A stretch of 64,000 nt of DNA from Streptomyces asiaticus (GTDB taxonomy: Bacteria > Actinomycetota > Actinomycetes > Streptomycetales > Streptomycetaceae). Made by a program: the position numbers and the translations under genes. Positions within the stretch are counted from its first letter, which is position 1; every line of letters starts with the position of its first letter. Location: assembly GCF_018138715.1 (NCBI RefSeq), contig NZ_JAGSHX010000006.1:9300001-9364000 (forward strand), given 5' to 3'. Below are positions 1-64,000 of this stretch, in pieces. The notes under the pieces are model-generated. The model searched no databases, was not told where the DNA came from, and worked only from the letters and a program-made list of their open reading frames with translations.

Positions 1-2
1 AC

Positions 3-161
3 CTCTATGTGGCGCTCACCCGGGCCACCCAGCGGCTGGGCGTGGTGCACACCGGGCCGCTTCCGGAGGGCCTGCGTGACCTGGCCGACAGGGCGGATCC
101 GGCCGACCTGCCCGACGTGGCCGGTCACGAGGCGGCCGACGGCTCCGAGCGGCGCGGCTGA
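3..161 (+). CDS. C-terminal end of a HelD/UvrD-like superfamily 1 helicase (partial)
   Basis: Only the last 52 codons lie in the window, in frame from base 3 to the TGA at 159-161. The visible peptide opens with LYVALTRATQRLGVVH. This matches helicase motif VI of UvrD/Rep-type superfamily 1 enzymes (VALTRA.) and is very like the tail of actinobacterial HelD/HelR ATPases, which remove stalled RNA polymerase from DNA. A short acidic, Ala/Gly-rich tail follows. The gene converges on the GH28 gene, with a 12-bp hairpin between the two stop codons. The family assignment rests on one motif, so an ordinary UvrD helicase cannot be excluded. Confidence 0.65.
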   Translation, partial: LYVALTRATQRLGVVHTGPLPEGLRDLADRADPADLPDVAGHEAADGSERRG

Positions 162-172
162 CCGCCGTCGGC

Positions 173-200
173 GGCCGGCCGTGGTGTGCCACGGCCGGCC
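173..200. terminator. Bidirectional hairpin terminator between convergent genes
   Basis: Perfect 12-bp inverted repeat, GGCCGGCCGTGG (173-184) and CCACGGCCGGCC (189-200), around a TGTG loop. It sits 12 bases after the helicase stop and 9 bases beyond the GH28 stop, so it can serve both transcripts. No U-tract follows, as is usual for Streptomyces terminators. Confidence 0.75.
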
Positions 201-209
201 CGTCGTGGG

Positions 210-1727
210 TCACGAGGAGCAGTTCTCGCTGGATCCGCTGGCGCTCACCCGCAGCGCTCCGCCGGAGGTGCTGGCGCTGTCGGCGAGGCAGTAGCCGGAC
301 ACGTTCTGGACGACGACGTCCGCGGGGCTGTCACTGCCGCGCTGTGCGGTGAAGTGGTTGAACCGCAGCGCGCTCCCGGAGTTGGCGATGACCGCCGGAC
401 GTCCGTCGTTCTTGGCGAACCGCACCGAGCTGTCGTTGAAGGTGATGTGATCCGCGTTGTGCAGATACCAGCCGAAGGCGGGACGGGTGCCGATGCTCTT
501 CGGGTTGTAGTCGCCGGCGTCATTGCTGGGAACACCGGTGGACATGGTGCCGTTGCCGCCGGGCACGGTCAGATTGACGTTGTTGAAGGTCACACCGCTG
601 ATGTGGTTGCCACCGGACTCGCCCCACAGCGTCGGGCTGAAGGAGGGGGTGTTCCCGGTCCCGGTGATGTTGTCGTAGGTGATGTCGCTGATGTGGCCGA
701 CTCCCGGATTTCCACCACACCGTTTTCTCGTCCCGATCTTCTGCATGATGGGGGAGTGCACATTGGTCATGGTGATGTCGCGGTAGTGCACATCGGAGAT
801 GTTGGCACCGTCCATCGAGACCATGCCGAGCCCGGATTTGTCCGCACCGGTGATGGTGATGCCCTGGAAGTTGTAGTCCGAGAAGTCACCGCAGGTCTCG
901 GAGCCGAACATCAGGGCGTTGCAACACTTCGCGGAGAGTTGTGAATCGGTCACCTTCACATGGCCGTTGGACAGTTTGGCGCCCAGGGCGTAGTCGCTCT
1001 TGAAGGCGAGCGCGTCGTCGTTGGCGGCGATATCGGCATGGGTGATGGTCACATTGGTGGTGCTGATGATGTTCCAGCCGTCGCGGTCGCTCGCCGTGTC
1101 GATGGTGAGATGGTCCGAGGTCACGTTCTTGCAGCCGTTGATGAGGGCCGCGAAGTGGCCACCGCGCCGCAGGGTGATCCCGCCGAGGGTCAGCCCGTCG
1201 CAGCGGGTCAGCGAAATGATCTTGTCCGCCTCGCCGGAGTCGGGGTTGCCGGTGATGAGGTTGCCCGCGCCGTCGATGGTGCCCGAACCGGTGAACCCGA
1301 TGTTGGTGAGCTTGTCGCCGTAGAACATCGCGTTGTGGAAGTGGCTGTGGCCGTAGTCCTGGTAGTCGTCGTTCGGATTGGACTCGGGCTTGTCGTAGGT
1401 GTCCGCGCTCGAACCGAGGATGGTGGCCCCGGAGTCCAGCTGGAGGGTCACCTCGCTCTTGAGATGGACGGTGTTCTTGGACTTGTACTGTCCGGACGGG
1501 AAGCGGACGATTCCGCCCCCGGCGGCGTTGGCCGCCGTGATGGCCTTGTCGATGGCGGCGGAGTCGTTGGACGAACCGTCGGCCTTCGCGCCGTAGTCCA
1601 TCACGCTGAACACCGGTGCCGCGGTGGTGGCCGTGTCCCGCGCGGGAGCGGCGGCCGCCTGCGGCACCTGCGATAACCCGAAGACGGCGGCGAGGGCGAG
1701 CGCCGCGCCTGCGGCGAGTCTCTTCAT
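210..1727 (-). CDS. Secreted glycoside hydrolase family 28 (polygalacturonase-like) protein
   Basis: A 505-residue predicted exported enzyme. The ATG at 1727 was chosen over a longer upstream reading because it follows an AGGAG-type ribosome site and opens a classic signal peptide (MKRL, hydrophobic stretch, QAAAA.P at about residue 28). The mature part begins VMDYGAKADG, the usual start of a pectate-lyase-type right-handed beta-helix, and continues with many repeated coil strands. GH28-type catalytic segments are recognisable as DRDGWNI, ANDDALAFKS and GSE. They resemble the exo-acting or rhamnogalacturonase side of GH28 rather than canonical NTD/GHG/RIK endo-polygalacturonases. Likely role: hydrolysis of plant pectic polymers outside the cell. 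The gene is monocistronic. The exact substrate cannot be read from sequence. Confidence 0.8.
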   Translation of the reverse strand: MKRLAAGAALALAAVFGLSQVPQAAAAPARDTATTAAPVFSVMDYGAKADGSSNDSAAIDKAITAANAAGGGIVRFPSGQYKSKNTVHLKSEVTLQLDSGATILGSSADTYDKPESNPNDDYQDYGHSHFHNAMFYGDKLTNIGFTGSGTIDGAGNLITGNPDSGEADKIISLTRCDGLTLGGITLRRGGHFAALINGCKNVTSDHLTIDTASDRDGWNIISTTNVTITHADIAANDDALAFKSDYALGAKLSNGHVKVTDSQLSAKCCNALMFGSETCGDFSDYNFQGITITGADKSGLGMVSMDGANISDVHYRDITMTNVHSPIMQKIGTRKRCGGNPGVGHISDITYDNITGTGNTPSFSPTLWGESGGNHISGVTFNNVNLTVPGGNGTMSTGVPSNDAGDYNPKSIGTRPAFGWYLHNADHITFNDSSVRFAKNDGRPAVIANSGSALRFNHFTAQRGSDSPADVVVQNVSGYCLADSASTSGGALRVSASGSSENCSS

Positions 1728-1839
1728 CTCTCGTTCTCCTTCTCCTGTGGAGCCGTGGAGATCCGACGTGTTGGAAGGTCTGGACCTGCTTGAGCTGCGA
1801 GAATCCCTCTGGTGGGGCGACTTCCGTCTGCGCCGGACC

Positions 1840-1865
1840 AGAAAGGTAGGACCTCTCTCCTTTCT
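1840..1865. promoter_or_regulatory. Inverted repeat upstream of the GH28 gene (candidate operator)
   Basis: Arms AGAAAGG (1840-1846) and CCTTTCT (1859-1865) flank a 12-base centre. It lies about 110 bases upstream of the GH28 start and about 90 bases before the divergent SRPBCC gene, so it could bind a regulator of either. Only the symmetry supports this. Confidence 0.3.
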
Positions 1866-1951
1866 GTGGAAGGTAACAGGCGGATCCGAGCTGTCAATGG
1901 CCTCAGCCGCCACGACCGCCTCCCCGGTCGTCGATCGCCTACGATCCCGCT

Positions 1952-2386
1952 GTGGCCCCCTTCCGCATCGAGCGCCGCTCCGCACTGCCCGTCGACGAGA
2001 CCTGGCGACGGCTCACCGACTGGCCGCGCCACGGCGCCCATGTGCCGCTGAGCGGCGTCACCGTCCGCCCGGCGGGGCCGACCCGGGTGGGCACCGTGGT
2101 CGTGGTGCGCACGGGCGTCGGTCGCGCCGGATTCGACGACCCCATGGAGGTCGTGCGCTGGGACCCGCCCACCGGGGACACTCCCGGCAGTTGCAGGCTG
2201 GAGAAGCGCGGCTCGGTGGTCCTCGGATGGGCCGAGATCGAGGTGCGCCCCCGGGACGGTGGATCCGAGGTGGTGTGGCGCGAGGAGGCGCGACTGCGGG
2301 GACTGCCCCGCCTGTTCGACCCGCCGACGGTCTGGTCCGGCCGTCTGTTCTTCGGCCGAGTGGTCGACGCGTTGCTCGAGGCCTGA
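1952..2386 (+). CDS. SRPBCC-superfamily (START/polyketide cyclase-like) small protein
   Basis: A 144-residue protein starting at GTG 1952. The N-terminal MAPFRIERRSALPVDETWRRLTDW and the later strands (EVVRWDPP, GWAEIEVRPRDGGSEVVW, then a C-terminal helix ending VVDALLEA) give the helix-grip pattern of SRPBCC proteins, which bind lipids or other hydrophobic ligands in a deep cavity. No ribosome site precedes the GTG. A TACGAT -10-like hexamer (1940-1945) ends six bases before it, which suggests a leaderless transcript. Ligand and pathway are unknown. It is transcribed away from the GH28 gene. Confidence 0.7.
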   Translation: MAPFRIERRSALPVDETWRRLTDWPRHGAHVPLSGVTVRPAGPTRVGTVVVVRTGVGRAGFDDPMEVVRWDPPTGDTPGSCRLEKRGSVVLGWAEIEVRPRDGGSEVVWREEARLRGLPRLFDPPTVWSGRLFFGRVVDALLEA

Positions 2387-2466
2387 CAGCCGCCCCGCCC
2401 CGCCGGTAGTGCGGTGCCGACCGGAACGGATGTTCTGATACTCGGCCATAACCCAGCCGTCGTGGA

Positions 2467-2610
2467 GTGATTGAGATGCAGTTGAGGTACAGCTTCCGCC
2501 TGTACCCGAACGGTCCTCGGCGCTCAGCGCCGGCCAGGGCGTTCGGGTGTGCGCGGGTGGTCTACAACGATGCGCTCCGCGCCCGTGAGACCGCCCGCGC
2601 CGCAGGTGAG
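2467..2610 (+). pseudogene. TnpB (IS200/IS605-type transposase) N-terminal remnant
   Basis: About 48 codons (GTG 2467 or ATG 2476) read MQLRYSFRLYP..., then ARAFGCARVVYNDALRAR. This is the conserved N-terminal helix-turn-helix start of IS605-family OrfB/TnpB. Similarity stops at about 2610 and the nuclease body is absent; the sequence passes directly into an unrelated GH84-like fragment in another frame. No TnpA gene is nearby. This is a dead mobile-element scar, not a working transposase or RNA-guided nuclease. Confidence 0.75.
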
Positions 2611-3089
2611 GCTACGACGCCACCCGCACCTGGGAGGCGGCCGCCCGCCACCTCGCCGGGGACGGCCCCGGCACGCACCCGGGCCGTACGGACGGGACCG
2701 TTCGCTCGCTGCTGGCCTTCTTCGACACCCAGCACCTCGCGCCCACCTTCGGCGCCGAACCCTGGCAGCCGCAGGCCCCCGAACTCGCCGCCCGGCTCGA
2801 CCGGTTCCACACCGCCTGGGAGGCGGGGCACGAGCGAGCGGCCCTGCGGGAGCTGCGCCCGTACGCCCGGCTGCTCGCCGCCGCCCCCGAGCGCATCAGA
2901 GCCGGTGTCGCGGACCGGGGCTTCGTGGCGGACAGCGCGCCCTGGCTGGACGCGCCGTCGCTGTGGGGGCGCGCCTTCGAGCGCACCCTGGACGCGCTGG
3001 GCGCCCGTCTCGTGCGCATCGCCGACGGAGTCCTCGACACCTTCATCGCCGAGTCGGCCGAAGGCGCCGGGGTCACCAAGACCGCCTGA
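2610..3089 (+). pseudogene. C-terminal remnant of a GH84-type beta-N-acetylglucosaminidase
   Basis: An open frame from GGC at 2610 to TGA at 3087-3089 (159 codons) with no start of its own. It contains FFDTQHLAPTFGAEPWQPQAPELAARLDRF and ends in an alpha-helical segment (RIRAGVADRGFVADSAPWLDAPSLWGRAFERTLDALGARL). This resembles the helical C-terminal region of streptomycete secreted beta-N-acetylglucosaminidase/hyaluronidase (GH84) proteins. The catalytic barrel is missing and its 5' side is replaced by the TnpB fragment. The composition is still coding-like, so loss was probably recent. The family assignment is from memory of the pattern, so it is moderate. Confidence 0.55.
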
Positions 3090-3112
3090 AACCGTTGAAT
3101 CGATTGCCTTTG

Positions 3113-3128
3113 CCACCCTTGTGGGTGG
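3113..3128. terminator. Short hairpin between the decayed region and the FAD gene
   Basis: CCACCC (3113-3118), loop TTGT, GGGTGG (3123-3128): a 6-bp perfect stem 24 bases after the GH84 remnant stop and 35 bases before the next ATG. It may be a weak terminator, or a subterminal hairpin left from the IS200/IS605 element. Confidence 0.35.
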
Positions 3129-3163
3129 TGACGCTCGGATGATTCTGCACTACGCTCCGTAGC

Positions 3164-4525
3164 ATGGGGGTACCGGGGGAAGGTACGGAACAAGGGACCG
3201 CGGTAGTGATCGGCGGAGGTCTCGCCGGGCTGCTGGCCGCATGGGCGCTGCGGGGATATGCCGAGCGCATTGTCATAGTCGAGCGTGACCGCTATCCCGA
3301 CGGGCCGGCGTTCCGCTCGGGCGTTCCGCAGGCGCGTCACGCGCATCTGCTGCTCGAGGCCGGGCATCGGGCGCTGGAGGAGCTGATGCCCGGCGCGCGC
3401 GAGGAGTTGCTGGCCGCCGGCGCGGTGCGGGTGCCGATGTCGGGCGTGCGCTGGCTCAGCGCGGCCGGATGGCTCGCGAAGTACGAGAGTGAGGTCGCGT
3501 TCCTCTCATGCACCAGACCGCTGCTCGACCATACGGTGCTGCGCCGGGTGCGCGCCGAGCCCACGGTGCGATGGCTGGAGAACACCGACGTCGTCGGACT
3601 CCTCGGCACCCCGGGCGAGCTGACGGGTGTCCAGGTCCGGGCGCGGGGCGACGCCCGCGCCCGGGTGCGCGAGCTGCGCGCGGAGATGGTGGTCGACGCC
3701 TCCGGGCGCACCTCCTCGGTCCCCGCCTGGCTGACCCGGCTGGGCTGTCCGCCCACCCCCGAGGAGCGTGTCGACGCGGGGGTGTCGTACGCCAGCCGGA
3801 TGTACCACCGCCCCGCCGGGGCGGATCCGGGCTTCGACGTGCTCTATCTCCAGACCAAGGCCCCCGACGCGCCCAGGCTCGGCGTGGTGCTGCCCGTGGA
3901 GGGCGGCCGGTGGATCGCCAGCGTCGGCAGTATGCGGGGAGCGCAGGCCGAGCCGGGTGCGGCCGGTTTCGACCGGCAGCTGCGTCTGCTGCGGGACCCT
4001 AGCCTGCGCGAGCTGCTGGCCGCGGCCGAGCCCGCCGGTGCGGTCCGCGGCTTCTGGCCCGGCCCGGGTGTGCGGCGTCACTACGAGCGCCGGGCGCCGC
4101 GAGGGCTGGTCGTCATCGGCGACGCCGTATGCACCTTCAACCCGGTCTACGGCCAGGGCATCACCGTGTCCGCGCTCGGCGCCCGCGCCCTGCGGGCCGC
4201 CGCCGAGCGCCACGGCGGCATCGGCCACCGTACGGCGCACACCGCCCGTAAGAGCATCGCGGCCGCCGCGGACACCGCGTGGATGCTGTCCTCCAGCGAG
4301 GACGTGCGCTTCCCCACCACCACGGGCGGCCCCGCCGGACTGGGGGTGCGGGCCCAGCACCGCTATCTGGACCGGGTCATCCGGCGCGCCACCGTCGACC
4401 CGGAGGTCTGCAAGGTCCTGCACGAGGTGATGTCCATGGTCGCCGCGCCCACCGCGCTGATGCGCCCCGCCGTCCTCGGGGCCGTGCTGCGCGGCGGAGG
4501 GAGCGGCCGACCCGCATCCCCCTAG
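3164..4525 (+). CDS. FAD-dependent monooxygenase/oxidoreductase (PHBH-fold)
   Basis: A 453-residue flavoprotein. The Rossmann dinucleotide motif GGGLAG (residues 17-22, inside VVIGGGLAGLLAAWAL) and the acidic end of strand 2 (VIVERDRYP) bind the FAD ADP moiety. The second flavin motif appears near residue 319 as VVIGDAVCTFNPVYGQGI. This places it among group A aromatic-hydroxylase-like or squalene-epoxidase-like FAD enzymes. The substrate is unknown. ATG 3164 has no obvious ribosome site. No dedicated reductase is expected, because such enzymes use NAD(P)H directly. It stands alone, about 130 bases before the SUKH-domain gene, and has no clear tie to the NRPS locus. Confidence 0.8.
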   Translation: MGVPGEGTEQGTAVVIGGGLAGLLAAWALRGYAERIVIVERDRYPDGPAFRSGVPQARHAHLLLEAGHRALEELMPGAREELLAAGAVRVPMSGVRWLSAAGWLAKYESEVAFLSCTRPLLDHTVLRRVRAEPTVRWLENTDVVGLLGTPGELTGVQVRARGDARARVRELRAEMVVDASGRTSSVPAWLTRLGCPPTPEERVDAGVSYASRMYHRPAGADPGFDVLYLQTKAPDAPRLGVVLPVEGGRWIASVGSMRGAQAEPGAAGFDRQLRLLRDPSLRELLAAAEPAGAVRGFWPGPGVRRHYERRAPRGLVVIGDAVCTFNPVYGQGITVSALGARALRAAAERHGGIGHRTAHTARKSIAAAADTAWMLSSSEDVRFPTTTGGPAGLGVRAQHRYLDRVIRRATVDPEVCKVLHEVMSMVAAPTALMRPAVLGAVLRGGGSGRPASP

Positions 4526-4656
4526 AGATCGTCGCGGATCACGGACGGTACCGGTCGGCCGCCCTAGCATCGGCAGCATCCGGGTGTTGTGAGGCCACCC
4601 GCACCCATGCCCCGACGACATGTCAATGGACCAGACGGCCCCATCAGGAGCACAGC

Positions 4657-7341
4657 GTGCGAGCGACTTTTGCGGATTTCACCATCGATCCGCCTCGATT
4701 CGGCAATGGCACGGCCCGGTACATACGGTGCCATCCCGACCGGGACCGTCTCGCGATCGGCGCGGGCGGACGTGTCGAGCTCGACTTCGCGCTGGACGGC
4801 GGCGAACTGCCGGAGCAGCTGACGCTCACCCTGATCGCGCGGGTCTCACCGCTGGGGGAGTCCCTGGGATGGGCGCCCATCGACATCACCGTCAACGGAC
4901 ATGCGGTGATCTCGCGGTTCACCGTGCCCGGTGGCGCCCGCCCACGGGAGGCGGCCTTCGCGGTCCCCGGTGAGGCACTGGTGGCGGGCCTGAACACGCT
5001 GTGCGTCCGGGGCTGTGCCGAGGCGCGTGGGCTGCTCTGGCTGTACCGGATCAGCGTCGAGCCGTCCCGCATCTGCGCCCGTACGCACCTCATGGCGGAG
5101 GAGCGCCCGGCCGAGGCGGCGGTGTGCGCCTACCGCACCGAGTGGCGCGCCCCGGGCTCCGCCGAATGGCGGCCCGCCCCACGGCTGCTGGTCCATCTCG
5201 ACCGGGGCGAGGGCTCGCTGCCGGTCCGGCTCGCCTGGCGCGCACAGGACGGGCGGGAGGCGTCGATCGGCTTCCAGCCGGCGATGACGGAGTTCTACGG
5301 GCACCGCAGGGCCGCCGACGGCACGCTCACCGAGTACCGGGGGGTGCTGGAGGGCCGCTCACCGCTGCGGGACAGCGCGCTCGAAGAGGTGATGCACCGC
5401 TTCCGCACGGTGGAGGGCTGCGGGTCCGGGGGCCCGGGCCTCCGCCAGGAGCTGCGGCTGCTGATCGAGGACGGGGGACCGCCCGTCGAGCGGGTCATCT
5501 GGGGCGATCCGTCGGGCCACTCGGGCACGGTGTCGCTGCTGGCCGCCGAGCCCGGTCCGGAGGCCGAGGTGACCGACCTGGTCACCAAGGTCCGGGCGCA
5601 CAGCGAGTTCGCCGAGGCGGGTGAGGTCGCGGAGAACCTGCTGCACGACTCATGGCACAAGTGGCTGGGCCATGGCGACCGCGCCTGGCTGGAGTTCACC
5701 CTGCGGCGGTCGGTGGCCGTCGGCCACTACGTCCTGACCTCGGCCGACGACGTGCCGGGACGCGACCCGAAGGACTGGACCCTCAAGGGCTCGAACGACG
5801 GGGAGCACTGGGCGGACCTGGACTCCCGCGTCGAGGAGAGCTTCGCGCACCGCCATCAGCCCCGGGGATTCACCTTCGCCGCCACCACCGCCTACCGTCA
5901 CTACCGCCTGGAGATCACCCGGAACGCGGGGGAGGACCAGATCCAGCTCTCCCAGGTCCGCCTCTTCACCTCGGCCCCGCAGCCGAAGGGCTTCATCGGC
6001 CACTACCAGCGGGCGGGCGAGGCACCCACCGGATACCGCGGCACATCGGTGTCGGCCGCCCCGGAGCCGGGGTCCGTGACGGGGCCGCCGCGGACCGTCG
6101 AGCAGTGGCGGTCCTATCTGGCGGAGTACAGCGCGACCATCCTGCGGGTGGCCGACGAGGACGAGCTGAGCGAGGTCGACGACGAGCAACGTGCCGCCGG
6201 GTGGCTCGGGTTCGAGGGCGCGGACGAGGAGAGCGTCCTGGCCCTGGAGGAGCGGCTCGGCACCCGGCTCCCGCCGAGCTACCGCACCTTCCTGGGCGCC
6301 TCCGACGGCTGGCTGAACATCAGCCCGTTCATGTGGCGGATGCGCCCGGCCAAGACCGTCGGCTGGCTGCGCGAGGCCGACCCCGAGACCTGGAGCGTCA
6401 TCCGGGGCGGCGAGGGCGAGGACTGGGACGACACCGCGTTCATGGACCGGGCGCTGCTGGTCTCGGAGGAGGGCGACGCCCAGCACTGGCTGCTGGACCC
6501 CGCCGATGTGTCCGAGGACGGGGAGTGGGCCGCGTACATCTGGGCGAGCTGGTATCCCGCTCTGGGCGACCGGCACGCCTCGTTCGCCGAGCTGGTCGTC
6601 GAGGAGCGCAAGGGCTTCGAGGGCCGGGCGGCCCATGAGGCGCGCATGGGGCGTCCCGGGACCGCCGAGGATCTGGTGGCCGAGGGCAGGGCGCAGGCCC
6701 TGCGCGGCGAGGTGCGCAAGGCGATGGCCACCTTCGAGCAGGCCGCGGTCAAGGGCTCGGGCGCCGGTGCGTATCTGGGCATCATCCTGGGGGCGTTCCT
6801 CGACATCAGCGCCGCCCACCACTGGATACGCACCGGCATCCTCGGGGACCCGCGCGTCCTCGAGGCGATCGGCATGGAGCAGTTACGGGCCGAGGCCGCC
6901 CCGCTCTATCTGCGCTGCGCGGCCGAGGAGTGGACCGGCGCCCCCGGCGGCTATCTCTCGGCCCTCGGCGACATCCTGCCGCGGCTCCCCGACGGCGTGG
7001 ACGGCGTCGTGGGCGCGGGCGGTGTGGCCGCGAGCGGCGCCGCCACCGAGGGCGACGACACCGCCGCCTGGATGGCCAGGGCCGCCGCCTTCGCCCCGCC
7101 CGTCCTGCCCGAGTCCCGCACCTTCCAGCAGGCCCTGGACCTGGCCAGGGCGCTGGCCGACCGCGGTGCCACCGATCAGTCCTGGGCCGTGCTCGAGGCC
7201 GCCCTGCCGCACTGGCACTGCGACTCCCCGCACCGCATCGCCCCGGTCGTGCTGCTCACCGATCCGGCCTTCCGCGAGGTGGTCACTCCGGCCCGGGCCC
7301 GTCGCGTCGTCACCACACCCCGCGGGGAGTTCCGCGAGTAG
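4657..7341 (+). CDS. Multidomain protein: beta-sandwich, F5/8C-like and SUKH (SMI1/KNR4) domains with helical C-terminus
   Basis: An 894-residue protein. GTG 4657 was chosen because an AGGAG site lies about 8 bases upstream; the frame is open further upstream but there runs antisense-like through the FAD gene. No signal peptide is visible. An N-terminal beta-rich region (about 1-135) is followed by a second beta-rich region. A discoidin/F5/8C-like domain spans about 307-444 (DSWHKWLGHGDRAWLEF..., LKGSNDGEHW..., HYRLEITRNAGEDQIQLSQVRLF). A SUKH domain covers about 508-648 (LALEERLGTRLPPSYRTFLGASDGW, DWDDTAFMDRALLVS). The C-terminus is alpha-helical with TPR-like repeats (about 660-880). SUKH proteins are often immunity proteins against contact-dependent or polymorphic toxins, but many are general scaffolds. 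No toxin gene is adjacent, so the role is open. Confidence 0.7.
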   Translation: MRATFADFTIDPPRFGNGTARYIRCHPDRDRLAIGAGGRVELDFALDGGELPEQLTLTLIARVSPLGESLGWAPIDITVNGHAVISRFTVPGGARPREAAFAVPGEALVAGLNTLCVRGCAEARGLLWLYRISVEPSRICARTHLMAEERPAEAAVCAYRTEWRAPGSAEWRPAPRLLVHLDRGEGSLPVRLAWRAQDGREASIGFQPAMTEFYGHRRAADGTLTEYRGVLEGRSPLRDSALEEVMHRFRTVEGCGSGGPGLRQELRLLIEDGGPPVERVIWGDPSGHSGTVSLLAAEPGPEAEVTDLVTKVRAHSEFAEAGEVAENLLHDSWHKWLGHGDRAWLEFTLRRSVAVGHYVLTSADDVPGRDPKDWTLKGSNDGEHWADLDSRVEESFAHRHQPRGFTFAATTAYRHYRLEITRNAGEDQIQLSQVRLFTSAPQPKGFIGHYQRAGEAPTGYRGTSVSAAPEPGSVTGPPRTVEQWRSYLAEYSATILRVADEDELSEVDDEQRAAGWLGFEGADEESVLALEERLGTRLPPSYRTFLGASDGWLNISPFMWRMRPAKTVGWLREADPETWSVIRGGEGEDWDDTAFMDRALLVSEEGDAQHWLLDPADVSEDGEWAAYIWASWYPALGDRHASFAELVVEERKGFEGRAAHEARMGRPGTAEDLVAEGRAQALRGEVRKAMATFEQAAVKGSGAGAYLGIILGAFLDISAAHHWIRTGILGDPRVLEAIGMEQLRAEAAPLYLRCAAEEWTGAPGGYLSALGDILPRLPDGVDGVVGAGGVAASGAATEGDDTAAWMARAAAFAPPVLPESRTFQQALDLARALADRGATDQSWAVLEAALPHWHCDSPHRIAPVVLLTDPAFREVVTPARARRVVTTPRGEFRE

Positions 7342-7362
7342 CGCCCCGGCCCGCACGGCCGC

Positions 7363-7956
7363 CTACGGCCTGCCGCCTGCCGCCGGAAGGCCGTCCAGGA
7401 GGGTGCCGAGCGCGGCCGTGACCAGCGCGCACACCTCGTCCGGATCCGCGTCCGTCAGCGGCTCCTTGCCCACCAGCACCCGCATCATCCCTATGCCGAG
7501 CAGCCAGGACAGCGCCAGATCCGCCCGCAGCTCGTGGTTGTCGGCGCTGGACAGGGAGGCCAGCACCCGCGCGTAGTCGTCGCTGATGGCACGCACCGCC
7601 GTACCGATCTCGTCGCCGCTGTCGACCGAGCGCAGCAGCGTGGCCAGCGCGCGGCTGCCCGGTTCCCTGCCGCCGTGGCCCAGCAGCCCGCGCAGGGCGG
7701 CCTCCAGCAGCTCATCGGGTGGGGTGGTGCGCAGCTGCTCCTCCCCGTTGTGCGCGATCACCTCGCCGAACAGCGCTCTTTTCGAGCCGAAGTAGCGGAA
7801 CAGCAGCGCCTGGTTGACCCCCGCGCGATCGGCGATGTCCCGGACCGTCGCCCGTTCATAGCCCCGCTCGGCGAACAGCGCCGCCGCGGCCTCCAGCAGC
7901 CGCCGACGTGTGTTCCGCGCGTCCCGGCGCTGCCCCTCGGACACGGTCGTCCCCAT
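7363..7956 (-). CDS. TetR-family transcriptional regulator, divergent from the P450 gene
   Basis: A 197-residue regulator. The start is ATG 7956, with an alternative GTG one codon upstream. The N-terminal helix-turn-helix is clear (TRRRLLEAAAALFAERGYERATVRDIADRAGVNQALLFRYFGSKRALF, about residues 17-60) and is followed by an all-helical ligand-binding domain. The gene is divergent from the P450/ferredoxin pair. A 16-bp perfect palindrome sits at the P450 start region, so the simplest reading is a repressor that responds to a substrate or product of that P450. It converges with the SUKH-domain gene. Confidence 0.9.
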   Translation of the reverse strand: MGTTVSEGQRRDARNTRRRLLEAAAALFAERGYERATVRDIADRAGVNQALLFRYFGSKRALFGEVIAHNGEEQLRTTPPDELLEAALRGLLGHGGREPGSRALATLLRSVDSGDEIGTAVRAISDDYARVLASLSSADNHELRADLALSWLLGIGMMRVLVGKEPLTDADPDEVCALVTAALGTLLDGLPAAGGRP

Positions 7957-8026
7957 CACGACACCCCTCTCGTCTGCCTCCGGCGATTTCCCTCCGGCCC
8001 GTCAGATCGACGGCGCAAAGGGGCCG

Positions 8027-8056
8027 TTGACCGTACCAGCCGCCGCCTCCTAGCTT
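8027..8056 (+). promoter_or_regulatory. Predicted promoter of the P450-ferredoxin operon
   Basis: TTGACC (8027-8032) and TAGCTT (8051-8056) are separated by 18 bases, close to the housekeeping sigma consensus. The operator palindrome begins 2 bases after the -10 hexamer, covering the expected transcription start. Confidence 0.6.
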
Positions 8057-8057
8057 T

Positions 8058-8073
8058 GTAAGCACGTGCTTAC
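8058..8073. promoter_or_regulatory. TetR operator (perfect 16-bp palindrome)
   Basis: GTAAGCACGTGCTTAC is a perfect palindrome of the size and form used by TetR dimers. It lies between the -10 hexamer and the AAGGGAGG ribosome site, so a bound regulator would block transcription initiation of the P450 gene. The divergent tetR start is about 100 bases away, so autoregulation is possible but not required. Confidence 0.75.
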
Positions 8074-8088
8074 GCAAGGGAGGTCACG

Positions 8089-9279
8089 ATGACCACAGCG
8101 GATACGACACCCATCGCCTATCCCTTCAACTCCGCCGAGGGGCTCGCGCTCAGCGAGGCGTACGACCAGGCCAGGAACCGCACCGGATTACTCCGGGTGC
8201 GCATGCCCTACGGTGAGCCCGCCTGGCTGGCCACGCGGTACGCCGACGCCCGGCTGGTGCTCGGGGACCGGCGCTTCAGCCGGGCCGCGGCGCTCCACCA
8301 CGATGTGCCACGGCAGTCCGAGGCCCGGCGCGACAGCGGCATCCTGACCATGGACCCGCCCGACCACACCCGGCTGCGCACCCTCGTGGCCAAGGCGTTC
8401 ACCGTCCACCAGGTGGAGAAACTCCGCCCGTGGGTAAGGCAGTTGACCCATGACCTGCTCGACGAGCTCGAGGCCGCGGGGCCACCCGTCGATCTCGTGG
8501 ACCGCTACGCCCTGCCCATTCCGGTCGGGGTCATCTGCGCCCTGCTCGGCGTCCCGGAGGAGGATCGCCCCAAGTTCCGCACCTGGAGCGACGCCGTGCT
8601 GTCCACCAGCTCCCTGAGCGCCGAGGAGTTCGACCGGAACCGCGATGAGCTGCGCGCCTATATGGCCGGGCTGATCGAGGAGCATCGCATCCGCCCGCGG
8701 GACGACATCATGACGTCGCTGATCGAGGCGAGGGACGCGGGCGACCGGCTGTCCGAGCTCGAGCTCGTCGATCTGTGCGTGGGCATCCTGGTGGCCGGGC
8801 ACGAGACCACGGCCACCCAGATCCCCAACTTCGTGCTGACGCTCCTGGACCACCCGGACGAACTGCGCCGGTTGCGCGAGGAGCCCGCACTGCTGCACGG
8901 CGCCGTCGAGGAGCTGCTGCGCTTCGTCCCGCTGGGCATGGCGGCGTCCTTCCCCCGCTACGCCACCGAGGACGTCGAGGTGGGCGGCACTCTGGTGCGC
9001 GCCGGGGAGCCCGTGCTCGTCGCCGTCGGCTCGGCCAACCGCGACGCGCTGCGCTTCGACGAGCCGGGCACCCTGAATGTCGCCCGCCCCGCCACCCAGC
9101 ACCTGGGCTTCGGCCACGGTGTGCACCACTGCCTGGGCGCGCCCCTGGCCCGGCTGGAGCTCCAGGAGGCGCTCGGCGCGCTGATCACCCGCTTCCCCGG
9201 TCTGCGGCTGGCCGGGGATGTGGAGTGGAAGGGCCAGATGCTGGTCCGTGGGCCTCGCGTCATGCCCATCGGGTGGTGA
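8089..9279 (+). CDS. Cytochrome P450 (bacterial class I)
   Basis: A 396-residue soluble P450 with all hallmarks: I-helix AGHETT (residues 236-241) for oxygen activation, K-helix EELLR, and the heme loop FGHGVHHCLGAPLAR with proximal thiolate Cys348. ATG 8089 follows AAGGGAGG at good spacing. Its GTGA overlap with the ferredoxin gene gives it a coupled redox partner; a ferredoxin reductase is not in the window. The overall look is of the CYP105/CYP107-type streptomycete enzymes that hydroxylate drugs, macrolides or peptides. It lies 2.5 kb from the 3' end of the NRPS transcription unit, on the other strand and under its own TetR. A tailoring role on the peptide is possible but not shown. Confidence 0.92.
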   Translation: MTTADTTPIAYPFNSAEGLALSEAYDQARNRTGLLRVRMPYGEPAWLATRYADARLVLGDRRFSRAAALHHDVPRQSEARRDSGILTMDPPDHTRLRTLVAKAFTVHQVEKLRPWVRQLTHDLLDELEAAGPPVDLVDRYALPIPVGVICALLGVPEEDRPKFRTWSDAVLSTSSLSAEEFDRNRDELRAYMAGLIEEHRIRPRDDIMTSLIEARDAGDRLSELELVDLCVGILVAGHETTATQIPNFVLTLLDHPDELRRLREEPALLHGAVEELLRFVPLGMAASFPRYATEDVEVGGTLVRAGEPVLVAVGSANRDALRFDEPGTLNVARPATQHLGFGHGVHHCLGAPLARLELQEALGALITRFPGLRLAGDVEWKGQMLVRGPRVMPIGW

Positions 9280-9500
9280 GCCGGATGACCTGGAAGGCGG
9301 AGGTCGACGGCGGCCGGTGCATGGCGTCCGGCATGTGCGCCGGTATCGCCCCCGACCTGTTCGCCCTCGACGAGGAGCACGCCCGGCCGCGACGCGAGGA
9401 GGTCCCGGAGGAGGAGCGGGTGCTGGACGCGGCGGACTCCTGTCCCGCGCTGGCGATCACCATTCGCGACGGCACCACGACCGTCGGACCGCGTCCCTGA
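9276..9500 (+). CDS. [3Fe-4S] ferredoxin, P450 redox partner
   Basis: A 74-residue protein from GTG 9276, which overlaps the P450 stop as GTGA (translational coupling). ATG 9285 is an alternative start three codons later. The cluster ligands are visible as C-MASGM-C near the N-terminus and SCP near the C-terminus, the pattern of small single-cluster [3Fe-4S] ferredoxins encoded beside actinobacterial P450s. The acidic surface (DEEH, EEVPEEERVLD) fits a P450 electron donor. Two copies of a 17-base repeat overlap and follow its stop. Confidence 0.9.
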   Translation: MSRMTWKAEVDGGRCMASGMCAGIAPDLFALDEEHARPRREEVPEEERVLDAADSCPALAITIRDGTTTVGPRP

Positions 9501-9527
9501 ACCCCGTCCGTCCCTGAACCCCGTCCG
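9494..9527. repeat. 17-bp tandem direct repeat at the ferredoxin stop
   Basis: TCCCTGAACCCCGTCCG occurs twice in succession (9494-9510 and 9511-9527). The first copy carries the ferredoxin TGA. It looks like a small slippage duplication. The sequence just after it, GACCC-C-GGGTC (9531-9541), can form a short stem between the convergent ferredoxin and methyltransferase genes. Confidence 0.7.
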
Positions 9528-9539
9528 GAAGACCCCGGG

Positions 9540-10403
9540 TCAGGACTTCTGCGCGACGCCCGCCCAGAAGGACACCTCTTCGTCGGTCACATCGCCGGTC
9601 TCCACATGGGAGTCCCTTTCGGCCAGGTCGGCGCGCCAGCGGTGCGGCACCTCCAGGCCCGGTTCGACCAGCTCCAGACCGGTGAAGAAGCGCTCCACCT
9701 CGTCCCTGGTGCGGATTTTCCCCTGGATGCCACCGCTGTGGTAGACCTGCACGGTCTTCTGGGTGGCCTCGGGGTCGAAGTCCGGGGTGATGTGGCTCAG
9801 CACCAGGAAGGAGCCGGGGACGAGCGCGTCGACCAGCCGCTGGACGAGGTCGTACGGGCCCCACTCGTCGGGGACGAAGTGCAGGAGCGAGACGAGGCTC
9901 AGCGCGACCGGCTGGGAGAGGTCCAGCACCTCGGTGAGGTCGGGCGAGGCGAGGATGGCCTCGGGCTCGGTGACGTCCCCGTGCACATAGGCGGTGCGGC
10001 CCTCGGGGTGGCTCTTGAGCAGGGCCTGGGCATGGGCGAGGACGATGGGGTCGTTGTCCACGTAGACGACCCGGGACTCCGGGGCGATGCCCTGGGCGAC
10101 CTCGTGCAGATTCGGCCGGGTGGGAATGCCGGTGCCGATGTCGAGGAACTGGCGGATGCCCCGATCGGCGGCGAGGAACCGGATCGCGCGGTGCATCCAG
10201 GCCCGGTTGGTCCGGGCGGCGATCATGACACCCGGCCACAGGGTGAGCACCTTGGCCGCGGCCTCACGGTCGGCGACGTAGTTGTCCTTGCCGCCCAGGA
10301 AGTAGTCGTACATCCGGGCGCTGTGCGGTCGCCCCTGGTTGAGGGGGGAGTTGGGGGGCTCCGGCCCGCTTCCGGTCTGGGATGCCACCCCTTGCGCGGT
10401 CAC
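9540..10403 (-). CDS. SAM-dependent methyltransferase, DUF574 family
   Basis: A 287-residue protein from GTG 10403, preceded by a GGAGGAG ribosome site. It opens with the DUF574 signature HSARMYDYFLGGKDNYVADREAA and has the SAM-binding motif QFLDIGTGIPT, the acidic strand-2 end VVYVDNDPIV, and VHGDVTEPEAIL. These are stand-alone Rossmann methyltransferases, extremely numerous in Streptomyces, and almost none has an established substrate. It follows the NRPS/mbtH unit on the same strand but is separated from it by a strong hairpin terminator, so it is probably a separate transcript. A tailoring role is unsupported. Confidence 0.88.
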   Translation of the reverse strand: MTAQGVASQTGSGPEPPNSPLNQGRPHSARMYDYFLGGKDNYVADREAAAKVLTLWPGVMIAARTNRAWMHRAIRFLAADRGIRQFLDIGTGIPTRPNLHEVAQGIAPESRVVYVDNDPIVLAHAQALLKSHPEGRTAYVHGDVTEPEAILASPDLTEVLDLSQPVALSLVSLLHFVPDEWGPYDLVQRLVDALVPGSFLVLSHITPDFDPEATQKTVQVYHSGGIQGKIRTRDEVERFFTGLELVEPGLEVPHRWRADLAERDSHVETGDVTDEEVSFWAGVAQKS

Positions 10404-10504
10404 GTGGTGTTCTCCTCCGTATCCGGGCGCGATCCCTCACGCCGCGGCCGACTGTCCCAAGGATGGTAACCGCGTGATCGCATGGGGAAGTTGAGGGGCC
10501 CGGT

Positions 10505-10532
10505 GCGGCCGGCGCCATCACGCGCCGGCCGC
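10505..10532 (-). terminator. Strong terminator closing the NRPS operon
   Basis: Perfect 11-bp stem GCGGCCGGCGC (10505-10515) and GCGCCGGCCGC (10522-10532) with a CATCAC loop, 20 bases beyond the mbtH-like stop codon on the minus strand. It separates the NRPS unit from the methyltransferase gene. Confidence 0.8.
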
Positions 10533-10552
10533 GCCGCGTCACCAGGCCCCGG

Positions 10553-10756
10553 TCAGGAGGCCGCGTTGTCCATGCGTTCGCGCAGGCTGCGCGGCCGCAT
10601 GTCGGTCCACACCTCGTCGACGTAGGCGGAGCACTCGTCCTTGGTGCCCTCCTTGCCGACGGTGTGCCAGCCCTCGGGCACCTCGAGGTCGGCGGGCCAC
10701 AGCGAGTACTGGTCCTCGTCGTTGCGCAGCACCTGGTAGCGGGCGTTGTCGTCCAT
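10553..10756 (-). CDS. MbtH-like protein (NRPS adenylation chaperone)
   Basis: A 67-residue MbtH-family protein. The family tryptophans and conserved blocks are present: QYSLWPADLEVPEGWHTVGKEG, C-x-AYVDEVWTDMRP and a SL..RM tail. MbtH proteins bind the N-terminal subdomain of adenylation domains and are needed for their folding or activity, so this one most likely serves one or more of the ten A domains encoded upstream. An AGGAGAG ribosome site precedes ATG 10756. It lies 63 bases after the MFS gene and is the last gene before the terminator, which fits a polycistronic unit. Confidence 0.95.
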   Translation of the reverse strand: MDDNARYQVLRNDEDQYSLWPADLEVPEGWHTVGKEGTKDECSAYVDEVWTDMRPRSLRERMDNAAS

Positions 10757-10819
10757 GGTCGTTCTCTCCTGTCGATGATCGGTCGGATCGGAAATGGCCG
10801 GTGAGGTGTCGGATGAGGG

Positions 10820-12070
10820 TCAGTCGGCCGGCCGCCCGGCCTCATGGCGGCGGGACAGCGTGCGCAGGGTCGGGCTGACGGTGGCCAGGACGGCCGCGGC
10901 GGCCATCCCCGCCGAGCAGAGCAGGATCGCCCGGTCGCCCGGCAGGGCCTGGGCGAGCGATCCGCCCAGCGCGGGACCCGCCGCGCCCGCGGCACCGCAG
11001 GCCAGGACGAGTGTGCTGGTGAGCCTGCCGCGCAGCTCGTCGGGGGTGCGCAGCAGCTGGTCGGTCATGATGGCGGTGTTCGCCGTGGGCGGGAACAGCG
11101 CCATCAGCGCGAACAGCACCCCGATGAGATAGCCGCTGTCCATCAGCACGGTGACCGGGGCGAGCACGGCCAGCGCCCAGAACACCGCGATGATGCCGCC
11201 GTACGGGCCCAGCCGACGGTGCAGTACGGGCGCCAGCAGCGCGCCCGCCACCCCGCCCACCCCGAGCATGGCGGCCATCACGCCGACCTCCCCGGAGGGC
11301 ACGCCCCGGGACTCGGCGAGCACGATGACGACGAGGTAGAAGGCGCTGAAGAACAGGTTGAGCACCACCGCGCACACCACCGTGACCCGGATCCGGCGCT
11401 CCCGCCACACCCACCGCAGCCCGGCCAGCGCCTCCCGGCCCAGGGGGCCCACCCCAGCGGCGGACCGCTCGCGCCGGGGCAGCCGGACGAAGAGCAGCGC
11501 GACGAAGGAGAGCGTATGTGTCACGGCGTCCACCAGGAAGGGCACGAACCGCCCCACGGCGAACAGGAACCCGCCGGTCGCGGTGCCCGCCAGCTGCCCC
11601 ATCGAGGCCCGTGCCGTGTTCATCGCCACCGCCGTGGGCAGATGCTCGTCCGCCACCAGTGCGGGCAGCGAAGCGCTCTCCGCCGGTTCGAAGAGCGCCG
11701 CGCTCGCCCCGGACACCGCCGCCACGACGACCATGTGCCAGACGGTGGCCGCACCGGCCCACACGGCGGCCACCAGACTGATGGCGGAGACCGCCTGGGC
11801 CGCCTCACAGCCCAGCATGATGGCCTTGCGGTCGTAGCGGTCCACCAGGACACCCGCCGGGAGCCCGGCCACCATCTGCGCGGCGGCGATGGTGCCCATG
11901 ACCAGACCGGAGGCGGCACCCGAGCCGGTGAGCGCGAGGACCAGCAGCGGAAACGCGATCAGCGCCGTGTGGAAGCCGAACTCCGAGAGCGCCTGACTGC
12001 CCCACAGCAGCCGGTAGTCCCGGTTGCGCGAGAGCGGAACCGGCGGCGACACCGGCGGGGCCGCGGTCAT
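10820..12070 (-). CDS. MFS exporter, likely efflux/self-resistance for the NRPS product
   Basis: A 416-residue membrane protein with about ten to twelve hydrophobic helices. The segment [18 protein letters not shown] between helices 2 and 3 is the major-facilitator motif A. Overall it resembles the MFS_3/EntS-type exporters found in NRPS and siderophore clusters. Its ATG (12070-12068) overlaps the NRPS stop (12069-12067) as ATGA, so it is translationally coupled to the synthetase. That coupling strongly suggests a role in exporting the peptide, although the direct evidence is only family and position. The C-terminal end ([18 protein letters not shown]) is cytosolic and basic. Confidence 0.88.
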
Positions 12071-15000
12071 ACGGTGCCCCGGCAGTCCCCGGCGATCCGG
12101 CGCAGCGCCTCCGCGAAGTCCCCGGCCACCGCCTCCACGGTCGCCCTCTCGTGCACATCGGGGCGGTAGCGCCAGGTGAAGCCGAGCCGGCCGTCCTGCA
12201 CCGCGCCCACCACCTCCAGCAGATGGGAACCGCCCTCGCGCGGATCGTGGTCCTGGCCGAACGAGCCGTGCTCGGCGTGGACCAGACCGCCCTGGGACTC
12301 GGCCGACCGGGCGTCCCACTGGCCCAGGTAGTTGAACACGATCTGCGGCCCGTCGCCGTGCCGGGACAGCCGCTCGCGCAGCCCGGGTGGGCCGAAGGCG
12401 CGCAGCGCACCGAAGCCGAAGCCGTTGCCGGGGACGGTCCGCAGCCGCCGCCGCACCGACTTGACCAGCCCCCGCCAGTCGGCCGGCCCGCCGTCGGGGA
12501 GGTCCGGCAGCTCGAAGGAGACCGGATACATGGTGGTGAACCAGCCCACCGTACGGGAGAGATCGACACCGTCCAGGACGTCCTCGCGGCCATGGCCCTC
12601 GAGCTCCACCGACACCCGCTCCTGGCCCGTCCAGCGGGACAGCGCCAGCGCGAGGGCGGCGAGCAGCACATCGTTGATGCGGGTGCGATAGGCCGTGGGC
12701 GCCGAGCGCAGCAGCGCCTCGGTGTCCCGCTCGTCGAGCTCGACCGGCACCGTACCGATCTCGGGCCCGGGCGTGGCCACCTGATGGTCGACCGGCAGCG
12801 GCCGGGCGTCGAGGGCCTCGCACCAGTGGTCGGCCTCGTGGTCCAGGCCGCCCTCGGCGACATGCTCCGCGAGCCGCCGCGCCCAGTCGCGGAAGGCGGT
12901 GGTCTTGGTGCCGAGGTCCACCGGTTCGCCCCGCACGCCCTGCTGATAGGCGATGTCCAGGTCGTCCAGCAGGATCCGCCAGGACACCCCGTCGATGACC
13001 AGGTGGTGCGCGGTCAGGAAGAGGAACGGCCGCCGGGCCTCGCCGAAGCGGAACAGCGCGGCCCGCAGCAGCGGCCCCCGGCCCAGGTCGAAGCCCGCGT
13101 GGAGCGCGTCGGCCGCCTTCTCCATCGCCGCGTCCGCCTCCCGGGCCGGCAGACCGGACAGGTCGTGGCGGTCCAGGACGGCGCCGTCGCCATCCGGCTC
13201 CGGGACGTGGCCGTGCCACTCGCCGCCGTGCTCGGTGAACCGGGTGCGCAGCGCGTCATGGTGGACCAGGAGCGCGGCCAGCGCCCCCTCCAGCGCCTTC
13301 TCGTCCGGCTCCTGGTGCAGCTCCAGCAGCGTGGACTGGTTGAAGTGGCGCGGATTCACGGTGTGGGTGGCGAAGAACCAGCGCTGGATCGGGGTGAGCG
13401 GAAGCGCCCCGGTCACCGGCTCCGCACGGCCCTCGTCCCGCTCGGTCGTGGCCACGGTGGCGAGCCCCGCCACCGTCTGATGGGTGAACAGGTCCTTGGT
13501 GGTCAGCCGCAGCCCGGCCTGCCGGACGCGGGAGACCACCTGGATGCTGAGGATGGAGTCCCCGCCGAGCTCGAAGAAGTTGTCCTCCACGCCCACCCGT
13601 TCCAGGCCGAGCACATCGGCCCAGATGTCCGCGATCCGGCGCTCCATCGGGGTGCGCGGGGCCACATGGCCCGCACCGGAGGTGACGGGCGCCGGGTCCG
13701 GGTCGGGCAGAGCCCGGCGGTCCACCTTGCCGTTGGCCGTGAGCGGAAGGGCATCCAGGGTGGCGAACGCCGACGGCACCATATGGGACGGAAGGGTCCG
13801 CCCCAGGACGTCGCGCAGCGAGGCGGCGGTCGGCGAGGTGCCCGGCGCCGGGACCACATAGCCCACCAGGCGCTTCCCACCGGAGGGCTGCTCCGGTGTC
13901 GGGGCGGTCTCCCGTACGGCGACCACCGCTTCCCGCACCTCAGGGCTGCGCCGCAGCGCGCTCTCCACCTCGCCGAGCTCGATCCGGAAGCCCCGCACCT
14001 TGACCTGGTCGTCGGCCCGGCCCAGGAATACGAGCTCACCGTCGCCGGTCCACCGCACCACATCGCCGGTGCGGTACATCCGGCCGCCCGCCGGGCCGAA
14101 CGGATCGGCCACGAACCGCGCGGCGGTCAGCCCCGGACGGCCGAGGTACCCCCGCGCCAGACCCGTGCCCGCCACATACAGCTCCCCGGCCACGCCCACC
14201 GGCACCGGGCGCAGCGCCTCGTCCAGTACGTAGACCCGGGTGTTCGGGATCGGCCGGCCGATCGGCGGCACCCCCGACCCGGCGGTCAGCGGCCCGGACC
14301 AGGTGCTCACCACCGTGGCCTCGGTCGGGCCGTAGGAGTTGACCATCCGGCGCCCCGGCGCCCAGCGGTCCACCAGCTCCGCGGAGCAGGCGTCGGCGCC
14401 GACGATCAGGGTCCGCAGATCCGGCAGCCCCGTCCGCCGGTCCGCCTCCTCCATGGTGGCCAGCGCGGCCGGGGGGATCAGCGCATGGGTGATCCGCTGC
14501 CCGCCGAGCACCTCGGCCAGCCGCTCGCCCAGCAGCGGGCCCTCGTCGCCGATCACCAGCGCCGCGCCACGGGGCAGCGAGACACACAGCTCCAGGACGG
14601 AGGCGTCGAAGCTGGGCGAGGAGAACTGGAGCACCCGGTCCCCGGCCCGCACGTCGTAGTGCGCGGCCGCGGCGGCCGAGAAACCGGCCAGCCCGGCATG
14701 GGTGACCACGACCGCCTTGGGCACACCGGTGGAGCCGGAGGTGTAGATGACATACGCCGGATGGTCCGGCGTCAGGCCACGGCGGGGCGGTGGCCCGGCG
14801 GGGCCCTCCTCGGCCCACACCGAGGCCGCCTCGTCGAGCACCACCGAGGGCGCGGCGTCCCGCAGCATGAACGCCACCCGCTCCTTCGGATAGCCGGGGT
14901 CGACCGGCAGGAACGCACCACCCGCCTTCGCCACGGCCAGCTGCGCCACCAGCATCTCCACCGAACGCGGCAGCACCAGCGCCACCAGCCGCTCCGGCCC

Positions 15001-18000
15001 CACGCCCCGGCCGATCAGCCGGTGTGCCAGCCGGTTCGCGGCCACCTCCAGCTCGGCGAAGGTGAGATCGCCCTTCCCGTACCGCACGGCGGTGGCGTCC
15101 GGCGAGACGGCCACCTGCCGTTCGAACAGCTCGCGCAGCGTGGCCGGCTCCACCTCCAGACGGGTGTCGTTCCACTCGACCAGGGTGCGCCGCAGCTCGG
15201 CCGGGGTGGTCAGCGGCAGCGCGCCCACCGGCCGCTCCGGATCCTCGGCGATCCCGGCGAGCAGCGTCCGCAGGGCCGTGCCCATCCGCTCCACCGTCGA
15301 GGCGTCGAACAGATCGGTGCTGTAGCCGATCAGCCCGCGCAGCAGACCCTCCTCGGCCTCGGCGAACTCGAAGGTGAGGTCGAAGGCGGCGGTCCGGGTG
15401 TCGAGTTCCACGTCCGCCAGCTCCAGACCGGGTAGCTCCAGCGCCTGCCCCGGGGCGTTCTGGAGCACCACCATCGCCTGGAACAGCGGTGTCCGGCTGG
15501 TGTCACGCACCGGCCGCACCTCGTCCACCACCCGCTCGAACGGCACTGCCTGATGGGCGAAGGCGTCCAGGACGGTGCCGCGCACCTCGGCCAGGAAGTC
15601 GCCGAAGCGGGCGTGCGGATCGACGGTGGAGCGCAGCACCAGGGTGTTGACGAAGAAGCCGATCAGCCGCTCCACCTCGGGGCGCTCCCGCCCCGAGGTG
15701 ACGGTGCCCACCGCGATGTCCCGCCCGCCCGACAGCCGCGCCAGCAGGATCTGGGCCGCCGCCACCAGCGTCATGAACAGGGTGGTGCCCCGCGCCTGCC
15801 CGAACTCCTTCAGGCGCGAGCTCACCCCGGCGGGCACCGCGAACTCCACGGCGGCGCCGCTCTTCGTCCGCACCGCCGGGCGGGGCCGGTCGGTGGGCAC
15901 CTCCAGCGCCGGCACATCGGCCAACTGCCGTGTCCAGTAGGCCAGTTCCTCATCCGCGCGCGGGGCGGTGAGTTCGGTCCGCTGCCAGGCGGCGAAGTCC
16001 GCGTAACTCACCGGGAGCGGGGGCAGCGCCGCGGGCTCACCGCTCAGCGCCGCCCGGTACAGCTCCCGCAGATCGCCGGTGAGCACACCGGTGGACCAGC
16101 CGTCCGTGATGATGTGGTGCAGCGTCAGGCTCAGCATGTGCTCCTGGGCGCCGAGCCGGATCAGCCCGGTGCGCAGCAGCGGGCCGCGCCGCAGATCGAA
16201 TGGGCGCGCCCGTTCGTACGCCAGCAGCTCCCGCAGTTCCACCTCCCGCTCGGCGGCGGGGAGATGGGACAGATCGTACGGATCGAGCCGGATCTCCCGG
16301 GGGTCGTGCACGATCTGCACCCCGCGGCCGTCCACCGCGTCGAAGGTGGTCCGCAGCGACTCGTGCCGGGCCACCAGCGCGGTCAGCGCCGCGCTGAGCG
16401 CGTCCACATCGAGGGCTCCCCGCATCCGCAGCGCCAGCGGGGTGATGTACTCGGCGCTGTCGGGGGCGAAGGAGTCCAGGAACCACAGCCGCTGCTGCGG
16501 ATAGGACAGCGGCAGCTCGCCGTCCCGGGCCACCGGTGTGATCGGGGCGGGCCGGTCCGTACCGCGGCCCTCCGCGCCGCCGAGCGCCTCGGCCAGGGCG
16601 GCGACGGTCGGATGGGTGAACACCAGGCGGGGCGACGGCTCCACCCCGAGCACCTCCCGCAGCCGTGAGGTGAGCCGGATGGAGAGGATCGAGTCGCCGC
16701 CGAGCTCGAAGAAGTTGTCCCCGGCGCCGACGCGTTCGACCTCCAGCACCTCGGCCCAGACCGCCGCCACGGCCTGCTCGAACCCCTCGCGCGGCGCCCG
16801 GTAGGGCGTGCGGCGGGTGTCCGGGGCGGGTGCGGGCAGCGCCGCGCGGTCCAGCTTCCCGGTGGGGCCGAGCGGCAGCGCGTCCAGCGGGACGACGGCG
16901 GACGGCACCATGTAGTCCGGCAGCCGCTCGGCCGCGTACGCCCGCAGCAGGTCGCCCTCCACCGGGGTGTCGCAGGCGGCCACCACATAGGCCACCAGCC
17001 GCTTGCCACCGGGACCGTCCGCGCGGGCCACCACCGCGACATCCGCCACCTCGGGATGCCCGGCCAGCACCCCCTCCACCTCGCCCGGCTCGATCCGGAA
17101 GCCACGGACCTTGACCTGGTCATCGGCGCGGCCGAGGAACTCCACCGTGCCGTCCGGGCGTCGCCGCGCCAGATCGCCGGTGCGGTACATCCGCTCCCCG
17201 GCCGGCCCATACGGATCGGGGAGGAACGCCGCGGCGGTCGGTCCTGGCCGGCCGAGGTAGCCACGCGCCACCCCCTCACCGGCGACGAAGAGCTCGCCGA
17301 CCACACCCGGCGGCACGATTCGCATCCTGGGGTCCAGGACATGGACCCGCATGTTGTCCAGCGGCCGGCCGATCGGCACCACCTCGGGCACCTCCTCGGC
17401 GCGGGACATCGGGAAGTACGTGGCGAAGGTCGTGGTCTCGGTCGGCCCGTAGCCGTCCACCACGGTCAGCCCGGGGCAGCGCTCCAGCACCCGGCGCACC
17501 GAGGCCGCGGGCACCACATCGCCGCCGGTCCACACCTCGCGCAGGCCGGTGAAGCAGTCCGGCGCGTCATGCGCCAGCAGCCGGAACAGCCCGGCGGTCA
17601 GCCAGAGCCCGGTCACCGCGTGCTCGGCCACCAGGCGGCGCACCGCGGCGGCGTCCAGCTCGCCCGATGTCACCACCACCCGGCCACCGTTCAGCAGCGG
17701 CACCCACATCTCGTAGGTGGCGGCGTCGAACGCCACCGGCGAGTGCAGCGGCACCCGCTCATGCCCGCCACCGCCGAAGGCACGGTCCAGGGCGAGCGCC
17801 ACCACATCGCGATGGCGCACCCCCACGGCCTTCGGCACACCGGTCGACCCGGAGGTGAACATCACATACGCCAGCTGGTCCCGGTGCACCGGCACCGCGG
17901 GCGCCGCCGGCTCGCCCTCCCGGGCGGCGGCCACCTCCTCCGGTGTCAGCACGACCGCGGCGCCCGCCTGGTCCAGCAGCGTCCGCCGCCGGTCGCGCGG

Positions 18001-21000
18001 GGCGCGGGCGTCCACCGGTACGTACACCCCACCGGCCCTGACCACCGCCAGCTGGGCCACGACCAGCTCAACCGACCGGTCCATGAGCAGCGCCACCCGG
18101 TCCTCGGGACGCACCCCGGACCGCAGCAGATGCCCCGCCAACCGCCCTGCCCACTCGTCGAGTCGGGCATAGCTGAGCGCGGTGGCGCCGTCGGTGACGG
18201 CGACGGCGTCCGGGTCCCGGCGGACCCGCTCGGCGAACAGCTCCGCGAGCGAACCCTCCGGCAGCGGCCGGGCGGTGGCATTCCACTCACCGGCCGCCTT
18301 CAGGCGCTCCGCCTCCGTCAGCAGCGGCAGCTCGTCCAGCGACCGCCCGGCGCCGTCCGCGATCCCGGTCAGCAGCGTCTCCAGATGGGCCGCCGCCCGC
18401 TCCACCGTGGCCGCGTCGAACAGCGCCGGATCGTAGGCGAGGTCGAAGCCCAGCCGGTCGCCGAGGTAGGCGCGCAGACACAGCGGGAAACTGGTGGAGT
18501 CCTCGGCCCGCACCTCCCGCACCCGGATCCCGGCACCGGCCGCCGACGCCTCGTCGAAGGGGTAGTTCTCGAACACCACCATGCTGTCGAAGAGCGCCTC
18601 ACCGGCCGGGACCGCGCTGAGGGCCTGGATCCGGGGAAGGGCGACGAAGTCGAAGCGGCGGGACTCGCTCTGCTGTTCCTGGAGCTCCCGCAGCCACGCC
18701 ACGACCTCACGGCCGCCCTCGGCCACCGCCCGGGTGGGGACCGTGTTGATGAACATGCCGACCATCGTCTCCACGCCCGGCAGCCCCTCGGGACGGCCCG
18801 AGACGGTGGTACCGAACACCACGTCGCGCACACCGCCGTACCGCGACAGCAGCAGCGCCCACGCGCCCTGCACCACCGTGTTGACCGTCAGCCCGCCGCC
18901 GCGCGCGGTCTTCCGCAGCCGGGCGGACACCTCCTCGGTCAGCTCCAGCCGGGTCAGCGCGGTCGAGGTGGTGCGATGCGCCTCCCGCGGCGGCCGGTCG
19001 TACGGCAGCGGTGTGCGGGTGCCGAACCCCGCCAGCACCTCGCGCCAATGCCGCTCCGCACGCTCCTGGTCCTGCTCACGCAGCCAGCGCAGGAAGTCCC
19101 GGAAGGCCCGGCGGGCGGGCGGCCGGGGTGAGCGCCCGGCCACGAGGGCCGCGTAGGTCTCGCACACCTCGGCGAAGACCTGGCCGGTGCTCCAGCCGTC
19201 GAGCATCAGATGGTGCGAGGTCCACACCAGTATGACCTCGTCATCGGGCAGCCAGGCCACCGCGATCCGGCTCAGCGGGGCCGAGGTCAGCTCCATCCCG
19301 GCGGCGCGGTCCTCGGCCAGCAGCCGCCGCAGCGCCTCCTCCCGCGCGGACGGCGTCAACTCCCGCCAGTCCAGCCGGACGGTGGGCAGGTCGGCCCGGC
19401 GGTGGACGACCTGGACCGGCTCGGCCAGACCCTCCCAGCGGACGGAGCTGCGCAACACCGGCGTACGGTCCACCACCCGCTGCCAGGCGGCCGCGAACGC
19501 GTCCGGGTCGGCGATCCCGCCGATCCGGAGGGCGATCTGGTCGAAGTAGGCGCCACCGGTGGCACCGCTGTCCACGAGGCCGTGGAAGAGCATGCCCGCC
19601 TGGAGCGGGGTCAGCGGATACACGTCCTCCACCGCGCCGCCGTCACCGGCGATCAGATCCACCTGCCGCCGGCCGAGTCGGGCGAGCGGGAAGTCGGACG
19701 GGGTGCGCCCGCCCGCGCCGGGCTCGGCGCAGTGCGCGACGATCTCCTTCAGCGCGGCCAGGCAGTCCTCCGCGACCCGGCGCACGGTGGCCTCGTCGTA
19801 CATCCGGGCCGGATAGCTCCAGCCCAGCTCAAGACGGCCGTCCTGGACCGCGCCTGTGACCTCCAGCAGACATGGGCGGGTCTCCCCGGGCGCGGCGTCC
19901 CGGCCGGTCACGGGGAGGGCCGCGCGGTACAGGCCCGGGGTGCTTTCGCCGGCCGCGGCCACGTCCCACTGGCCGTGGTAGTTGAAGACGATCTGCGGCG
20001 ACGGACCGCCCCGCAGTTCCCCGGCCGGGGAGCCCTCGGCGGCCAGATGGCGCAGCGCTCCGTGGCCGAGCCCGTGATGCGGAACGGCCCGCAGCTGCTC
20101 CTTGACGGACCGTAGGGTCTCGCGCCATCCCGCCCCGGCGTCGACGGCCAGCGCGAGCGGGTACTCGGCGGTGAACCAGCCGACCGTACGGGAGAGATCC
20201 AGGTCCTCGAAGAGATCCTCGCGGCCGTGCCCCTCCACGCCGATCAGCACCGTGTCCCCGCCGGTCCAGCGCGCCAGGCTCCGGCCGAGCGCGGCGAGCA
20301 GCACGTCGTTGATCCGCGTCCGGTAGACACCGGGGACCTGGCGCAGCAGCGCCTCGGTCTCGGCACGCCCGAGGACCGTGGTCACCGTGGCCGCCGTCTC
20401 ATGGGTGTTGGGGCCCTCGCGGTCGACGGGGAGCGCGGCGGGCGCGGAGCGCGCCACGCCCGTCCAGTACTCCAGGTCGCCGTCGAGCCCGCCGGAGCGC
20501 ACATGGTCCGCCAGCCGGGCGGCCCACTGGGTGAAGGCGCTGCTCGCCGGGGGCAGGGTGGGCGCGCCACCGGCGGCGGCGCCGCGGTAGGCGGTCTCCA
20601 GATCGCCGAGCAGGACCCGCCAGGAGACGCCGTCCACCACCAGATGGTGGGCGGTGAGCAGCAACTCGGGCGGCTGCCCGGGGTCGAAGGTGAACAGCAG
20701 CGCCCGCAGTACGGCCCCCTCGGCGATGTCCAGCCCCGTCTGGGCCGCGACCGTGGCGTTCCGTACGGCTTCGGCGCGTGCCGCGTCGTCCAGACCGGAC
20801 AGGTCGTGCCGCTCCAGGACACCGCCGGGGGCGGTGGACAGGACCTCCTGCCGCCACTGCCCGTCGACCACCAGGAAGCGGGTGCGCAGCGCGGCGTGGT
20901 GTGCCACCAGGGCGTCCACCGCCTGCCGCAGGGCGGCCTCGTCGAGGTCGCCGGTGAGCTCCAGCCGGTGGCTCATGGTGAAGTGGTGCCGGTCGCCGGG

Positions 21001-24000
21001 CCGCCGCCCGTCCAGGTACCAGTGCTGGATGGGCGTCAGCGGCGCCGGTCCGGCCACCGCCCCGGCCGGTTCGGCGAGCGGCCCCCGCCGGGCCGTCTCG
21101 ACGCTCAGCGCGAGCTCCGCGATGGTCTGGTGGCGGAAGACATCCTTGGAGGTGAGCGTCAGCCCGGCCTGGCGGGCGCGGGAGACGATCTGGATGCTGA
21201 GGATGGAATCGCCGCCCAGGGCGAAGAAGTTGTCCTCCACCCCCACCTCCGGGACGCCCAGCACCTCGGCCCACACGCCCGCCAGGACCCTCTCGGCCGG
21301 GGTCCGGGGCGCCACATACGGCGAGCCCTGCTCCGGGCGGTCCGGGGGAGCGGGCAGCGCGCGCCGGTCCACCTTGCCGCTGTCGGTGCGGGGCATCCGG
21401 TCCAGTGTCACGAAGGCGGCCGGGACCATGTAGTCGGGCAGGGTGCGCTTGAGCAGGGCGCGCAGCTCCACCGGATCGGGGGCGTCGGCCGAGTCGTCGG
21501 AACAGGTCACCAGATAGGCCACCAGCCGCCGGTGGCCGGTGTCCTCGCGGGCCACCACCACCGCCTCCTGGACCGCCGGATGGTCCAGCAGCGCGGCTTC
21601 GATCTCGCCGGGCTCGATCCGGAACCCACGGATCTTGAGCTGTTCGTCGGCGCGGCCCAGGAACTCCAGCGTCCCGTCCGCCGTCCAGCGCGCCCGGTCG
21701 CCGGTGCGGTACATCCGGCTGCCGGGCGGGCCGTACGGATCGACGACGAAATGCGCCGAGGTGAGCCCGGGTCGGCGCAGATAGCCGCGGGCGACCTGGG
21801 CCCCGGCCAGATGGAGCTCACCGGGGACGCCGGGCGGCACCGGCCGCAGCGCGCCGTTCAGGACGTACGCCCGCAGATTGCGGCCGGGGCGTCCGATGAG
21901 CGGACGGTCACCGAGACCGGCCAGGTCGCCGTAGACCGCGTCCACGGCGCATTCGGTGGGCCCGTAGAAGTTGTACGCCGCCACGCCCGGCACCGCGCGC
22001 AGCTCCCGCCACAGCCCCGCCCCCAGGGCCTCGCCGCCCACCATGACGATCCGGGGGCGGTGCCGGTCCCCGGCGAACAGCCCGGCCGCCATCAGCTCAT
22101 GGAGATACGACGGGGTGACGTCGAGGAAGTCCAGGCCACGGTCCTCGACCAGGGCCACGAGCGCGGCCGGGTCCAGCCGTACCGCGTCGTCCACCAGGTG
22201 CACCTCCTGGCCCGAGGCCAGGAACACCGCGCCCTCCCAGGAGGTGTCGAAGGAGAACGCGGCGGTCAGCGCCGAGCGCAGCGGACGGCCCGCCTCGGCC
22301 TGGTGCGGCGCGATGAGCCCGGCCCGGTGGTCGAGGCAGAGGTTGACCAGCTGACGGTGTTCGACGGCGACACCCTTGGGGCGGCCGGTGGATCCCGAGG
22401 TGTAGGTGATGTACGCGGTGTGCCCGGGCAGCAGCGGGGTCGTCCGGTCCGCGTCGGTGGGATCGGTGTCCGGCAGTCCGTCGAGGCGCGCGTCGCGCAG
22501 GACCTCCGGGGTGAGGACGACCTCGGGCGCCGCGTCCTCCAGCAGGAACCGGGCGCGTTCGGCGGGCAGCCCCGGGTCCACGTACAGCTGCGTACCGCCC
22601 GCCTTGAGGACCGCGAGCAGGGCCACCATCAGCTCGGCGGTGCGCGGAAGCCTGACCGCGACCACCCTCTCCGGGCCCACGCCCTGGGCGATCAGATGGT
22701 GGGCCAGCCGGTTGGCGGCCGCGTTCAGCCCCGCGAAGTCATAGGTGGCGTCCGAGGCCACCAGCGCGGTGGCGCCCGGGGCACCGGCGGCCTGCTCCTC
22801 GAAGAGCCGGGGGAAGGTGGTGTCCGGCACCGCGAACGCGGTGTCGTTCCACTCCTCCAGCACCGTCCGCCGCTCCCCGGCGGTCAGCAGCGGCAGTGCG
22901 CCCACCCGGAGCCCGGGGTCCTCCGCCACCGCTTCCAGCAGCAGCCGCAGCTGACGGGCCATCCGCTCCACGGTGGTCGCGTCGAACAGATCGGTGTTGT
23001 ACTCCACGAAGCCGGTCAGACCGCCGGGGCCCGCCACGAAGTCGAAGCCCAGGTCGAAACCGGCGGTCCGGCCCGGCACCCGTACCGCCTCCACGGTGAG
23101 ACCGGGCAGGTCGGGCACCTCGGCGCCCAGGTTGTGCAGCGCCACCATGACCTGGAAGAGCGGGGTGCGGCTGGTGTCCCGCTCCGGCTGGAGCGCGTCC
23201 ACGATCCGCTCGAACGGCACGTCCTGATGGGCGAAGGCGTCCAGCACGGTGCCCCGTACCCGGGTGAGCAGCTCCTCGAACGACTCGTCGGCCGCCACGC
23301 CGGTGCGCAGCACCAGAGTGTTCACGAACATCCCGACCAGGTGCTCCAGCTCGGGCCGCTCCCGTCCCGAGGTCACGGTGCCCACCGCGATGTCCTCCTG
23401 CCCCGACCAGCGGGCCAGCAGCACCTGGCAGGTGGCGAGGAGCGTCATGAAGAGGGTGGAGTCGCGCCGCCGCCCGGCCGCGCGCAGCCGCTCCACCAGC
23501 GCGGCGGGCAGGGTGAACTCCAGCAGCGCCCCATTCTTGGTCTGCACGGCCGGCCGCGGACGGTCGGTCGGCAGCTCCAGCGGCGCCAGATCCGCCAGCC
23601 GCGTCCGCCAGTACTCCAGCTGCGGCTCCATCCGCGCCGCGCCGCCGAGCGGATCACGCTGCCACGCCGCGTAGTCGGCGTAGCCCAGCGGCAGCGGGGC
23701 GAGCGCGGGCCGCCGCGCCAGGACCGCCGCGCCGTACAGCTCGCTCAGATCCGCGCTGATGACGGCCGTGGACCAGCCGTCCGTGACGATGTGGTGCATC
23801 GTCAGGGTGAGCACGTGCTCCTCGTCGTCCAGCCGGATCAGGGACGCCCGCAGCAGCGGCCCGGTGCGCAGATCGAAGGGGGTGGCACCCTCCCGCTCCA
23901 GCAGCCGCTCCAGCTCCCGCTCGCGCTCGGCCACGGGACGGGCGGTGAGGTCGTGCACCGGCAGCGCCACCGGGTACGGGTCGTGCACCCGCTGCACCCC

Positions 24001-27000
24001 GCGGCCGTCCACCTCGGCGAAGGTGGTGCGCAGCGGCTCGTGCCGGGCCACCAGGGCGTCCAGGGCGGTGCGCAGCGCGGCGGTGTCCAGACGGCCGCGC
24101 AGCCGCAGCGCGAACGGCGTCACATACTCCGTGCCGCCGCCGTCGAAGGAGTCCAGGAACCACAGCCGCGCCTGCGGATACGACAGCGGCAGCTCCCCGT
24201 CCCGTGGTACGGCCGGGATGATGTCGCCCGCCCGGCTCTCCTTCGCCGCCCCGTCGCCCTTCGGCGCGCCCAGCGCGGCGGCGAGTTCGGCCACGGTGGT
24301 GTGGGTGAACAGCGCGCGCGGCGTGACCTCGGTGCCGAAGGCCGTCCGCAGCCGGGAGGCCACCCGGATGGCCAGGATCGAATCGCCGCCCAGGGCGAAG
24401 AAGTCGTCCGTCGCCCCGGCCTCCTCGACCGGGAGCACCTCGGCCCACACCCGCGCCACCGTGCGCTCGGCCTCGGTGCGCGGGGCGATCCGCTCGGCGC
24501 TCGCCGCGAAGCCGTCGAGGCCGGGCGCGGGCAGTGCGCGCCGGTCCAGCTTGCCGTTGGCGGTCAGCGGCAGCGCGGCCAGCGCCACGAACGCCGCCGG
24601 GATCATCTGCGCGGGCAGCGAGCGCTGGAGGAACTCCCGGAACTCACCGGCCTGTGGTGGCGCGGCCGAACCGGCGGCCACCACATAGGCCACCAGCCGC
24701 CGCACCCCGGGCTGGTCCTCCCGTACGGTCACCACCGCGTCGCCGACCCCCGAATGGGCGGCCAGCGCGGCCTCGATCTCCCCTGGCTCGATCCGGAAAC
24801 CGCGGATCTTCACCTGGTCGTCGGCGCGGCCCAGGTACTCCAGCTCGCCGTCCGCGCTCCACCGGGCCCGGTCGCCGGTGCGGTACATCCGGCTCCCGGC
24901 GGGCCCGTACGGATCGGCCACGAAGCGGGACGCGGTCAGGCCCGGGCGGCGCAGATAGCCCCGGGCGAGCCCGGCCCCCGCCACATACAGTTCGCCGACC
25001 GCACCCGGCGGCACCGGCTCCAGCGCCTCGTCCAGCACATACACCCGCAGATCGGGGATGCCGGTGCCGATGGCGCTCGCCGCGACGGACGTTGCCGCGC
25101 GGTCGAGCGGGGCGTAGGTGACATGGACGGTGGTCTCGGTGATCCCGTACATGTTGACCAGCACCGGCGCGGTGTCCGGATGCCGCGCGTACCAGCCCGC
25201 CAGCCGCCGCGCGTCGAGCGTCTCACCGCCGAACACCACCCGGCGCAGGGCGAGTTGAGCACCCGGGTGCTCCTCGTCGGCGCGTATCAGCCCCTGGAAG
25301 GCGGACGGCGTCTGGCTGAGCACCGTCACCCCCTCGTCCGCCAGCAGCCGCAGGAACTCCTCGGGGGAGCGGGAGACGGCGTACGGGACCACCACGAGCC
25401 GGCCGCCGTGCAGCAGCGGCCCCCAGATCTCCCAGACCGAGAAGTCGAAGGCGTAGCTGTGGAACAGCGTCCACACATCGCTCGCGTCGTACGAGAACCA
25501 CTCCCGGGTCCGGGAGAACAGCCGGACCACATTGGAGTGCGGGGTCACCACTCCCTTGGGCAGGCCCGTGGACCCGGAGGTGTAGATGGCGTAGGCGGGG
25601 CTCTCCGGCAGCGGCCCGGAACCGGCCGGGAGGGCGGCGGGCCGGCCCTCCAGATCGGCGATCAGGGCCGGGTCGTCCAGGCACAGCCGGGTCACACAGG
25701 TGTCCGCGTCGTCGTCCCCGCCCAGCCGTGCCGCGAAGGCCGCGGTGGTCAGCAGGGCCACCGGTTCGGCGTCGGCGAGCATCCGGGCGATCCGGCCGGA
25801 CGGCTGGTCGGGGTCGAGGGGCAGATAGGCCGCCCCCGTCTTCAGCACCGCCACGATCGCCACGATCATCTCCGGCGAACGGGGCAGCGCCAGCGCCACA
25901 TACCGCTCCCGCCCGGCCCCCTCGGCCATCAGCCGATGTGCCAACCGGCCCGCCCGCGCGTCGAGTTCGGCGTACGACAGCGAATCCCCGGCGCAGGAGA
26001 CGGCCGTGGCCCCGGGGGTGCGGGCGGCCTGCTCCTCGAACAGGTCCACCAGCGTCCGCTCCGACGCCTCAGGGGCCGCGCCGCCGCCCCACTCCACCAG
26101 GATCCGCCGCCGCTCCTCCGCGGTGGTCCACGGAAGCGCCCGCAGCGGACGGTCGGGGTCGGCCGCGATCGCGGTGAGCAGCAGACACAGCCGGTCGGCG
26201 AGCGCGGCCGCGGTCCGGGCGTCGAACAGCCCCGGGTCATAGCCGAGGTCGAAGCCCAGCCGGTCGGAGAGATGGGCCCGCAGACTCAGGCCGAAGTTGG
26301 TGGCGTCGATCGAGCGGACCTCGATGATCCGCAGGCCCGCCTCGCGTGCCGAGGAGTCGTCAAAGGGGTAGTTCTCGAAGGCCACCATCGAATCGAAGAG
26401 CGAGGTCCCGGCCGGAATCTCGCTCCAGCCCGCCACCTGCGCCAGCGAGACGGACTCATGGCGCCGGGACGCGGACTGCGCCATCTGGAGGTCCCGCAGC
26501 CAGTCCCCGGTGTTCCGGGCGGCGTCCACCCGCACCCGGGTCGGCAGGGTGTTGATGAACATCCCCACCATCGACTCGACCCCCGCCAGCTCCGCCGGAC
26601 GGCCCGAGACGGTGGTGCCGAAGACCACGTCCTCCTCACCGCCGTACCGGGAGAGCAGCAGCGCCCAGGCGCCCTGCACGATCGTGTTGACGGTCAGGCC
26701 GCCGCCGCGGGCCGTCCGGCGCAGCTCCTCCGACACCTCGGGGGTGAGCGACACCGCCACGGTCGCCGAGGACCGGGCCCGGTGGGACTCCACGGCCTTG
26801 CGGTCGGCGGGGAGCGGGGTCGGGGCGGTGAAGCCCGCGAGCGCGTCCCGCCAGTGGCGCTCGGCCTCCTGTCCGTCCCGCCCGTCCAGCCACTCCAGAT
26901 AGTCGCGGAACGGGCGGCGGGCGGGGAGCGCCGGAGCGCGGCCCTGGGCGGCCGCGGTGTACCGCTCGCACACCTCGGTGAACACCTGCGCCAGGCTCCA

Positions 27001-30000
27001 GCCGTCCAGGACCAGATGGTGCGAGGTCCACATCAGCGCCACCCGGGCGTCGGTCAGCCGGGCGATGGCCAGCCGCATCAGCGGCGGCGCGGTCAGATCG
27101 ACGCCCCGGGCCAGGTCCTCGGCCCGGAACCGCTCCAGCGCGGCCTCGCGCCGCTCCTCCGGCAGCCCGCGCCAGTCCAGCTGGGTCACGGGCACCTCGG
27201 CCCGGTGGCGGACGATCTGGAGCGGCCGCTCGACGCCCTCCCAGACGACGCCGGTACGGAGCACCGGTGTGCGGTCCACCGTCTCCTGCCAGGCGCGGGC
27301 GAACGCCTCCGGGTCGCCCACCCCGTCCAGGATCAGCGTGGCCTGGTCGAGGTAGACGTCCTCCTCGCCGCCGACCAGCCGGTGGAAGAGCATCCCCTCC
27401 TGAAGCGGCGTCAGCGGATAGACGTCCTCGATCTCCCGCCCGTCGCCCGCCAGCCGGTCGACGGCGGCCTGGTCCAGCCGGGCCAGCGGGAAGTCGGAGG
27501 GGGTACGGCCGCCCGCGTCCGGTCCGTCGCAGTGCGCCACGATCTCCCGCAGTGCCGTGAGCATCCCGTCCGCGAGCCCCCGCACCGTGGCCGTGTCGTG
27601 GACCCGGTCGGAGTACAGCCAGGTCAGCTCCAGCTCACCGTCCGCCACCACGGCGGACACATCGAGCGGATACACCGACGGCTCGTCGGCGGCCAGATCC
27701 CGCCCCAGGCTCTCCCCGGTGAGCGTGAAGGCGCCGCCGTCCCCGCCCGATCCCCACTGGCCGTGGTAGTTGAAGCAGATGCCCGGCGGCGGCCCGTCGG
27801 CGAGCGCCCGCGCGGGGGAGCCAGGGGCGCTCAGATACGCCAGCGCCTCATGGCTCAGCCCCCGGTGCGGCACCGCGCGCAGCTGCTCCTTCACCGACTT
27901 CAGCACCGCGCCCCAGCCGTCCCCGGGCAGCGTCAGCGCCACCGGGTACTGCGTGGTGAACCAGCCCACGGTCCGGGACAGATCGACGGCCGCGTCCAGC
28001 TCCTCGCGGCCATGGCCCTCCATGGCCACCAGCACCCGGTCCTCACCCGTCCACCCGGCGAGCACCCGCCCCAGCGCGGCGAGGAGCACATCGTTGATCT
28101 GCGTCCGGTACACCCCGGGCACCCGGCGCAGCAGCCCGTCGGTGACCTCGCGGTCCAGCGTCACGCGCACGGTGTGGGTGGACCCGGCGGTGGCCGTACC
28201 GGGACGGTCCACCGGAAGGTCCGCGCCACCCGCCCGCCGTACGCCCTCCCAGTACGGGAGATCGGCGTCCAGCTCGCCCTCCCGTACCCGCTCGCCCAGC
28301 CGATGGGCCCAGGTGGTGAAGGGGGTGGAGGCGGGCTCCAGGCGCACCGGCTCCCCGGCGGCGGCCTGCCGGTAGGCGCTCTCCAGATCGCCCAGCAGAA
28401 TGCGCCACGAGACGCTGTCCACGGCCAGGTGGTGCACGGTGAGGAACAGCCGCGGCCGGGCCCCGGCCCCGCGCCGGAGCAGGGCGCCCCGCAGCAACGC
28501 CCCCGTGGTCAGGTCGAGTTCGGCGCGGGCGGCCTCGGCCGCCGCCTCGGCCGCGGCCGTCTCCTCCGCGCCACCGAGCCCGGACAGCTCGTGGCGGCGC
28601 AGTACCGGCCCGCCCGGCGCGCCGTCCGCGAGCTGCCGCCATCCGCCGTCGTCACCCTGGAAGAACCGGGTACGCAGGGCCGGGTGGTGCGCGACCACGG
28701 CGTCCAGCGCGGCCTCCAGCGCGCCCTCGTCCAGGTCGGACGGCAGCTCGAGGACCATCGACATGGTGAAGTGGCGCAGCGGGCCGTGGGTGGCGAAGAA
28801 CCAGTGCTGGATCGGGGTGAGCGGCGCCGGGCCCTGCGCACCCGGTTCGTCCGGGGCGGCTTCGGGCGCGCTGCGCGGTGCCACGGCGGCGGCCAGCTCG
28901 GCGATGGTCTGGTGCAGGAAGACATCCCGTGAGGTGAGCGCGAGTCCGGCCTGGCGGGCCCGGGAGACGATCTGGATGCTGAGGATCGAATCGCCGCCCA
29001 GCTCGAAGAAGTTGTCGTTCACCCCCACCGTCCGGGCGCCCAGCACCTCGGCCCAGATCCCCGCCAGCTCCTGCTCCGCCCCGGTGCGCGGCGCGGTGGT
29101 GTCCCGCTCCGGCCGGTCCGCCTCCAGCCGTGGCGCGGGCAGCGCCCGGCGGTGCAGCTTGCCGCTGGTGTTGAGCGGCATGGCGTCGAGTGCGACAAAG
29201 GCACCGGGGACCATATGGCCGGGCAGGGTCCGCCCGAGGGCCGCGCGCAACTCACCGGGGGCGGGCGGCTCACCACCGGGCGCGGGCACGTAGTAGGCGG
29301 CCAGCCGGGCGTGGCCGCGGTCGTCGGTCACGGCGACGACGGCCGCCTCGGCGACGGCCGGCAGATCGAGCAACGCCGCCTCGATCTCGCCCGGTTCGAT
29401 CCGGTGGCCACGGATCTTCACCTGGTCGTCGGCCCGGCCGAGGTAGTCCAGCTCCCCGTCCGCGGTCCAGCGGGCCAGGTCCCCGGTGCGGTACATCCGG
29501 CTCCCGGCGGGCCCGTACGGATCGGCCACGAAGCGGGACGCGGTCAGCCCCGGACGGCCCCGGTACCCCCGGGCCACCTGCTCACCCGCCAGATACAGCT
29601 CACCCGCCACCCCCACCGGCACCGGCTGGAGCCGGGAGTCGAGCACATGGGCGCGCAGATTGCCCAGCGGGCGGCCCACCACCGGGCGCCCCGCACCGCC
29701 GATCCGGGCCGCGAGCGCGTCGATGGTGCACTCGGTCGGACCGTAGAAGTTGTACGCCGTCGTCCCCGGCGTGTCCGCCAGCCGCCGCCACAGCGACGAA
29801 CCCATCGCCTCGCCGCCCAGCATCAGCACCCGCGGCCGGTGCCGGGGGTGGTCCAGCAGCCCGGCCGGGAGGAGCTGCCGCAGATACGAGGGGGTGAGGT
29901 CGAGGAAGTCGATACGGTGCTCGGCGACGCGCGCCACGAGCGCGGCCGGGTCGAGCCGGGTGGCTTCGTCGATGAGGTGCAGCTCATGGCCGTCGGCCAG

Positions 30001-32070
30001 CAGCAGCAACCCCTCCAGCGAGGTGTCGAAGGAGAACGACGCGGTCAGCGCCACCCGCAGCGGCCCGCCGCCCGCCTCGGCCACAAAGCCCTCGCGGTGG
30101 CCGACCAGCAGATTGACCAGCGACCGGTGCTCCACGGCCACCCCCTTGGGGCGGCCGGTGGAGCCCGAGGTGTACAGGACGTAGGCGGCGCTGTCGGGGT
30201 GCAGTGCGGCGGTCCGGTCCGCATCCGTGGGGTTCGCCACCGGCAGCGTGTCGGGGACGGCGCGCAGGGCGGCCTCGTCGAGCACCAGCGCGGGCTCGGC
30301 GTCGGACAGGAGGAACGCGACGCGCTCGGCGGGGAGTTCGGGATCGATGGGCAGATAGACCCCGCCCGCCTTGAGCACACCCAGGATCGCCACGATCATG
30401 TCGGAGGTCCGGGGCAGCTTCACCCCGACGACGCGCTCCGGGCCGACGCCCTGGGCGATCAGATGGTGCGCCAGCCGGTTGGCGGCCGCGTTCAGCTCCG
30501 CGAAGTCGTAGCCGGCGTCGGAGGCCACCAGCGCCGTGGCTTCCGGGGTACGGGCCGCCGCCGCCTCGAACACGGCCGGGAACGTGGCCGGTTCGACCGC
30601 GAGCGCCGGGCCGTGCCCGGCGGCCGTCATCCGCCGCCGCTCCCCGTCCGTGAGCAGGCGCAGCTCGCGCACCGGCCGGTCCGGTTCGGCGGCCACCCCG
30701 TCCAGCAGCACCAGCAGATGCCCCGCCATCCGCTCGGCGGTCGCCCGATCGAACAGCTCGGTGCTGTACTCCAGCAGCCCCCGCAGCTCCTCCCCGTCCT
30801 CGACGAACTCGACGCTGAGGTCGAAGGTGGCCGACCGCCGGGGCACGGCCACGCTCGTCGCGGCCAGACCGGACAGCCGGGGCGCGCTCCTCGGGGCGCT
30901 GTGCAGCAGCACCATCACATCGAACAGCGGATTGCGGCCCGCCTCCCGGCGCGCCCCCACGGCCTCCACCAGCCGCTGGTACGGCGCCTCGTCATGGGCG
31001 AAGGCGTCCAGCACCGTGGCCCCGGCGTCGGCCAGCAGCTCGCGGTAGGAACGGGCCGTGTCCACCGCGGAGCGCAGCACCACCGTATTGACGAAGAAGC
31101 CGACGGCGCGCTCGAGTTCGGTGCGGCCACGGCCGGAGGTGACGGTGCCGATGGCGATGTCGTCCTGCCCCGACCAGCGGGCGAACAGCCCCTGGCAGGC
31201 GGCGACCAGCGCCGTGAACAGCGTGGTGCGCTCGTGCGCCGCGAGCGCCCGCAGCCGGTCCGCGGTGGCGCGACCCACCGTGAACTCGTGGATCGCCCCC
31301 GCCGAGGTGGGCGCGGCGGGCCGGGGCCGGTCGGTGGGCAGCTCCAGCGGGACGACGCCGTCCAGCCGCCCCTTCCAGTAGTCGAGCTGGCGGTCCAGGG
31401 CGGCCCCCGAGAGCCGCTCCCGCTGCCACACGGCGAAGTCCGGGTACTGCACCGGCACCGGGGGCAGCGGGTCCGCGCCGGGCCCGGCGTCGTAGAGCGC
31501 GCACAGCTCGTCCTGCAACACCCCCATCGACCAGCCGTCGGTGACGATGTGATGGGCCGTGAGCAGCAGTACGTGCGCGTCCTCCGCCAGGCGGATCAGC
31601 AGCGCCCGCAGCGCCGGACCGGTCCGCAGCTCGAACGGCCGGGCGTACTCGGCCAGCAGCAGCCGGTCCAGCGCCTCCGCGTTCCCGTCCTCACCGGTCA
31701 GATCGGCCACCGGCAGCGGTACGGGCGCGGCCGGGCGCACCACCTGGACGGGCCGGCCGTCGAGGTCGTCGAACGTGGTCCGCAGCGCCTCATGGCGCTC
31801 CACCAGGGCATCAAGCGCCCGGGAGAGCGCCGTCACGTCCAGGGCGCCGGTCAGCCGCAGCGCCAGCGCGCTGTTGTACCCCGCCTCCTCCGGCTGGAGG
31901 GTGTGCAGGAACCACAGCCGCTCCTGGGCGAAGGACAGCGGCAGCGGCCGCGCGCGGTCCGCGCGGGGAATGGCGTCGGCGCGCCCGGCCTTGCCCGCGA
32001 GGCGGCGGCGCAGCGCCTCCCGCAGCTCCTCGGGCAGGGCGGAGGCGCGATCCTTCCTCGAAGACGTCAT
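12067..32070 (-). CDS. Nonribosomal peptide synthetase, modules 6-10 (C-A-T-E, C-A-T, C-A-T-E, C-A-T, C-A-T-E)
   Basis: A 6667-residue NRPS. ATG 32070 is preferred over GTG 32085, because GAGGAAGGA lies at good spacing before it. It follows the upstream NRPS stop by 11 bases. Phosphopantetheine serines lie near residues 1028, 2564, 3622, 5127 and 6172 (all GGDSI). E domains follow modules 6, 8 and 10 ([27 protein letters not shown]). C domains 7 and 9 are DCL-like ([15 protein letters not shown]); 6, 8 and 10 are LCL-like (PLS..Q.RLWFL). All have HHxxxDGWS. There is no thioesterase: the protein stops a few residues after the module-10 epimerase, so release must be in trans, most likely by the PBP-type enzyme at 50.9-52.2 kb. 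The basic N-terminus ([20 protein letters not shown]) may dock to the acidic tail of the first NRPS. Confidence 0.97.
12070..16559 (-). other. NRPS module 10: C(LCL)-A-T-E, terminal module
   Basis: C10 HHIITDGWS (LCL, begins about 16.5 kb); A10 motif FDASVLEL with by-eye code D-A-L-L-I-G-S-V-V-(K), identical to A1 and near A5; T10 serine near 13,556; E10 [10 protein letters not shown]. It predicts a hydrophobic, perhaps aromatic, residue epimerised to D at the C-terminus. The protein ends directly after E10. Confidence 0.85.
16560..19649 (-). other. NRPS module 9: C(DCL)-A-T, predicted Val
   Basis: C9 starts [18 protein letters not shown] with [10 protein letters not shown]9 ([36 protein letters not shown]) gives code D-A-Y-W-W-G-G-T-F-(K), a known Val-type pocket. 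T9 GGDSI near 16,691. No epimerase: the next domain is an LCL C domain. Confidence 0.8.
19650..24239 (-). other. NRPS module 8: C(LCL)-A-T-E, predicted basic residue (D)
   Basis: C8 [12 protein letters not shown] with [10 protein letters not shown]8 ([35 protein letters not shown]) gives code D-T-E-D-M-G-F-V-D-(K). The acidic pocket residues suggest Orn, Lys, Arg or a relative. T8 near 21,206; E8 [10 protein letters not shown]. Confidence 0.8.
24240..27449 (-). other. NRPS module 7: C(DCL)-A-T, predicted Thr
   Basis: C7 [16 protein letters not shown] with [10 protein letters not shown]7 ([36 protein letters not shown]) gives code D-F-W-S-V-G-M-V-H-(K), one residue from the common Thr code DFWNVGMVHK. 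T7 near 24,380; no E domain. Confidence 0.8.
27450..32070 (-). other. NRPS module 6: C(LCL)-A-T-E, predicted basic residue (D)
   Basis: C6 [12 protein letters not shown] with [10 protein letters not shown]6 ([35 protein letters not shown]) gives code D-T-E-D-M-G-F-I-D-(K), near-identical to A8. T6 near 28,988. The E6 first motif is [10 protein letters not shown], with Ser in place of the usual Gly after Asp. Confidence 0.78.
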
Positions 32071-32081
32071 GTCGTCCTTCC

Positions 32082-35000
32082 TCACCGGTCGTCGTGGTCG
32101 CTGCCGCCGGAGGCGGCGTCTTCGAGTTCGCGCAGGATGTGCTCCTCGACCAGGTCGGCGAGGGCGGAGACGGTGCGCGCGGTCAGAATGTCCCGCGGGG
32201 TCAGATCGACGGCGAACGCCTCCTTGGCGCGGGAGGCGATCAGCAGACTGCGGACCGAGTCACCGCCCAGGGCGAAGAACTCGTCCTCCGCGCCGACCGG
32301 CGACACCTCGAGCACCTCCGACCAGATCTCCGCGATGACCTCCTCGGTGGGGGTGCGCGGGGCGATGTGGGCGGCCGGTGCGGCGGTGGTGGTGGCGGGG
32401 CCGGGCGCGGGCAGCGCCGCGCGGTCGGTCTTGCCGTTCTCCGTGAGCGGCAGCCGGTCCAGCACGGCGAACGCCGACGGGACCATCGGGCCCGGAAGCG
32501 TCCGGCCCAGATAGGTGCGCAGCTCGGTGTCGGCCGGGGCGCCGGCCCCGGGCGCGAGGACCAGATGGGCCACCAGCCGGCGCGCCCCGGGCTCGTCCTC
32601 CCGCACCGTCACCACGGCCTCCGCGACGGCGGGGTGGCCGCACAGCGCAGTCTCCACCTCACCGGCCTCGATGCGATGGCCGTGCAGCTTGAGCTGGTGG
32701 TCGCCGCGCCCCAGATGGTGCAGGCGGCCTTCCGCGTCGTAGCGGGCGAGGTCACCGGTGCGGTACATCCGGGAGCCGGGCGGCCCGAACGGGTCGGCGA
32801 CGAAGCGGGCGGCGGTCAGCCCGGCGCGGCCCAGGTAGCCGCGGGCGAGCGACGGACCGCTGACCCACAGCTCGCCGGCGACCCCCACCGGCACCGGGCG
32901 CAGCCGCGCGTCGAGCAGACGCACCCGGGTGTTGGGGATGGGCCGCCCGATCGGCGGCGGGGCGCCGTCCGGGTCGAGCGGCTCGGACCAGGTGGCCACC
33001 ACGGTGGTCTCGGTCGGCCCGTACGCGTTGATCATGCGGTGGTGCGGCGCCCAGCGGGCGGCCAGGTCCGCGCCGCAGGCGTCCCCGCCCACGATCAGCG
33101 TGCGCAGGTCGGGCAGCTCCCGCTCGGTGCCCGGGGGCAGCGTCGCGAGGGCGGCGGGCGGGATGAGGGTGTGGGTGATCCGCTGCCGCCGCAGGACGTC
33201 CGCGAGATGGCCGCCCAGCAGCGGGCCGGGCTCGGGCACCACCAGCGTGGCCCCGGACGGCAGCGCCATGCACAGCTCCAGGACGGAGGCGTCGAAACCG
33301 GGCGAGGAGAACCGCAGCACCCGGTCGTCCGGCCGCACCTGGAAGTGCTCGGCCTCGGCGGCGGCGAACCCGGCGATCCCGCGGTGGGTGACCACCACAC
33401 CCTTGGGCGTTCCGGTGGACCCGGAGGTGTAGATGACATACGCGGGGTCGTCCGGGTGGACGGCGGTGAGCCGGTCCTCGTCCGTGGGGCGGTGCGACGG
33501 GCCGTCCGGCGCCTCGACCTCGGCGGTCCGCTCGATCACCAGATGCGGGGCGGAGTCCTTGAGCATCAGCTCGACGCGCTCGGCGGGGTAGTCGGGGTCG
33601 ATGGGCAGATAGGCGCCCCCGGCCTTGGCCACCGCGAGCCGGGCGACGACGGACTCCACCGAGCGGGGCAGCACCAGCGCGACGATCCGTCCGGGGCCCA
33701 CGCCCTGCCCGATGAGGTGATGGGCCAGGCGGTTGGCCCAGCCGTCCAGCTCCGCGTAGGTCAGCCGGAGGCCGGGGGAGTCCACCGCCGTCGCGTCGGG
33801 CCTGCGGTCCGCCGCCGACTCGACGAGCTCGGCCCAGGTCGCCCGGGGCACCTGCCGGGCGGTGTCGTTCCAGTCCACCAGGAGGCGGCGGCGCTCGGCG
33901 GCCGGGAGGATGTCGATGCCGTCCAGCGGCAGCTCGTCGGGGGCCGCGGCCAGCGCGCCGAGGAGATGGGTGAGCCGGTCGGCCAGCGCCCCGGCGGTGG
34001 ACTCCTCGAACAGCCGCGGGTCGTAGCCGAGCTCCACGGACAGTTCGGACCCGGGCGAGACCACCACGGTCAGCGCGTAGTTGGTGGACTCCAGGGCGTT
34101 CAGATCGCGCACCCGCAGCCCGTGCTCGGCCGCGGCGGAGCTGTTGATGGGGTAGTTCTCGAACACCACCAGGCTCTCGAAGAGGTCAGCCCCGGCGGGC
34201 AGTTCGCTCCAGCCCCGCAGCTGCGCCAGCGGCACATGGCCGAAGCCGCGCGCGTCGGCCTGCTCGGCCTGGAGCCCGCGCAGCCAGGCGGCGGTACCGG
34301 CGTTGCCGTCCACCGCGCACCGCACCGGGAGGGTGTTGATGAAGATGCCGGTGATGTCGTCCGCGCCGGGCAGCTCCGCCGGCCGCCCGGAGACCGTCGT
34401 CCCGAAGCAGACGTCCGACTCACCGCTCAAGCGAGATACGAGCAAGGCCCAAGCGCCCTGCACGATCGTATTCAGCGTGAGCCGGTGCCGCCGTGCGAAG
34501 TCCTCGAGGGCGGCGGTGTCCCGCTCACCGAGCCGGTGCGACAGCCAGCGCGAGGACCTGGTGGCGATCTCCGGCGTCGGCCTGCGGTCATAGGGGAGGG
34601 GAGTGGGAGAGGTGAATCCTTCGAGGGCCTGCCGCCAGTGCGCCTCGGCACGCGTGCGGTCCTGACGAGCGAGCCAGGCCACATAGTCGGCGAACGGCCT
34701 GCGGGCCGGCAGCCTCGGCTGCTCACCCGCGGCCAGAGCGGCATGGGCGGCGAAGACATCGCCGAGCACCTGGAAGACGCTCCAGCCGTCCAGCAGCACA
34801 TGGTGGAAGGTCCACAGCACCCGCACCTCACCGGGGGAGAGCCGGGCCAGGGTGACGCGGAGCAGCGGGGCCGCGGTGAGATCGATCCCGCGGACGCGGT
34901 CCCGGTCCAGCAGCCGCTCCAGCTCGGTCGTGTGCTCGTCCTCCGTAAGGCCGCTCCAGTCGAGCTCCTCGACCGGTACGGCCGCGGTGCGGCGCACGAT

Positions 35001-38000
35001 CATCAGCGGCTCGGGCACCTCGTGCATCACCACCGCGCCGCGCAGCACCGAGGTGCGGTCCACGACATGCTGCCAGGCGGCGGCCAGCACTCCGGAGTCC
35101 CCGACCCCGTCCAGGACAAAGGTCGCCTGCTCCACATAGAGCCCTTGGCCGCGCTGGGCCAGGGCATGGAAGACCAGCCCGGACTGGGTCGGGGTCAGCG
35201 GATGGATATCGGCCACATCCCGGCCGTCGCCCGCCAACCGGTCGACGGTCTCCTGGTCAAGCCCGGCCAGCGGGAAGTCCGACGGTGTCCGCCCGCCCGC
35301 GTCCGGGCGGGTGCACAGCCGGACGATCGCCCGCAGCTCCTCGGCCATCTCCTTGGCGAGCCGGCGCACCGTGGGGCGTTGGTGCAGCGACCGGGAGTAG
35401 GACCAGCTGAGCTCGAGCCGTCGGTCCGTCACCCGGCCGATCACATCGAGCAGATGCGGCCGGGGCGCCTCCGGGCTCATATCGCCCTCCAGCCCACCGG
35501 TCAGGGCGTGCAGCAGACCACCCGCCGGGGGCTCCCAGTCCTGCTGCCCGAGGTAGTTGAAACTGATCTTCGAGGCGGCGGGGAGCCCGGAGGCGGCCGC
35601 GCCGGACAGATGACGCAGCGCGCCGTGGCCCAGGCCGTTCCCGGGGACCGCCCGCAGCCGTTCCTTGACGGCCCTCAGCGTCCGCTCCAGCCCCCAGTCG
35701 GCGGGAGCCTCCAGCGCGACGGGGAACATGCTGGTGAACCAGCCGACCGTACGGGACAGATCGACCCCGTCGAAGATCTCCTCCCGGCCGTGCCCCTCCA
35801 GGGCGACCGCCACCGTGTCCCGGCCGGTCCAGCGGGCCAGCACCCGCCCCAGGGCGCACAGCAACACATCGTTGACCCGGGTCCGGTACGCGCCCGGCAC
35901 CTCGTGCAGCAGCAGCCGGGTCTCCTCTGCGTCGAGCCGTACGGTCACCTCCTCCTCCGAGGCCGCGGTGTTGGGGCCCTCGCCGTCCGTGGGGAGGTCG
36001 GTGCCGCCGTGGGAGGCCGCCCAGTAATCGCGCTCGGCGTCGAAGCCCCCGGCGGCGGTGTGCTCGGTCAGACGCAGCGCCCAGGTGCGGAACGATGTGG
36101 TCTTGGGGCCGGGCTCCGGCGTCCGTCCCGCGACGATCTGCCGGTAGGCGGTGTCCAGGTCCTCCAGCACGATGCGCCAGGAGACGGCGTCCACCACCAG
36201 ATGGTGGGCGGTCAGCAGCAGTACGGGCCGTATCCCCTCGCCCCGGGTGAAGAGCACGGCGCGCAGCAGCGGCCCCCGGGCCAGGTCGAACCCGGCCCGG
36301 ATCCGCCCCGCCGTCTCCCGCATCACCGCATCCCGCCGCTCCGGCGCCACGGCGGACAGATCGTGGAGGTCCAGCACCGGCTCCGCGTCCGGCGGGGCGT
36401 TGTGCTGGCGCACGGCGCCGTCCTCGGTCCGCTCGAAGCGCAGCCGCAGGGCGTCATGGTGGGTCAGCACCGTGGACAGGGCGGTGCGCAGCGCGCTCTC
36501 GTCCACCGGCGCGGTCAGTTCGGCCGAGACCGACTGGGTGAAGTGCCCGGCTGCGGCGCCGAGTTGGTCGAAGAGCCAGTGCTGGATCGGGGTCAGCGGC
36601 ACCTCGCCGACGACCGGGCCCCGCTCGGCCTCGGCCGCCGTGGCCGGGACCTCCCGCGCGGCCGCCGCCAGGTCCGCCACGGTCTGGTGGACGAAGAGAT
36701 GGCGCGGGGTCAGCTCGATCCCGGCCCGCCGGGCGGCGGAGACGATCTGGATGCTGAGGATGGAATCGCCGCCGAGGGCGAAGTAGTTGTCCTCCACGCC
36801 GATCCGCTCGACGCCCAGGACCTCCGCCCAGATGGCGGCGAGGGCCTTCTCGGTCTCCGTACGCGGCTCCACATGGCCGGTGGCGCGGGCCGCCCAGACG
36901 GGCGCGGGCAGCGCACGCCGGTCCAGCTTGCCGCTGGACCCCAGCGGCAGCCGGTCCAGGACGACCACGGCCGAGGGGACCATATGGTCCGGCAGGCTCG
37001 TGGTGAGAAAGGCGCGGATCGCGGCGGTGTCCACCGGCGGGGAGCCCGGGACCCGCACCACATAACCGGCCAGCCGCTTGTGACCGCCGGTGTCGACGAC
37101 CGTAGCGGCCGCCTCGGCGACACCGGGATGGCGCGCCAGCGCCGCCTCGACCTCGCCCAGCTCGATACGGAAACCGCGCACCTTGACCTGGTCGTCGGTT
37201 CGGCCCAGGTACTCCAGCTGCCCCCGCTCGTCCCAGCGGACCAGGTCGCCGGTGCGGTACATCCTGCCCCCCGCGGGGCCGTACGGATCGGCCGTGAACC
37301 GCTGTGCGGTCAGCCCCGGGCGGCCGAAGTACCCCCGGGCGAGGCCCGGCCCCGCCAGATAGAGCTCTCCCGGCACCCCGACCGGCACCGGCCGCATCCG
37401 CGCGTCGAGTGCGTAGGCCCGGGTGGCGGCCACCGGGGCGCCGATGGGCGGGGTGCGGTCCGGATCGGCCGGGTCGCAGGTCCAGGCGGTGGCGTACACG
37501 GTCGCCTCGGTGGGCCCGTAGATGTTCGCCACCCGGCAGCCGGGGATGGCCGCCCGGACCTCCTTGACGGTGCGGGCGGCGAGGCCCTCACCCGCCAGCA
37601 CCACGGTGCCCGCCGTCACCGAGACCGACCCCTTGCCGAGCACCTGCCCGAGCGCCGACGGCACGGCACTGATCAGGCTCGCCGTCCAGGTCCCCGTCCG
37701 CTCGGCCAGGGTGAGCAGATCGCGGACGATCTCGATGGCGCCACCGGCCAGCAGCGGGCAGAGGATCTCGAAGACCGACACATCGAAGTTGAGGGAGGTC
37801 GAGGCCACCACATGGGAGAGCCCCTGGACGCCGAACTCCTCCCGCGCCCACGCGGCCAGGGCGGCCACGCTCTCATGGGTGACCACGACGCCCTTGGGCG
37901 TGCCCGTGGACCCCGAGGTGTGGATGGCGTACGCCGGGTGGGCGGGGAGCAGCGGGCCGCGCCGCTCGGCGTCGCCGATGTCCTGGGCGGGCAGTTGGGC

Positions 38001-41000
38001 CAGCCGCCCCCGGCACTCCGCGTCGTCCAGCAGGATCCGGCCGCCGCCCGCCCCGGTGGGGATCCGGTCCGCCACCTCCCCGGTGGTCACCACCGTGTCG
38101 GGGGCGATGTCGCCGAGCATGAAGGCGATCCGCTCCGCCGGATACGCCGGGTCGACCGGGAGATAGGCCGCCCCGCTCTTGAGCACCGCCAGCACCGCGA
38201 CCACCAGCTCCGGTGTGCGCGGCAGGGCCAGGGCCACGAAGCGCTCCGGCCCGGCGCCCGCGGCGATCAGCAGCCGGGCCAGCCGGTTGGCGCGCTCGTT
38301 CAGCTCCCGGTAGGTCAGCGGTCCGCCGTCGCCCATCACCGCCACCGCGTCCGGCGTACGGGCCGCCCGCGCCTCGAACAGCGCGGGCAGCACCGCGTCC
38401 GGCGCGGCGGAGACCGGGCCGCTGAAGCGGTCGAGGATGCCGCGCGTCTCGGCCTCGCCGATCAGCGGCAGTTCATCCAGCCGCCGCTCCGGATCGGTGG
38501 CCATCTCCACCAGCAGATTCCGCAGACAGCCGCCCAGCCGCTCGATCGTCGGGGCGTCGAACGCGTCGGGGTCGTAGTCCAGGCAGATCGACAGCCGCTC
38601 CTCGGGCGCCACCACCACGCTGAGCGCGAAGTTGGTGGGCTCCACATCGCGCTCCTGCCGGATGCCCAGTCCGTGGGCCGCGATGGCCTCGCTGTCGAAC
38701 GGGTAGTTCTCGAAGACCACGATGGAGTCGAAGAGGCTCACCCCGCCGGGCACCTCGCTCCAGCTCCCCAGCTGCGCCAGCGACACGAACTCGAAGAGCC
38801 GGGACTCCGACTGCGCCGACTGGAGTTCCCGCAGCCAGTCCAGCAGTCCGCTCTCCCCGGTCACCCGGACCCGGGTGGGGATGGTGTTGATGAACACCCC
38901 GACCATGGACTCGACGCCCGGCAGCGCGGCCGGCCGCCCCGAGACGGTGGTGCCGAAGCACAGGTCGTCGGCCCCGCTGTACCGGGAGAGCAGCAGCGCC
39001 CAGGCGCCCTGCACCACCGTGTTCATGGTCAGCCCGCCCCGCTGCGCGGTCGTCCGGAGCCGGGCGGACTCCTCGGCTCCCAGCGTGACCCGGTGCGAGC
39101 CCGAGGAGGCGCTGCGGTGCGCCTCCGACGCGGGCCGGTCGCGCGGCAGTTCGGTGGGCGAGGTGAACCCGGCAAGGGCCGTACGCCAGTACCGCTCGGC
39201 CTCCGCCGTGTCCTGTTCGCCGAGCCAGCCCAGGTACTCGCGGAACGGTCGGCGGGCGGGCACCACGGGCGCCCGTTCCGAGGTCAGCGCCGCGTACCGC
39301 TCGCAGACCTCGTCGAAGACCTGCGCCGCGCTCCAGCCGTCGAGCAGCGCATGGTGGAAGGTCCAGACGATCCGCACCTCGTCGGCGGACAGCCGGATCA
39401 GCGCCAGCCGCATCAGCGGCGCGGTGGCCAGGTCGATCCCCTCGGCCCGGTCCTCGGCGAGCATCCGGTCCAGCTCGGCCTCGCGCCACTCCTCGGGCCG
39501 CCGGGTCCAGTCGTGGTGGACGATCCGGAGCGCCGCCCGGTGCGTCACGACCTGGAGCGGCTCCGGGGTGTCCGCCCACACCAGATGGGTGCGCAGGATC
39601 GGATTGGCGTCCACCGTCTGCCGCCACGCGGTGGCCAGCGCCCGCGGATCGCTCGCCCCGGTCAGCGTCAGCTGGACCTGGTTGACATACGCGTCCGACG
39701 CCGGATCCATCAGCCCGTGGAACAGCATCCCGGCCTGGGTCGGGGTCAGCGGATAGATGTCCTCCACCGCCCGGCCGTCGGCGGCGATCCGGTCCACCGC
39801 GGCCTGGTCGAGCCGGGCCAGCGGGAAGTCCGACGGGGTGCGGCCGCCGGCCGAGGGGTCGGCGCAGTGGCCGATGATCTCCTCCAGCGCGCGGAGCATC
39901 CCCCGCGCCAGCCCGGCCACCGTCTCCTCGGTGTGCGTCCCCGAGCCGTAGTACCAGGTGATCTCCAGGCACCGGCGCTCCACCCGGCCCACGACGTCCA
40001 GCAGATGCGCCCGGGCCGTATCGGGCGCGGCGTCACCGCCAAGACCGTTCCGTACGGTACGGACGAGACCGGTGTCGTCGTCCGCCGCCGACCAGTCGAA
40101 CTGCCCGAGGTAGTTGAAGCTGATGCCGGGCTCGGCAGCGCCCCGGAGTCCGGAGCCGGGGGAGAGGTGGCGCAGCGCGCCGTAGCCGATGCCGCGTGCG
40201 GGCACCGCCCGCAGCTGCTCCTTGACGGACTTCAGCGTCTCGCCCCAGCCGCCGCCCGGGACGTCCAGGGCGACCGGATAGAGGCTGGTGAACCAGCCGA
40301 CGGTGCGGGACAGGTCCACCCCGTCCAGCAGATGCTCCTCCCGGCCGTGGCCCTCCAGGTCCACGGCGATCCGGCGCCGCCCGGTCCAGTCGCCGAGCAC
40401 CCGGCCCAGCGCCGCGAGCAGCACGTCGTCCACACGGGTGCGGTAGACCTCGGGGACCTGCCGCAGCAGCGCCTCGGTGCGCTCCCGGTCGAGACGGACG
40501 GTGACCGACGCCATGGACGCCACCGTGTTGTCCCCCTCGCCGTCCACGGGCAGCCCCGCGGCGCACTCCGCGGACACGGCCCGCCAGTGGGGGAGTTCGG
40601 CGTCGAAACCACCGGCGGCGGTGTGCTCGGTGAGCTTTCGGGACCAGTCCCGTACGGAGGTGGTGCGGGGGCCGAGGTCGGCCCGCCCGCCCGCGAGCAG
40701 CTGCTGGTACGCGGTGTTCAGATCCTCCAGCAGCACCCGCCAGGAGACACCGTCCACCACGAGGTGGTGGGCGGTCAGGAAGAGCGTCGGCCGCTGTCCC
40801 TCGCCGCGGTGGAACAGCCGCGCGGCCAGCAGCGGACCCCGCGCCAGGTCGAACCCGGCCTGCGCCTCCGCCATCGCCGCGTCCTCGGCGGCGCGGCACA
40901 GGTCGGCGTCGAGCCCCGACAGATCGTGCTCCCGCAGGGGCGCCGGTGCCGTCAGGTCCGGCTGCGGGCAGTACTGCCGCGGGTTTCCCTCCGCGCCGGG

Positions 41001-44000
41001 CTCGAACCGCGTGCGCAGCGCGTCATGGTGGACCAGCAGCGCGTCGAGCGCCGCGCGCAGCGCGCGGAGGTCCGGTTCCCGCTGGAGCTCCACGACCACG
41101 GACTGGTTGAAGTGGCCGGGCCGGTCGGTCCGCATCCCGAAGAACCAGTGCTGGATCGGGGTGAGCGGCACCTCACCGGTCACCGGCCCGGTGTCGGCGG
41201 CGGGCGTGGCGGTGGGCGTGGTGACGGCGGCGAGCGAGGCGACGGTGGGATGCCGGAAGAGCTCCCGGGGGGTGAAGGCCAGCCCCGCCTGCCGGGCGCG
41301 GGAGGCCACCTGGATGCTGAGGATCGAATCCCCGCCCAGATGGAAGAAGTTGTCCTCGGCACCGATCCGCTCCCGGCCCAGCAGGGTGCCCCAGATCTCC
41401 GCGAGGGCCCGCTCGGTGTCGGTACGGGGCGCCACATACCCGGCCGTCCCGGCCGCCGCCGGGTCGGGCGCGGGCAGCCGGCGGCGATCCACCTTGCCGT
41501 TGCGGGTGAGCGGCAGCGCGTCGAGGGTGACGAACGCGGAAGGCACCATGTAGTCGGGCAGCAGCCCGCCCAGGAAGGACCGCAGCTCCCCGGCACCCGG
41601 CAGCTCGGCCCCGCCCACCGGCACGGCGTAGCCGGTCAGCAGCGTGCGGTCGGCCACCCGGGCGAGCGCGACGACCGCCTCCGCCACGGCCTCGTGGCGG
41701 GTCAGCGCGGCCTCGATCTCGCCCGGTTCGATGCGGAAGCCCCGGACCTTGAGCTGGTCGTCGGCGCGGCCCACGAAGCGCAGTTCACCGTCGTCGGTCC
41801 AGGCCACGATGTCCCCGGTGCGGTACATCCGGGAGCCGGACGGCCCGAACGGGTCGGCGAGGTACCGCTCGGCGGTGGCGCCGGGGCGGCCGTGGTAGCC
41901 GCGCGCCACTCCGGCGCCCGCGATGTACAACTCCCCTGGAATGCCCGGCGGTTGCGGCTGGAGGGCGCCATCGAGGACGTACGTCCGGGTGTTGTCCAGC
42001 GGGCGTCCGATGGGCAGCGAGCGGGGCAGTTCCTCCCCGGCGCGGAAGGGGCGCCGGGTGGCGAAGGTCGTGGTCTCGGTGGGCCCGTAACCGTCCATCA
42101 CCGTCAGGTCGGGGCAGGCCGCGAGCACCCGGCGCACCGCGCCCGGGGGCACCGCCTCACCGCCGGTCCACACCTCCCGGGCGCCGCGCAGACACTCCGG
42201 CGCCTCCTGCGCGAGCAGCCGGAACAGCCCGGCGGTCAGCCACAGGCAGCTCACCCCGTACTCGGCGATCGCCCGGCGCACGGTGTCCGCGTCCACGTCC
42301 CCGGCGGGCGCCAGCACGGCCCGGCCGCCGCGCAGCAGCGGCACCCACAGTTCGTACGTCGAGGCGTCGAACGCCTGGGGCGAGTGCACCAGCACCCGGT
42401 CGTGGTCCGCGAAGGCGCGGTCCGCGACGAGGGCGGTCACATCGCGGTGGCGCACCGCGACGCCCTTGGGGCGTCCGGTGGAGCCCGAAGTGAACATCAG
42501 ATACAGGGCGTTGTCGGGGGAGAGCGCCACGTTCGGCGGCTCCGACGGGCTGCCGTCGTCGCCGGACTCGGACTCGGGCCCGGGCTCGGGCCCGGACTCG
42601 GACTCCACGAGCAGGGTCCGCGCGGTGTCCGAGATGTCCGCCGCCATACGCTCCCAGGCGCGGTCGGTCAGCAGTACCTCCGCTCCCGCCTCCGCCACCA
42701 CGCTCCGCAGCCGGTCCCCGGGGGCGCGGGTGTCCAGCGGTACGTACACCCCGCCCGCCTTGACGACCGCCAGCAGCGCCACCACCAGCTCCACCGACCG
42801 GTCCATCAGCACGGCCACCGGGCGCTCCGGGCCGGCGCCCTGGCCGATGAGCCGGTGGGCCAGCCGGTTGGCGCGGGTGTCCAGCTCCCGGTAGCTCACC
42901 GGGCCCGCCTCGCCGTCCAGGGCCGTCGCGTCCGGCGCGGACCGCACCCGCTCGGCGAACAGCCCGGCCACCGTGGACTCGGGAAGCGGGACCGCGGTGT
43001 CGTTCCATTCCCGGAGCACCTGGTGGCGGCGGGCGGCGGTGAGCATCGGGAGGTGTGCGGGCGCCCGGTCCGGGGTGTCGGCCATGGCCGTCAGCAGCAC
43101 CGTCAGATGCTCCGCCATCCGCCGGGCGGTGGCCTCGTCGAACAGCGCCGGGTCGTAGCCGAGCCGCAGCGCCAGCTCCTCCCCGGGGTAGACCACCAGG
43201 GACAGCGGATAGTTGGTGGTCTCGACGCCGTTCAGCTCGCGCAGGGCGAGGCCGTGCGCGGCGGCGAGGTCCCCGCCGATCGGATAGTTCTCGAACACCA
43301 CGATGGAGTCGAAGAGGTTCACCCGCTCGGGCAGACCGGTCCAGGACCGCAGCCGGGTGAGCGGTACGAAGTCGAATCGCCGGTCCTCGGTCTGCCCGGA
43401 CTGCACCGCGCTCAGCCAGGACAGCAGGGTGGACCCGGCCGGCACCGTGAGGCGGGTCGGCACGGTGGTGATGAACAGCCCGTTCATCGTCTCCACACCC
43501 GGCAGCTCCGGCGGCCGTCCGGACACCGTGGTCCCGAAGACCACGTCCTCGCGGCCGGACTGGCGGGCCAGCAGCAGCGCCCAGGCGCCCTGCACCACCG
43601 TGTTCAGGGTGAGCCCCTCGTCCCGGGCCAGGGCCTGGAGCCGCCGGGTGGTGGCGGCGGGCAGGGTGACGCGGAGGTCCTCGGTGGACTCGGCGTGATG
43701 GGTCTCGGTGGGCTCCCGGTCGTACGGCAGCGGGGTGGGCTCGGTGAGATCGCCGAGCCGGGCCCGCCAGTGCTCCTCGGCCAGGGCCCCGTCGCGCTCC
43801 CGCAGCCAGGCCACATAGTCGCCGAACGGGCGGCGGCCGGGCAGCCCGGCGGCCATGGCCGCGCCGGACGCCCCGTCACGCGCCCGTGCGTGGCAGTGGA
43901 AGACGTCGGAGAGCACCTGGAACAGGCTCCAGCCGTCCAGGATCAGATGGTGGAACGTCCACACCACCTGGACCTCGGTCTCCGACAGCCGGGCCAGCGC

Positions 44001-47000
44001 CAGCCGCGTCAGCGGGGCGGCGGCCAGGTCCAGGCCGCGCTCCCGGTCCTCGGCGAGGAACCTCCGCAGCTCCTCCCGGCGCTCGTCCGGGCCGGACAGC
44101 TGCCGCCAGTCCAGCAGGGCCACCGGGATCCGGACCCCGCGCTCCACCACCTGGACCGGCTCCGGCACCCCCTCCCACACCGCCCGGGCGCGCAGCACCT
44201 GGGTGCGGTCGGCGACCTGCTGCCAGGCCGCGGCCAGCGCGGCCGGCTCCGGCACCCCGTCGAGGACGAAGGTGAGCTGCTGGAAGTAGGCCCGCCGATC
44301 GTCCTGCGCCAGGGCGTGGAACAGCATGCCCGCCTGGGTGGGGGTGAGCGGGTAGATGTCCTCCACAGCCCCGCCGTTCCCGGCCAGCCGGTCCACGGCG
44401 GCCTGGTCGAGGGCGGCGAGCGGGAAGTCGGACGGGGTGCGGCCGCCCGCGCCGGGCGCGCTGCCGTGCCGGGCGATCTCGCACAGCGCCGCGCGGAACT
44501 CCCCGGCGAGCCGGGCGACCGTCTCCTCCCGGTGCAGCCGCGCGGAGTAGAACCAGGTGAACTCCAGCTCGTCTCCCTCGACCCGGCCCACCACCTCCAG
44601 CGGATGCGGGCGCGGCGAGGCAAGATCGGCGTCCAGGGCCAGCTCCCGGTGCAGACCGCGGAAGAGCCCGTCGCCGCCACCCGGCGCCTCGAACCGGCCG
44701 AGGTAGTTGAAGCTGATCCCGGCCGTGGGGCCGTCGGGGAGGCCCGCGCCCTCGAGCAGATGGCGGCGCACCCCGTAGCCCAGACCACGCCGCGGTACGG
44801 CCCGCATCTGCTCCTTGACCGACTTGAGGACCTCGCCCCAGCCGCCGTCAGGGAGATCGAGCGCCACCGGGAAGCGGGTGGTGAACCAGCCGACCGTACG
44901 GGACAGATCCAGGTCCGCGAAGAGCTCCTCGCGGCCGTGGCCCTCCACGTCCACCGGCACCCGGGCGCGCCCGGTCCAGCGGCGCAGCACCCGGGCCAGC
45001 GCGCTCAGCAGCACATCGTTGACCTGTGTGCGGTAGACCTCGGGGAGCGTCTGGAGGAGTGCGGCGGTCTCCTCCGGGCCGAGCCGGACGGTGACCGACC
45101 GGGCCGAGGCGTAGGTGTTCTCCGCCTCGCCGGCCCCGTTCAGGTCCGTCGGCAGCGAGGGGTCGCAGGCCCCGGCCAGGCCGGTCCAGTACGCCTCCTC
45201 GTCGGCGAACCCGCCCTCCCCGGCATGGGTGTTGAGCCGCAGCGCCCAGCGGCGCAGCGGGGAGGACTTCGCGGGAAGCCCGGCGCCCTCGTCGCGGGCC
45301 GCCCGCCGGTAGGCGCTGTAGGCGCTGTCGAGATCCTCCAGGACGACGCGCCAGGACACCCCGTCCACCACCGCGTGATGGATGGTGAGGTGGAGGACCG
45401 GGTGCGGCCCGGCCTCCCGGTCGAGCACCGCCCGCATCAGCGGCCCCTCGGCCAGGTCGAAGCGGCCCAGATGCCCGGCGCCGGTGGTCTCGAGCGGTAC
45501 CCGGACGGCCGCCACGTCCTCGATCCGCTGGTACCAGCCGCCGTCCCGGCGGTGGAAGCGGGAGCGCAGGGCGTCATGGTGGTCCACCAGCGCGTCCAGG
45601 GCGTGCCGCAGCGCGTCCTCGTCCACGTCCTCGGGCAGCACCAGCGAGATGGTCTGGTTGAAGTGGCCGGCCCGCTCGGGGTCGGTGGTGAACAGCCAGT
45701 GCTGAATGGGGGTCAGCGGCAGCTCCCCGGTGGCCGTCCCGTCTCCCTCGGAGGTGGGCCCGGCCGGGGCCGTGGTGGTGTCCAGATGCAGGGCCAGCGC
45801 GGCGATCGTCTGATGGCGGTAGACATCGCGCGAGGTGACGGCGAGACCGGCCTGCCGTGCCTGGGAGACCAGCTGGATGCTGAGGATCGAATCGCCGCCG
45901 AGGGAGAAGAAGTTGTCCTCCATCCCCACGCGGTCCACCCGCAGGATCCGGGCCCAGACCGCCGCCAGGGTCCGCTCGGTCGCGGTCCGGGGCGCCACAT
46001 AGCCCGGTGCCGCGGCCTCGGCCCAGTCCGGCTCGGGGAGCCGGCCGCGGTCCAGCTTGCCGTTGGGGTTGAGCGGCATCCGCTCCAGGACGACGACGGA
46101 GGCGGGCACCATGTAGTCGGGCAGCGAGCGCCTCAGGAACCGCCGCAGCCCCGCCGGGTCGGGCTCCGAGCCCGCGGCGGCCACCACATAGGCGATCAGC
46201 CGCTGATGGCCGTCCGTCTCCCGGGCGACGGCCGCCGCCTCGGCGATGTCGGGGTGGCGCAGCAGCGCCGTCTCCACCTCGCCCAGCTCGATGCGGAAGC
46301 CGCGGATCTTCACCTGGTCATCGGCTCTGCCGACGTACTCCAGCTGGCCCTCGCCGTTCCAGCGGACCAGGTCACCGGTGCGGTACATCCGGCTGCCGGG
46401 CGGCCCGAAGGGGTCCGCGAGAAAGCGGTGGGCGGTCAGCCCGGGCCGCCGCAGATAGCCCCGGGCCAGGCCCTGCCCGCCCAGATAGAGCTCACCGGTC
46501 ACCCCGGGCGGCACCAGCCGCAGCGTCGGGTCCAGTACGTACGCGCGGGCGCCCGCGACCGGGCGGCCGATGGGCGGGGCCTGCGCGGGCGCCGGGCCGT
46601 CGCAGAACCAGCCGGTGGCGTACACCGTGGCCTCGGTCGGCCCGTACAGATTGGCGATCCGGCAGGACGGCATGGCCTCCCGGATGTTCCGTACGGTCTG
46701 GGCGGGCAGCGCCTCGCCCGCCAGTACGACGGTCCGGGCCCAGTCCGCCGGGCGGTCCTCGCCCAGCAGCCGGGAGAACACCGAGGGCACCCCGCTGAGC
46801 AGCCCCGTCGCCCGCGGCCGCCCCTCGGGATCGATGAGGGCGAGCAGGTCGCGCACCACCTCGACGCTGCCGCCGGCCAGCAGGGGGCAGAGGATCTCGA
46901 AGACCGACACATCGAAGTTGAGCGAGGTCGAGGCGACCACATCGGTCAGCCGCTCCCGCCCCAGCTCCGCCTCGGCCCAGGCCGCGAGCCCCGCCACACC

Positions 47001-50000
47001 GCGGTGGGTGACCACCACGCCCTTGGGCCGGCCGGTGGATCCGGAGGTGTAGATGACATAGGCGGGATGGGCCGGGACCAGCGGCCGGAGCCGCTCGGCG
47101 TCGGTGATGTCGCCGTCCGCGAGCCCGGCCAGCCGGGCGCGTACCTCCGGGTCGTCCAGCAGCAGCGGCGCGGCGTCCGCGGGCAGGCAGCCGGCCGCCC
47201 CGGTGGTGGTGAGGACGGTCGAGGGCGCGGCGTCCGCCAGCATGAACGCGATGCGCTCGGCAGGGTATCCGGGGTCCACCGGCAGATATCCGGCGCCCGC
47301 CTTGAGCACCGCCAACAGGACGACGACGAGTTCGGCCGAGCGGGGCAGGGCGAGGGCCACCAGCCGCTCGGGACCGGCCCCCCGGTCGATGAGCAGCCGC
47401 GCCAGCCGGTTGGCGCGCCGGTTCACCTCGTCGTAGGAGAGGCTGGTGTCCCCGCAGGTCACGGCGGTGGCGGTGGGCCGCCGCGCCACCTGGGCGGCGA
47501 ACAGGCCGGGCAGGGTGGCCTCGACCGCGGGCCGCTCCGGTCCGTTCCAGGCGTCGAGCATCGCATGCCACTCGGCGTCGGCCAGCATCCGCAGCTCGAT
47601 CAGGGTGGCGCCGGGGTCGGCCACCATGGCGGCCAGCAGCCGGTGCAGATGCCCGGCCATCCGCTCGATCGTGGCCGCGTCGAACAGATCGGAGTTGAAC
47701 TCCACGGTCAGCCCCAGCGAGCCGTCCTCGCGGGGCAGGAACTCCAGCACCAGATCGAACCGCGCGGCCGGGCGCGGCAGGGCGTGCTCGGTGATCCGCA
47801 CACCCCCCGCCTCCCGGCCGGGCACCATGGCGCTCTGCTGCACGACCAGCGCCTGCACCAGCGGATTGCGGCTGGGGTCGCGGCGCGGCGCCAGCTCCTC
47901 GACGACGCGCTCGAACGGCAGCCGGTCATGGCTGAAGGCGTCCAGCACCGTCTCGCGCATCGCGTCCAGGAACCGCTCGACCGTGCTGTCCCCGTCCACA
48001 TCGGCGCGCAGCACCAGGGTGTTGACGAAGAACCCGGCGACCGACTCCAGCTCCTTGCGGTGGCGCCCGGCGGTCACGGTGCCGAAGGCGATGTCCCGCT
48101 GGCCCGAGTAGCGGGAGAACAGCACCGCGACGGCGGCCGCGAGCAGGGTGAACTGCGTCGTGTCCCGCTCCCTGCCGAGCCGCGCCAGCCCCGCCACCAG
48201 CTCGGCGGGCAGCTCACGCCGGTGCACCGCGCCCGCCGTGGTGCGCACCGGCGGGCGCGGGCGGTCGGTGGGCAGCTCCAGCGTCTGCATCCCGGCCAGC
48301 CGGCCCCGCCAGTACGCCAGATCGGCGTCCTCACCCGCGGTGGCGGGACGGCTCCGCTCCCACACCGCGAAGTCCGGGTACTGGAGGGCGGGTTCGGGGA
48401 GCCCGGCATCGGTGCCGGACACCTCGGCGGCGTAGAGCGCGGCCAGTTCGCGCACCAGCAGCCCGACCGACCAGCCGTCGGTGACGATGTGGTGCTGCGC
48501 CAGCAGCAGGATGTGCTCCCCGTCGGCGAGCCGGATCAGCAGCGCCCTGGTCAGCGGGCCCTGTCTCAGGTCGTAGGGGCGGTTCAGCTCGGCGGTCAGC
48601 GTGGCGTCCAGCTCCTCGGCGCGCCGCCGCGCCGGATGCCCGCCGAGGTCGAGCCGCTCGAGCGGTACGGTGCCGTGCGCGGCCACCTGCTGCACCCCGT
48701 GCCCGTCCACGGTGGCGAAGGTGGTGCGCAGGGCGTCATGGCGGGCGGTGAGCCGGTCCAGCGCCCGGCGCAGCGCCGCCGCGTCCAGCGGGCCGTCGAG
48801 CCGCAGCCCGGCCCCCGTGTTGTACTCGGTTCCGCCCGAGGTCAGATCGTCCAGGAACCACAGCCGCCGCTGCGCGGAGGACAGCGGCAGCGGACGGTCG
48901 CGCGGCGCGGGCGGGATCGGCGCCTCGGGCGCCTCGGCCGCCGCGGCGGGCAGCTTGCCGGCCAGCCGCGCCACCGTCCTGGCGTCGAGCAGATCGCGCA
49001 GCGAGAGCTCCACGCCCAGCTCGGCCCGGATCCGGGTCAGCAGCCGCACCCCGAGGATGGAGTCGCCGCCCAGGCCCAGGAAGTCGTCCTCCACGCCCAC
49101 GGTGTCCACCGGCAGCACCTCGGACCAGATGCGGGCCAGGGCCTCCTCGGCGGGGGTGCGCGGGGCGATGTGGCGCGAGTCGCCGTCCGGCGCGGAGCGC
49201 GGGGCGGGCAGCGCCTGCCGGTCGATCTTGCGGTGCTGGGTGAGGGGGAACGCGTCCAGGACGACGTAGGCGGACGGCACCATATGGGCCGGCAGCACCC
49301 GGGCCACCGCGGCGCGCACCTCCGCGGCCTTCGGCGGGGTCCCGCCGCTCGGCGGCACCACATAGGCCACCAGCCGCTTCTGCCCGGGCTCGTCCTCCCG
49401 CACGGTGACCACGGCGGATCCCACCTGGGGATGGCGGGCCAACGCGGCCTCCACCTCGCCCAGTTCGATGCGGAAGCCGCGTATCTTGACCTGGTGGTCG
49501 GCCCGGCCGAGGAATTCCAGTTCGCCGTCGGTGTTCCAGCGGACCAGGTCACCGGTGCGGTACATCCGGGAGCCGGGCGGGCCGAACGGGCAGGCGGTGA
49601 ACCGCTCGGCGGTCAGCCCCGGCCGGTCGAGATAGCCGCGGGCCAGGCCCGCGCCGCTGATGCACAGCTCTCCCGTGACTCCGACCGGCACCTGCCGCGC
49701 CGCCTCGTCCAGCACGAACGTCCGGGTGTTGGGCAGCGGACGGCCGATCGGCGGGGCGCCGGTCCCCGCCGTCAGGGCGTCCGTCCAGGAGGCCACGACC
49801 GTGGCCTCGGTCGGGCCGTAGGAGTTCACCATCCGCCGCCCGGGCGCCCACAGGTCCACCAGATCGGCGGGGCAGGCCTCGGCGCCGACGATCAGCGTGC
49901 GGAAGTCGGGCAGCCCGTCGTGGAGCTCCTCCGGGGGCACGGTGGCGAGGGCCGCCGGGGGGATCAGGGCGTGGGTCACCCGCCTCTCCCGCAGGACCGC

Positions 50001-50750
50001 CGCCAGCTCGGCGCCCAGCAGCGGCCCCTCCGGGGGCACCACCAGCGCCGCCCCGGCCAGCAGGGACGAGCACAGCTCCAGCACGGAGGCGTCGAAACTC
50101 GGCGAGGAGAACTGCAACACCCGGTCGCCGGGCCGGACCCGGTAGTGGGCCGCCGTAGCGGCCGAGAAGTTCCCCAGACCGGCGTGCGGCACCAGCACGC
50201 CCTTGGGCACCCCCGTGGAGCCGGAGGTGTAGATGACATACGCGGGATGCTCGGGGCACAGCGGGCCGAGCAGCTCCCCCCGGCCGGGCGCGTGGTCCGG
50301 GCCCGCCCCGGCCCCCAGCTCCCGGATCCGCGCCGGGTCGTCCAGCACGGTCACCGGCCGGGCGTCGGCCAGCATCATGGCCCGGCGCTCCTCGGGGTGC
50401 GCGGGGTCGATCGGGAGGTACGCGCCGCCCGCCTTCGCCACCGCCAGCTCGGCCACCACCAGTTCGGCCGAGCGGGGCAGCACCAGCGCCACCACGCGCT
50501 CCGGTCCCACACCCTGCCCGATGAGATGGTGGGCCAGCCGGTTCGCCCAGCGCTCGACCTCTCCGAAGGACCACTCGCGCCCGTCCGCCACCAGGGCCGG
50601 CGCCGTGGGGGTGCGCTCCGCCCAGACGGCGAAGAGCTCGCCGAGCGGCGCGCGGGAGACGGCGCGGTCCGTGGCGTTCCACGCCTCCGGAGGGAGGGTC
50701 GGGACGGGGTGGGTCGCGGACACCGATGAGGTCTCGTAGTGGTCCGTCAT
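32082..50750 (-). CDS. Nonribosomal peptide synthetase, modules 1-5 (A-T, C-A-T-E, C-A-T-E, C-A-T-E, C-A-T)
   Basis: A 6222-residue NRPS that starts with an adenylation domain and no C or lipoinitiation domain, so it is the loading protein and the N-terminus of the peptide is a free amino acid. Phosphopantetheine serines lie near residues 564, 1621, 3142, 4663 and 6165. C2 is LCL-like ([12 protein letters not shown]); C3, C4 and C5 are DCL-like ([15 protein letters not shown] or [15 protein letters not shown]), exactly as expected after the E domains of modules 2-4. All C domains have HHxxxDGWS. The C-terminus after T5 is a helix plus acidic tail ([21 protein letters not shown]), a candidate docking element. 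Its stop precedes the second NRPS start by 11 bases. A hairpin lies 49-73 bases upstream of the ATG. Confidence 0.97.
32085..35224 (-). other. NRPS module 5: C(DCL)-A-T, hydrophobic residue
   Basis: C5 [10 protein letters not shown]5 FDASVLEL, code D-A-L-L-I-G-A-V-V-(K), like A1 and A10. Its hinge motif reads [15 protein letters not shown], with His for the usual Arg in K(I/V)RG. T5 is GGDSVRSL near 32,257. No E domain; next is the LCL C6 on the other protein. Confidence 0.78.
35225..39780 (-). other. NRPS module 4: C(DCL)-A-T-E, small residue (D)
   Basis: C4 [10 protein letters not shown]4 FDVSVFEIL, code D-V-F-A-V-A-I-V-Y-(K), resembling small-residue (Ala-type) pockets such as DLFNNALTYK. 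A3 core reads [11 protein letters not shown] (His for Tyr). T4 near 36,763. The E4 first motif is [10 protein letters not shown] (Ala for Gly). Confidence 0.75.
39781..44379 (-). other. NRPS module 3: C(DCL)-A-T-E, predicted D-Val
   Basis: C3 [10 protein letters not shown]3 FDASTYELW with code D-A-Y-W-W-G-G-T-F-(K), identical to A9, Val-type. An acidic low-complexity insertion lies before its TSGSTG motif (42,562-42,607). T3 near 41,326; E3 [23 protein letters not shown]. Confidence 0.8.
44380..48929 (-). other. NRPS module 2: C(LCL)-A-T-E, small residue (D)
   Basis: C2 [10 protein letters not shown]2 FDVSVFEIL with code D-V-F-G-V-A-L-V-Y-(K), close to A4 and to Ala-type pockets. T2 near 45,889; E2 [23 protein letters not shown]. 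Confidence 0.77.
48930..50750 (-). other. NRPS module 1: A-T loading module, hydrophobic residue (L)
   Basis: A1 (about residues 35-540) with [37 protein letters not shown]: code D-A-L-L-I-G-S-V-V-(K), identical to A10. T1 GGDSILGV near 49,060. No C or E domain, so the first residue should remain L with a free amine, the nucleophile needed for head-to-tail cyclisation. Confidence 0.82.
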
Positions 50751-50798
50751 GGTGGGTTGTGGCCCTTCAGAGCGGTTGAACGGGCGGATATGGGGGGC

Positions 50799-50823
50799 GG
50801 CTCGGGCCGGCCGGCGCCGAGCC
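50799..50823 (-). promoter_or_regulatory. Hairpin in the leader between PBP-TE and NRPS genes
   Basis: GGCTCGG (50799-50805) and CCGAGCC (50817-50823) around an 11-base GC-rich loop that itself contains CCGGCCGG. It lies in the 136-base gap between the PBP-TE stop and the first NRPS start. It could attenuate, process or stabilise the transcript. Function is inferred only from structure. Confidence 0.35.
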
Positions 50824-50886
50824 GGTGCGCCCGCGCCCGGCCGGGGGAGATGTGGGGAGAACGGCCGTGTGCGGGGCGGTGGGACC

Positions 50887-52248
50887 TCAGACCAGGGCGC
50901 TCTTACGGGCCATCCGGCCCGAGAGCTGGATCCGGTCCACGGCGCCGGTCCGCGGATCGCGGACGAAGCGTCCGCCGGGGAGCCGGCGTCCGGATGAGGG
51001 GTCCACCAGATCGCAGGTGAGGTCCTCGTGGCAGACCAGCGGCGCGGGGAGGTCGCCGTCCACGGACAGGGCGAGACCGCCGCCGTCGCCGATGGTCACC
51101 TGGTACTCGATGTCGCCGTTGAGGTAGATCCCGGTGCACTGCGAGGTCGCGGCCATGGGGGTGGCCCGGCGCCGTGGGGTGGGTGTGGGGGGCACCCGGA
51201 CGCCGGTGATCTCGCCGAGGACATCGGTCAGTTCGTGCCACAGCTCGGTGCCGGTGCCCGCGTTGGCGGTGAAGCCGACCACCGTGCCCGTGGCGGGATC
51301 GGCCCGCAGGAAGCAGGAGGTGCCCTGGGCGTTGCCGTCGTGCCCGAACCACAGGGTGTCGCCGTGCCGGAAGAGCCCCCAGCCCAGGCCCCAGCCGTCG
51401 GCCAGCACACCGGGGTCGGCGCCGGGCACCGGGCGGCGCATCTCCTCCGCGAGCCCGCGGGGCAGCGATCCCGCGGCGCCGTCGCCGAGATGGGCCCGGC
51501 CCAGCGCCACCAGATCGAGGGCACTGGCTCTCAGCGCGCCGGCCGCGGCCTCGGCGGGGGCGAGGTTCTGCCGCACCGGACGCGTTCTGCCGGTGGCCTT
51601 GTTGGCCGAGTGGCCGCGCGCCGTGGGCCGGTGCGGGGCTCCGGCCGTGCCGATGAAGGACGGCACGGTGCCCAGCGGATCGAGCAGCACGGACCGCATG
51701 GCCTCCTGCCAGCTCATCCCGGTGACCGTCTCGATCAGCCGGCCGGCGGCCACGAAGCCCGCGTTGGAGTAGGAGAAGTCCGTCCCCGGGGGCATCACCA
51801 GGGTGCGGTCGGTGCAGTGGTCCAGCAGATAGCGCGCGGCGGTCAGCGAGGCCACCTGGTCGGAGTCGGGCCCGGACGGAAGCCCCGCGGTGTGGCTGAG
51901 CACCTGGCGCACCGTGCACGGCGGACCGGCCCGCCGCAGCTCCGGCACATGGTCGCCGAGCCGGTCGTCCAGCTCCACATCGCCGTCCGCCACCAGGAGC
52001 ATCACCACGGTCGCGGTGTACGCCTTGGTGATGGAGCCGATGGGCACGGCCGCGTCGGCGGTGCACGGCTCGCCGGTGTCCACGTCCAGGACACCGGTCT
52101 CCACGGCGAGGGTCATTCCGCCGTAGTGCACGGCGAGTTGGGCTCCTGGCACCTGATGGGCGCGGGCCAGGGCGGTCAGTCGGTCCTCGAGGACGCGGCG
52201 TATCTTCGACCGCTCCTCGGCGGACGGGGCCGGGGTCGTACGTGACAC
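50887..52248 (-). CDS. Stand-alone PBP-type thioesterase / peptide macrocyclase (SurE family)
   Basis: A 453-residue serine hydrolase of the class C beta-lactamase/penicillin-binding-protein fold. GTG 52248 was chosen because AAGGAG lies about 6 bases upstream. Active-site motifs: S72-I-T-K75 (nucleophile and base), Y160-S-N162, and H303-D-G. A C-terminal beta-rich (lipocalin-like) region follows. There is no signal peptide or membrane anchor, unlike true cell-wall PBPs, so it acts in the cytosol. Position just upstream of an NRPS pair that lacks a cis thioesterase and ends in an E domain matches SurE, DsaJ and Ulm16, which release and head-to-tail cyclise peptidyl thioesters carrying a C-terminal D-residue. 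A beta-lactamase-like resistance or esterase role is the alternative; context makes it less likely. Confidence 0.88.
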
Positions 52249-52292
52249 GGTGCACTCCTTGCCGGGGGACGGGACGGGCGACGGGGGCCGGG

Positions 52293-53492
52293 TCATGGCA
52301 GCTGGCTCGTGGCCGTGACGTCCCGGGGCACGATCCTGAAGCCCTGCCAGTGGGTGGGCATGGGGTCCTGGTCCTCGTCCCTGGGCACATGGTGGAAGTC
52401 GACACTGACCCAGGCCACCGGGTCGGTGAGCTTCTCGTCGCCGGTGTACTTGTCGACCGAGGTGGCGCAGTCCGGAGCGGTGTTGCCGTAGGCCAGCCGC
52501 TCGCACTCCCGGTACTGCGTGAAGTACATGTCGTGGTGGGTGAACTCCTCGGTCTCGCGCGGCCCCCGGTACTGATCGCTCTGGTGGTTGTCGATCTCCC
52601 AGGACTTGGCGTGGCCGTCGGAGTTCTCGGTGGCGGGGTTCACCACCCGCCAGAAGCGGGTGGGCGCGAGATCCGCCGCGGTCTCACGGGAGAACACCGT
52701 GCGCTTGGTGGTGCGCGCGGCCGTGCCGCTGCCCAGGTAGTCGTACTGCTCCACGCGATTCTTCGACTGTCCGTCGACGTCGAAGTCCAGCCGCCAGAAG
52801 ATGTTGTGCGAGTGGTTCTCGCTGAACCGGGTGGAACCCACCCCGGTCGGCCAGCCGCTGCTCGCGTCGGAGAACTGGAACGGCGAGAGGCTTCCGGTGG
52901 CGCCGGACCGGGGGGTGATGGAGCCGTCGTCCGAGAAGCGCCACTCGGTGATGTAGTCGTACCAGCCGATCTCGGAGACCGAGAAGACGACCAGGTCGGT
53001 GCCGTGCAGTATGCCCTTCTCCACCGCGCTCTTGTAGGCGAACGGCCGCGGCTGCTCCTCGACGCACAGCACCGGGGTGTCACGGAAGTCGCGCAGCCGT
53101 CCGTCGGGGCAGTCCTTGGCGCTGAGCCGGGTGAGCGTGCCCTGCTCCAGATCGCCGAAGCCGATCGCCGAGACATCGTAGAAGCGCGGCTGACCGCTGT
53201 CGTAAGGCACATGCACCTCGGCCAGCGAGGCGCTCTTGAGGACCCGGGTGGGGGTGCCACGGTTCGGGGTGTAGATCACATCGCTCAGCACCGCGCCGGT
53301 GTTGCGGTCGATGTCCCAGCACATCTGCCACCGGGCACCGTTCTTCAGGGTCGTGCCGATGCGATCCGCGGCGGGGCAGGACGGGGCCGCCGCGGCCCCC
53401 GCGCGTGCGGCGGAGGCCGGGCCCGGCACCCACAGGGCCAGCAATCCCACCACGGCGATCAGCATCCGGGCACGCCGAAACAGACTGGACAC
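52293..53492 (-). CDS. Secreted copper amine oxidase-like protein with altered TPQ motif
   Basis: A 399-residue protein from GTG 53492 (GAGGGGAG ribosome site; TTG 53498 is an alternative). It has an N-terminal hydrophobic signal region (MLIAVVGLLALWVPGPASA). The body matches the catalytic domain of copper amine oxidases: the FYDVSAIGFGDL segment, NHSHNIFWRLDFDVDG with the HxH copper ligands, FRECERLAYGN-like FTQYRECERLAYGNTAPDC, and the C-terminal FHHVPRDEDQDPMPTHWQGF. The cofactor-forming segment reads IGWYDY (Tyr178), whereas the topaquinone consensus is N-Y-D/E. Asn is therefore replaced by Trp, which may impair cofactor formation. It is also shorter than typical 640-residue enzymes. It starts 15 bases after the partner gene and ends 44 bases before the PBP-TE start, so co-transcription is likely. 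Confidence 0.72.
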   Translation of the reverse strand: MSSLFRRARMLIAVVGLLALWVPGPASAARAGAAAAPSCPAADRIGTTLKNGARWQMCWDIDRNTGAVLSDVIYTPNRGTPTRVLKSASLAEVHVPYDSGQPRFYDVSAIGFGDLEQGTLTRLSAKDCPDGRLRDFRDTPVLCVEEQPRPFAYKSAVEKGILHGTDLVVFSVSEIGWYDYITEWRFSDDGSITPRSGATGSLSPFQFSDASSGWPTGVGSTRFSENHSHNIFWRLDFDVDGQSKNRVEQYDYLGSGTAARTTKRTVFSRETAADLAPTRFWRVVNPATENSDGHAKSWEIDNHQSDQYRGPRETEEFTHHDMYFTQYRECERLAYGNTAPDCATSVDKYTGDEKLTDPVAWVSVDFHHVPRDEDQDPMPTHWQGFRIVPRDVTATSQLP

Positions 53493-53506
53493 GGACAAGA
53501 CTCCCC

Positions 53507-54316
53507 TCACAGACCGATGACGGCGGCGCGCCTGGCCGACAGATCGATGACGATCCGGCTGGTGTCGATCCACTTGCCACCCGGAATGCGCACGAACAGC
53601 TGCACACACCGGTGCTCACCGCACCGGGACACCTTCCGGGCGCCGTCCACCCCCTCGGCCCGTGAACCGAGGAACGACATGCTCTGGAGGCGCAGTTGGG
53701 CGGGCGAGGTCAGCCGCTTCCCGGTCTGTGAGGCATAGGACGCGCGCATCCCCGGGCCGAGCCGGCGGTCGGCGAGGATGACCTTCACCGCCTCGCGGGC
53801 CTCGGCCAGGGTGGGAGGCGGCTGGACGCCGTGCCGGCGGATGGAGTCGAGGACCTTCTTGGAGCGCAGATCGACCACCCTGGTGATGAGGGTGTCCGAG
53901 GCGTAGTCGTAGAGCTGGACCTCGGCCCGGCTGTCGGTGGCGGAGGACGCCGACTTGGCCCGGAGCGGACGGCGGGTGTCCAGCGGCTCGGCGCCGGGGC
54001 CGCCCGCGGCGTTCCGCTCCCCGTCGCCCTTCTCCGCCGCCTTCTGACGGTCCTTCGCGGTCCCGGGCCCGGTGGCGGCGTCGATGGCGATACGGGACGC
54101 CTCGCGCGATTCCTCCGATGTCAGCCGGCCGGAGTGTGAGGCGACGGCGGCCGCGGGCTCCGAGGCGTCGGACGCGGGCGATCCGGCCGTCCGGAGGGCG
54201 GCGATCCCGCCGCCCGCCAGCACCGCCGTCAGACCCAGCGCCGCGGATACGCGCCATCTCCGGTGATGGCGCCGCCTGGTATCGGCCGCACTCTTGTCCG
54301 TCGCGTTGTCTGTCAT
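53507..54316 (-). CDS. Membrane-anchored/secreted partner of the amine oxidase-like protein
   Basis: A 269-residue protein. ATG 54316 is preferred; the frame stays open 16 codons upstream to a GTG without a ribosome site. Arg-rich N-terminus (RRRHHRRWR) then one hydrophobic segment (VSAALGLTAVLAGGGIAAL): a signal anchor or Tat/Sec-type signal. A low-complexity Ala/Glu/Lys-rich stretch separates it from a compact C-terminal domain. That domain contains LYDYASDTLITRVVDLRSKKVLDS, QPPPTLAEAREAVKVILADRRLGPGMRASYASQTG, and CGEHRCVQLFVRIPGGKWIDTSRIVIDLSARR. The domain looks like the N-terminal (N2/N3, PepSY-like) strand-helix module of copper amine oxidases. Together with the next gene it may be a split amine-oxidase-like pair. 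Two cysteines (CGEHRC) could form a disulfide outside the cell. Confidence 0.6.
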   Translation of the reverse strand: MTDNATDKSAADTRRRHHRRWRVSAALGLTAVLAGGGIAALRTAGSPASDASEPAAAVASHSGRLTSEESREASRIAIDAATGPGTAKDRQKAAEKGDGERNAAGGPGAEPLDTRRPLRAKSASSATDSRAEVQLYDYASDTLITRVVDLRSKKVLDSIRRHGVQPPPTLAEAREAVKVILADRRLGPGMRASYASQTGKRLTSPAQLRLQSMSFLGSRAEGVDGARKVSRCGEHRCVQLFVRIPGGKWIDTSRIVIDLSARRAAVIGL

Positions 54317-54631
54317 CACCCAGCCGTTTCCGTTGTCGGTCAAATGAGCCCGGTGGGGGCTCACGGTGACAGCACTCGGCCGGATACCGGATTGTCGCTG
54401 GTGCGTTCCCCGTCGTGCAGACGGGATTCAAGCCGCTGACTACGGCTCGCGCGGACTCCCCCCGGACTCTTCGCTGTCCACTGTTAGCTCACGCTTTCAC
54501 CACTCCGGGCGGCGTAACAGTCGCATTTGTCATCAAGCGGCTGTGAGAAACGCATGTCCCAGAGGCGGTCGAGCGGCCGCAAAGCGATGACGGGGAAGGC
54601 TCTGGGGAAGGCTCTCTGCCATCATGCTCAC
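54317..54631. promoter_or_regulatory. 315-bp divergent intergenic region
   Basis: No gene seen. It separates the minus-strand unit leading into the NRPS genes from the plus-strand Cys-rich helix-hairpin-helix gene, so it should hold promoters in both directions. It contains GAGCCC/GGGCTC (54346-54351 and 54357-54362), a small hairpin in the leader of the minus-strand transcript. It also has widely spaced arms ACTGTTA (54480-54486) and TAACAGT (54515-54521). It is noticeably more AT-rich near 54,470-54,560 than its surroundings. No convincing -35/-10 pair stands out. Confidence 0.5.
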
Positions 54632-55045
54632 ATGAGCCATTCGATCACCATTCGATGTGACATCTGTGGCGCCACTCATTCCTCCTCAGCGGCCGACAGT
54701 GTCGGTGCGCTGCGCGAAGTCATCGTCCAAATGAGCTGGTCGAGGGCGCGATGGGATGGCCGGGTGATCGATATGTGCGGTGGCTGCAGCGCCCGGGAAA
54801 TGACGCCGAGCGCGCCCGGACGGCGCTGCGGTTCCTGTGAGGGAGGCGAACTCTTCGACGTCCTCGGACACGACAGAATCGGACATCGTTTGGCCAATGC
54901 ATTACTCAGGGCCGGTATCGATAATCTCGAACTACTCTCCGGTTTCTCCGCGCGTCAGCTTCGTGATCTGGACGGTATCGGTGCCGTGAGCGCACGTCAC
55001 GCACTCAATCGTCTGCACTCCGCACCGAACGAAAGGCGATCGTGA
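54632..55045 (+). CDS. Cys-rich protein with helix-hairpin-helix (RNA polymerase alpha-CTD-like) domain
   Basis: A 137-residue protein starting at ATG 54632 (MSHSITIRCDICG); the frame is open further upstream without a ribosome site. The N-terminal half has three Cys pairs (CDIC, CGGC, CGSC), a likely zinc-binding region. The C-terminal half, RIGHRLANALLRAGIDNLELLSGFSARQLRDLDGIGAVSARHALNRL, has the helix-hairpin-helix pattern of the RNA polymerase alpha C-terminal domain and similar nucleic-acid-binding modules. It may therefore bind DNA or transcription machinery. Its stop overlaps the next start as GTGA. No named family is recognised. Confidence 0.6.
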   Translation: MSHSITIRCDICGATHSSSAADSVGALREVIVQMSWSRARWDGRVIDMCGGCSAREMTPSAPGRRCGSCEGGELFDVLGHDRIGHRLANALLRAGIDNLELLSGFSARQLRDLDGIGAVSARHALNRLHSAPNERRS

Positions 55046-55356
55046 GCGAATATTCCACTGGAACATCTGCACGGCCCGCTCTCTACGGCAGTCCGCGGCA
55101 CCGGGTGCTGTGGGTGGTGGGCGTGGTGTTTTCGGCCGGGCTGCTGGCGCCGCCGTTATTCCTCGGCGCCGCCCGAAAGGGGATCGTGCCGCGTACCGTA
55201 CCCGCCGGATACGCGGTGGCCATCTATCCGCTCGCGCTCGGACGGCAGTGGCTGCCGGACCCGGGGGACTGGATCTCATGGGCACTCGCGGCCCTGGTGC
55301 TCACCGCGGCCGTCCATGCCGCGCTCCTGGACACCGGCCGCGCGCCCGCCGGTTGA
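55042..55356 (+). CDS. Small membrane protein with two hydrophobic segments
   Basis: A 104-residue protein from GTG 55042, which overlaps the upstream stop (GTGA), so the two are translated together. Two hydrophobic helices are visible (VLWVVGVVFSAGLLAPPLFLGAA and ISWALAALVLTAAVHAALL) with a basic N-terminal side and a short loop between them. No recognisable family. Coupling suggests that it works with the Cys-rich helix-hairpin-helix protein, perhaps as its membrane partner. Confidence 0.6.
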   Translation: MSEYSTGTSARPALYGSPRHRVLWVVGVVFSAGLLAPPLFLGAARKGIVPRTVPAGYAVAIYPLALGRQWLPDPGDWISWALAALVLTAAVHAALLDTGRAPAG

Positions 55357-55372
55357 CCCTCGGGCGCGGAGC

Positions 55373-56113
55373 TCAGCCCTGCGCGGTGGGACGGACCACG
55401 ATCTCGCCGACGTCGACACCGGCCGGCTGCTCGATGGCGAACGCGATGGCGCGGGCGATGGCGGCCGGGGAGATCGCTATCTTGTCCATGCCGGCCTGGA
55501 TCCCGCTCCTCGTGTCCGGGTCGGTGATGGAACCCGCGAGCTCCGTCCGGATGAACCCCGGCGAGACGGTGGTCACCCGCAGCGTCTCGCCGGCCTCCTG
55601 GCGCAGCCCTTCGGAGATGGCGCGTACGGCGTTCTTGGTGCCGGCGTAGACCGACATCGTCGGGACGATGGTCAGCCCGGCGGTGGAGAGGGTGTGCACG
55701 AAATGCCCGGAGCCCTGCTCCCGGAAGACGGGCAGGGCCTCGGCGATGCCGTACAGCACCCCCTTGATGTTGACGTCGATCATCGCCTCCCAGTCCTCGA
55801 CGCGCAGATCGTCGAGGGCGGAGATCGGGCTGATCCCGGCGTTGCTGACGAGGACGTCCAGCTTTCCGTACCGTTCGCGTGCCGTCGCGACCAGCCGGGA
55901 CAGATCCGCGCGCCGCTTCACATCCGTGACGACGGCGACGGCCTCGCCGCCCGCCCCGGCGATCCGGGCCGCCAGTGCCTCGATGCGGTCCGACCGCCGC
56001 GCCGCGAGGACGACCTTGGCGCCACGCTCGGCCAGCAGCAGCGCGGTCGCCTCGCCGATACCGCTGCTCGCACCCGTAATGGCGACGACCTTGCCTTCGA
56101 TACCCGATGTCAT
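55373..56113 (-). CDS. Short-chain dehydrogenase/reductase (classical SDR)
   Basis: A 246-residue NAD(P)-dependent oxidoreductase. Cofactor motif TGASSGIG (residues 13-20), NAG motif in VLVSNAGISP, a catalytic Ser in HTLSTAGL, and Y156-AGT-K160. The Arg-rich end of strand 2 (VLAARRSDR) favours NADP(H). ATG 56113 follows GGAAGGA. It is divergent from a TetR gene, with two palindromic operator copies in between, so it is very probably controlled by that regulator. Such TetR/SDR pairs often handle toxic aldehydes, ketones or quinones. The substrate is unknown. Confidence 0.9.
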   Translation of the reverse strand: MTSGIEGKVVAITGASSGIGEATALLLAERGAKVVLAARRSDRIEALAARIAGAGGEAVAVVTDVKRRADLSRLVATARERYGKLDVLVSNAGISPISALDDLRVEDWEAMIDVNIKGVLYGIAEALPVFREQGSGHFVHTLSTAGLTIVPTMSVYAGTKNAVRAISEGLRQEAGETLRVTTVSPGFIRTELAGSITDPDTRSGIQAGMDKIAISPAAIARAIAFAIEQPAGVDVGEIVVRPTAQG

Positions 56114-56181
56114 GGGGGCTCCTTCCAGGAAAACTGCCGGAGGGCAGGGGGGAACGGGGAGCGGCGATGGCCTACAGTAAG

Positions 56182-56201
56182 AAGTGGAGGCGCCGCCACT
56201 T
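56182..56201. promoter_or_regulatory. TetR operator copy 1 (SDR side)
   Basis: AAGTGGAGGCGCCGCCACTT: 20-bp palindrome with one mismatched pair. On the minus strand a TACTGT -10-like hexamer lies just downstream of it, so it would overlap the SDR promoter. Confidence 0.75.
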
Positions 56202-56212
56202 CACCCCACATT

Positions 56213-56232
56213 AAGTGGGGGCGCCTCCACTT
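56213..56232. promoter_or_regulatory. TetR operator copy 2 (tetR side)
   Basis: AAGTGGGGGCGCCTCCACTT: same palindrome (consensus AAGTGGNGGCGCCNCCACTT), 31 bp from copy 1, about three helical turns. It lies 29 bases before the tetR ATG, which suggests autoregulation and binding of two dimers on one DNA face. Confidence 0.75.
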
Positions 56233-56260
56233 AGCAACCGGGGAATGAGGAGAGCCGCCG

Positions 56261-56842
56261 ATGGTCAGGGATCCAGGGCGCCCGCTGCGGGCCGACGCAC
56301 AGCGCAACCGGGAGAAGATCCTCTCCGCCGCGGTGCGGGTGTTCGCCGAGGAAGGGCTGGACGCCCATCTCGAGCGCATCGCCAAGGAGGCGGGCGTGGG
56401 CACCGGCACCCTCTACCGGAACTTCCCGACCCGCGAGCTGCTGATCGAGGCCGCCTACCGCAATGAGCTGGCCCGGCTCTGCGACGCCGCCCCCGAACTG
56501 CTGGCGGCCCTGCCCCCGCGCGAGGCCCTGCGGGCGTGGCTGGCCCGCTTCATGGACTACGCCAACGCCAAGCTGGGCATGGCGGACGCGCTGCGGGGCG
56601 TGGTCGCGTCGGGGGTCAATCCGTACGCCCAGAGCCACGAGATGATCCAGGACGCGCTGTCACGGCTGATGGACGCCGCCGTCACGGCCGGGGTGATCCG
56701 GTCGGACATCAGCGCCACCGACATGTTCGCCGCGCTCACCGGCATCGCCCTCGCCTCGGGGAAGCCCGAGCAGCGGGAGCAGGCCGACCGCCTCCTCGAC
56801 CTCACCCTGGACGGACTGAGCGCCGGATCCGGCGCTCAGTAA
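56261..56842 (+). CDS. TetR-family regulator of the divergent SDR gene
   Basis: A 193-residue regulator from ATG 56261 (GAGGAG ribosome site). The helix-turn-helix is clear (REKILSAAVRVFAEEGLDAHLERIAKEAGVGTGTLYRNFPTRELLI, about residues 18-60), and its recognition helix GVGTGTLYRNF is typical of TetR proteins. The helical C-terminal domain should bind the inducer. Two 20-bp palindromes lie directly upstream. Its last codons form one arm of a 26-bp perfect palindrome. Confidence 0.92.
   Translation: MVRDPGRPLRADAQRNREKILSAAVRVFAEEGLDAHLERIAKEAGVGTGTLYRNFPTRELLIEAAYRNELARLCDAAPELLAALPPREALRAWLARFMDYANAKLGMADALRGVVASGVNPYAQSHEMIQDALSRLMDAAVTAGVIRSDISATDMFAALTGIALASGKPEQREQADRLLDLTLDGLSAGSGAQ
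56815..56840. terminator. 26-bp perfect palindrome at the 3' end of tetR
   Basis: Two 13-base arms (ACTGAGCGCCGGA and its exact complement) meet without a spacer and run into the TAA stop, followed by the AT-rich AAAGATTT. In RNA this would form a long GC-rich hairpin over the last tetR codons, fitting an intrinsic terminator. Its perfect symmetry could also be a protein-binding site. Confidence 0.6.
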
Positions 56843-56906
56843 AGATTTCTGAGTTTTCAGTTCAGACTCTTGTGCCATCCGTTCAGCGCTCTTAGCGTGT
56901 GCGGCC

Positions 56907-57497
56907 ATGGAGAACGAACACGCCACGGACCGGGCCGCGGGAACCGCCGACGAGTCCGTGGGCGACCGGCTGCGCGCGCTGCGCAAGGCGCGCCGGCTGA
57001 CGCTGCGGACCGTCGCCGAGGCCGCCGGGATCAGTGAGGGCTATCTCAGCCAGATAGAGCGCGGGCAGGCCAATCCCAGCATCGCCACCCTCCAGCAGGT
57101 CGCCGCCGCGCTCGGCCTGAAGGTGGCCGATCTGTTCGGCGACGACTTCACCAGCGGCCCGAGCGTGCTGCGCGCCGAGGAGGCGCCCCGGCTCGCCCTC
57201 GGGGTGCTCGGCGGGCGCAAGTTCCGGCTGACCCCGGGGCCGCAGCACCATCTCGAAGTGTTCCTGGGGGAGTTCGACGCCCATGGCTCCACGGGAGAGA
57301 CCCTCTACAGCCACGGCGACTCGGAGGAGTTCCTGTACGTCCTCGAGGGCACGGTCGGGCTCCAGCTCGGCGAGCGCTCCTTCACCCTCGGGGCCGGTGA
57401 CAGCATCCGCTACTCCTCGGCCGTACCGCATCGGCTGAGCGAGACGGCCGGGGCGGCCGCCCGGGTGCTGTGGGTGATCAGCCCACCCAGCTACTGA
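56907..57497 (+). CDS. XRE-family regulator with C-terminal cupin sensor
   Basis: A 196-residue regulator. An N-terminal XRE helix-turn-helix (VGDRLRALRKARRLTLRTVAEAAGISEGYLSQIERGQANPSIATLQQVAAALG, about residues 19-75) is joined to a cupin_2 domain (about 110-190; YSHGDSEEFLYVLEGTVGLQLGERSFTLGAGDSIRYSSAVPHRL). This is the PuuR/SutR architecture, which senses small amines, amino acids or sulfur compounds and controls the neighbouring catabolic genes. ATG 56907 has no ribosome site, so the transcript may be leaderless. It is the first gene of a same-strand series with an FAD oxidase, two transporters and an M20 peptidase. Confidence 0.9.
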   Translation: MENEHATDRAAGTADESVGDRLRALRKARRLTLRTVAEAAGISEGYLSQIERGQANPSIATLQQVAAALGLKVADLFGDDFTSGPSVLRAEEAPRLALGVLGGRKFRLTPGPQHHLEVFLGEFDAHGSTGETLYSHGDSEEFLYVLEGTVGLQLGERSFTLGAGDSIRYSSAVPHRLSETAGAAARVLWVISPPSY

Positions 57498-57586
57498 CCC
57501 CCTGCCACTTCGATCCGCGACGAAACCGGGGCCATCCCAGGCCGCCCGACCAGCGGCCGTTCGACCACGATTGGCTGAGTGCCGCA

Positions 57587-58954
57587 GTGCTGAACGGAAA
57601 TGTGTCCTTCTGGTACCGCCAGACCGGCTTCCCCGAACGGCGTCCGCCGCTCGACGGCGACCTCGACACCGATGTGTGCGTCGTGGGCGGGGGCTTCACC
57701 GGGCTGTGGACCGCGTACTACCTCAAACAGGCCGCCCCCGATCTCGACATCACCGTCGTGGAGCGGGAGTTCGCCGGATTCGGCGCCTCGGGGCGGAACG
57801 CCGGCTGGCTCAGCTGCAAGATCGCCGGATCGGCCGGGACCTATGCGAGGAAGCGCGGGCGCGAGGCCGTGATCGCCCTCCAGCGGGAGATGATCCACAC
57901 CGTGGACGAGGTGATCTCGGTGGCCCGTACCGAGGGCATCGACGCCGACATCGTCAAGAGCGGCTATCTCACCGTCGCCCACGGCGCCGCCCAACTGCCC
58001 CGGCTGCGCGCCGCGTACGACCAGCTGCGCCACTGGGGCGGGCAGGACCTGGAGTGGCTGAGCGCACCCCGGCTCGCCGAGCGGCTGCGCCTGGACGGGG
58101 CGCTGGCCGGCTACCACAATCCGCACTGCGCCCGGGTCCACCCGGCCAAGCTGGTGCGCGGCCTGGCCGCAGCGGTGGAGGCGCGGGGCGTGCGGATCCT
58201 GGAGTCCACCCCGGTCACCGCCATCGCCCCCGGCCGGGTCAGCACCCCGTTCGGCACCATCCGCGCGGGCCGGATCGTCCGCGCCACCGAGGGGTTCACC
58301 AGCGGTATCGAGGGCGAGCGGCGCACCTGGCTGCCGATGAACTCCTCGATGATCGTCACCGAGCCGCTCCCCGACGAACTGTGGAAGCGGCTCGGCTGGG
58401 AGGGGCAGGAACTCCTCAGCGACGCCACCCACGCGTACACCTACGGACAGCGCACCGCGGACGGCCGGATCGCCATCGGCGGCCGCGGAGTGCCCTACAA
58501 GTTCGGCTCCCGCACCGACCGGGCGGGGCAGACCAGCGCGGACACCGTGCGTGCCCTGCGGCGGATCCTCACCGGCCTCTTCCCGGACACCGCCGAGGCC
58601 GCCATCGACCACACCTGGTCGGGGGTGCTGGCCGTGCCCCGCGACTGGTGCGCCTCGATCGACTACGACCCGGCCACCGGCGTCGGCTTCGCGGGTGGCT
58701 ACGTCGGCCACGGCGTGGCCGCCACCAACCTCGCCGGGCGCACCCTGAGCGATCTGCTGCTCGGCCACTCCACCGAGCTGACCGCGCTGCCCTGGGTGGG
58801 CCACCGCACCCGGCGCTGGGAGCCCGAACCGTTCCGGTGGCTCGGGGTGCACGGCATGTACGCCGCGTACCGAGCCGCCGACCGCTCGGAGGCCTCCGGC
58901 CGCACCACCACATCGCCCATCGCCCGTTTCGCCGACCGCATATCTGGACGCTGA
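57587..58954 (+). CDS. FAD-dependent amine/amino-acid oxidase (DAO family, OrdL/PuuB-like)
   Basis: A 455-residue flavoprotein. GTG 57587 is preferred because the family usually begins NGNVSFWY; the open frame extends further upstream, and GTG 57602 is possible. FAD motif VCVVGGGFTGLWTAYYLKQ (about residues 28-46), VVEREFAGFGASGRNAGWLS, and the C-terminal GYVGHGVAATNLAGRTLSDLLLG. The look is of the DAO family that oxidises gamma-glutamylputrescine, glycine-like or N-methyl amino acids, with H2O2 release. Two bases separate its stop from the MHS transporter start, so it is co-transcribed with it. The regulator type and the transporters support amine or amino-acid catabolism. Confidence 0.85.
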   Translation: MLNGNVSFWYRQTGFPERRPPLDGDLDTDVCVVGGGFTGLWTAYYLKQAAPDLDITVVEREFAGFGASGRNAGWLSCKIAGSAGTYARKRGREAVIALQREMIHTVDEVISVARTEGIDADIVKSGYLTVAHGAAQLPRLRAAYDQLRHWGGQDLEWLSAPRLAERLRLDGALAGYHNPHCARVHPAKLVRGLAAAVEARGVRILESTPVTAIAPGRVSTPFGTIRAGRIVRATEGFTSGIEGERRTWLPMNSSMIVTEPLPDELWKRLGWEGQELLSDATHAYTYGQRTADGRIAIGGRGVPYKFGSRTDRAGQTSADTVRALRRILTGLFPDTAEAAIDHTWSGVLAVPRDWCASIDYDPATGVGFAGGYVGHGVAATNLAGRTLSDLLLGHSTELTALPWVGHRTRRWEPEPFRWLGVHGMYAAYRAADRSEASGRTTTSPIARFADRISGR

Positions 58955-58956
58955 CC

Positions 58957-60273
58957 ATGAGCAAGCCCACCGCCACCGCCGCGGCCACGGACCGAGCCCC
59001 GGCCACCGACCGCGAGCGGACCGCCCGCAAGGCCGGTTTCGCCTCGTTCATCGGCACCACCGTCGAGTGGTACGACTTCTACATCTACTCCACCGCGTCC
59101 GCGCTCGTCCTCGGGAAGGTCTTCTTCGGCGGCGGCGGTGACACCACCGGCGCGCTGGAGGCGTTCGGCAGCCTGTGGCTCGGCTTCCTCGCCCGGCCGG
59201 TCGGCGGCATCGTCTTCGGCCACCTCGGCGACCGGATCGGCCGGAAGAAGACCCTGGTCACCACGTTGCTGATGATGGGCATCGCCACCACCCTGATCGG
59301 GCTGCTCCCCGGCTACGACGAGGTGGGCGTCGCCGCGCCGATCGCGCTGGTGCTGCTGCGCATGGTGCAGGGCATCGCGGTGGGCGGCGAATGGGGTGGC
59401 GCCGTCCTCATCGCCAGCGAACACGCGCCCAAGGAGAAGGCGCTGTCCTTCGGCGCCTTCGCCCAGCAGGGGTCCCCGGCCGGGTCGATCCTGGCCACCG
59501 GGATGTTCGCGCTGCTCACCCAGTTGCCGGACGACGACTTCGACGCCTGGGGCTGGCGTGTGCCGTTCCTCTTCTCCGCCGTGATGGTGGTCATCGGGCT
59601 GGTGGTGCGCCTCAAGGTCGAGGAGTCCCCGGAGTTCGTCCGGCTGCGCGACGAGAAGCGGGTGGCGAAGGTGCCCCTGCGGGAGCTGATCACCGGTCAC
59701 CCCGGATCCCTCGCGCTCGGTGTGCTCGCCAGCTCCATCGGCATCGCCGCCACGTACTTCATCACCACCTTCGTCCTGTCCTGGTCCACCGACAGCCTCG
59801 GCATGGAGCGCTCCACCATGCTGAACGTGCTGCTCGTCTACAGCGTCCTTCAGTTCATCACCCAGCCCTTCGGGGTGGTGCTGGCCGCCCGTTTCGGCCC
59901 GCGCCGCACCGTGGCGGCCCTGCTGGGCCTCAACTTCCTGCTGGTGCCGGTGATGTACGCCTGTGTCTCGACGACCCAGCCGGTCGTCGTGGGGCTCGGC
60001 ATCTCGCTGCTGGGCATCACCGGCGCGATGAACTACGCGATCCTGGCCGGACTGCTCGCCGCCGCCTTCCCGATCTCGGTGCGCTACACCGGTATCTCCC
60101 TCTCCTACCAGCTGTGCTCGGCGCTCATCGGCGGTACGGCACCCCTGGTCGGCGAGTGGCTGCTGCACTCGACCGGGGGATCGATCGTGCCGGTCGTGAT
60201 CTACCAGATGGTGCTGGTGGCCGTGTCCCTGGTCTGCTCCCTGGCGCTGCTGGGCCGCTCGCGGACGGCGTAG
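58957..60273 (+). CDS. MHS-type MFS symporter (ProP/ShiA-like)
   Basis: A 438-residue membrane protein of the metabolite:H+ symporter branch of the MFS. It has the diagnostic first helix FIGTTVEWYDFYIYSTASAL, motif A variant GHLGDRIGRKKTL, and RMVQGIAVGGEWGGAVLIASEHAP; about twelve hydrophobic helices are present. These carriers import organic acids, betaines or amino-acid-like compounds. It starts 2 bases after the FAD oxidase gene, so it is presumably the importer for the substrate of that enzyme. Confidence 0.92.
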   Translation: MSKPTATAAATDRAPATDRERTARKAGFASFIGTTVEWYDFYIYSTASALVLGKVFFGGGGDTTGALEAFGSLWLGFLARPVGGIVFGHLGDRIGRKKTLVTTLLMMGIATTLIGLLPGYDEVGVAAPIALVLLRMVQGIAVGGEWGGAVLIASEHAPKEKALSFGAFAQQGSPAGSILATGMFALLTQLPDDDFDAWGWRVPFLFSAVMVVIGLVVRLKVEESPEFVRLRDEKRVAKVPLRELITGHPGSLALGVLASSIGIAATYFITTFVLSWSTDSLGMERSTMLNVLLVYSVLQFITQPFGVVLAARFGPRRTVAALLGLNFLLVPVMYACVSTTQPVVVGLGISLLGITGAMNYAILAGLLAAAFPISVRYTGISLSYQLCSALIGGTAPLVGEWLLHSTGGSIVPVVIYQMVLVAVSLVCSLALLGRSRTA

Positions 60274-60286
60274 CCGCGGCCGGGCG

Positions 60287-60326
60287 TTGGCCGAACGGTC
60301 AAAGCCACGGGCGGGTCTTTGGCCGA
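60287..60326 (+). repeat. Spaced direct repeat before the APC permease gene (candidate operator)
   Basis: TTGGCCGA occurs at 60287-60294 and 60319-60326, 32 bases apart (three helical turns). The first copy is within CGTT-GGCCG-AACG. Position between the MHS and APC genes makes it a candidate site for the XRE-cupin regulator or a secondary promoter. Weak evidence. Confidence 0.3.
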
Positions 60327-60403
60327 TGCGTGCACCTCTCCGTCCGCTCCCTTCCGCATCATCAGGGGCCGTACAGCGCGGCGGCGCGGACAAGGGAGGC
60401 AAT

Positions 60404-61879
60404 GTGAACGGTGTGCGAACACAACCGCACGGCCGGCGGGCCCCGGGCCGGGCCACCGGCCCGGTCGGCAGACTGACCCGCCGCCGGGAGGTGGCGGAGC
60501 TGGTCACCGAGGCCGGTGGCGGTCCGCTCCGCCGCACCCTGGGGCTGACCCAGCTCACCCTGCTCAGCGTCGGCGCCACGCTCGGCACCGGGATCTTCGT
60601 GGTGCTCGGCGAGGCGGTGCCCCAGGCGGGCCCGGCGGTGGTGCTCTCCTTCGTCCTCGCCGGGGTCACCGCGCTGTTCTCCGCCCTGTCCTACGCCGAG
60701 CTCGCGGGCATGATCCCGGGCGCCGGGTCCTCGTACAGCTACACCTACGCCACCTTGGGCGAGCTGGTGGCCTGGGTGTGCGGCTGGTGTCTGATCCTCG
60801 AGTACGGGGTCTCCGTGGCGGCGGTCGCGGTCGGCTGGGGCCAGTACGTCAACGAACTGCTCCAGCTGACCATCGGCCGGACCCTGCCCGACGCGCTCGC
60901 CGCCCCACCCGGCGACGGTGGGGTGCTGAACGTCCCCGCCGCCGCCATCGTCGTCCTCGCCATGGTGGTGCTGCTGCGCGGCGCCCGGGAGAGCGCCGTG
61001 GTCAACACCGTGATGGTGGCGGTGAAGCTGGCCGCGCTCGTCATCTTCTGCGCGGTGGCCTTCACCGCCTTCCACGCCGGGAACTTCCGGCCGCTCTTCC
61101 CGCTCGGCACGGCCGGGATGACCGCGGGCGCCTCCTCGCTCTTCTTCTCCTACATCGGCTTCGACGCCGCCTCCACGGCGGGGGAGGAGGCCAAGCACCC
61201 GCAGCGCGATCTGCCGCGCGCCATCGTCCTCTCGCTCGGCCTGGTCACCGCCCTGTACTGCGCGGTGGCGCTGGCGGCGGTCGGCGCGATGCCCTGGCAG
61301 CGGTTCGCGGGCACCGAGGCCACGCTCAGCCAGGTCCTCGTGCGCTCCGTCGGCGGTGGCGAGCTGTGGCCGGTCCTGCTGTCCATCGGCGCCGTCGTCG
61401 CCACCACCAGCGTGGTCCTCACCGTGCAGTACGGGCAGATCCGCATCCTGTTCTCGATGTCCCGCGACGGGCTGGTCCCGGGGCTGTTCTCCAGGGTCCA
61501 CCGGCGCACCGGGGTGCCGCGCGCGGGCACCGTCATCGTCTCCGCCTTCGTCGCCCTCCTCGCCGCGCTCATCCCGCTCGGCGACCTCGCCGACGCCACC
61601 AGCATCGGCACCCTCTTCGCCTTCGCCCTGGTCAACCTGGCCGTGCTGATCCTGCGCCGGCGCACGCCGGACGCGCCACGCAGCTTCCGGGTGCCGCTCG
61701 CACCCGTGACACCCCTGCTGGGCGTGGCCTGCTGCGGGTATGTGATGTACGGGCTGGGGGCCGACACCTGGATCGCCTTCGGCGCCTGGATGGCGGTCGG
61801 ACTCGCGGTCTACGGGCTCTACGGCATCCGGCACTCCACCCTCAACCGCCCCGCCCCCGAACCGGAGACCACCCCATGA
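60404..61879 (+). CDS. APC-superfamily amino acid/polyamine permease
   Basis: A 491-residue membrane protein. GTG 60404 is set by a strong AAGGGAGG ribosome site seven bases upstream. The first helix carries the APC/LeuT-fold unwound motif VGATLGTGIFVVLGEA, followed by AGSSYSYTYATLGELVAWVCGW and FFSYIGFDAASTAGEEAKHPQRDLPRAI, typical of cationic amino acid transporter-like (CAT/YfnA) permeases; about twelve helices. Its TGA overlaps the ATG of the M20 peptidase gene. A second importer in the operon points to uptake of an amino acid or polyamine. Confidence 0.92.
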   Translation: MNGVRTQPHGRRAPGRATGPVGRLTRRREVAELVTEAGGGPLRRTLGLTQLTLLSVGATLGTGIFVVLGEAVPQAGPAVVLSFVLAGVTALFSALSYAELAGMIPGAGSSYSYTYATLGELVAWVCGWCLILEYGVSVAAVAVGWGQYVNELLQLTIGRTLPDALAAPPGDGGVLNVPAAAIVVLAMVVLLRGARESAVVNTVMVAVKLAALVIFCAVAFTAFHAGNFRPLFPLGTAGMTAGASSLFFSYIGFDAASTAGEEAKHPQRDLPRAIVLSLGLVTALYCAVALAAVGAMPWQRFAGTEATLSQVLVRSVGGGELWPVLLSIGAVVATTSVVLTVQYGQIRILFSMSRDGLVPGLFSRVHRRTGVPRAGTVIVSAFVALLAALIPLGDLADATSIGTLFAFALVNLAVLILRRRTPDAPRSFRVPLAPVTPLLGVACCGYVMYGLGADTWIAFGAWMAVGLAVYGLYGIRHSTLNRPAPEPETTP

Positions 61880-62934
61880 CCCCGCTCGATCCCACCGCCG
61901 ATGTGCTCGCGCTCACCCGCGCCCTGGTCGACATCCCCTCGGAAAGCGGCCATGAGGCCCCGCTCGCCGACGCCGTCGAGGGCGCGCTGCGCGCCCTGCC
62001 GTGGCTGACCGTCGAGCGGATCGGCCACTCCGTCGTGGCCCGCAGCCAGCTGGGCCGCGACCGGAGGGTGGTCATCGCCGGGCACCTGGACACCGTCCCG
62101 GCCGCGGACAACCTCCCCTCCCGGCTGGACGGGGGACTGCTCTACGGCCTCGGGGCCTGCGACATGAAGGGCGGTGTCGCGGTCGCCCTCCGGCTCGCGG
62201 CGGCACTCCCCGCGCCCGCGCACGACATCACCTATGTGTTCTACGAATGCGAGGAAGTGGCCGGCGACCGCAATGGCCTGGCCAGGATCGCCGCGGAACG
62301 CCCCGAGCTGGTCCGGGCCGATCTGGCGATCCTCATGGAACCCTCGGACGCCGGTGTCGAGGCGGGCTGCCAGGGTGTGCTGATGGCGGACATCGCCGTA
62401 CGCGGCGAGCGGGCGCACACCGCCCGCGCCTGGAAGGGGGTCAATGCCGCCCACCGCGCCGCGGCCGTTCTGCGGCGCCTGGACGAGCACACCGCCGGGC
62501 GGATCACCATCGACGGGCTGGAGTACCGCGAGGGGCTGAGCGCCGTGGCGGTGCGCGCGGGCGTGGCCGGCAATGTGGTGCCCGATCTGTGCGTCATCAC
62601 GGTCAACCTGCGGTTTGCGCCCAGCCGTTCACCGCGGGAGGCCGAGGCGTACGTGCGCGACCTCTTCCCCGAGTACGAGGTCGAGATCACCGAGAACATC
62701 CCGGGCGCCCTGCCCGGCCTGGACCAGGAAGCGGCCGCCTCGCTCGTGGCGTACCTCGGCGTGGCGCCCCGACCCAAACTGGGCTGGACCGATGTCGCCC
62801 GCTTCGCCGCGCTCGGCACACCGGCGCTCAACTACGGCCCCGGCGACCCGTCACTGGCCCACACCGCGGGCGAGTACGTGCCGGTGGAGCAGTTGCGGCA
62901 GTGCGAGGCGCGGCTCATGGGCTGGCTCGGCTGA
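61876..62934 (+). CDS. M20-family metallopeptidase (DapE/ArgE-like deacylase)
   Basis: A 352-residue zinc hydrolase starting at ATG 61876, overlapping the APC stop by four bases (ATGA). Metal and catalytic residues: H70-L-D72 in VIAGHLDTVP, then a metal-bridging Asp in CDMKGG, the E126-E127 pair in YECEEVAG, and a late LAHTAGE. The sequence looks like actinobacterial succinyl-diaminopimelate desuccinylases. In this operon, next to an amine oxidase and amino-acid transporters and outside any lysine pathway, a role in deacylating an imported N-acyl or gamma-glutamyl compound is at least as likely as lysine/DAP synthesis. Confidence 0.85.
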   Translation: MTPLDPTADVLALTRALVDIPSESGHEAPLADAVEGALRALPWLTVERIGHSVVARSQLGRDRRVVIAGHLDTVPAADNLPSRLDGGLLYGLGACDMKGGVAVALRLAAALPAPAHDITYVFYECEEVAGDRNGLARIAAERPELVRADLAILMEPSDAGVEAGCQGVLMADIAVRGERAHTARAWKGVNAAHRAAAVLRRLDEHTAGRITIDGLEYREGLSAVAVRAGVAGNVVPDLCVITVNLRFAPSRSPREAEAYVRDLFPEYEVEITENIPGALPGLDQEAAASLVAYLGVAPRPKLGWTDVARFAALGTPALNYGPGDPSLAHTAGEYVPVEQLRQCEARLMGWLG

Positions 62935-62978
62935 ATCCGCAGGACAGCCCTGAGCAGGTCGGCGGAGGTCGGCTGCGG

Positions 62979-63085
62979 TTCGAGAGGCGCCCCGAAGGGG
63001 CGCGGGCTGTGCCGATGTGCGGCTCCGCCGCGCGGGCGCGACCAGCCACGATGGCGCTGCGGACGATCGACGGCAGTTCGGGGCA
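62979..63085. repeat. Streptomyces-type intergenic hairpin repeat / bidirectional terminator
   Basis: Contains GCGCCCC-GAA-GGGGCGC (62987-63003), a 7-bp perfect stem, then a second GC-rich part with GCGCGACCAGCCACGATGG and GCTGCGGAC. This combination is a familiar dispersed intergenic element in Streptomyces genomes. It lies between the convergent M20 peptidase and PucR-type genes and should terminate both. Confidence 0.65.
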
Positions 63086-63100
63086 CGTCCAGCAGAGCGC

Positions 63101-64000
63101 TTAGGCGCACGCGCTCCGCAGCCCGGCGAGCGTGCGCAGCTGGAGCCAGAGCACCAGCCGCTCGTCCGGGTCGTCCAGGTCGATGCCCAGCTGCGTCCGC
63201 GCCTGCCGCAGCCGGTAGCGGCAGGTGTTGGGGTGGACGGCCAGCAGCCGCGCCGCCCGCGCCATATCGCATCCGGCGTCCAGCCAGCACACCAGCGTCC
63301 GGGCGTAGTCCGTGCCGTGCCCGGCGTCGTACGCCACGATGTCCCGCCAGGCCCCGGCCGCCAACTCCCGCCGCTCGCCGAGGAGTTCGGTGAGCCGGAG
63401 CAGTACGGCGCGGGCCCGGACCTCCGCCATGGCGGCCACCGTCTCGTCCGGCCCGAGCACCCGCAGCACCAGATCGGCGTCCTCCCGCGAGCCGCGGACC
63501 TCCGCCACCTCCGGCACCACATCGCCGAGACCCGCCCGCACCGGCACCCTCAGCGCCTGCCCCGCGCGGCGCACGATGTCCTCGGCCAGCCGCCGCTGCC
63601 GCTCCCCGGCCCGCCCGTCGGCGACCGGCAGCAGCGCGTACACCACCCCGTCGACCAGCACACAGGCGTGCCGCCCGTACCGGGCCTCGCACTGTAGCCG
63701 GACGAGGTCCAGCAGCCGCAGCGCGGCCTGCTCCCCGTCCGGCGCGCCCGCCGCGCCCTCCAGCGCGAAGGCGGCCACCCGCACCGGTGTGCCGGGGGCG
63801 AGCCCCAGGCGCTCGGCGGCGGTGGCGGGCTCGGCGGTGCCGTCCAGGAGGCGGCGCAGCAGATCGCCGGTCATATGGCGGGACAGCTCCTGTGCCGCCC
63901 GCGCCCGCAGCAGGAGCAGGGCGGCCGTGGAGGCGCCCTGGGCCAGTGCCTCCTCGGCGTCCGGTGCGAGGGTCCCGTCGTCGACGACCCACAGCGAGCC
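63101..64000 (-). CDS. PucR-family regulator (partial, 5' end outside window)
   Basis: The last 299 codons of a gene that enters from the right edge (visible from GSLWVVDDGTLAPDAEEAL). The C-terminal segment is the PucR helix-turn-helix (ARTLVCWLDAGCDMARAARLLAVHPNTCRYRLRQARTQLGIDLDDPDERLVLWLQLRTL), preceded by a GGDEF-like/CdaR central domain (RAGLGDVVPEVAEVRGSREDADLVL). PucR/CdaR proteins activate purine, sugar-acid or amine catabolic genes. Convergent with the transport/oxidase operon and next to it, it may regulate that or genes outside the window. Confidence 0.85.
   Translation of the reverse strand, partial: GSLWVVDDGTLAPDAEEALAQGASTAALLLLRARAAQELSRHMTGDLLRRLLDGTAEPATAAERLGLAPGTPVRVAAFALEGAAGAPDGEQAALRLLDLVRLQCEARYGRHACVLVDGVVYALLPVADGRAGERQRRLAEDIVRRAGQALRVPVRAGLGDVVPEVAEVRGSREDADLVLRVLGPDETVAAMAEVRARAVLLRLTELLGERRELAAGAWRDIVAYDAGHGTDYARTLVCWLDAGCDMARAARLLAVHPNTCRYRLRQARTQLGIDLDDPDERLVLWLQLRTLAGLRSACA

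Follow-up and report, generated by a model that had tools for sequence, protein, structure and literature searches.

A conserved ten-module NRPS with a stand-alone SurE-type thioesterase in Streptomyces asiaticus, a probable source of a head-to-tail cyclic decapeptide

Analysis of a 64,000-nucleotide stretch of the Streptomyces asiaticus genome (NZ_JAGSHX010000006.1, positions 9,300,001 to 9,364,000; hereafter the window) uncovered a single compact set of genes on the minus strand (10553-52296), encoding a PBP-type thioesterase (TE), two NRPS proteins, an MFS exporter and an MbtH-like protein. The ten modules of the two NRPSs probably build a decapeptide that is released head-to-tail by the SurE-type thioesterase acting in trans. 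This assembly line is real and common to many Streptomyces. Published precedents exist for this type of machine, for ten-residue rings formed in this manner and for a peptide closely related to the predicted one. Possibly new is a copper-amine-oxidase-like gene that is specific to the cluster and coupled to the TE.

Gene organisation and domain architecture

The locus contains the following genes, listed in their direction of transcription:
53616..54431, minus strand: protein with no Pfam match, whose N-terminus resembles a membrane anchor on inspection; immediately precedes the amine-oxidase-like gene
52293..53609, minus strand: copper-amine-oxidase-like protein (PF01179, 3e-42) with a signal-peptide-like start, overlapping the TE start
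50887..52296, minus strand: stand-alone PBP-type thioesterase (putative cyclase), 469 aa from ATG 52296 or 453 aa from GTG 52248
32082..50750, minus strand: NRPS-A, 6222 aa, modules 1-5 (A-T / C-A-T-E / C-A-T-E / C-A-T-E / C-A-T)
12067..32085, minus strand: NRPS-B, 6672 aa, modules 6-10 (C-A-T-E / C-A-T / C-A-T-E / C-A-T / C-A-T-E)
10820..12070, minus strand: MFS exporter (PF05977, 2.3e-29; PF07690, 4.3e-28), overlapping the NRPS-B stop
10553..10756, minus strand: MbtH-like protein (PF03621, 8e-23)

The ATG at 52296 overlaps the stop codon of the copper-amine-oxidase-like gene (ATGA) and the closest TE homologue (P0001) is also 469 aa long; the TE may thus start there and not at GTG 52248. Given this overlap and those of a few bases between NRPS-A and NRPS-B and between NRPS-B and the MFS gene, the genes may be transcribed as one unit, from about 54431 down to 10553, with 53616..54431 as its possible first gene. 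Matches of the MFS protein to TIGR00900 and an EntS-like profile fall under the NCBI cut-offs. The P450, methyltransferase and TetR genes farther downstream (7363-10403) were rejected as cluster members, as they lie 3′ of MbtH only in the three nearest of the 12 relatives fetched (G002, G003 and G010).

Both NRPS reading frames are uninterrupted throughout. When cut into module-sized pieces and searched with Pfam, all ten modules contain AMP-binding, AMP-binding_C and PP-binding domains; Condensation is found twice in modules 2, 3, 4, 6, 8 and 10, once in modules 5, 7 and 9, and not in module 1, which therefore has no starter C domain. Sorting by motif separates nine C domains (HHxxxDGWS) from six E domains (HHxxxD[GAS]VSW), the latter in modules 2, 3, 4, 6, 8 and 10. 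The five C domains downstream of E modules carry WTxHHxxLDGWS, whereas the four downstream of non-E modules carry HHIVTDGWS or HHIITDGWS, which is the expected pattern. The domain scan found no cis TE in either protein, including the C-terminus of NRPS-B. Pfam and motif evidence thus bears out the architecture proposed in a preliminary description of this DNA: ten modules split five and five between two proteins, a bare A-T loading module, a last module ending in E and hence a D C-terminal residue, no cis TE, and PBP-TE (PF00144), MFS and MbtH genes in the same places.

Predicted peptide

A-domain codes were read at what we take to be the Stachelhaus positions, partly against the surugamide cluster, and predict the core Leu-D-Ala-D-Val-D-Ala-Leu-D-Orn-Thr-D-Orn-Val-D-Leu. 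The predicted Ala, Val and Thr residues are well supported by the codes. Module 4 (DVFSVAIVYK) is identical to the D-Ala-loading module 2 of SurA, with which module 2 agrees at 9/10 positions. Modules 3 and 9 share DAYWWGGTFK and module 7 matches DFWNVGMVHK at 9/10 positions; these two codes are labelled Val and Thr, respectively, both labels being those of PMC9113097. A literature search on the code strings returned a label (Val) for DAYWWGGTFK alone, and only chance words for the others.

Leu is predicted at positions 1, 5 and 10, but an aromatic residue could stand at these positions. Modules 1 and 10 have the same code (DALLIGSVVK) and are 73% identical. The terminal D-Leu module of the surugamide cluster (taken as SurD; DALLFGAVVK) matches this code at 8/10 positions and that of module 5 at 9/10, although aromatic residues are also compatible with modules 5 and 10.

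Two modules, 6 and 8, have acidic codes expected for basic substrates, in agreement with the two basic residues predicted earlier. These codes have no labelled counterpart in the comparison set, and in module 8 Asn replaces Asp278 in 7/12 relatives. Their assignment as Orn is moderately supported by analogy with the peptide of Streptomyces sp. H-KF8, for which the excerpted text of PMC10788856 gives D-Orn at 6 and 8 from MS/MS and PRISM.

Loading of piperazic acid by modules 2 and 4, hinted at by the first six letters of their codes and giving a piperazate peptide, was rejected and has next to no likelihood. No member of the piperazate-synthase family PF04299, that of KtzT, was found in the genomes of S. 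asiaticus and S. violaceusniger (G001); in S. himastatinicus, used as a control, one is encoded close to the hmt NRPS genes. The codes do share 7/10 positions with HmtL-A1 (DVFSVAAYAK; excerpts of PMC9866976 and PMC5031334), and two PF04299 matches occur in S. malaysiense (G007), a carrier of this line, albeit on contigs other than that of the cluster. However, the code of module 4 is that of an Ala-loading module, as described above.

Conservation across Streptomyces

A TE of at least 56% identity is encoded in 43/392 Streptomyces genomes, the source genome included, or about one in nine species of the sample. Strains with the cluster include S. iranensis, S. rugosispiralis and S. endocoffeicus. 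In all 12 relatives fetched, the order of the ten modules is identical and the A-domain codes are near-invariant (read at 119/120 positions, the missing one being module 1 of G007). NRPS-A and NRPS-B are each colinear with their counterparts in 12/12 relatives at 63-96% identity, although the best alignment segment for NRPS-B of G374 spans just residues 3-4819. The E motif is found at 71 of the 72 expected places, and at the exception (module 2 of G002) the spacing is usual. An MbtH gene lies 3′ of NRPS-B in every relative. The MFS protein encoded 3′ of NRPS-B is 80-97% identical in all five near relatives and 38% identical in G007, with no homologue there at E<=1e-15 in the remaining six.

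A SurE-type thioesterase

The window TE (PF00144, 5.8e-59) has SurE (6KSU, 3.5e-72) and Ulm16 (8FEK, 9.8e-60) as its top two PDB matches. It is 40% identical to SurE, and the alignment covers residues 36-468 of the 471-residue chain and runs through the C-terminal domain, from which we assign it a SurE-like N-terminal domain and a C-terminal lipocalin-like domain. The catalytic Ser, Lys, Tyr, Asn and His of SurE are all present, both in the window TE and in all 22 further rows on its branch, which come from 17 different genomes. By comparison, the outgroup rows L058, L060, L061 and L066 have no catalytic Asn. Of the PBP-TE rows outside the window branch, L040-L042 carry Asp in its place and L057 has no His. 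These matches and residues support the trans PBP-type TE of the preliminary description. Also conserved is the Gly of the pocket for the C-terminal D-residue, aligned with the aid of an inferred numbering offset to Gly235, whose role is given in the excerpts of PMC11735501.

In the tree the window TE and SurE sit on different branches, and the window branch goes with ten-module lines in every cluster read whole (12/12). The thioesterase of one locus (L052) was considered as SurE itself and rejected: three stretches of SurE are missing from it, and in that genome contig C30 encodes one of them.

Release of the peptide

Module 1 would load an L residue with its amine free, NRPS-A would hand the finished pentapeptide over to NRPS-B, and the six E domains would set the D configuration at 2, 3, 4, 6, 8 and 10. 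As neither protein has a TE of its own, the serine of the PBP-TE would accept the peptide with its D C-terminus from the thioester on T10, and attack of the N-terminal amine on the enzyme-bound chain would yield the macrolactam cyclo[Leu-D-Ala-D-Val-D-Ala-Leu-D-Orn-Thr-D-Orn-Val-D-Leu]. The A domains would be assisted by MbtH, and the MFS protein would export the product. An L start and a D end, as anticipated from the bare A-T module 1 and the E domain of module 10, fit the rule for PBP-TEs given in the excerpts of PMC11735501, and head-to-tail release is favoured as likely. In the window and in 12/12 relatives, the TE adjoins a TE-less NRPS with an L start and an E domain in its last module.

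Release of the same decapeptide mainly as a linear acid, with the PBP-TE hydrolysing as reported for surugamide F, is unlikely but deserves weight. Surugamide F was isolated linear (PMC7459860 and PMC9810689, in excerpt), and with SurE one laboratory obtained cyclosurugamide F but another mostly the linear peptide, the cyclic form occurring in extracts as traces only (PMC7459860, in excerpt). SurE, however, also serves an octapeptide line, whereas the window TE stands beside a single ten-module line and so is not known to have an octapeptide substrate to which it could be adapted; the L start and D end of the line are compatible with cyclisation. It is more doubtful that module 1 takes a non-amino acid, or a residue blocked later, with ring closure through a side chain (e.g., Thr7) or none. 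The H-KF8 authors allow that their first residue may be a non-amino acid, since it is absent from MS/MS (PMC10788856, in excerpt), but in the window the code of module 1 is that of module 10, there is no starter C domain, and no acyl-ligase or carrier gene was seen among the genes scanned. The PBP-TEs reviewed in the excerpts of PMC11735501 give head-to-tail amides only.

Because the line is conserved and its TE appears dedicated to it, whether PBP-TEs cyclise or hydrolyse ten-residue substrates is directly testable here. Cyclic peptide synthesis would also gain a useful tool from a cyclase adapted to decapeptides.

Relation to known systems

The preliminary description considered a ring of ten with two predicted basic residues unusual for PBP-TEs and the decapeptide a candidate new product; published work weakens both claims. 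Excerpts of PMC11735501 and PMC7459860 describe the SurE product cyclosurugamide F as a cyclic decapeptide, and BGC 1.8 of Streptomyces sp. H-KF8 (PMC10788856, in excerpt) has the same design as the window: two NRPS genes, ten A domains of which one is bare, six E domains, a contiguous TE and D residues at 2, 3, 4, 6, 8 and 10. With the window substrates as predicted, the two share Ala2, Val3, Ala4, basic residues at 6 and 8, and Val9. Architecture and residues suggest that the two clusters are homologous. The H-KF8 residues 1, 5 and 10 were read as X1, Trp5 and Tyr10, the authors expect nitration and decoration with a sugar, and the natural product is only partly characterised (same excerpts). 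No nitration or sugar tailoring genes were recognised among the window genes scanned, and the reported parent ion (m/z 1448.752) is unmatched by any plain core computed. The calculated [M+H]+ values are 1009.677 for the cyclic Leu/Orn core and 1027.687 for its linear acid; cyclic variants come to 1093.720 with Arg in place of Orn, 1037.708 with Lys in place of Orn, and 1205.647 for the Trp/Trp/Tyr form.

The surugamide F/cyclosurugamide F line (SurB, SurC and SurE) likewise has two NRPSs, ten residues, a trans PBP-TE, a D end and no cis TE. It differs in its N-terminal Trp and in the beta-amino acid at module 5 (the latter from PMC7459860, in excerpt); the codes of window modules 1 and 5 are unlike those of their sur counterparts. 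The desotamide family (desotamide, wollamide, ulleungmycin and noursamycin) also uses PBP-TE release to give head-to-tail cyclic peptides, but these are mostly hexapeptides of other residues (PMC7459860, in excerpt). No fully established product for the window line was found in the freely accessible papers searched.

Candidate tailoring genes

The copper-amine-oxidase-like protein is a possible tailoring enzyme of the window clade. In the S. violaceusniger clade it might be a copper-amine-oxidase paralogue that belongs to the decapeptide line, with its translation coupled to that of the cyclase. Acting outside the membrane on the exported peptide, it might oxidise one or both D-Orn side-chain amines to an aldehyde that then forms a cyclic aminal or crosslink. 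We think this more specific reading improbable, and to our knowledge there is no precedent for D-Orn oxidation by a copper amine oxidase as an NRPS tailoring step.

The amine-oxidase-like gene lies upstream of the TE in 14/14 near loci (a partial match only in L018), and 12 of them have a homologue of the 53616..54431 protein at the corresponding position, none being seen in L018 and L029. Copies of the oxidase of at least 81% identity are found in 10/392 genomes, the same ten that encode a TE of at least 81% identity. At 19 of the 20 distant loci a P450 gene stands beside the TE, as it does not in the window. There are thus two sub-types, one clade with the amine-oxidase-like gene and the other with the P450, which suggests alternative tailoring of one core.

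Gene order and domain anatomy

The assembly line is encoded by five genes of the window.

Genes of the assembly line, in gene order
52296 or 52248 to 50887, minus strand: PBP-type thioesterase, first in the order thioesterase/NRPS-A/NRPS-B/MFS/MbtH
50750 to 32082, minus strand: NRPS-A, 6222 aa, after the thioesterase
32085 to 12067, minus strand: NRPS-B, 6672 aa, after NRPS-A
12070 to 10820, minus strand: MFS exporter, after NRPS-B
10756 to 10553, minus strand: MbtH, after the MFS exporter

There is a four-base overlap between NRPS-A and NRPS-B, and the stop of NRPS-B is overlapped by the start of the MFS gene. Pfam searches of the ten module pieces (m1–m5 in NRPS-A, m6–m10 in NRPS-B) recovered A, AMP-C and T domains in every module, with two Condensation-type domains in modules 2, 3, 4, 6, 8 and 10, one in modules 5, 7 and 9, and none in module 1. 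Motifs identify the second Condensation-type domain as an E domain in all six two-domain modules. Neither motifs nor Pfam on the module pieces revealed a TE domain in the NRPS proteins, and NRPS-B terminates after its E domain. Gene order, module domains, E motifs and the missing TE domain all agree, and thus bear out the preliminary description of a two-protein, ten-module NRPS with a trans PBP-type thioesterase and no cis TE.

Spread and conservation

This assembly line is real, complete and conserved. Matches to the thioesterase at E<=1e-80 occur in 47 of 392 Streptomyces genomes; the best match has at least 56% identity in 43 of these (own genome included) and 44–49% in the remaining four. 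The whole cluster was taken from 12 relatives, picked for contig quality and spread rather than randomly (thioesterase identity 79–96% in five, 56–65% in seven), while genomes beyond these were seen only at the thioesterase or its near surroundings. All 12 encode both NRPS proteins in the same order, with the same module order and an MbtH. Their NRPS identity to the window is 63–96%, the aligned piece of NRPS-B in genome G374 ending at residue 4819. A-domain codes, read at 119 of 120 positions, are nearly invariant. The sole clear swap is in module 4 of genome G361 (loci L153–L155), where a code of the module 5 type has replaced the Ala-type code, and likely reflects A-domain replacement within an otherwise conserved line. 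Frames are broken in two drafts, S. violaceusniger G001 (both NRPS) and S. himastatinicus G008 (NRPS-B), possibly through assembly errors.

The host genome comprises 11.88 Mb in 6 contigs with six 16S genes. Thioesterase identity reaches 96% in S. endocoffeicus, S. violaceusniger NBRC 13459, S. iranensis and S. rugosispiralis, 94% in S. antioxidans, 92% in S. samsunensis, 90% in S. sp. S465 and S. niphimycinicus, 89% in S. hygroscopicus subsp. hygroscopicus, and 81% in S. himastatinicus and S. coffeae. The host probably belongs to the Streptomyces group formed by these nearest relatives.

The thioesterase and mode of release

The best two PDB matches of the thioesterase are SurE (6KSU, 3.5e-72) and Ulm16 (8FEK, 9.8e-60), with the next far behind at 7.2e-30. 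It shares 40% identity with S. albidoflavus SurE, and the alignment shows conservation of all five SurE catalytic residues (Ser, Lys, Tyr, Asn, His) and of the Gly in the pocket for the C-terminal D residue, which a review ties to acceptance of that residue (PMC11735501). A tree was built from 50 sequences: 36 stretches of named loci, the 12 relatives, SurE and the window thioesterase, with five of the relatives duplicating genomes already among the loci. In its topology, the family forms a single branch separate from SurE, with two sub-branches. No second close copy was found in the own genome, where the other 13 matches listed (E<=1e-5) all have at most 37% identity. S. albidoflavus NRRL B-1271, which has the surugamide cluster, also carries a second PBP-type thioesterase, not SurE, adjoining a separate NRPS (locus L052).

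PBP-type release is expected for an NRPS that starts with an L residue and ends with an E domain (D residue) or Gly. Module 1 lacks E, and module 10 contains E and has a code of the hydrophobic-residue type; the line therefore fits this rule. This layout argues for a ring and against a linear product, but surugamide F is found linear in extracts, with the ring in traces, and one laboratory's assay yielded chiefly the linear form (PMC7459860). Weighing both, we consider it probable that the decapeptide is released as a ring and rather unlikely that it is released as a linear chain. A ten-residue ring can be called unusual only with qualification, because cyclosurugamide F already has ten residues (PMC11735501, PMC7459860).

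Predicted peptide and its published relative

A-domain codes of the ten modules
m1: DALLIGSVVK
m2: DVFSVALVYK
m3: DAYWWGGTFK
m4: DVFSVAIVYK
m5: DALLIGAVVK
m6: DTLDMGFIDK
m7: DFWSVGMVHK
m8: DTWDMGFVDK
m9: DAYWWGGTFK
m10: DALLIGSVVK

Code labels were drawn partly from the surugamide cluster of S. albidoflavus NRRL B-1271, located by an exact SurE stretch, with the product printed as cyclo-[L-Ile-D-Ala-L-Ile-D-allo-L-Lys-L-Ile-D-Phe-D-Leu] (PMC11012974). SurA module 2 (D-Ala) has the code DVFSVAIVYK; the last codes on contig C45 are DAWTVAAVCK for D-Phe and DALLFGAVVK for D-Leu, in two modules taken as the SurD end because both have E. DAYWWGGTFK is reported for Val in friulimicin, and DFWNVGMVHK for Thr (PMC9113097). 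With these labels, positions 2 and 4 are predicted to carry Ala, 3 and 9 Val, and 7 Thr; positions 1, 5 and 10 most likely carry Leu. In overall identity, the labelled Phe domain is about as near to m1, m5 and m10 as the labelled Leu domain, and a Tyr code from the literature also resembles theirs, so these positions may instead be aromatic. The binding pockets of modules 6 and 8 contain acidic residues, and the corresponding positions are assigned D-Orn in the H-KF8 relative (PMC10788856); Arg or Lys is possible there. A code one letter from that of m6, DTLDMGFVDK, also occurs in the module directly before the thioesterase at six other actinobacterial PBP-type loci (L031, L037, L044, L047, L053, L054).

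That relative, BGC 1.8 of marine Streptomyces sp. H-KF8, means that a relative of the window cluster is already published as a predicted, partly observed decapeptide, and this kind of line is known. Its authors report 8 of 10 predicted residues confirmed by MALDI-TOF MS/MS, term the product a putatively cyclic glycodecapeptide, and found six of eight synthetic peptides modelled on it antimicrobial (PMC10788856). Compared through the published description, it agrees with the window in which positions are D and in where Ala, both Val and the basic residues fall. Its parent ion (m/z 1448.752) lies well over every plain core computed for the window peptide (at most 1223.657), so decorations or a different residue set must be assumed. 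The accessible parts of the 2017 genome paper and 2025 follow-up on H-KF8 add no product structure.

Clade-specific neighbours

Upstream of the thioesterase lies one further gene:
52293 to 53609, minus strand: copper-amine-oxidase-like gene, its end coinciding with the thioesterase first codon

It precedes the thioesterase in all 14 near loci, those of the window's clade (L015–L027 and L029; L018 matched at the gene end only), and was not seen in 20 distant loci of the other sub-type (L103–L122), which extend about 1.5 kb beyond the thioesterase on that side. A P450 (34–38% identity to the window's P450) lies directly upstream in 19 of those 20. Ten of 392 genomes carry copies at >=81% identity, the same ten that have the thioesterase at >=81%; matches at E<=1e-60 occur in 180 of 392, and among the matches listed all others have at most 50% identity, including a second copy elsewhere in the own genome. 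This paralogue thus travels with the cluster type in one clade.

The cofactor-motif Tyr and three copper-binding His are conserved in the alignment, but the residue preceding the Tyr is Trp rather than the Asn of E. coli, and no Asp stands where E. coli has its catalytic one. Activity as an oxidase is therefore doubtful. By eye, the protein start resembles a signal peptide, and a role in tailoring D-Orn side chains of the exported peptide is a lead only. Short proteins of this kind are common in Streptomyces (for example window 52293–53609, minus strand, and G000:C6:1983795–1985057). Since Trp precedes the cofactor Tyr in all 17 copies with the region aligned (13 cluster copies, four others), catalysis by the short family may be atypical.

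By eye, a GNAT-acetyltransferase-looking gene follows MbtH in four of the 12 clusters (G007, G304, G358, G374). The P450 and GNAT-like genes perhaps provide alternative tailoring or self-protection.

Elsewhere in the window, a 1020-aa frame (4279–7341, plus strand), overlapping the end of an FAD oxidoreductase frame, joins OAA-family lectin, F5/8 type C and SMI1/KNR4 (SUKH-1) domains, an odd combination present also in genomes G002 and G010. An IS605 OrfB-type helix-turn-helix domain marks another frame (2467–3162, plus strand), perhaps a transposase remnant.
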